Assembly: GCA_011109175.1 (NCBI GenBank)
Contig: RDEW01000019.1
Location: forward strand, 923,978 to 951,716
Direction of reading: 5' to 3'
Source: Dicyema japonicum
Taxonomy: Eukaryota; Dicyemida; Rhombozoa; Dicyemidae
Length of the DNA stretch: 27,739 bases
Translations under genes and position numbers: made by a program
Shown: positions 1 to 27,739 of the stretch, one piece after another
Layout of the letters: the number at the start of each line of letters is the position of its first letter
Position numbering within the stretch: position 1 is the first letter of the stretch
The notes under the pieces: generated by a model
What the model was told of the DNA's origin: nothing
The model's input: the letters and a program-made list of their open reading frames with translations, nothing else
Database searches by the model: none

Positions 1-21
1 GCTTGCTATGGAGACTTCCGG

Positions 22-171
22 ATCCTACTCCCCCTCTACACTAGAGTTTTTCGGACGTCTTGGAAACCGGATCACCTCATGCACTGGAGATCTCCGCGAA
101 CGCCGCTGGCTGTTTGAGCGAATTTTGGAACAATTCTGAGAGGGAACCAGTGAGGGCGGCAGCTAACTAAT
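22..171 (+). pseudogene. Fragment of a repeated mobile-element ORF tail, copy A
   Basis: The plus strand translates to a motif beginning LEFFGRLGNRI, then TGDLRERRWLFERI, followed by a stop and a degenerate EGTSEGGS. The same motif recurs in five other places in this window (around 1200-1346 minus, 4493-4575 plus, 6845-7050 minus, 13566-13751 minus, 22220-22445 minus), always broken. The pattern is FL-x2-LG-x-RI-x4-TGD-x-RE-x2-WLFERIS, then RGN. From memory it resembles the C-terminal tail of some invertebrate reverse-transcriptase ORFs, but I cannot name the family. This copy carries an internal stop and is cut by the window edge. Confidence 0.5.
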
Positions 172-173
172 GT

Positions 174-771
174 TTTGTCCTTATCATTTTATTAATAACA
201 CACTATTTTTCTAACAATTTAACAAAAACTTCAAGTTGATTACAAATTCTGAATATTTCTTGCACAAAAAAAAGTTTTCTGACACCTAACCAAATCCAGC
301 ATTCTGTGATTTTGGAGTAGCGTTGTCATAATTATTATTATTAACAGCCTTTTCACGAGAACCATAATATTTATAGCTCCGCATAGACAAGACACACACT
401 TTATTAAAGTAAAAAACAGTTTATTCTAACTAATCGTAAAACCAAGAAATGATCTTCACTTCTTTTTTTTCTTGTGCGTGGGTCTTTTTTTGACTATCCA
501 GTTCCGCAGTGAATATCCACTGATGACGGCGTCACTCGTCAAGCCCTTTTAGCATCGTAGATAAGTGGACCCTTCCACCAGGTGAACAGCAGCGAGATTA
601 AAAAGACTGAGGGACTCAAGACAAACTCCGTGTATCTATTGTCGCGAATTTAGAGATTCGACTGGATACAACGGTGAGAATTTTAATCTGAAATTGATTT
701 ATTATGGCAAATTTCACAAATAAAATAATCCCCTCATTGTGTTAAATAATTATTAGTTTTAGTTAATCTCC
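174..771. other. Intergenic stretch, no gene seen
   Basis: AT-rich sequence between an element relic and the EF-hand gene. No open frame with recognisable similarity, no tRNA and no clear repeat was seen. A moderately GC-richer patch at about 500-620 has no assignable function. Confidence 0.5.
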
Positions 772-1080
772 TCAGAACAGGTCACCGATGAGTTTAACAA
801 ACTCTAAATATTCTCCCTTAATAAGACCATCAAAATCCAGGGAGTTATCACTATCCGTGTCGTAGGTTTTTATCAGTTCTAAGCACCTCTGTTTGGTCAC
901 CGAATTCCCAAACTTTTTCTTCAACATTGTGTGCAGTTCTCCGGGAGAAATCAACCCGTTCTTGTTGGTGTCAATTAAATCAAACACATCCCTCAATCCT
1001 GTGGTAACCACAATTCTTACTTTTCCTCTTCTCATCCGAAATGTTAGATTTCTATAAACACCAAATTGTCTTACATTCAT
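772..1080 (-). CDS. Small two-EF-hand calcium-binding protein
   Basis: The unspliced frame is open for 102 codons, but the protein only looks right after removing three tiny introns: 1052-1074 (23 nt), 999-1020 (22 nt) and 804-827 (24 nt). All are GT-AG. The spliced product is 79 aa, starting MNKSNISDEKRKRLRDVFDL, like the N-terminus of calmodulin-type proteins. It has two canonical 12-residue loops, DTNKNGLISPGE and DTDSDNSLDFDE. The last intron restores the loop-ending Glu (LDFDEFVKLIGDLF), which the unspliced frame lacks, and this is strong evidence for the splice. The loops keep Asp at positions 1 and Glu at 12, so Ca2+ binding is likely. It has half the length of calmodulin, with a single EF pair. 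The cellular partner is unknown. Confidence 0.85.
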   Translation of the reverse strand: MNVRQFGVYRNLTFRMRRGKVRIVVTTGLRDVFDLIDTNKNGLISPGELHTMLKKKFGNSVTKQRCLELIKTYDTDSDNSLDFDGLIKGEYLEFVKLIGDLF

Positions 1081-1188
1081 TATTATATCGAAATTTTAAA
1101 ACATTAATTTCAATAATTTATTAAAAAACAAAATTAAGAAATTTTAATATTATTAAATAGCAAATAAAAAAATAATTCTGCAGTTAGT

Positions 1189-1693
1189 TCTTTCAAAAAA
1201 TATCATTTATTTAAAAGAAACAGTCAACCGAGGATCATACAGTAGTCGCATGACTGTATGACTATTCCCTCTCAGGATGGCGAGATTCTCTCAAATAGCT
1301 AGGAGTGCTCCAGGAAATCTCCTGTGAGTGTAGAAATCCGATTCCCTAGATCAGTGTTTCTCAACCTTTTTCTATATCCCCTATGAAAAACTTTTCTCTC
1401 CTGTCAATAATTTATCGTCCCCCCTCCCTCATAANGTTTTCATTTGGTCTTTCAAAAAATATCATTTATTTAAAAGAAACAGTCAATCGAGGATCATACA
1501 GTAGTCGCATGACTGTATGGCTATTCCCTCTCAGGATGGCGAGATTCTCTCAAATAGCTAGGAGTGCTCCTGGAAATCTCCTGTGAGTGTAGAAATCCGA
1601 TTCACTAGACCAGTGTTTCTCAATATTTTTTATATCCCCCAATGAAAAACTTTTCTCTCCTGTCAATAATTTATCGTCCCCCCTCCCTCATAA
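1189..1693. repeat. Direct repeat across N at 1435 (assembly-type duplication)
   Basis: Bases 1189-1434 and 1448-1693 are near-identical (period about 259 bp, a few substitutions), with a single N at 1435 between them. This is the pattern of unmerged overlapping contig ends. The repeated unit holds copy B of the LG-x-RI ... LFERIS domain (minus strand; 1200-1346 and its duplicate at 1460-1604, both with in-frame stops) and a hAT-like terminal sequence. Confidence 0.8.
1352..1371 (+). mobile_element. Possible hAT-type terminal inverted repeat
   Basis: CAGTGTTTCTCAACCTTTTT closely matches the common hAT (Charlie-like) terminus CAGNGGTTCTCAACC. It starts right at the edge of a coding-relic repeat, as expected for an insertion. 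It appears again at 1611 in the duplicated copy. No matching inverted terminus was found in the window, so the element is incomplete or the match is chance. Confidence 0.35.
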
Positions 1694-1924
1694 TAAATAT
1701 AGAAAAAAACCGAGTTTTAAAACACAATTAAATCAACTGGATTACTTTTATTGTTTTGCTACGTAATCAATTATTTTTTTATAAAATTAAATCAATACTA
1801 CTACTCGCAAATGAATCAATATTACCTTTCTCCTCTTAAAAATTTCGCCGCGTGGCGCTATGTGATGCTGCGTGGCTAATTGGTAAAAGTTTTCTGTCTG
1901 TTGGTCTGTTCATTCTGTCTCTTC

Positions 1925-2170
1925 CTATTAGAGTGGCGTCATGTGATCCACCTGTCTAGGTGGCGCCCAGTGCCTGGCTGGCACCAAAAGAATCATTTGT
2001 TATCTTCCACTCCACTGGAGAGGTATCCACAACTGCAAGTATGGACGTCTTTTTCCTCTTACGTTGATTCCAGATGGACTCTGTTTCTGTAGAAGTAAAA
2101 ACTGGATTCACTTAATTAGTTGTTTACTTTAACTTCTTTCTCGGTGTATCCGGGGTTAATAAATTAAATT
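1925..2170 (+). mobile_element. Relic of a repeated element (R-x-RP-x-PG-x-H family)
   Basis: This stretch is homologous to the minus strand of about 15240-15540. Both share GGCGTCAT, then GATCCACCT, then CGCCCA-TGCCTGGC-GGCA, and both translate to a similar segment (SRWRPVPGWH here, HRRRPMPGRH there). The 3' part, with TTAATTAGTTG and then GGTTAATAAA, is shared with 11750-11830. It is most likely the decayed 3' coding end and tail of a retroelement. No intact ORF remains. Confidence 0.45.
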
Positions 2171-2172
2171 AA

Positions 2173-2426
2173 TTAAATTAATTCTCCTCTTAGAAGTGGA
2201 GCCGTTGACTTGAAACCCATCCGTTTCCTCCTCACTGGGTTGTCTGGCACGTCATCGAACTGATTTGCTAATTCCATCAGGTTGTTGTAACCAAATCTTC
2301 CTTGATAGTACGCACTCCATATATATACTCCACCAACATTCTCTTAAATGTTTTCTTTAGGAAAACGGATTGAATGTATGTTCTAGTTGGTGCATCGCTA
2401 ATGTTGTAATTAATCAATAATTTTTA
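2173..2426 (-). CDS. Candidate 3' coding exon, unidentified
   Basis: On the minus strand a frame stays open for about 84 codons to a TAA at 2173-2175. It reads through SDAPTRTYIQSVFLKK and MELANQFDDVPDNP, with balanced composition unlike random AT-rich translation. No start codon fits at its upstream end. Just upstream, an ATG at about 2553 opens MGKKHNNLSIFKRVDIRFAL in another frame. I could not find a consistent short-intron model joining the two. It may be a 3' exon of a spliced gene or part of a mobile-element ORF. Confidence 0.35.
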
Positions 2427-2694
2427 TTAAAAGACCCTTGACTTTGGTGAAGCTTTACCAGATGCTCTATATCTGGGATTCTTTTAGTAAGAGCAAATCT
2501 AATATCTACTCTTTTGAAAATACTCAAATTATTGTGCTTCTTCCCCATGGTTATAGTTACAATTGTTCTCCTGTTCAATACAATATTTATTGAAAAGACG
2601 ATCGCATTGGCTATTTAGTTTATTTTAATAAATTATTAGTATTACAAAAAAAAATTTTTTTGTCAATTTTTGATGATTTTAAAAGTAACAATTA

Positions 2695-3062
2695 ACGACA
2701 TATCGTCTCTTGGTAGAATTGTTACTGAATGGAATAGTTTTTAGTAATTCGGAAGATGAAGGTTATTTATACGAAAACCAGTATTGGCGACAATTTCTGC
2801 AAGACTATACGAATAAAAAATCCTGAATATTTTGCAGATATTTATTAATGAAGTTATTTATTATTATTATTTTGTTTTAGGTTTTTAATTCAATATCATT
2901 TCTTAGTGATGGAAAAAACTAAATTTTGTAAAAAACACTTCTTGGATACTACAAAGGATCTACTTAACATTAAGCCACCTCTATACGCAATATATTCTAC
3001 CGATAATCAACAACTGCTGTGCGGCATGAGGCAAATACCTGTCCTATACGAACCTAAATAAA
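2695..3062 (+). CDS. Candidate coding exons, unidentified
   Basis: Two plus-strand open pieces look protein-like. The first (2695-2825) reads SEDEGYLYENQYWRQFLQDY and ends at a stop. The second ends at TAA near 3062 and reads VMEKTKFCKKHFLDTTKDLL, then QIPVLYEPK. It is preceded by a 28-nt GT-AG interval ending in TTTTAG near 2880, in the size range of introns here, which would give a start MKFLIQYHF. The pieces could not be joined into one model and no family is recognised. Confidence 0.25.
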
Positions 3063-3343
3063 AACAACTTCTTCCAAGAAACAGTCACGAGGGTTCTACA
3101 AAGGATCTACTCTTTGCCACTAATCCCAACTCCATTATAGAAACTTGAAATCTTCAAAATTCCGAAAAATGTCTCATTCATACAGGAAGTGAGTCTGCTC
3201 CCGGGAGGAACACCGAGAAAGGATGAGACGGGAGCTTAAGGAGGCTGGGATCATCTGACGGCCACCCATTCCCTTTTATTTTGTAGGGTGATTTTCGTTT
3301 TAAATAAATAAATCCAAAGACCACGGTAAAATCAAACTAATTA

Positions 3344-3558
3344 TCACGTGTTCCCGATGCATTCCAACAGTGACTTCATCTTTCCCCGGTGTTCTTTCTT
3401 CGTGTCCCGCATGATCTTACAGAATGACTGAGTCCTTTTTGCATTTTCTTGATCTTCCTCATATTTGTCCAAGATATGGACGGTCCAATGAGGCTCATGC
3501 AAATGAGAAACAAGGCTCGATATACTGTCCTACATGTTCGTGAGAACCAATCTTCCAT
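3344..3558 (-). CDS. Unknown 63-aa spliced protein
   Basis: Exon 1 is only 11 nt (3548-3558, ATG plus three and a bit codons). A 23-nt GT-AG intron (3525-3547) follows, then exon 2 down to a TGA at 3344-3346. The spliced product starts MEDCISSLVSHLHEPHW and continues with a highly charged helical stretch (ILDKYEEDQENAKR ... KKEHRGKMKSLLECIGNT). There are three cysteines, no signal peptide and no membrane segment. I do not recognise the family. Support comes from the intron, typical for this genome, and from an exon 2 frame that is open over its whole length with coding-like composition. The unspliced frame gives a different 60-aa product that I consider false. Confidence 0.55.
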
Positions 3559-3621
3559 ATTCTTGATAAACTTTTTAGTACGTTTAGTTTATTTTGAATT
3601 TCACAAGAAAATTTTCTTCCT

Positions 3622-3830
3622 GCGGTGATAGACAATAACTCATTAATGCATTTAACTTTTAAACAAAAATTGGTCTTTATTGCGATCTGGTTTTCAAATT
3701 TAAAAAAAATAAAAAATTATATTTTNGCGGTGATAGACAATAACTCATTAATGCATTTAACTTTTAAACAAAAATTGGTCTTTATTGCGATCTGGTTTTC
3801 AAATTTAAAAAAAATAAAAAATTATATTTT
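3622..3830. repeat. Direct repeat across N at 3726 (assembly-type duplication)
   Basis: Bases 3622-3725 and 3727-3830 are essentially identical (period 105 bp) with one N between them. The repeat lies just upstream of the 63-aa gene. It is best read as an unmerged contig overlap. Confidence 0.85.
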
Positions 3831-4050
3831 TATGGAAAAACTAATAATGGGAACCAGAATGTTTTCTGGGACTCATACACAAGCAGAAAATAAAAAAACG
3901 ACAAGTCAATAACATTGTCGACGTCTCGGATTAATTAGCATAACTGTTCTTCTTAAATTAAGTGTAACTTCTACTTAAGCCAAGGTTTAATAACGGAGAC
4001 ATTACATACACCTGTTAAAAATACCTTAGCATGTAGCTAATACATTAAAC

Positions 4051-4356
4051 ATGGATCGTTTAAATAAAATAATAGGATATCCAATTACAGTAGATGTCAT
4101 TTTAATATACAATAGCATCCAAATAAACGCTCGAAACTATAAGCATGGGATGAAGGTATACGATGAAGAGTACGCCTCTGCTACCTCCCAACTTGTGGAA
4201 CTGGCATGCTGTGAGGACAGCCCACTGGACTCTAATGGAGATATTTTGACTGAATCTGATGTGGAGATGGGAACTAACAGGGAGTTTATGGCACACTCTT
4301 CTTTTAAGAGAAGAAGAGGGATTACCAACAAGGTGGATCAAAATCCGCTTAATTAG
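4051..4356 (+). CDS. Hypothetical protein, not recognised
   Basis: Open frame of 101 codons starting MDRLNKIIGYPIT and ending in a basic tail (SSFKRRRGITNKV). The middle is acidic (EDSPLDSNGDILTESDVEMG), which looks like real coding sequence. The first third is AT-rich and contains a possible 26-nt GT-AG interval at about 4091-4116, but removing it creates a stop. A 54-nt removal would keep the frame. The true structure is therefore uncertain. The KRRR tail could be a nuclear localisation signal. Confidence 0.35.
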   Translation: MDRLNKIIGYPITVDVILIYNSIQINARNYKHGMKVYDEEYASATSQLVELACCEDSPLDSNGDILTESDVEMGTNREFMAHSSFKRRRGITNKVDQNPLN

Positions 4357-4359
4357 TTA

Positions 4360-5750
4360 ATTTACTTGTTATAAACAAATATAAAATTCATTTTTATAGT
4401 TTAAAATATACATAAAAACATTTTGGAAGAACACTATTTTGAAAATGTTTTTATTAGAGATGTAAGTAATAATTTGCGATAATTGACAGAGCCATTCCCG
4501 GTCTAGGGAATCTGATTTCTACAAGCACATGAAATCTGTGCCTGCTATTTGAGCGAATATCACTATCTTGAGAGATCTTTTTTGGTCTTCTCAGCCTTTT
4601 CCTGGCGTATAGCATATCTACCAAGCTTACGACGATGTTGGAAGGACGAAGGGAGTCAATTGTCGTGAGATCCTATACCAATTTTAACACTGCATCGGCA
4701 CTTGTAAGTCTAGCAAATTTCCAATCCAAGTCTGATGGAGATACCCGCTGAAAGTATATCCCAACATTTCCGACCGGGAGGAAATTGATGAAAGTGTCAT
4801 TGACCAGGCGGCCGAGTCGGTGTTGGTTTGATTGATTTGATCGATAAGAAACCTCTCATATATATGGAACTGTAAGGGTCCCTACTCAGGCAGCCTAACA
4901 TAAAGATGCTCCATATTTCTATCTCTGATTTTATTGGGAGGTAATTGATGAGCTTAAACATGATGAGACCAAGCGCGTAAGACGTCTCAATGGAGATCGG
5001 CTAGAAAACGAGTCGATCCAGAATTCTAAGGTATTTTTATTTTTTTAATCTAAAAATATTATTAATTGATTTTTATTTCTAAATATAAAATTATCACTAA
5101 AAATATAAAACGCAGGTTGAAAAATACTTCTTTAAATGAATATTTCTCAAACAGTAACCATTTACTTACAAGCACTGCATCTCTATCGGTTTATCGTCTC
5201 AGTAATATCCTTCTGAATGTTCACTTACAGAATCCTTGTTACAACTTTTACTTCCTTTTACTTCCTCTGACGTCTAATCGCCCCCACAAAGGGCCAAGAT
5301 CCAACAATCACAACAATTATTCATCTGTAGTAGTGACGGACTGTATGTATAGAGAGCAGGGATGTAATCATTGCAGGCTAATGACCTGTGTTTAGGAATT
5401 CCTTGTGAACGAGGTCGGTAAGCAATACACAGAGTAATGCAGTGCCTTTAATGCTTCTGTTTAAGCATTTAGCGTTTGGGTGTCGTTGTGGTTTACTGAG
5501 TAGATTAACCTGTGTGGATGTCACTTAGCTGTATACCATAAATTGTAGTTTGGGTACGAGATAGGATGGTACTAATGTTAAACGTTTTCTGAAATAGTTA
5601 TAAAGCAAATAACGTGCGTGTAGCTACACACGTATATTAGCGTGCGTTTTGCATCCAAGCATATTTTCGTATAGCGTTTTTTGGGTAACGGGGCAAACTG
5701 ACTGCTAGTGTTTAATAAATCGGTTATTAAAATTTTAACTTTGTTTGTGA
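4360..5750. other. Gene-poor stretch with repeat relics
   Basis: It holds copy C of the LFERIS domain (4493-4575, plus strand, with stops). Bases 4979-5005 resemble part of 22345-22370 (shared AGACGTCTCAA, then GAGATCGG). A 109-codon open frame at 5066-5395 has no similarity I recognise and a composition like chance. At 5618 a 12-bp palindrome GTGTAGCTACAC occurs. No convincing host gene was seen. Confidence 0.4.
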
Positions 5751-5752
5751 AT

Positions 5753-6050
5753 ACATATTCGACGGTAATTATTTATTTTCTTTTAGTATGTCTCATTTAG
5801 ATCAACAAACCAAATACAGTAAACCCTCACTAATCCGAACTTTAATAATCCAAAAACTTCAATAATCCGAATTTTTTGATGAGTCAGAAAATTTTACCAA
5901 GACATATTCGACGGTAATTATTTATTTTCTTTTAGTATGTCTCATTTAGATCAACAAACCAAATACAATAAACCCTCACTAATCCGAACTTTAATAATCC
6001 AAAAATTTCAATAATCCGAATTTTTTGATGAGGCAGAAAATTTTACAAAG
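5753..6050. repeat. Tandem duplication (149 bp) over a transposon end
   Basis: The segment starting at 5753 is repeated from 5902 with few differences and no N between copies. The unit covers flanking DNA plus the 5' terminal repeat of the pogo element. The first copy has CAGTAAACCC, the second CAATAAACCC. It could be a real tandem duplication or an assembly artefact like those at the N sites. Confidence 0.75.
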
Positions 6051-6339
6051 TTTCCTTATAAATAGGCTTCAATAAACCGAAATTTCATAATCCGCAATCC
6101 TAAAGACATTCATTACAATTATCAAATTAATTTATTTTGTTTTTATTCTAAATGTAAATGAATTTAAAATCTCACAGTACCACATGGTTAGAGCTTAGTG
6201 GGGTAGCCGGGTGGCGTAATTATTCCTAATTCTTCGAGAAAAGAATTATCCAATATCTGTGAAATAAAAATTGAACTTTATTTGAGAATTTCGATACTCA
6301 AAAATTCGTAAAAACAGTGAAACACTAGAAAACTGTGAA

Positions 6340-7260
6340 TTTGATAATTCGCTTGTTGAATGGATTTCAAGGATGGATGCAATCAAACGTGTTATAACTG
6401 AAGATATTATTTCAAAAGCTAAGGTATTTGGTGAAAAGGTTGAATCAATGATCTGGAATTTAGTAAAGGCTACACAGAGCCAAAGAAAGATTTAATCTTA
6501 AACTAAAAGTTCTTCACGGAGAAACCAAAAAGCTTAAAACAAGATGAAATTAATTTGAATATGATGAGTTAAAAAAAGTTGATCATGATGTATTGCTAAA
6601 CATGGATGAAATTGGAGTCTTTTCTTCAATCTTTCCCTTCTATAACAATTTCATAGAAAAATAATAGGCATAAAGCAATCAAATATGAGAATCACTATAG
6701 CTACAGCAACTGGAACATTAAAAACTAAACCTTCTGTTATTTGGCAAGTCAGACCAAGATGTTTAAAAGATTTGACTTAGAAAATTATTTACTATGCAAA
6801 TAAAAGGGTTTGCATGGCAAGAAAACTTTTTATTAAAAAAGAAACGGTTATATAGCGGCTGCCCTGACTGCGTTGCTATTCCCTCTTAGAATGGAGAGCG
6901 AGATTCGCTCAAATAACCAGCAGCGCTCACAAGGGTCTCCTGTTCGTGTAGCGATCCGATTCCCTAGACGACTCAAGAATTCCAGCGTCGCAGGCGCAAA
7001 GGAACCATACGTCTCAACGGCGAGTGGAACAAACAAAAATCCTTGGGTAGGACCGCGTACTTTTCCCGTTTCATCTTCTTGTCCTTCTCAGCGGCAGAAC
7101 AGGTTCCATTCTTTAATATGAATTAAAATATTAAGGAAAAAAGTTCTTTTTAACGACATTTTTTGAAATTTAAAATTTTACTCATTCCAAAAAACAAAAC
7201 TACTCATCTTCAACCAATGAATTCAGGCATAATCAAGAACTTTAATCATTATTGTGAAAA
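6340..7260 (+). pseudogene. Broken pogo/Tigger transposase
   Basis: Remnants appear in the correct order but in different frames and with stops. The DNA-binding part (LVEWISRMDAIKRVITED, then IISKAKVFGEK; about 6350-6495) matches the CENP-B/Tc5-type helix-turn-helix of Tigger proteins. NMDEIGVF (about 6600) corresponds to the first DDE aspartate region. QSNMRITIATATGTLKTKPS (6676-6735) matches the conserved block after it. HLQPMNSGIIKNFNHY (about 7210-7250) matches the third catalytic block, where active relatives have QPMDQG, so the catalytic Asp is replaced by Asn. Frameshifts, stops and an insertion make it non-functional. Confidence 0.75.
6845..7050 (-). pseudogene. Mobile-element ORF tail, copy D (best preserved)
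   Basis: The minus frame reads VPLAVETYGSFAPATLEFL, then SRLGNRIATRTGD, WLFERISLSILRGNSNAV and RAAA with no stop over about 65 codons. It is the best preserved of the six copies here and is inserted inside the pogo element. I read it as the C-terminal part of a retroelement ORF (inference from recurrence and from memory of similar tails in invertebrate reverse-transcriptase proteins). Nothing upstream is preserved. Confidence 0.5.
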
Positions 7261-7859
7261 ATGCTTATTTTGGATATGGAAGTTCTTGATTTGAAAAAAT
7301 AAATTTTGTGAATTTACGGAAGGCTCACGCATAAAGAAGTATCTCACGCTTAAAGAAAACACAATAAAAATTGTTTCAAAAGGATATGGGGAATTTAATG
7401 TCTTGATTAATTTGCTAATGAAGATATCATGTAAGATTTTGAATGAGTTCAAAAAAGAACTGAAAGAACTTGCTAATGAAGATAAAATAATTCAAACAGA
7501 AATGCTCGAAGAGAACGAAATCATTTCTGTGAAGATTATTTTGTCGACGAGGAAATTATTGGTGCTGAAAATGGGGAGATTATTATTTGAAAAAATAAAT
7601 ATTAATTACAATGAAATTAGTATATTTCCTTCACAATCCGAAAGGCATCCAAATTTTTTTTGCTCGGATTAATGAGGGTTCACTGTACTATTCTGTTTGA
7701 ATAAGCTACTTAATTAAAATCATATTTGAAACTTGTGGCAGATTCGATAATTTTCTTATGAAATTTCATATTTTTTGTCAATTTCGAAACATTTATAATT
7801 TGTGTTATTAATAACTCGAATCCTTTGTTTTAATACATTTTTTAAATTCTCTCACATTT

Positions 7860-8095
7860 TCATATTAAATTGTGGGAATCTCTCCCAGAGTAAATGATCC
7901 TCTTTCACCTTATCAGGTAGACACCCTGAGCCAGACGGATCGCATGAGGAGATGGCAACTGAACGAAAAAGGATGAATAAACCTTCTATCAATTACCTAT
8001 CGGGGGATTTGGTCACCAGCTTACTACAAAGTAGATTCGAACTCAAGAACACCATTACAGTTATAAAACACTAACCGCTCTTTAAATAACCTCAA
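7860..8095 (-). repeat. Possible tRNA-derived SINE-like element
   Basis: On the minus strand, GAGCGGTTAGTG followed about 30 nt later by GAGTTCGAATCTAC resembles the A and B boxes of a polymerase III promoter in a degenerate tRNA. The remaining bases do not fold into a complete cloverleaf. The body runs on for about 150 nt to an AT-rich end. I saw no second copy in the window, so the SINE reading is tentative. Confidence 0.3.
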
Positions 8096-8125
8096 ATTAA
8101 TCAATTAATCCTTAAATCTAGAGCA

Positions 8126-8660
8126 ATGAGGTTCTTCGTTCGGAATGGTAAAAAAAATCAGAAAGACTCCGTATGCGGAATCAACATTGTGAGCTCTTTG
8201 AAGTATCTCGGAACAGCTTTTGAGAAATCTGGGAGCACGTTGTGCGATTTTAAACTCAAAAGAAAGAAAGCCCACCATGCGTTATTGTGTATGAGGAAAT
8301 TGAGACTCGAAACAAATATGTTTTTATTTATTTTTTCACGTCATTCCTTTATGGACTAAAAGGATGGTATTACACTGCACACAAAGAGCGTTTTATCTTG
8401 CTTCTTGAAAAATTGAGGAGTGCAGGGATCAAAATTGCCTTGTGAAAAAGACTCAGCGAGAAGCTAGATGAACATGAAAATTTGCTAGCAATGTCGATCA
8501 GAGATGCAGCAGAAAAAAGGTTGGAAAACTTCCTAAAAATAGATGCCATCATTAACTTATATGTTGCAGCACAAAATGAACGATGAGGGGTCTGAGAGCG
8601 CAGAGAAGAGTCCAGGCGAATGCAGGACTTGCGGCATGAGGCCAACTAGCTTCCTTTTAA
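8126..8660 (+). pseudogene. LINE reverse-transcriptase C-terminal relic
   Basis: The plus strand translates to SSLKYLGTAFEKSG, then LKRKKAHHALLCMRKL, the KYLG segment that follows the palm in LINE reverse transcriptases. After a stop and frame change it continues YGLKGWYYTAHKERFILLLE and EKRLENFLKIDAI. Typical catalytic blocks (YADD, GVPQG) are absent, so only the thumb and tail remain. It ends in an A-rich stretch near 8690. It differs from the Jockey-like LINE at 22765-26729. Confidence 0.55.
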
Positions 8661-8801
8661 ATATTTCTTGCTAATAAAAAGCTGTTAAAGAAAAAAAATT
8701 AAAAACAAAAATAATAAATTTTAATTTTAACACAACAAATAAGAAAATAAATGGGGAAAATAACATTTCAAGATTAAAGTTAATTAGAATACAAAAAAAC
8801 T

Positions 8802-11151
8802 TTAAGTTTCTCGACGAACAGCACGTGGGACAAAGTCAATCATAGTCTTCTGCCTCATGAAAGACTTTTTCCGATTTACCAGAGGAAAGTCTTCCTTTGA
8901 AGTTTTCGCTGGGGGATTTGAAAAAGCAGCGGTGAGAACACATCCACCAGCATCCAAGCCGTCAAGGACAGTCAATGCCACTTGGCTCGCAGATTCGTCA
9001 ACAAAGTCCACATAGGCGACCCGCTTAGACTTCCCACTTTTCCTCGTGACGAGTCTCACGTCCTTTACGCCAGTGATTCCGTTTCTTTTCAAGAACTCCC
9101 CCAAACCGACAGAATCCATTTCCTGTGGCAAATTGCGAACAAACAACTTGGTCTTTTCCAAATCAGTGTTATATTGGAACCCCTGGGACCCATAACTCGA
9201 CACAAACATCGGCCTTGTCTCTACAAGAGAACGATCAAGCTTAAGAGCTTGAGTAGCATCCTCCTCAGTCTCAAACTCCACGTAGGCAAAACCTCTATGC
9301 TTTCCACGACTGTCATCTCCGACTATCCTCACGTCCCTTACAGATCCGACCTGATCAAATCTGTGTCTAATGTCCTCGGATTTTACGGAATACGACAGAT
9401 TGGACACAAAAACTGTACATAGATTCCGTTCTTTCTCACTTCGAATTCTTTTCGCAGGAGATTCGATCCCCGACTCAATCCGCAGTCGTTTTTTGTTTGA
9501 ATTTGTATTTTTTGAAAACTTTTCGGAAGAATTCGGCTTATTTGGATCATCCGTGACTTCCGTATCGTCGGTTTTACTGGAAGAAGTCACATTTTCACCA
9601 ATGTCTACCTTTTCCGCCAAATTCCGCGTTTTATTGAAATTTTTGTCATTTTTAGCGGATTTCTTATAAGACTGAGCTTTTCCGGCAAAATTCTGGACAT
9701 AGTTCCGATTTTTCTCTGTGATTATCCGCACAGCCATCCAATACGAGTTGTGGTCTCCATGAATCCGCTCGAATCCAATATATAAGTCAGCAATCATCTG
9801 AGTGTGGTCCCTCACGCAGGCTACTGCCCTCTTTAATACTCTCCGTTGACTGGTAATATCACCGTAACAACTTTCAAGGGTGTAATAGTCGTTCCAATAT
9901 CTGAACTTCTCCCGTAATTCCGTTGTAACGATCCATTCAAACACATTTCTTGACTTTTCAAAGTCGGTTTTGGCAACAAACTTTCCATAAAACAGGAGAA
10001 TCTCGCTCAGTGAAACTAAGTCGTCGGAGAAATCTCAAATAAAAGAAAAAATTACTCGTTTGGAAAAAATGGAGAGCGTAGTCACACATTTCGCAGACAG
10101 AGTCGTAATGCTCCGTAGAAAATCCATTTTCCACGTGTCGCATCTTGTAGAACATTATTGCCGCTAAATACAGTCCCTTGTAGTCCTTAGTACTCGTGAA
10201 TTTCACGGAAAAGGCTGCGTGGAAAACCTCTACAATAAAACTTTAGAATACCGGCAAAAATTGCAAGCAACCTTTCATCACACGTGTTTCTAGGCGAGTA
10301 CCTTATGAGTTGGATTCTGTAAACCCAGAAAGAAGAGTTGTCCGGAAACAGAAAATTTGCCCTCTCCACCACGGAATTCACCGATTTCAGGTAAGTTTCT
10401 GTTGAATCGTAGCGACTTAACTGATACTGAGAAAGTTGAGATACCAGAAGTTGAATGTACAAACTCCAGTGCGGCTCACTGTCAGGGAAGAGATCGAGAA
10501 TCCTCTCCAAAATATTTTGTCTCCGTTTTGTGGCAGAAACGTGGGTATTCGCAGACAAATATTCGTCAAATAGAGACAAAGACGGTTCCTTCTAAAAATA
10601 AATAAAAAAAGACGTTCAAATTATCCTCAAACGGTTGAAAAAGTCGAATAAGTCGTCTCGACTCAGCCAATTTTGGGATTGAGGACCTCCCAGACCACTC
10701 ACTGAACTCTTCCCAGACAGTCTCTAATTCCATGGTTGGAACACCAATTTCCTTAACGTAAAGTTCTGATAATCTTTCTTCATCAGGGACCTCTTGTGAC
10801 CGTTCGAATTGACGAGCTTTCTCCCAAAGACAATGGGAGAGACCCACGTGGTTGCCACAGTATTTTAAGGCTTCGTCGATAACCTGGATGACTTCATCCA
10901 CGTGGTTGCTTGTGACCATAACCAGGTCGACGTAAATGTTCCAAATGTTAAAGCCTAAATAAGAATATTGAAAACTGTTAAGACTTCGGGCAGCTCTGTC
11001 GAGAAGGGGGAAGAGGTATTCGATCTCGGGGGACTCCCTACTAAGTTCGTCGTCAATCCATTCGAGCCACAGTTCTAATATTTATTATGGGGTACCATTT
11101 GAAGGCGGAAAATTTTGGCTGAATTGTTCTCTGAGTCTTCGACGGTCAAGG
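8802..11151 (-). CDS. SART3: SART3-like U4/U6 snRNP recycling factor, 5' end missing
   Basis: SART3 (Prp24 counterpart) reanneals U4 and U6 snRNAs after splicing. Removing four GT-AG introns, 11075-11095 (21 nt), 10592-10613, 10230-10251 and 10034-10055 (22 nt each), yields 753 continuous residues. The first visible residues are LDRRRLREQFSQN, then NELWLEWIDDEL, matching the first HAT repeat of SART3. Further HAT repeats follow, for example YGKFVAKTDFEKSRNVFEW across the last intron. A charged linker with SPAKRIRSEK leads to two RRMs: RNP2 VFVSNL with RNP1 RGFAYVEF, and RNP2 LFVRNL with RNP1 RVAYVDF. The C-terminus has MIDFVPRAV, like the LSm-contacting tail. The 5' end stops at the N at 11152, where the sequence changes abruptly, so the start is missing. 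Human SART3 has 963 residues. Confidence 0.93.
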
Positions 11152-11460
11152 NAGCCCTGAGATGCCATATGGGCAGAGGGTTCAATTAGACAAGGCGCTC
11201 TCGGAGTTGTTTCAGCAACCAGAATCGAACCTGCCTGAGGAGGCTGGCGAACAGGCAGGCGAGGAAGGTTGTTGATTAAATATATTAACTTTTTTATTGT
11301 TTGTTAAATAAAGTGGGGTGTTTTTTTTATAATTTTTGTTATCAAAGTGTGTCTAATTGGCGAATATGAATAAAACAATCGGAACCATATACCACCAGAC
11401 AATCGCGCCGGCTGTGAAATATGCCTCTACTGCGTAGAGATTCGCGCTATCAGTAGCCAC
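11152..11460. other. Scaffold join and following stretch
   Basis: The N at 11152 ends the SART3 frame. Unlike most other N sites, no duplicated flanks are seen here. After it, the plus strand holds an open tail reading MPYGQRVQLDKALSELFQQP, then EEAGEQAGEEGC and a stop at about 11276. An AATAAA follows near 11308. This could be the 3' end of an unrelated gene or element. I do not recognise it. Confidence 0.4.
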
Positions 11461-11479
11461 TATTTAAAAACTAAACTTA

Positions 11480-11835
11480 CTGCAAAGGAAAACATCACGT
11501 ATGCTGGGACCACAATGCGAAACAGAAATACTTCCCCTGCTGATGGATTTTACGACTCGTAAATATGGTTCAGGATTTCTAAGCATTTGCGAGGAAGATG
11601 GACATTCACTAAGCCTCTCACTGTTCCACGCAAAAGAAAATCGGTTGGCTAAGAAATTTCTTTTTCCAATCGGCTTCCTCTGCAAGGATCAAAGAAGGTA
11701 TTTCCGTTCGACAGTGGGATCAATGGAGACGCACAGGCTTTGGATGGCACATTTGGTTGCGGGAACTGGGATCATTTAATTAGTTGACTTTACTCTGTCT
11801 TTCTTTCTCGATGATCCCAAGGTTAATAAATAAAT
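11480..11835 (+). pseudogene. Retroelement 3' end relic
   Basis: An open frame at 11501-11779 starts MLGPQCETEILPLLMDF and ends THRLWMAHLVAGTGII. The ending and the downstream TTTAATTAGTTGAC ... GATGATCCCAAGGTTAATAAATA resemble the ends at 2085-2165 and 15270-15350. Shorter GGCTGGGATCA endings occur at 3230 and 17480. This suggests the 3' coding end and tail of a repeated element. It may be partly coding but shows no domain I can name. Confidence 0.35.
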
Positions 11836-11839
11836 AATC

Positions 11840-13055
11840 AAAGTGCGTCAAATTAACATATAGTAAATCGACTGTAAGATAAAAATTGTAAGGAAAGCGA
11901 GATTCTTCTATTTTTAACCCAGTGATCTGGGGGGTTAAATCCTCTCAAAATTGCCATTTCTCAAATTTGCAACCTCGTATATTCGCAATCCAATGCTTAA
12001 AAGTGCATTTTCCATAACAAAATTTAACCCTGGGGTTAATAAAATAATAAATGGATATTCTCACTGAGATTGTTAACTTTTTGTGATGCCAGATTCCACC
12101 GTTTTTGTGAAAAAGGTAGGAACTCGCCAAGTCTATCTTAGTCCACGCGAAGAAATGTTGGTCTGCCAGAAGTTTATTCCCAAATTGATTTTATGAGAGG
12201 AGGCTCTCCGGGCAAGGGTGGTTACAATAGAGAACCTAAGTGACCTACTTATTGTGAGAATTTGAATCACAACCTGATTGGCCATACTTTCTATTTCTTT
12301 TTCGGTGATCCCAGTAGTTTCCGTTCCTTCGTTGGAAATAGTATACAAACAATTTGTTCTACAGAGTATCGAATACAAGTGCAAGTACACAGATATATGC
12401 ATATCAAAGGCATGGTAGAGAAAGATACTTTTTGATAACCTGGAAAGATGTGACGTTTTTATGGCCGTCTACAAAAGAGTATAGACAAGAACCATGAAAA
12501 TATCGACTAATGTAATGGGCTTGGACTTGCTTTCACTCGAGATTGTCTCCAGGGATACACCTCATTTTTACTTATGAATGAAACGTCCAAATATAAGAAA
12601 TGGTTTTGCATCAGAAAAACTGATTTATCAACCAGAGATAACAGAGTTACTAAGAATATATTGAGACTGGGACCATACAAGCGACATTATTAACGATGCA
12701 CCTGTGAAATATCTTGGTATAAGTAAGAATAATAGGATGTTACTGAACCGTTTCACTCAGAGGTTCCAGAGTTACCGAGATATTTGAAAGAAATATATTG
12801 TCCACCCTCTGTAAGAGAGTATCTGAGTACTTCTGAGTACTTATAGATGTTTTACTGAGGTCTCCGAGTCTTTGGAATCTTTCTGAATAAAGAAATTATC
12901 AGATTCCATTCAGGGGGAATCCAAATTGGTGATCTGAAATATTCACAGTTAGGCTTAGGAACTCAAGTAAAACTAATAATGTCCAAGCACACACCAGACT
13001 TAACTAGAAAGGGAACGTCAATATAAGTCTATAAGTCTGTTCAAGTTCTTTCCAA
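11840..13055. other. Gene-poor stretch with faint LINE traces
   Basis: The plus strand at 12700-12745 reads NDAPVKYLGISKNNRML, like the YLG block of LINE reverse transcriptases, but stops surround it. A minus-strand 89-codon frame at 12133-12402 has no recognisable similarity. No host gene, tRNA or intact repeat was seen. Confidence 0.35.
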
Positions 13056-13059
13056 ATTT

Positions 13060-13470
13060 CTACAGCATGACTAATAGTCGTAGAATCATTTTGAAACGAT
13101 ACCCAGGAAAAAGCATTTGGACGAATTTGACAAATTCCGGATGTTCTACAGCAGCAAAAGGAGTGTTACTGGAATATATGTATCTAGCGAGTTGCATATC
13201 AATCAAATTTTTCTTCGTCGTCGTAGTAACGAAATTGATTAAAGACTGGTCCCTCATCCTTGGAAGGAATTCGCTGATCAAATCACTTTCAGGTTTCGAC
13301 GGATTTTCAGGGATATCAATATTAGTTCGACATAACAAATGATGCTGCCTCATCCGAGATACAAGACCTTGTACCTCCTTCCTCAATTACGGCATCTGGC
13401 TCGACTCCCGGTCTTTCCAGGAATAATACGTTTATCGAAGTAAGCCCACAAGGCATCTGTTTTCTTCCAG
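13060..13470 (-). pseudogene. hAT transposase N-terminal relic with BED zinc finger
   Basis: The minus strand reads ALWAYFDKRI, then SRARCRN, and after a frame change RKEVQGLVSRMRQHHLLC. This is a BED finger (aromatic W and F, C-x2-C, H-x3-C). The second Cys of C-x2-C falls on a TGA that a single-base deletion explains (TG followed directly by AGG), which also shifts the frame. Downstream, QLARYIYSSNTPFAAVEHPEF and FPGYR match the segment after BED fingers in ZBED/DUF659-type hAT transposases. The catalytic region is absent. Only the N-terminal part of a dead transposase remains. Confidence 0.7.
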
Positions 13471-13565
13471 ACATTAAAAAAATTTAAATGATTAATATAA
13501 ATCATTGATTTTTTTGTTGATTTTTTTTTAATTTAAGGAAAAATTTATTCTTTTATTTAAAACTG

Positions 13566-13751
13566 TCATCCAGCCAAAGTTGACCCCGCCGACATTATCG
13601 ACGTTGCGTTGCCTTTCACAATTGCAACAGAGATCAACTGGAGTAGCCACCGGGTCTCACGTGCGTCGTGGCTTTTTAGTGTAGCTAAGCTTCCAAGTTT
13701 CTTTAGGAAGCGAAGCGATTTTCCACCTATTCCTCCAGTTGTCACGACCAC
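13566..13751 (-). pseudogene. Mobile-element ORF tail, copy E
   Basis: The minus frame is open for 61 codons and reads KSLRFLKKLGSLATLKSHD, then ARETRWLLQLISVAIVKGNATSI in consecutive segments. It is clearly related to copy D (6845-7050) at the protein level, yet diverged in DNA. The conserved pattern is L-x-FL-x2-LG, then RE-x2-WL-x3-IS-x2-I-x-(R/K)GN. Confidence 0.5.
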
Positions 13752-13957
13752 TATCCACTATCGAATAAAATCAAATGATTTAAATCTAACAACCCTGAAC
13801 AGAATTCTCTCAAGTGGTAATAAATAACCGTACACGAGTAAATGTGATCAATTCTAGTCTAGATTTTAAAATTTATAGGATTGATGAGATGACTTCTCAC
13901 TTAGTCTTGACAACCACGTACGAACAAAATTTAAAAATAATATTCAAAATCAAAAAA

Positions 13958-14028
13958 GGCTCCAGTGAGGATCGAACCCATGACCTTCTGTTTACGAGAC
14001 AGACGCTCTACCACTGAGCTATGAAGCC
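13958..14028 (-). tRNA. tRNA-Thr, anticodon CGT
   Basis: The minus strand folds into a full 71-nt cloverleaf. The acceptor stem is GGCTTCA with TGGAGCC (one G-U). The D arm is GCTC-AGTGGTA-GAGC. The anticodon stem TCTGT/ACAGA encloses the loop CTCGTAA, giving anticodon CGT (Thr, ACG codons). The variable loop is 5 nt, followed by the T arm ATGGG-TTCGATC-CTCAC with a mismatch in its outer pair and one G-U. A run of six T follows directly downstream, a polymerase III terminator. There is no intron and CCA is not encoded, as expected for a eukaryotic nuclear tRNA. Confidence 0.92.
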
Positions 14029-14089
14029 ATCTATGCGCCTAAAGTCTCAAGAAAGTAATATATTTACTCTTATAAGCAACAACATAGAA

Positions 14090-14830
14090 TCATGTTAGTA
14101 TAATTTCATTCGTGCCGCGTTTGTATGATCCCAATAGTAGTCTCTTCCACCCTTTCCTATTCGATGCTAGACTCGGCAAACTACTGAGGTCCTCACCATC
14201 CCGTATTTCTCTTCTTATTGGTCTCATATCTCCATTATGTACTTCGGAAGCGTTATTCGAGGACGACCTATGAACTTTTTCCCAGATGTTGCAATGAATT
14301 CCTCCATGANGTCTCTTCCACCCTTTCCTATTCGATGCTAGACTCAGCAAACTAATGAGGTCTTCACCATCCCGTATTTCTCTTCTTATTGGTCTCATAT
14401 TTTTATTATGTACTTCGGAAGCGTTATTCGAGGACGACCTATGAACTTTTTCCCAGATGTTGCAATGAAGTCCTCCATGATGTCTCTATTCTAAGAATTT
14501 GATCAAACAGATTCCACTGAATCTTCATGATCAGGGTTCTCAGGGGTCCAGATGAGCATTTTGCATAATGCTTCACTCCTTACAGGTATTGGCCAATTTA
14601 GTCCCAAGATTGACCAAACGGACGGTGTCGAAAGCTCTGATGAGATCAATTTTAATAATAGTCCTTAAACTTTGGAATCTTTGATGAATAGCACAATGCC
14701 ACCTATGGTTGTTGATCTCCCAGTCTTGAACCCACTTTGACTTTGAGCCAAGTACTTGTCCACTGGTTATTGGATCCATTAAGTACTATCAGGGCAAGAA
14801 TCTTTCGCATGTTATTTAGACGAGTAAGAT
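14090..14830 (-). pseudogene. LINE relic: reverse-transcriptase piece plus C-terminal tail
   Basis: On the minus strand, 14573-14779 reads MDPITSGQVLGSKSKWVQDW and then IIKIDLIRAFDTVRL, like the first palm block (FD) of LINE reverse transcriptases. After only about 90 nt comes GKKFIGRPRITLP, then MRPIRREIRDGEDL and SLASNRKGWKRL. This is a typical tail of LINE ORFs (GRPR ... LA-x-R-x-W). A frame change lies between GRPRITLP and MRPIRRE. The GVPQG and YADD blocks are missing, so the element is internally deleted. Confidence 0.55.
14140..14480. repeat. Direct repeat across N at 14310 (assembly-type duplication)
   Basis: Bases 14140-14309 and 14311-14480 are about 96 percent identical by eye, with a single N between them. 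The repeated unit is the LINE tail described for this region. Confidence 0.8.
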
Positions 14831-15239
14831 TATTCCATAGGCTGGGGGTTAATGTTTGCATTTTCTATCTGTCCAATGCGTAAGACTGTTTACGTAAAAA
14901 AACTTGGCGACCTTTCCTGCCGATAAAGAGCCGGAGAGAGGGTGAGGCAAAAGGTGGTAAACGAACTTATCGCGAATGACTTGTATAACTGGAATCTGAG
15001 TGAATAACCTCACTAAACAACTCTGTTCTCGTGGAAGGGTTGGACATATTTAGTTTGTGGGGCCATTTGTTTTGATGGTCTCTACCCTCCATCAACCTTA
15101 CACTGACAGCTGCTCACCCACTATTGAGCTCAACGAGGTCCACAACTAATAAAAGAAATACGTGACCCTTGGAGGACAATTTATCTTCATGTTCGTCATA
15201 GCCTCAAACCTTCTGACAGCTGAGAAGAGGGATGGCCGA

Positions 15240-15545
15240 TTGAGCGGATCTCCACAAATCGTAATAAAAAAGTGTTGTCACGCATGAAAGCCAAAAGAGC
15301 AATAATAATAAAATAACTAATTCCTTGATCCCGACTCGTTCTAACGGAACCTTCAACCAAGAACAGTGTTCCAGATGACTTTGATCGGGGAGCTGAGGTT
15401 GGTTCCAGAACTCGTCACCAAGGAACAAAATTGTCTCCTGGTGGAAAGAATAGTTGGATTTTTTTAAATGCCGGCCAGGCATTGGGCGTCTCCTGTGTAA
15501 GGTGGATCCAATGACGCCATCAGAGGGAAGAAATTTTTCAACCAA
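15240..15545 (-). mobile_element. Relic of a repeated element (R-x-RP-x-PG-x-H family), second copy
   Basis: The minus frame (113 codons) starts MVEKFLPSDGVIGSTLHRRR and continues PMPGRHLKKSNYSFHQE. DNA and translation match 1925-2040 on the plus strand. The later part, around GGGATCAAGGAATTAGTTATTTT, parallels the tail at 11770-11790. No catalytic motif is visible. Confidence 0.45.
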
Positions 15546-15599
15546 TAGTCACATAGCACCACACGACTTTATCAATAAAAAACTTGTTGTATCAATATA

Positions 15600-15990
15600 T
15601 TAATAAAAGAACAGGGTCACATCCATCACAAGGCGGTTAAGTTTTGTGGAGCCGTCATTATCTCTATCTTTAATCAATTGACTGTCTACATAATTGGCAT
15701 CTACCATTGGAAATATGCATCCTCATCTGAGAAGAGTTGTCCATCAACTCTTTTTCGCCACATAATAATCATCTTCCCTCTTACTTTCAATGAGAAATCC
15801 AACAATTACCGTCACTTCCTCCACAAGTTACCCCAACCCCACTAACATGCAGGAGGTCCGTACGCTTCCACAAGTCTCTTAGAATCATGTACATGAGCAC
15901 ACCAAAATAGTTAAATAACCCCCGCGGCAAATCCCCGTCACCTCCAGAGAATGTCAACTTTGGCGTGGTAGACGAACAGTGTACAAGTTC
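15600..15990 (-). CDS. Unidentified spliced gene, 3' part
   Basis: Stop TAA is at 15600-15602. Going upstream, GT-AG introns of 23 nt (15682-15704), 22 nt (15727-15748), 24 nt (15819-15842) and 25 nt (15878-15902) connect open pieces. The spliced protein includes LTFSGGDGDLPRGLFNYF, EVTVIVGFLIESKREDDYY, VAKKNEDAYFQC and QLIKDRDNDGSTKLNRLVMD. An alternative uses a 26-nt intron at about 15786-15811 and reads VRGKMIIMWRKRVDG before DEDAYFQC. Both share the last intron. No start codon is placed, and the upstream end runs into the N-associated duplication at 16001. I do not recognise the family. The final exon and its 23-nt intron are the best supported part. Confidence 0.45.
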
Positions 15991-16000
15991 AGTACATCGA

Positions 16001-16339
16001 AAAAAATGACTTTCTGCAAATCATCCAATTTACATGTGGGTAGAGAGAAGTGTCTACTCGAAGACCAAGGTTTTCTCGAATGTCGAGTTCTTTTCGAAGT
16101 AATAAATTAAAAATAATATTATTGAAAATGAGAAGAGTTCTTTCCGAAGTAATCAATGAACCACTCAATNAAAAAATGACTTTCTGCAAATCATCCAATT
16201 TACACGTGGGTAGAGAGAAGTGTCTACTCGAAGACCAAGGTTTTCTCGAATATCGAGTTCTTTTCGAAGTAATAAATTAAAAATAATATTATTGAAAATG
16301 AGAAGAGTTCTTTCCGAAGTAATCAATGAACCATTCAAT
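16001..16339. repeat. Direct repeat across N at 16170 (assembly-type duplication)
   Basis: Bases 16001-16169 and 16171-16339 are near-identical (period 170 bp) around a single N. The unit includes the last codons and the 3' flank of the mS31 gene, so a second partial mS31 C-terminus appears at about 16119-16169. That copy should be ignored as a gene. Confidence 0.85.
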
Positions 16340-17065
16340 ATGTTCCTCTTTTTCAGCCAAAGACAGATGAGGATTGTGGGAGAGGGCATTTGTTAATAGA
16401 GAAATGAAATTCTTAGTCTCTGTCTTTTCTACTCTGCCAGCAAACCGTCTTCCAATGAAGATGTGATCTTTGAAATCACCGTCCTCTTCAACCATGTGCT
16501 CGTTGTCGATCGGAAACGGTCTCATCTTCCCCACGTGGATCATATCCATAATTTCATCCCAGTAATTGAAAAGACTTACCAGATGCGACTTATAGAGACT
16601 ATTCTGATACAGTTTGTCCCAGTACTCCACAAGATGGTCGTTGTTCTCAAATTCTCCATCCTGGAATTTCGAAATGGCAGAAAGATTATAATTAGTAAAC
16701 GAAGTGTCAGAGTTTTGATTAGACCCCTGAGACCACATATCACCTTTATTAAATTTGGGGTTTCTTGAACGCTGAGACTGATCTTTGTACGACTTAGATT
16801 CAACTGTCGCTTTTGGATAAAAACAACCCCCTACCTGATCTGAAGTTTGATTTCTGATTATTTAGGGTAAATTTATTATTGGATATAATTTTTCTATGAT
16901 GAGTTCCGAATTGACCAGATTTGGGATTATAACCTTCATTGAACATTACCTTCCCGTCACCTTTTCCGGGTATTTTATTATTGGATATCCATCTTACATT
17001 TACAGATCTCCTCATTGACCCTATGATTCAATTATTCTATTACCAAGAAATGTGTAAGTAAACAT
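16289..17065 (-). CDS. MRPS31: Mitochondrial small ribosomal subunit protein mS31
   Basis: mS31 is a metazoan-type component of the mitochondrial small ribosomal subunit. Two introns are inferred: 17021-17043 (23 nt) and 16810-16834 (25 nt; a 31-nt version ending six bases later also keeps frame). The product is 242 aa. The first exon gives MFTYTFLGSMRRSVNVRWIS, basic and hydroxylated like a mitochondrial presequence. The C-terminal domain carries the family signature: RPFPIDNEH, KDHIFIGRRF, then NALSHNPHLSLAEKEEHIEW and FIDYF, against human FPINNE, EHIFL and SKNPYLS ... EHIEWFRNYF. It is shorter than human mS31 (395 aa), mostly in the linker. Its 3' end lies within an N-associated duplication and its 5' end within a 115-bp tandem duplication. 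Confidence 0.9.
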
Positions 17066-17215
17066 GTCAACAACTAGAATTATTTTTTTTATTTTTGTTA
17101 TATCCATCTTACATTTACAGATCTCCTCATTGACCCTATGATTCAATTATTCTATTACCAAGAAATGTGTAAGTAAACATGTCAACAACTAGAATTATTT
17201 TTTTTATTTTTGTTT
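16986..17215. repeat. Perfect 115-bp tandem duplication at the mS31 5' end
   Basis: Bases 16986-17100 are repeated at 17101-17215 with no differences seen except at the last base. The unit contains the start codon, first intron and start of exon 2 of mS31, plus upstream sequence. A second ATG with the same context therefore lies at 17180. There is no N between copies. It may be a recent real duplication or a collapsed or extended assembly overlap. Confidence 0.8.
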
Positions 17216-18160
17216 TAAAAATTGAAATATTATTAATTTTAAAACAAACTTAAATTAATGAAAAAATCACTTAGTAATTCATCCGAGATAAGAATGATTT
17301 CGGAAAAATTTGTAGGCCACCCTTTTTGAAGGTCATAGAAGGGTTGGGAATGTGGAACGGTTCTTTTCTATGCAGAATTTGCACTGAGCACCACCACAAC
17401 AACAGCATGACGCCACGATAAATTTTTATTAAGATTACTGGCGGAGCATTAGAGAAGAATTCGAGAGATGTTTGAGGCTGGGATCACCTATTAGTGAGTT
17501 AATTCTTTTTTGGTGGTCTTGAGATTTTAAAATAAAATAAAAATAGTAATGATTTCGAGATCAAAGAAGACCCGTTTTGGGGAGCGGTTCAAGATGTCCG
17601 TATCTGCCGATTTCAACCTTCCCTTGTGGTTCTGTTTCCCCCTTAGTTAGACGGGAGGTTCTTTCTCTTTCATCCCAGTAGTCCTGAAGCAATAATAATC
17701 ACTAAGCCATTAAACTAAGTTTTTATTGAGATAACCCTCCTTTAACTCAACGGGAGTTTTTTGCATTTATTTTTTTGACAATCTAGAACACGACTATTGG
17801 GTTATCTCGGCTACTCACAGCAAGCACATCATTTTCGTTTCTCATCCCTGGATCCTACGCACTTTTTGTAGGGTCGCTCTGGTGTCAGCAAAAACTTGAG
17901 ATGATTCGCGGACCCGTTCACATCACTATGCTCTCGAAAAAGTCTACCAAAAATAATGAAAAGAATCCCAATTACCAAAGACAGAACGCTTGTATTTTAA
18001 CCTTTTCTCTAATAGTCTTGCTTCTGTAAATGATTTCTGAGTTCAATTATTTCCCCCTTTATGGTATTGAAGTTTAGTTTTATGTAAAAAAGTCATTTGG
18101 CTGGTCCGCGGTTTGGTTTGATGTCACCAGAGATTATCAATATGGTCGTCACCAGGTTGG
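17216..18160. other. Stretch without a recognised gene
   Basis: A GAGGCTGGGATCA element tail is at about 17468-17480, similar to 3229-3241. Around 17560-17960 there are GC-richer patches and a short run CTACGCACTTTTTGTAGGGT able to form a small hairpin, but no open frame I trust and no known RNA. Confidence 0.35.
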
Positions 18161-18436
18161 ATGAGTACGGTCATGAGTAGCGTTGGATTAGGGAGAGATA
18201 TTGATTCTTTTTGGGAATGCATTAGCTGCATCCTGAGAACCCCCATAACTTTTTGTAATGATCTTCAGTATCCTCTCTTGACTACATACAAGCACATACT
18301 TGACGGAGAACTACCCATAAAACCGTCACCGTTTATCCGTATTAGTGACTCAAGAGATGTCGGTACTGGCCTTTTCTTTTGGAACTCCATCGTTCAATCA
18401 CATGATGTCACGTTAAATAAATTTTGGCAGAGTTGA
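18161..18436 (+). CDS. Hypothetical open frame
   Basis: A 91-codon open frame (second Met gives MSSVGLGRDIDSFWECISC) reads through LQYPLLTTYKHILDGELPI and ends LNKFWQS. Its amino-acid composition is coding-like and unlike the surrounding AT-rich sequence. No family is recognised and no short intron improves it. It may be a host exon or an element fragment. Confidence 0.3.
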   Translation: MSTVMSSVGLGRDIDSFWECISCILRTPITFCNDLQYPLLTTYKHILDGELPIKPSPFIRISDSRDVGTGLFFWNSIVQSHDVTLNKFWQS

Positions 18437-18585
18437 TTTTTTATTGATATGAAAAAAATTGATTTTATTATAAAATTTATTATTATATAATATAATGAAG
18501 GGAATAATTACGTTTTGTATTACATAATAAATAATATAAGTAGCCAACATTAGTAGAGTCGTAATAGACTTTATTGTGTCTTTGA

Positions 18586-19910
18586 ATGTCTTTCAGGAGA
18601 AATAATAAGACACAAACTGGATTTGAAGAGAAAGAAAACTTGCCTTTCTATGCACTGAATGAGTGGAATAAGGGAATATTTATCTCATCAAAGTCTATGC
18701 CAACATTCGAAGCAGTTCCTGAATTGAATGCCGAACAAATGAGTTTTGAAAATTCAGAATACCAATCAAACAATGTAATTCACAGCAACCGACACGGCAG
18801 ACTAAAATTAATAGAAAATACTGAATTAAACTTGAATAGGCTTTGTGAGTCATTTGTATGATTAAATAAAATTTTTAGGAAAGAAATGTCTATTTAACCA
18901 GAAAAATTAGCCAAAATGTTGACATGAGCGTTGATGTCTTGGCCCAGATACACAAAACGTCTGCGGGTAAATACGGTTGAATATGGATTAGATCATTCAA
19001 ATCCGAGTTTCTGCTGGTCGGGGATTTTTCCTGAATGTCAAATCGACTTGGAATCGTCATTGCTCTCCCAAAAAGTATTCGTCGGAGGGTTGCCTTCGAG
19101 GATCGACGATGGTGGTGAATTTTGCTAAATTTAGAGTCCCTAAAAGCAGTCTTTAACACTTTTGGGCAAATTAACATTTATTGGCCGAAAAGAAAGAGCA
19201 ATTATAAAGGTTTCAGCAATTTTAATTTCAGTTCCTGGTGGCTACGTGTACATCATTTTCGCCAAGCAAAATTCGCTGAAGAATTTATTGTCAATTTGCA
19301 AGAAGGACAACAATAATAATAATTTTTACTTCCAATTTGCGTACAAATTCAACGAGTCTGAGCTAAACGCTGAGGTGGGGAATTTTGGTCAGAAATAGGT
19401 TCAAATTATTCCATGGCTGCAAACTGACTTGTTTTACAAAAAGGATTTTGTGAAGGAAACACCGTTTTTGAAATCAGTGTTTGTCGGGGCACTCCATGGG
19501 ACGATAACTGCGAAAAGACTGTACCAAATAATGGACGATTTGTTTGGGTTTGTCGTTTCTGCTGAGATCGACAGTGACAGACACGCCTACCCCATTGGTT
19601 TGAGAGGTCTCTGTAACTTTAGGATCCGGAAAAGTGACATTTTCCAACAAATCCTGCTATTTGAAGGCCATAAAGGCTGAATTTGTGGAAGTTAGATGCG
19701 ATAAGTTTACTAAGAAGGTTTTTTGTTTGTATGAGAGAGTAGATTCAAATTGATCCCTATTTGGAGGAGACCCATTGTCAGAACTGTATTATTGAATCTG
19801 GGATCTATTTTTGCCGCAACTTGAACTGCTTAACGTATTACTGTGAAAAATGCTGGAATATAATTCATAAGAAGGTGACTGACAAGCATCTCCCAGTCAC
19901 TAGATTTTAA
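18586..19910 (+). CDS. CPEB1: CPEB1-type cytoplasmic polyadenylation element-binding protein
   Basis: CPEB proteins bind U-rich elements in 3' UTRs and control polyadenylation and translation of stored mRNAs. Seven GT-AG introns are removed: 18856-18878, 18967-18991, 19112-19134, 19210-19231, 19375-19398, 19598-19622 and 19718-19742 (23, 25, 23, 22, 24, 25, 25 nt). The result is one 385-aa frame. RRM1 starts [20 protein letters not shown] and includes [13 protein letters not shown] linker [11 protein letters not shown] leads to RRM2, with [31 protein letters not shown] and [12 protein letters not shown]. Then [17 protein letters not shown] opens the C-terminal zinc-binding domain (CQNC, FCRNLNC, YYCEKCW, then His). 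FVGALHG and [12 protein letters not shown] match CPEB1/Orb rather than CPEB2-4. The N-terminal region (about 135 aa) is short and charged and not recognisable; its start codon is the least certain part. Confidence 0.93.
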
Positions 19911-20017
19911 ATATTTCTTTGGTCTTACTGTTTTTGTCAATTTATTTATTGCTTTGTTAAGGGGGGTACTTTGGTTGATATCTTGATGAGGTCGTGAAAA
20001 GGCTTTTGGTGGTATGA

Positions 20018-20303
20018 CTAGTGACCGTATACATGGATAGGTTCATGTCTGCTTCCAATCACTTGGTGTAGTCTGGTATATATTTCTTTTAGGTAAAGAT
20101 CCGAGTCATCATCAGAGACCCAAGAAGGGAATCCCTTCATAACAGCAGTGGAAGGATATAGGATGGAAGTGGTAGAAACATGTCTATCAACGCCATATGG
20201 AGCGTTCATACCAAAATCATAGGCTCAAGCATCCATATCCCCCTTTGAGGCAAATTCGAGCGTGAATATGCCTGATTTCCTTAGGGTATTTTGCGCCTTA
20301 CTG
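20018..20303 (-). pseudogene. gag fragment of the Jockey-like LINE, copy 2
   Basis: The minus strand reads NAPYGVDRHVSTTSILYPST, then AVMKGFPSWVSDDDSDLYL. This matches, by protein and DNA, the gag region of the LINE at 26080-26330. It is about 98 percent identical to 20810-21035. It ends at the N at 20304, so its upstream boundary is an assembly break. Confidence 0.65.
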
Positions 20304-20780
20304 NACATGAAATGTAGGGAGAGGGTGAAAATAAGACTCCTCATCACAAACTTGTAGTGCTTATTAAGTGGAATCGTCAAATGCCAACTGCAAAAAGAAG
20401 AGGAAATATTTCACATTATCCAGTTTATAGAGAAAAATAGTGGCCAACATGCAACGAACCAAGCCCCTCAGAAGATTCCGATTAGTCGATTGTAGGAAAG
20501 AGCACAGAAGGGACTGGACTTGTGGATAACCTTGAGCACACCTCAGTCCACGTGTGAATTCAATTTAATAGTCTTTGAACTTCAGAAGGATTGATTCTTG
20601 GAGAGATATATGGGGTTCTGTTCAATGTTCTCAGCGAAGATTAGAAAGAGTCAATCGATCTTTGAAAGCGGAAGTTTTGTCCCCGCTCAGTAGTCGAAAA
20701 ATTTTTATTGGAAATAAACATTTGGACATTCTTGTTCACAATTAATTTTCTGACAAGGAGACATCGCCCGTCCTTCATGA
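20304..20780. other. Stretch after the N at 20304, nothing recognised
   Basis: Sequence between two gag fragments of the same LINE. Reading both strands I see scattered stops and no motif. It may be further decayed element sequence, since it is bounded on both sides by copies of one family. Confidence 0.35.
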
Positions 20781-21045
20781 AACGTTCGAAAGAGAAACCA
20801 GGTTATATATTTCTTTTAGGCAAAGATCCGAGTCATCATCAGAGACCCAAGAAGGAAATCCCTTCATAACAGCAGTGGAAGGATATAGGATGGAAGTGGT
20901 AGAAACATGTCTATCAACGCCATATGGAGCGTTCATACCAAAATCATAGGCTCAAGCATCCATATCCCCCTTTGAGGCAAATTCGAGCGTGAATATGTCT
21001 GATTTCCTTAGGGTATTTTGCGCCTTATTGGAAGTCGAGAAAAAA
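20780..21045 (-). pseudogene. gag fragment of the Jockey-like LINE, copy 3
   Basis: The minus strand reads SDIFTLEFASKGDMDA, stop, then the same NAPYGVDRHVSTTSILYPST block as at 20018-20303. Further downstream comes PGFSFERFMKDGRC, corresponding to PGFSFQRFMMDGRS of the LINE at 26060-26100. It is collinear with gag of that LINE but interrupted by stops. Confidence 0.65.
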
Positions 21046-21118
21046 CAAAGAATTATAAAGACAACAGCCAAAATCAGTTTAATACCCAATCTCAAGTAAT
21101 TAAGTTTCCCAGTAAAAT

Positions 21119-22160
21119 TCAGAAGGTGACCCCAGTAGCTACTTCGGCTGCTTCGATTACTTTCTGTTGCATAATTTTATCATAAGCATATTTTGATTTC
21201 TTCCCAAATTTGCAATTATCAAAATATTCCCCAGAAACTCCTTCCAGACTTGCATCCGCAGTGGCATACAACACAGTCTGGGCTCCATTTTCCACCGTCT
21301 ATTAGTCAATATTTTAACTCACCCCCCCAAAAAATTTCATGAAAATTTTAAAAATAAAACTTAGCGGAAATTTTTCATAAAAATTACTATAAATAGTTCC
21401 AGGATGCAGCGCATTAAAAGTGAGGCAACTATGCGGAATTTTATCAGCAATGTATTGACAGAAATATAACTGGCATAGTTTACTGTTGCCGTATGACTTG
21501 GTTATATCAAGAGATTTCCCCTTCAACAGCTCCTCGTTTATCCTCCCTGCCAACTGGTGTGTCCATGAACTAACGAAGACGACTCTACTCGGTTGACTTT
21601 CAATCAATTTATCTGAAATATATTCACGAAATTACTCAATAAAAGTTTAGTGAGGAGAAAAGGAGCAAAGTAGTTAACCTGCATCACAGTCTCGAATCCG
21701 TCTTTGGTTTCCTCGTAATTAAAGGCTAAAATAAACCACCAAACAACAGGCAAGCCCAGCGTTGTGTACGAGAGCATACAAATTGCTCTCCTCCTGGCAA
21801 AATTCATAAGAAAATTTCTTGACTGATTCAAAGGAAGCAAGGTCAAGTTCCATAACTTTAATATTTGAATTTCCCGTCTCATCTTCTATCCTATTGGCTG
21901 CCATTTGGGCATTAGTTACGTTTCTGCATGCCAATATCACACGTGATCCTCTGTGGGCTAATCCTTTCGAAATTTCATAGCCAATTCCTATAATATCACT
22001 ACTCCTATTACTTACCAGATGCTCCTCCAGTCACTATTATTGTCTTTCCGGACAAGTTTATGCGACTATCGTAGACTTTGGTCATTGTTTTCATATAAAA
22101 ACAATAAACGCAGTAAAAAATAAAAAAAATAACCAAAAAAATTATGAAACCAACAAGCAT
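21119..22160 (-). CDS. Membrane-anchored short-chain dehydrogenase (retinol dehydrogenase/WWOX-like)
   Basis: NAD(P)-dependent oxidoreductase of the classical SDR family. Four GT-AG introns are removed: 21988-22015 (28 nt), 21726-21747 (22), 21613-21635 (23) and 21299-21322 (24), giving 314 aa. The N-terminus MLVGFIIFLVIFFIFYC is a membrane anchor. LSGKTIIVTGGASGIGYE across intron 1 is the cofactor-binding TGxxxGIG motif, followed by RVILACRN and DLASFESV. HNAG is the variant NNAG motif, joined through intron 2 to LASFNYEETKDGFETVMQVN. VVFVSS supplies the catalytic Ser region and YGNSK the catalytic Tyr and Lys. FNALHPG and GEYFDNCKFGKKSK complete the fold. Substrate cannot be told from sequence; retinoid or steroid dehydrogenases and WWOX share these blocks. 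All four junctions restore conserved motifs. Confidence 0.92.
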
Positions 22161-22219
22161 TTATTAGCTACTTTTAAAATTTTATTAATAATTAATTTAT
22201 AATAATTAATGGCTTAGTT

Positions 22220-22445
22220 GTTGACAAGGTCTCAATTATGGCCTGCCGGCATTGAGCACGTAATGGGAGTTACTTCTCATGATCAGTTCTGCAAGACGTC
22301 CGATGACTCCTATAACATGATAAACTCATACATGGTCGGGCCAATAACTCCAGACGTCTCAACTGAGATCGGGTGGATACAGGGGCGTGCCAAACCTTTC
22401 TGCTGCCCGGGGAGAGTGTATGATAATGATGCCCCTTATAACTAA
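22220..22445 (-). pseudogene. Mobile-element ORF tail, copy F
   Basis: The minus strand includes PISVETSGVIGPTMYEF, matching VPLAVETYGSFAPATLEF of copy D (6845-7050), followed by stops and ESSDVL. The plus-strand open frame over the same bases (75 codons) is therefore most likely a shadow. The relic lies just upstream of the dehydrogenase start. Confidence 0.4.
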
Positions 22446-22764
22446 ATTAATCGTGACTAAATAAATTGTGTTGTCATACATGAGAATAAATAAAAAATCG
22501 AGTAAGAGTGAAGTCCATAATTATTTAATTTATTAAACGATAAACAAAAAGTCACGTAGCTTCATGTCCTATCGGTCCTTTGATGTCAACAAAAGTCTGT
22601 ACCACAGCTTCTTTCAGAATTTCTTTCAACGCTGATCAAAGATAAACTTGACAGGCAATGATTTGACACGGAAACCTCAAATATGTTTGTATATATGAAT
22701 GTCTCATTTTGATCAATGTGTCTCATTTAGTAAGTAAGTTATTATAAAGAAAAAGCACTGTAAA
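22446..22764. other. Intergenic stretch downstream of the LINE
   Basis: AT-rich sequence beyond the 3' end of the Jockey-like LINE. Short repeated words (GTCTCATTT at about 22702 and 22718, also at 5790 and 26724) occur, without clear meaning. No gene seen. Confidence 0.4.
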
Positions 22765-25393
22765 TTAAGTGATGGGGGAAGTAATATGAAACGGTAGGGC
22801 ATGCCAACCGATTTCTACCTCGACAGTCTCCCAAAAAAAATCCGTAAACACAGGGTCATCTCTGAAGATATGTGCCAGATACTTTAGTGCGATTTTTGAA
22901 ACCTCGAATAAGATTTTCGATAGTTCAGCCAACCTTGCACATTTTTCCTTCCAACCATAGGGGAATTGGCATACGAGGAATATCCCGTAAGCAAGCTTTA
23001 GAGCAAAATTTCGCGTCTTCTCAAATTTCTTGAGGATAGAGTCTATCTTTTTCGAATCGTACATCCTTCTAAACCGTATAACATTTCAGGTAGTATCGCA
23101 GTGTTGAAGACATAACAAAAGTCTCCGGCTCGAGCTTTAATTTTCTAACGTAGTAAAGAGCGTTCGTAGCTTTTTTTCTTTCGTATTTTAGCATGTTCCA
23201 TAAAATTATCTCCCTCGTCAATTAGGAGGCCAAGGTATTTCATAGTCTTCTTCCGAGGTATGTCTTGTAACAAGCTCTTTAGGCTAGCCATCCACCTGCT
23301 TCCAGTTATCCTCAGCATACCAGATTTCTCATGTGCCACCGAAAGTAAGTTTTCATTGCACCACTCTTTAATCTGGTCCATGTACGTCTTCAATTGTTTC
23401 TCAGATACCAAAGGGTTTAAAGAAACATCATAAATTATGACGTCATCAGCGTATATCAAAATTTATGTATGTGGGTTTTCTGGGGAAGGCAATTCACTCA
23501 TTACAATGTTAAATAATAGAGGACTGAGCACTGAACCCTGAGGTACACCTCTTCTCAACCAAATTTCACGAGATTCATAGTTTAAAAAATTAAAGTCTAT
23601 CCGAGAGCAAACTTTGTATCCAAAAATAGAGTTTCTTTTCAATACCAAATTTCGCAAGACAAATAAAAAGACTAAGATGCCACACACTGTCGAAAGCTAT
23701 GGATGTATAATAGCAGACTACGGTCAAACACCCTTTAGTTTTAAAAGCCTTCACAATTGACGCGTTATTACTGTACAAACAATTTCCACAAGACCGATTT
23801 TTTTGAAAGCCCCACTGATGCTCTTTTAGTATATCACTACGTTCTATATTTTCAGAATGTCTGTTGAATACAATTCTTTCCATAACTCTTGAGATCGTTG
23901 GTATAAGGCTAATGGGCGTATAACTGGTTAAGTACCCAGGTTTCCCAGATTTACGTATCATCCTGACCTCCGTCAATTTCCAATGCGAAAGTATGTGACC
24001 CAACCTGATACTGCAAATATAGAGACATGTCAGATATTCATAGAGTACCTTGGGTGCTTCCTTGAATAAACGAATAGAGATCTTGTCCTTTCCAGGAGCA
24101 TTGTTTTTAGTGCATTTTACCGCATTTTCAACTTCTCCAGCATTTATAGGGCTGTGACGTAGAGACAAAGAACTAACTACTTTTTCCAACTTTTTTTAGA
24201 GAACTGAGGGCCAACGAAGACAGTCGCTCATGGTTAACTTGTTGTATTTTCGAGAGTTCATCCCCAAACATGTTAGGAATTTCTTCTAAAGATACAAGAG
24301 ACTCATCATGACATTGCAACAGTAAAATTTCTTTTCTGGATTACGTGCGGTTACTTTATTATAAATTTTTTAAAATTTTGGGTTTTTTCGATACAATTTC
24401 TGCACTGAGTTATCCAAAAATTATTCTTTTCAACTTTTTTCTAATCTGCGTATTTCTTGCATGATTATCATAATTTCTAGCTCTATGAGCCTACGGTCAT
24501 GGACGTAATTTGTTTTTCAAGCATTGTTTCCTTTTCAAAAAGACTATAACATTTTTTTGTGTCATTGGAGAATTCTTGTTAACCGAATAGACTTTATTCG
24601 CATATGTTTCGAGGTACGATTTAAAAAAAACAATTAGAGTCTCTCTAACTCTCAAGATCCAACTTGGAAAACTCCTGATTACAAAAATTCCCAAAACGTT
24701 CCAAATATATAGCAATCCTATTTCGGTAATGATCTCAGTTTATACTTGTCAGATCATAGCGTACTAGAGTAGGCTTAACCTCTAAAAGAGTTAGGTTGAG
24801 TTTATAAAAAATTGGTAGATGATCACTACCAATATCACCAAGCGTAATCGGTCGTTCCAAAAATTGATGAACAGATATTAACGCCATTCCCAAATAATTT
24901 CAGTCACTTAAAGAATAGTGATTCGGGGTCGAGGACATCACAACAGAAAACCCGGAAGACACAGACATATCTTTCAAAACAAGGCCGTCTCTATTCGTCC
25001 CCAGACAACCGAACGGTGCATTTTCATCATGAATAAAATCCTCAATAAGATAAGGATACGAAGATTATTTTTTAGAATAAATTTCTCAAATTTTCATCCA
25101 CATATTTTTCACTCGTACTTTTAGGGAAACAAACTCACACAATTCTTGGGATATGATCTTCAGGTTACGAACCCTTAGATTTAGTCTGTAGAACATAGAT
25201 GTACCCGTACCGAGCCAGACTTCCATTTAATATCAAGAGAACAATATCACTCAAGTTGAAAATTATCCTCACTCTTCGTTTCATTAACAATTAATATATC
25301 AACGGGATTGGTAGATAGCATATGCACAATCTCAGAACGCCTTCTCTTTAAGGATCGGGCGTTCACCGCAATAATAGTAAGAACAGACTTCAT
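22765..25393 (-). pseudogene. LINE ORF2: AP endonuclease plus reverse transcriptase (Jockey-like), broken
   Basis: ORF2 opens with ATG at 25393, overlapping the ORF1 stop by four bases (ATGA). The endonuclease part reads TIIAVNARSLKRRRSEIVHM, then DILIVNETKSED and a stop. Further on come NAPFGCLGTNRDGLVL and SDHLPIFYKL, the catalytic SDH of AP-type LINE endonucleases. The reverse transcriptase follows: NNAPGKDKISIRLFKEAP, SYTPISLIPTISRVMERI, AFDSVWH, RRGVPQGSVLSPLLFN, YADDVIIYDV (catalytic Asp pair) and KTMKYLGLLID. Several frame changes and stops lie between these blocks, so no functional protein can be made. AFDSVWH and GVPQGSVLSPLLF are typical of the Jockey superfamily. No RNase H domain is visible. 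Confidence 0.85.
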
Positions 25394-26729
25394 ACTTGTA
25401 GAACCTCTGCCTCTCCAAAAAAGAGGGCCAACATGTTCCTGACGTCAACTCCTTTTTCGGCATAAAAAGAAACCAGCTTGTCAACAGCATTTATCAATTC
25501 CAAGTCTGCAACCGGGCCTTCCACCAGATTAGGAGTACCGACAGCATTCCCTTTGCTCATGGTATTGGTAACAATGTTTGTATTCTCTGAGGTTCGGTTA
25601 GTATCCACGGTCGATATTTTCGCGTCTATTTGGGTCGAAAAATCACATTTTATTGAGTGTGTAGATTTTCCCCAAACACTTTCAACAGCCTCAGCTTTAA
25701 CCCACTTAACTGGTCGAAACACCTTCTTAGTCATGTCTTTCGTACCTCTTTCTTCAAAAGCAGCCTTTGCTTTAAGAACAACTACCATAACAAACCAAAT
25801 GACCAACTGTCCCACAGTTAATGCACTTCCTTTCACTGCCCTTCGCCAAACAAAAGTTCATATTATGATCTCTACAACAAATTAAACACTTTTCCTTTTC
25901 CTTGCAGAAATTCAGGACGTGCCCGATTTTTTGACATCGGTAGCACCTAGTTAACGGTTTTCTGTACTATTCAAAACGAACTCTCTGGAACCCAAATACC
26001 ATCCCCAGTCTTACAAGCAAAGTGGCTTCCGCTCTAGACTTCAAAGTTAATTTTCCAACAGGAAAACTGCGCCCGTCCATCATGAAACGTTGGAAAGAAA
26101 AACCAGGTCGTAGAGTTTCTGTAAAATAAAGATTCAAGTCATCATCTGAGACTCAAGAAGGGATTCCATTCATAACATCAGTGGAAGGATATAGAAAGGA
26201 AGTAGTAAAAGCATGTCCATCAATACCAAGTGGGGCTCTTAAGCCATAATCATCGACACAAGCGTATATATCCTCTTTTGAGGCAAATTCAAGCCTAAAT
26301 ATGCCTGATTCCTTTAATGTAATTCANAATAACATCAGTGGAAGGATATAGGAAGGAAGTAGTAAAAGCATGTCCATCAATACCAAGTGGGGCTCTTAAG
26401 CCAAAATCATCGACACATGCGTCCATATCCTCTTTTGAGGCAAATTAAAGCCTAAATATGCCTGATTCCCTTAATGTAATTCATGCCTTACTGGCAGTCG
26501 CTGAGTTTGATAGTATGTTAAAACGTTATATCAGTCCCAAAGCCATGTTTTTAATTTCCAGATTCACTACAAGATAATCATAAGCCAAGTTAGACGAAAC
26601 AGCTCGTCCTGATACAACAATGTCATGTAGTTCATCGGTGGGTATTTTAATCCCCTTCTTTGATTTAGATTTCACTGTCGATTTACCTTCATTTGCCAGT
26701 TTTCCTTCTTTGTCGTTGACGTGTCTCAT
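25390..26729 (-). pseudogene. LINE ORF1 (gag-like) with three zinc knuckles, broken
   Basis: The frame begins with ATG at 26729 (MRHVNDKEGKLANEG). It passes a DELHDIVVSGRAVSSNLAYD segment and, after stops, continues FTTSFLYPSTDVMNG and PGFSFQRFMMDGRSFPVGKL. Zinc knuckles follow at about 25945-25795: CYRCQKIGHVLNFC (C-x2-C-x4-H-x4-C), CLICCRDHNMNFC, and CINCGTVGHLVCYGSC. This triple knuckle is typical of Jockey/I-type gag proteins. Right after the third knuckle one extra base shifts the frame; the following KAKAAFEERGTKDMTKK is open to the ORF1 stop at 25390. Part of the region is duplicated around the N at 26327. Two more fragments of the same gag lie at 20018-21045. Confidence 0.8.
26172..26484. 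repeat. Direct repeat across N at 26327 (assembly-type duplication)
   Basis: Bases 26172-26326 and 26329-26484 repeat with a few substitutions (period 157 bp) around a single N. The unit is the gag FTTSFLYPSTDV region of the LINE, so gag appears partly doubled here. Confidence 0.8.
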
Positions 26730-27060
26730 TTGACCTTTAAATGTATTATTTTGATCGATCTGTATTTCATTTTAATCAGAAGTCTCTCATTTTTATAAAT
26801 GGGACTATTTTCTTGGTTATGCATTCTGATCTTTAATCTCCTTTTTATCAACCAATTATCTTCAACTTTTATGAAGTCATTGCTTGGTAAATCTAAAAGG
26901 TTTTTCGGTCAACCATCCATTATTTAGGGTTAACAACCTAATCAGACAACTTTCGGATTGTTCCAAGAAAAAATCTTTCAAAGATTTTCTACTAGAATGA
27001 TTCATTGACTTTCCAAGTTCTATGCCAAAAAGTTTTTCGGAATAACAATTGGAAGAGTCT

Positions 27061-27586
27061 GTAATGAAATAAATATTAAGTTTAACAAAATTTTGTTTTT
27101 TTATTTATTTCAGTGTGGTAAACCAAAAAACACAATAAAATGTTATCAATTATGCTAGAAATGAATCTATTACTTTTGGCATTCTTTGTTGTTTCAAGTT
27201 CGTATCAAATTGATGAAACGTCTACTGAAAACTTACAACTTCCTAGTTCCACTACTGGCACTGGATATAACGTAGATTACGAAATAAGGTGGTTCAAGAC
27301 AAATGTAAGGATTTAGAGTATTNCGAAATGAAATAAATATTAAGTTTAACAAAAATTTGTTTTTTTTATTTATTTCAGTGTGGTAAACCAAAAAACACAA
27401 TAAAATGTTATCAATTATGCTAGAAATGAATCTATTACTTTTGGCATTCTTTGTTGTTTCAAGTTCGTATCAAATTGATGAAACGTCGACTGAAAACTTA
27501 CAACTTCCAAGTTCCACTACTGGCACTGGATATAACTTAGATTACGAAATAAGGTGGTTCAAGACAAATGTAAGGATATAGAGTAT
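27061..27586. repeat. Direct repeat across N at 27323 duplicating exon 1 of the S28 peptidase
   Basis: Bases 27061-27322 and 27326-27586 are near-identical (period about 264 bp). Each copy holds the promoter-side pyrimidine tract ending TTTATTTCAG, the start codon (27140 and 27405), exon 1 and the first intron bases. The first copy stops at the N inside the intron. This is best explained by unmerged contig ends; there is one gene, not two. Confidence 0.85.
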
Positions 27587-27739
27587 TTTAGCTTGACCAC
27601 TTTAACTCCACAAATAGTTATAAATTTAATTTGAAATACATTTATTCTGATAAACACTACAAACCTGGTGGACCGGTATTTTTCTATACTGGAAATGAAG
27701 GAAGAATCGAAGATTTTTCTGAAAACATGGTTTTTATGC
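27405..27739 (+). CDS. Serine carboxypeptidase of family S28 (PRCP/DPP7-like), N-terminal part
   Basis: S28 peptidases are secreted or lysosomal enzymes that release residues next to proline. Exon 1 (27405-27569) encodes a signal peptide with core NLLLLAFFVVSSS, then a spacer and YEIRWFKTN. A 22-nt GT-AG intron (27570-27591) follows. Exon 2 continues LDHFNSTNSYKFNLKYIYSD, then KPGGPVFFYTGNEGRIEDF. LDHF and GGPVFFYTGNEG are the family hallmarks (human PRCP has VDHFGF and LFYTGNEGDI). The catalytic Ser, Asp and His lie beyond the window end. PRCP and DPP7 cannot be separated from this part. An identical start at 27140 is an assembly duplicate. A TTTATTTCAG acceptor-like site 17 nt before the ATG may be a 5'-UTR splice site. 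Confidence 0.9.

What the first reader, a model, noticed from the sequence alone, without database searches (positions are those of the whole stretch)
772..27591. Every rebuilt gene is split by spliceosomal introns of only 21-28 nt
I located 22 GT-AG introns in seven genes (EF-hand 3, the 63-aa gene 1, SART3 4, mS31 2, CPEB1 7, SDR 4, S28 peptidase 1). Lengths are 21 (1), 22 (7), 23 (6), 24 (3), 25 (4) and 28 (1), mean about 23 nt. In SART3, CPEB1, SDR, S28 and the EF-hand gene, removing them recreates known conserved motifs across the junction. Introns this short leave almost no room between 5' splice site, branch point and 3' splice site, so the splicing machinery must tolerate extreme crowding.
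Basis: partly seen in the sequence, partly recalled or inferred. Interest (0 to 1): 0.85.

Follow-up and report, generated by a model that had tools for sequence, protein, structure and literature searches.

The report
Animal genes with 22-nucleotide introns
This animal's genes really are interrupted by introns of only about 22 to 25 letters, a trait already described for the tiny octopus parasites called dicyemids, and the same genome also seems to keep a few introns of the rare second kind that are about twice as long.

Summary
A gene finder trained on this genome, plus homology, recovers 18 of the 22 claimed introns exactly (EF-hand 3, SART3 3, CPEB1 7, SDR 4, S28 1; 22-28 nt, mean 23.4). 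Four are unconfirmed. Homology alone shows the same elsewhere in the genome: 14 of 29 protein-kinase exon pairs exceed the profile by 22-26 nt, and 13 of 15 junctions tested carry GT...AG at exactly the implied length. In 49 sequences, 281 introns (only 15-80 nt searched) have median 23 nt; 272 are 20-28 nt.

This is published biology if, as genome size, GC and introns suggest, the animal is a dicyemid: reported introns of 25-27 nt, the weakest 5' splice sites known, no branch motif. I reproduce the weak sites (GTRAG in 10 of 272); the U1, U2 and U6 copies read keep canonical pairing sequences, with one U1 exception. New here: U12 and U6atac genes, and three U12-type AT-AC introns of 48, 52 and 58 nt in genes whose other introns are mostly 22-26 nt. 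I found no report of U12 introns in dicyemids.

The parts
772..1080 (-). EF-hand protein gene, 79 aa when spliced; introns 1052-1074 (23), 999-1020 (22), 804-827 (24)
   Evidence: splicing raises EF-hand_7 from 43.9 to 55.9 bits and EF-hand_1 stretches from 1 to 2
804..827 (-). intron 24 nt, EF-hand gene (the unspliced frame is also open)
999..1020 (-). intron 22 nt, EF-hand gene
1052..1074 (-). intron 23 nt, EF-hand gene
8802..10919 (-). SART3-like gene (HAT repeats plus two RRMs); the 5' end probably extends further
10034..10055 (-). intron 22 nt, SART3
10230..10251 (-). intron 22 nt, SART3
10592..10613 (-). intron 22 nt, SART3
16289..16738 (-). mS31 (MRP-S31) gene, 3' part; the two claimed introns were not confirmed
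18586..19910 (+). CPEB1 gene, 385 aa when spliced, 7 introns
   Evidence: CEBP_ZZ 1.1e-21, RRM_7 6.6e-20; aligns to CPEB1 in the PDB over residues 127-340 with three gaps of 1-2 residues
18856..18878 (+). intron 23 nt, CPEB1
18967..18991 (+). intron 25 nt, CPEB1
19112..19134 (+). intron 23 nt, CPEB1
19210..19231 (+). intron 22 nt, CPEB1 (2-residue alignment gap at this junction)
19375..19398 (+). intron 24 nt, CPEB1 (1-residue alignment gap beside this junction)
19598..19622 (+). intron 25 nt, CPEB1
19718..19742 (+). intron 25 nt, CPEB1
21119..22094 (-). short-chain dehydrogenase (retinol dehydrogenase-like) gene, 292 aa, 4 introns
   Evidence: adh_short 1.2e-27; 38-40% identity to the eight best relatives
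21299..21322 (-). intron 24 nt, SDR
21613..21635 (-). intron 23 nt, SDR
21726..21747 (-). intron 22 nt, SDR
21988..22015 (-). intron 28 nt, SDR
27570..27591 (+). intron 22 nt, S28 peptidase gene (gene runs off the window)
   Evidence: the first stretch of this gene is duplicated across the N at 27323

Best explanation
These are ordinary U2-type (major) spliceosomal introns, most likely of a dicyemid animal, shrunk close to a minimum of about 20 nt. Shown by sequence: GT...AG ends; lengths concentrated at 22-25 nt; almost no consensus inside the 5' splice site; excess A 7-8 nt before the 3' end; U1, U2 and U6 RNAs with unchanged pairing sequences in nearly all copies read; genes for U2AF65, SF1 and PRPF8. 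Inferred mechanism (I would give this part 0.5): an unmodified RNA core recognises AG|GT mostly through the exon side of U1 pairing, U2 pairs weakly around an A about 7-16 nt from the end, and the narrow distance window, more than motifs, selects which GT and AG are joined. In the same nucleus a minor spliceosome apparently still removes at least three U12-type AT-AC introns of about twice the length. The confidence below is for what the introns are.
For: Homology-only excess of 22-26 nt in 14 of 29 kinase exon pairs. GT-AG at the exact homology-fixed length in 13 of 15 junctions, against 1.7 on average for the 256 dinucleotide pairs and 9 for the next best. 281 introns, median 23 nt, 272 within 20-28. 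Splicing lifts U2AF65 from 82.6 bits (best exon) to 331.7, over its cut-off of 310.3. snRNAs. Information budget, rough: 56 GT-AG pairs of 12-80 nt per true intron (5.8 bits needed); length gives 3.3 bits, donor positions outside GT about 0.9 and acceptor positions outside AG about 1.1-1.5 (my sums of the columns). Branch-motif EM 85.8 against 28.5-41.9 on six shuffles. U12-type introns in three genes.
Against: No transcript data. Species identity is inferred; D. japonicum's published mean intron is 38.2 nt, against 24.1 in my census. The finder allows only 15-80 nt, so longer introns are invisible to it; of the 29 kinase pairs, 14 show an excess of 38-225 nt, some of them non-adjacent pieces or loops, not resolved. 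With a flat length prior 12-80, 116 of 156 introns are 20-28 nt and 40 are scattered. On the PRPF8 locus L047 the finder returned no PRPF8 model. A 'first AG beyond 20 nt' rule is not better than shuffles (263 of 272, null mean 256, maximum 265). With flat splice scores GT-AG leads only modestly in total score (83.7 against 79.8), though 15 GT-AG introns fall at 20-28 nt against at most 9 for the 30 other pairs tried. One U1 copy of 8 reads ACTTACTTG (L041). The strict U12 pattern is weakly enriched (9 against 4), a looser one not at all (37 against 58), and the consensus of the three U12-type introns is a condition of the search.
Confidence: 0.85

Rival explanations
1. The intervals are not introns but real coding insertions or frameshift errors in a draft assembly.
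For: The assembly has what look like unmerged overlaps around single Ns; the EF-hand frame is open without splicing.
Against: Recurrence at 22-26 nt with GT-AG ends on nine contigs; Pfam, NCBIfam and PDB matches run across junctions; splicing improves the EF-hand match by 12 bits.
Confidence: 0.02
2. Splicing of such introns depends on a specialised factor that replaces U2AF, as SPF45/RBM17 does for human short introns with truncated polypyrimidine tracts (PMC8363638, passages), rather than on length selection.
For: Little room for a polypyrimidine tract; SF1's ULM tryptophan is a phenylalanine here, which could loosen the SF1-U2AF65 contact (recalled role).
Against: U2AF65 is retained and passes its family cut-off.
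Confidence: 0.3
3. The animal is not a dicyemid but another lineage that reached ultra-short introns independently.
For: No sequence match to a named dicyemid was made; among the 120 of 171 SDR relatives listed the best is 39% identical and none exceeds 46%; D. japonicum's published mean intron is 38.2 nt.
Against: 64.67 Mb and window GC 0.368 against 67.5 Mb (GenomeScope estimate about 65) and 36.7% for D. japonicum; intron length and weak 5' splice sites fit dicyemids among animals.
Confidence: 0.07

Closest known systems
Dicyemid introns (Dicyema acuticephalum, Dicyema sp., D. japonicum)
   Same: U2-type GT-AG introns: mean 26.2 (16 introns) or median 25 (41 introns), median 27 in Dicyema sp.; 5' sites 0.5 bits; no branch signature (passages)
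   Different: Here the median is 23 and a weak branch signal is visible; D. japonicum's published genome mean is 38.2, perhaps because it includes longer introns that my finder cannot see
Stentor coeruleus introns (PMC9505925)
   Same: Tiny introns with canonical U1 and U2 pairing sequences (part 1 of section 4 and sections 9 and 10 read)
   Different: Ciliate; 15-16 nt; branch A at a nearly fixed place; no minor-spliceosome RNAs found there, whereas U12 and U6atac matches are present here
Paramecium tetraurelia and Bigelowiella natans nucleomorph introns
   Same: Very short, 5' sites largely GT(A), no branch signature (passages)
   Different: Protist and nucleomorph; lengths 20-35 and 18-21 nt
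U12-type (minor) introns
   Same: ATATCCTT start, TTCCTTAAC branch site, AT-AC ends
   Different: 48-58 nt, short for the class; Blastocystis has the shortest published average, just under 42 (passage)

Membership tests
U2-type spliceosomal introns | GT-AG ends at homology-fixed junctions | tested here: met
   13 of 15; all 18 confirmed window introns read GT...AG, which for 17 of them is also a condition of the finder
U2-type spliceosomal introns | Removal from RNA | not testable with these tools
   no RNA-seq held
U2-type spliceosomal introns | Major snRNAs present with canonical pairing regions | tested here: met
   U1 (best 69.0 bits, just below the gathering score 69.5; 5' end ACTTACCTG in 7 of 8 read), U2 (GTAGTA in 5 of 5 read), U6 (4 of 4); U4 and U5 not searched
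Dicyemid intron class | Length about 22-30 nt | tested here: met
   272 of 281 within 20-28 nt, among introns of 15-80 nt
Dicyemid intron class | Almost no consensus at +3 to +6 | tested here: met
   GTRAG 10 of 272, G at +5 57 of 272
Dicyemid intron class | Species is a dicyemid | tested here: inconclusive
   size and GC fit; no marker gene compared
Minor (U12) spliceosome | U12 and U6atac genes over the Rfam cut-off | tested here: met
   U12 85.4 bits against 53, U6atac 37.0 against 33; U11 and U4atac not searched
Minor (U12) spliceosome | U12-type introns in conserved genes | tested here: met
   3 of 9 pattern hits lie in conserved genes and join in frame; two align to a PDB relative without a gap at the junction, the PLC one with a 7-residue gap beside it

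The most novel reading that the evidence does not exclude
In one animal nucleus the two spliceosomes have gone opposite ways: the major one, with unchanged U1/U2/U6 pairing sequences, removes near-signal-free introns of 22-25 nt chosen mainly by length, while the minor one keeps a handful of U12-type AT-AC introns with strict signals that stop shrinking at about 50 nt. The lower length limit of an intron would then be a property of the spliceosome class, and an SF1 whose U2AF-binding tryptophan is replaced would be part of the major machine's change.
Probability: 0.4. Interest if true: 0.7.

Novelty: already known. Interest (0 to 1): 0.45.

Why it matters
The shortness itself has been in print for dicyemids since 2007 (PMC2222250). 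What could matter is the internal comparison: the same cells seem to hold two intron classes of very different length, and the snRNA pairing sequences are unchanged. That would make it testable whether length alone can define an intron in an animal, and what sets the minimum for each spliceosome.

Tried and rejected
First-AG ruler: not better than shuffles at 20 nt; only a mild avoidance of earlier AGs (203 of 272 against null mean 183, maximum 198, for a threshold of 12). Dinucleotide scan with a weak coding model: modest separation. Looser U12 pattern: no enrichment. The 150-aa model at 25390-25861 with a 22-nt 'intron' was rejected as a gene: no Pfam family over its cut-off, and it lies beside frames that I read as a LINE-like reverse transcriptase. 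The antisense model at 8857-9422 overlaps SART3 and dropped out when overlaps were resolved by coding score. The relaxed run (start penalty -4) gave further doubtful small models, some with introns, which I did not count. The 38-nt and 68-nt introns in the U2AF65 model and the 66-nt one in the GGPS1 model may be wrong. Six of nine U12-pattern hits were set aside by my reading: four lack A or G before TATCC (L074, L075, L076, L080), one (L073) reads as a reverse-transcriptase frame, one (L079) shows no clear coding frame. The genome-wide GTAAG pattern count was uninformative.
Full report
The window is bases 923,978-951,716 of contig C94 of an assembly of 64.67 Mb in 191 contigs. It holds animal genes (CPEB1, SART3-like, mS31, a retinol-dehydrogenase-like SDR, an EF-hand protein, an S28 peptidase) and mobile elements.

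Checking the introns. I wrote a gene finder with a three-phase coding model, started from the longest open frame of each of 30 kinase loci and a flat intron-length prior of 15-80 nt, then retrained on its own calls. The S28 intron (27570-27591) restores LDHF; the Pfam match starts one residue before the junction. That is 18 of 22. Pfam matches of the spliced models are strong, and for the EF-hand gene, whose unspliced frame is also open, splicing raises the pair score from 43.9 to 55.9 bits. CPEB1 aligns to a CPEB1 structure over residues 127-340, which by my count from the coordinates span five introns, with three gaps of 1-2 residues, two of them at or beside junctions. On reversed sequence the same model finds 2 genes and 1 intron; on the real sequence 74 genes and 283 introns.

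Evidence that does not use the gene finder. The Pkinase profile found 142 exon pieces in the genome. Of 29 ordered pairs of neighbouring pieces, 14, on nine contigs, show an excess of 22-26 nt over the profile, one 13 nt and 14 show 38-225 nt, several of these being non-adjacent pieces. At 15 junctions (13 kinase, two U2AF65) GT...AG at exactly the excess length is present in 13; the mean over 256 dinucleotide pairs is 1.7 and the next best pair has 9.

Census. In 49 sequences 63 of 74 gene models carry 281 introns: median 23, mean 24.1, 272 within 20-28 nt, 4.6 per kb of coding sequence. The finder cannot see introns over 80 nt, and with a flat length prior 116 of 156 introns fall within 20-28 nt. 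With the donor model off, positions +3 to +6 have 0.05-0.09 bits each and G at -1 is 50%. Of the 272, 10 have GTRAG and 57 have G at +5. Matches to the U1-complementary nonamer average 4.8 of 9, against 3.6 for 3,072 GTs in exons. A is enriched at -7 (54%) and -8 (47%), and a branch-like motif beats six shuffles.

Machinery. U2 has 25 matches, 22 over the cut-off; the five of eight fetched copies that were printed in sense keep GTAGTA. U1 (11 matches, best 69.0 bits, gathering score 69.5) keeps ACTTACCTG in 7 of 8 copies read; L041 differs. U6 keeps ACAGAGA in 4 of 4. A PRPF8 domain, U2AF65 and SF1 are present, though the finder gave no PRPF8 model. U2AF65 reaches 331.7 bits once spliced (cut-off 310.3), and SF1 has eight introns of 21-25 nt. 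The ULM tryptophan of the PDB's SF1 is a phenylalanine here, in mid-exon; its role as the U2AF65 contact is recalled.

Minor spliceosome. U12 (85.4 bits) and U6atac (37.0 bits, cut-off 33) each have one match. A strict U12-intron pattern has 9 hits against 4 for the reversed control. Three fall in conserved genes and join domains in frame: a PLC-gamma (AT-AC, 58 nt), a SMAP-type ArfGAP (48 nt) and GGPS1 (52 nt). The finder's preference is clear for GGPS1 (gain 9.8 against 5.4), a tie for the ArfGAP (48 nt 14.4, 57 nt 14.3) and small for PLC (3.5 against 0.4). With the 48-nt and 52-nt choices the PDB alignments run through the junction without a gap; PLC has a 7-residue gap. Other introns of these genes are 22-26 nt, apart from a doubtful 66-nt call in GGPS1. 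The pattern itself demanded the consensus and a gap of 2-30 nt, so strictness and upper length are conditions of the search; shorter ones were allowed and none of the three is shorter. The wider pattern is not enriched and gave no loci. For this reason I lowered the novel reading from 0.45 to 0.4.

What is known. D. acuticephalum: 16 introns, 26.2 +/- 1.9 nt (PMC2222250, passages); 41 introns, median 25, no branch signature and 5' sites of 0.5 bits, the weakest known (PMC2483917, passages); Dicyema sp. median 27 (PMC6543705, passages); D. japonicum 67.5 Mb, GC 36.7%, mean intron 38.2 (PMC6736024, passages). Ogino et al. 2010 was seen only as cited. Window GC is 0.368. I file the animal as a dicyemid by inference. 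For U12 introns in dicyemids I found nothing: the searches dicyem + U12 and minor spliceosome + mesozoa each returned only PMC2483917; dicyem does not occur in the main text of PMC10639083, which left out introns under 30 nt, or of PMC7367187 (passages). The library holds open-licence papers only.

Verdict.

Noticed in passing
window 1435, 3726, 14310, 16170, 26327, 27323 (also 11152, 20304): Single Ns; at the six tested, a direct repeat of 105-236 nt at 94-98% identity lies at or beside the N, which looks like contig ends joined without merging; this duplicates parts of mS31 and S28.
   Followed up: partly
L054 (SF1), exon 1248-1385: The SF1 ULM tryptophan is a phenylalanine (TTT), in mid-exon.
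   Followed up: partly
L077, L078, L081; L072 (U12), L082 (U6atac): Three U12-type AT-AC introns of 58, 48 and 52 nt and minor-spliceosome RNA genes in a genome of 22-nt major introns.
   Followed up: yes
window 13957-14028: tRNA-Thr (anticodon CGT) on the minus strand.
   Followed up: no
window 22765-25861: Frames that I read as LINE-like reverse transcriptase and a possible ORF1-like frame, minus strand (no family search made for the reverse transcriptase).
   Followed up: no
places: U2 snRNA has 25 matches (22 over the cut-off), including partial ones, six of them on contig C115.
   Followed up: no
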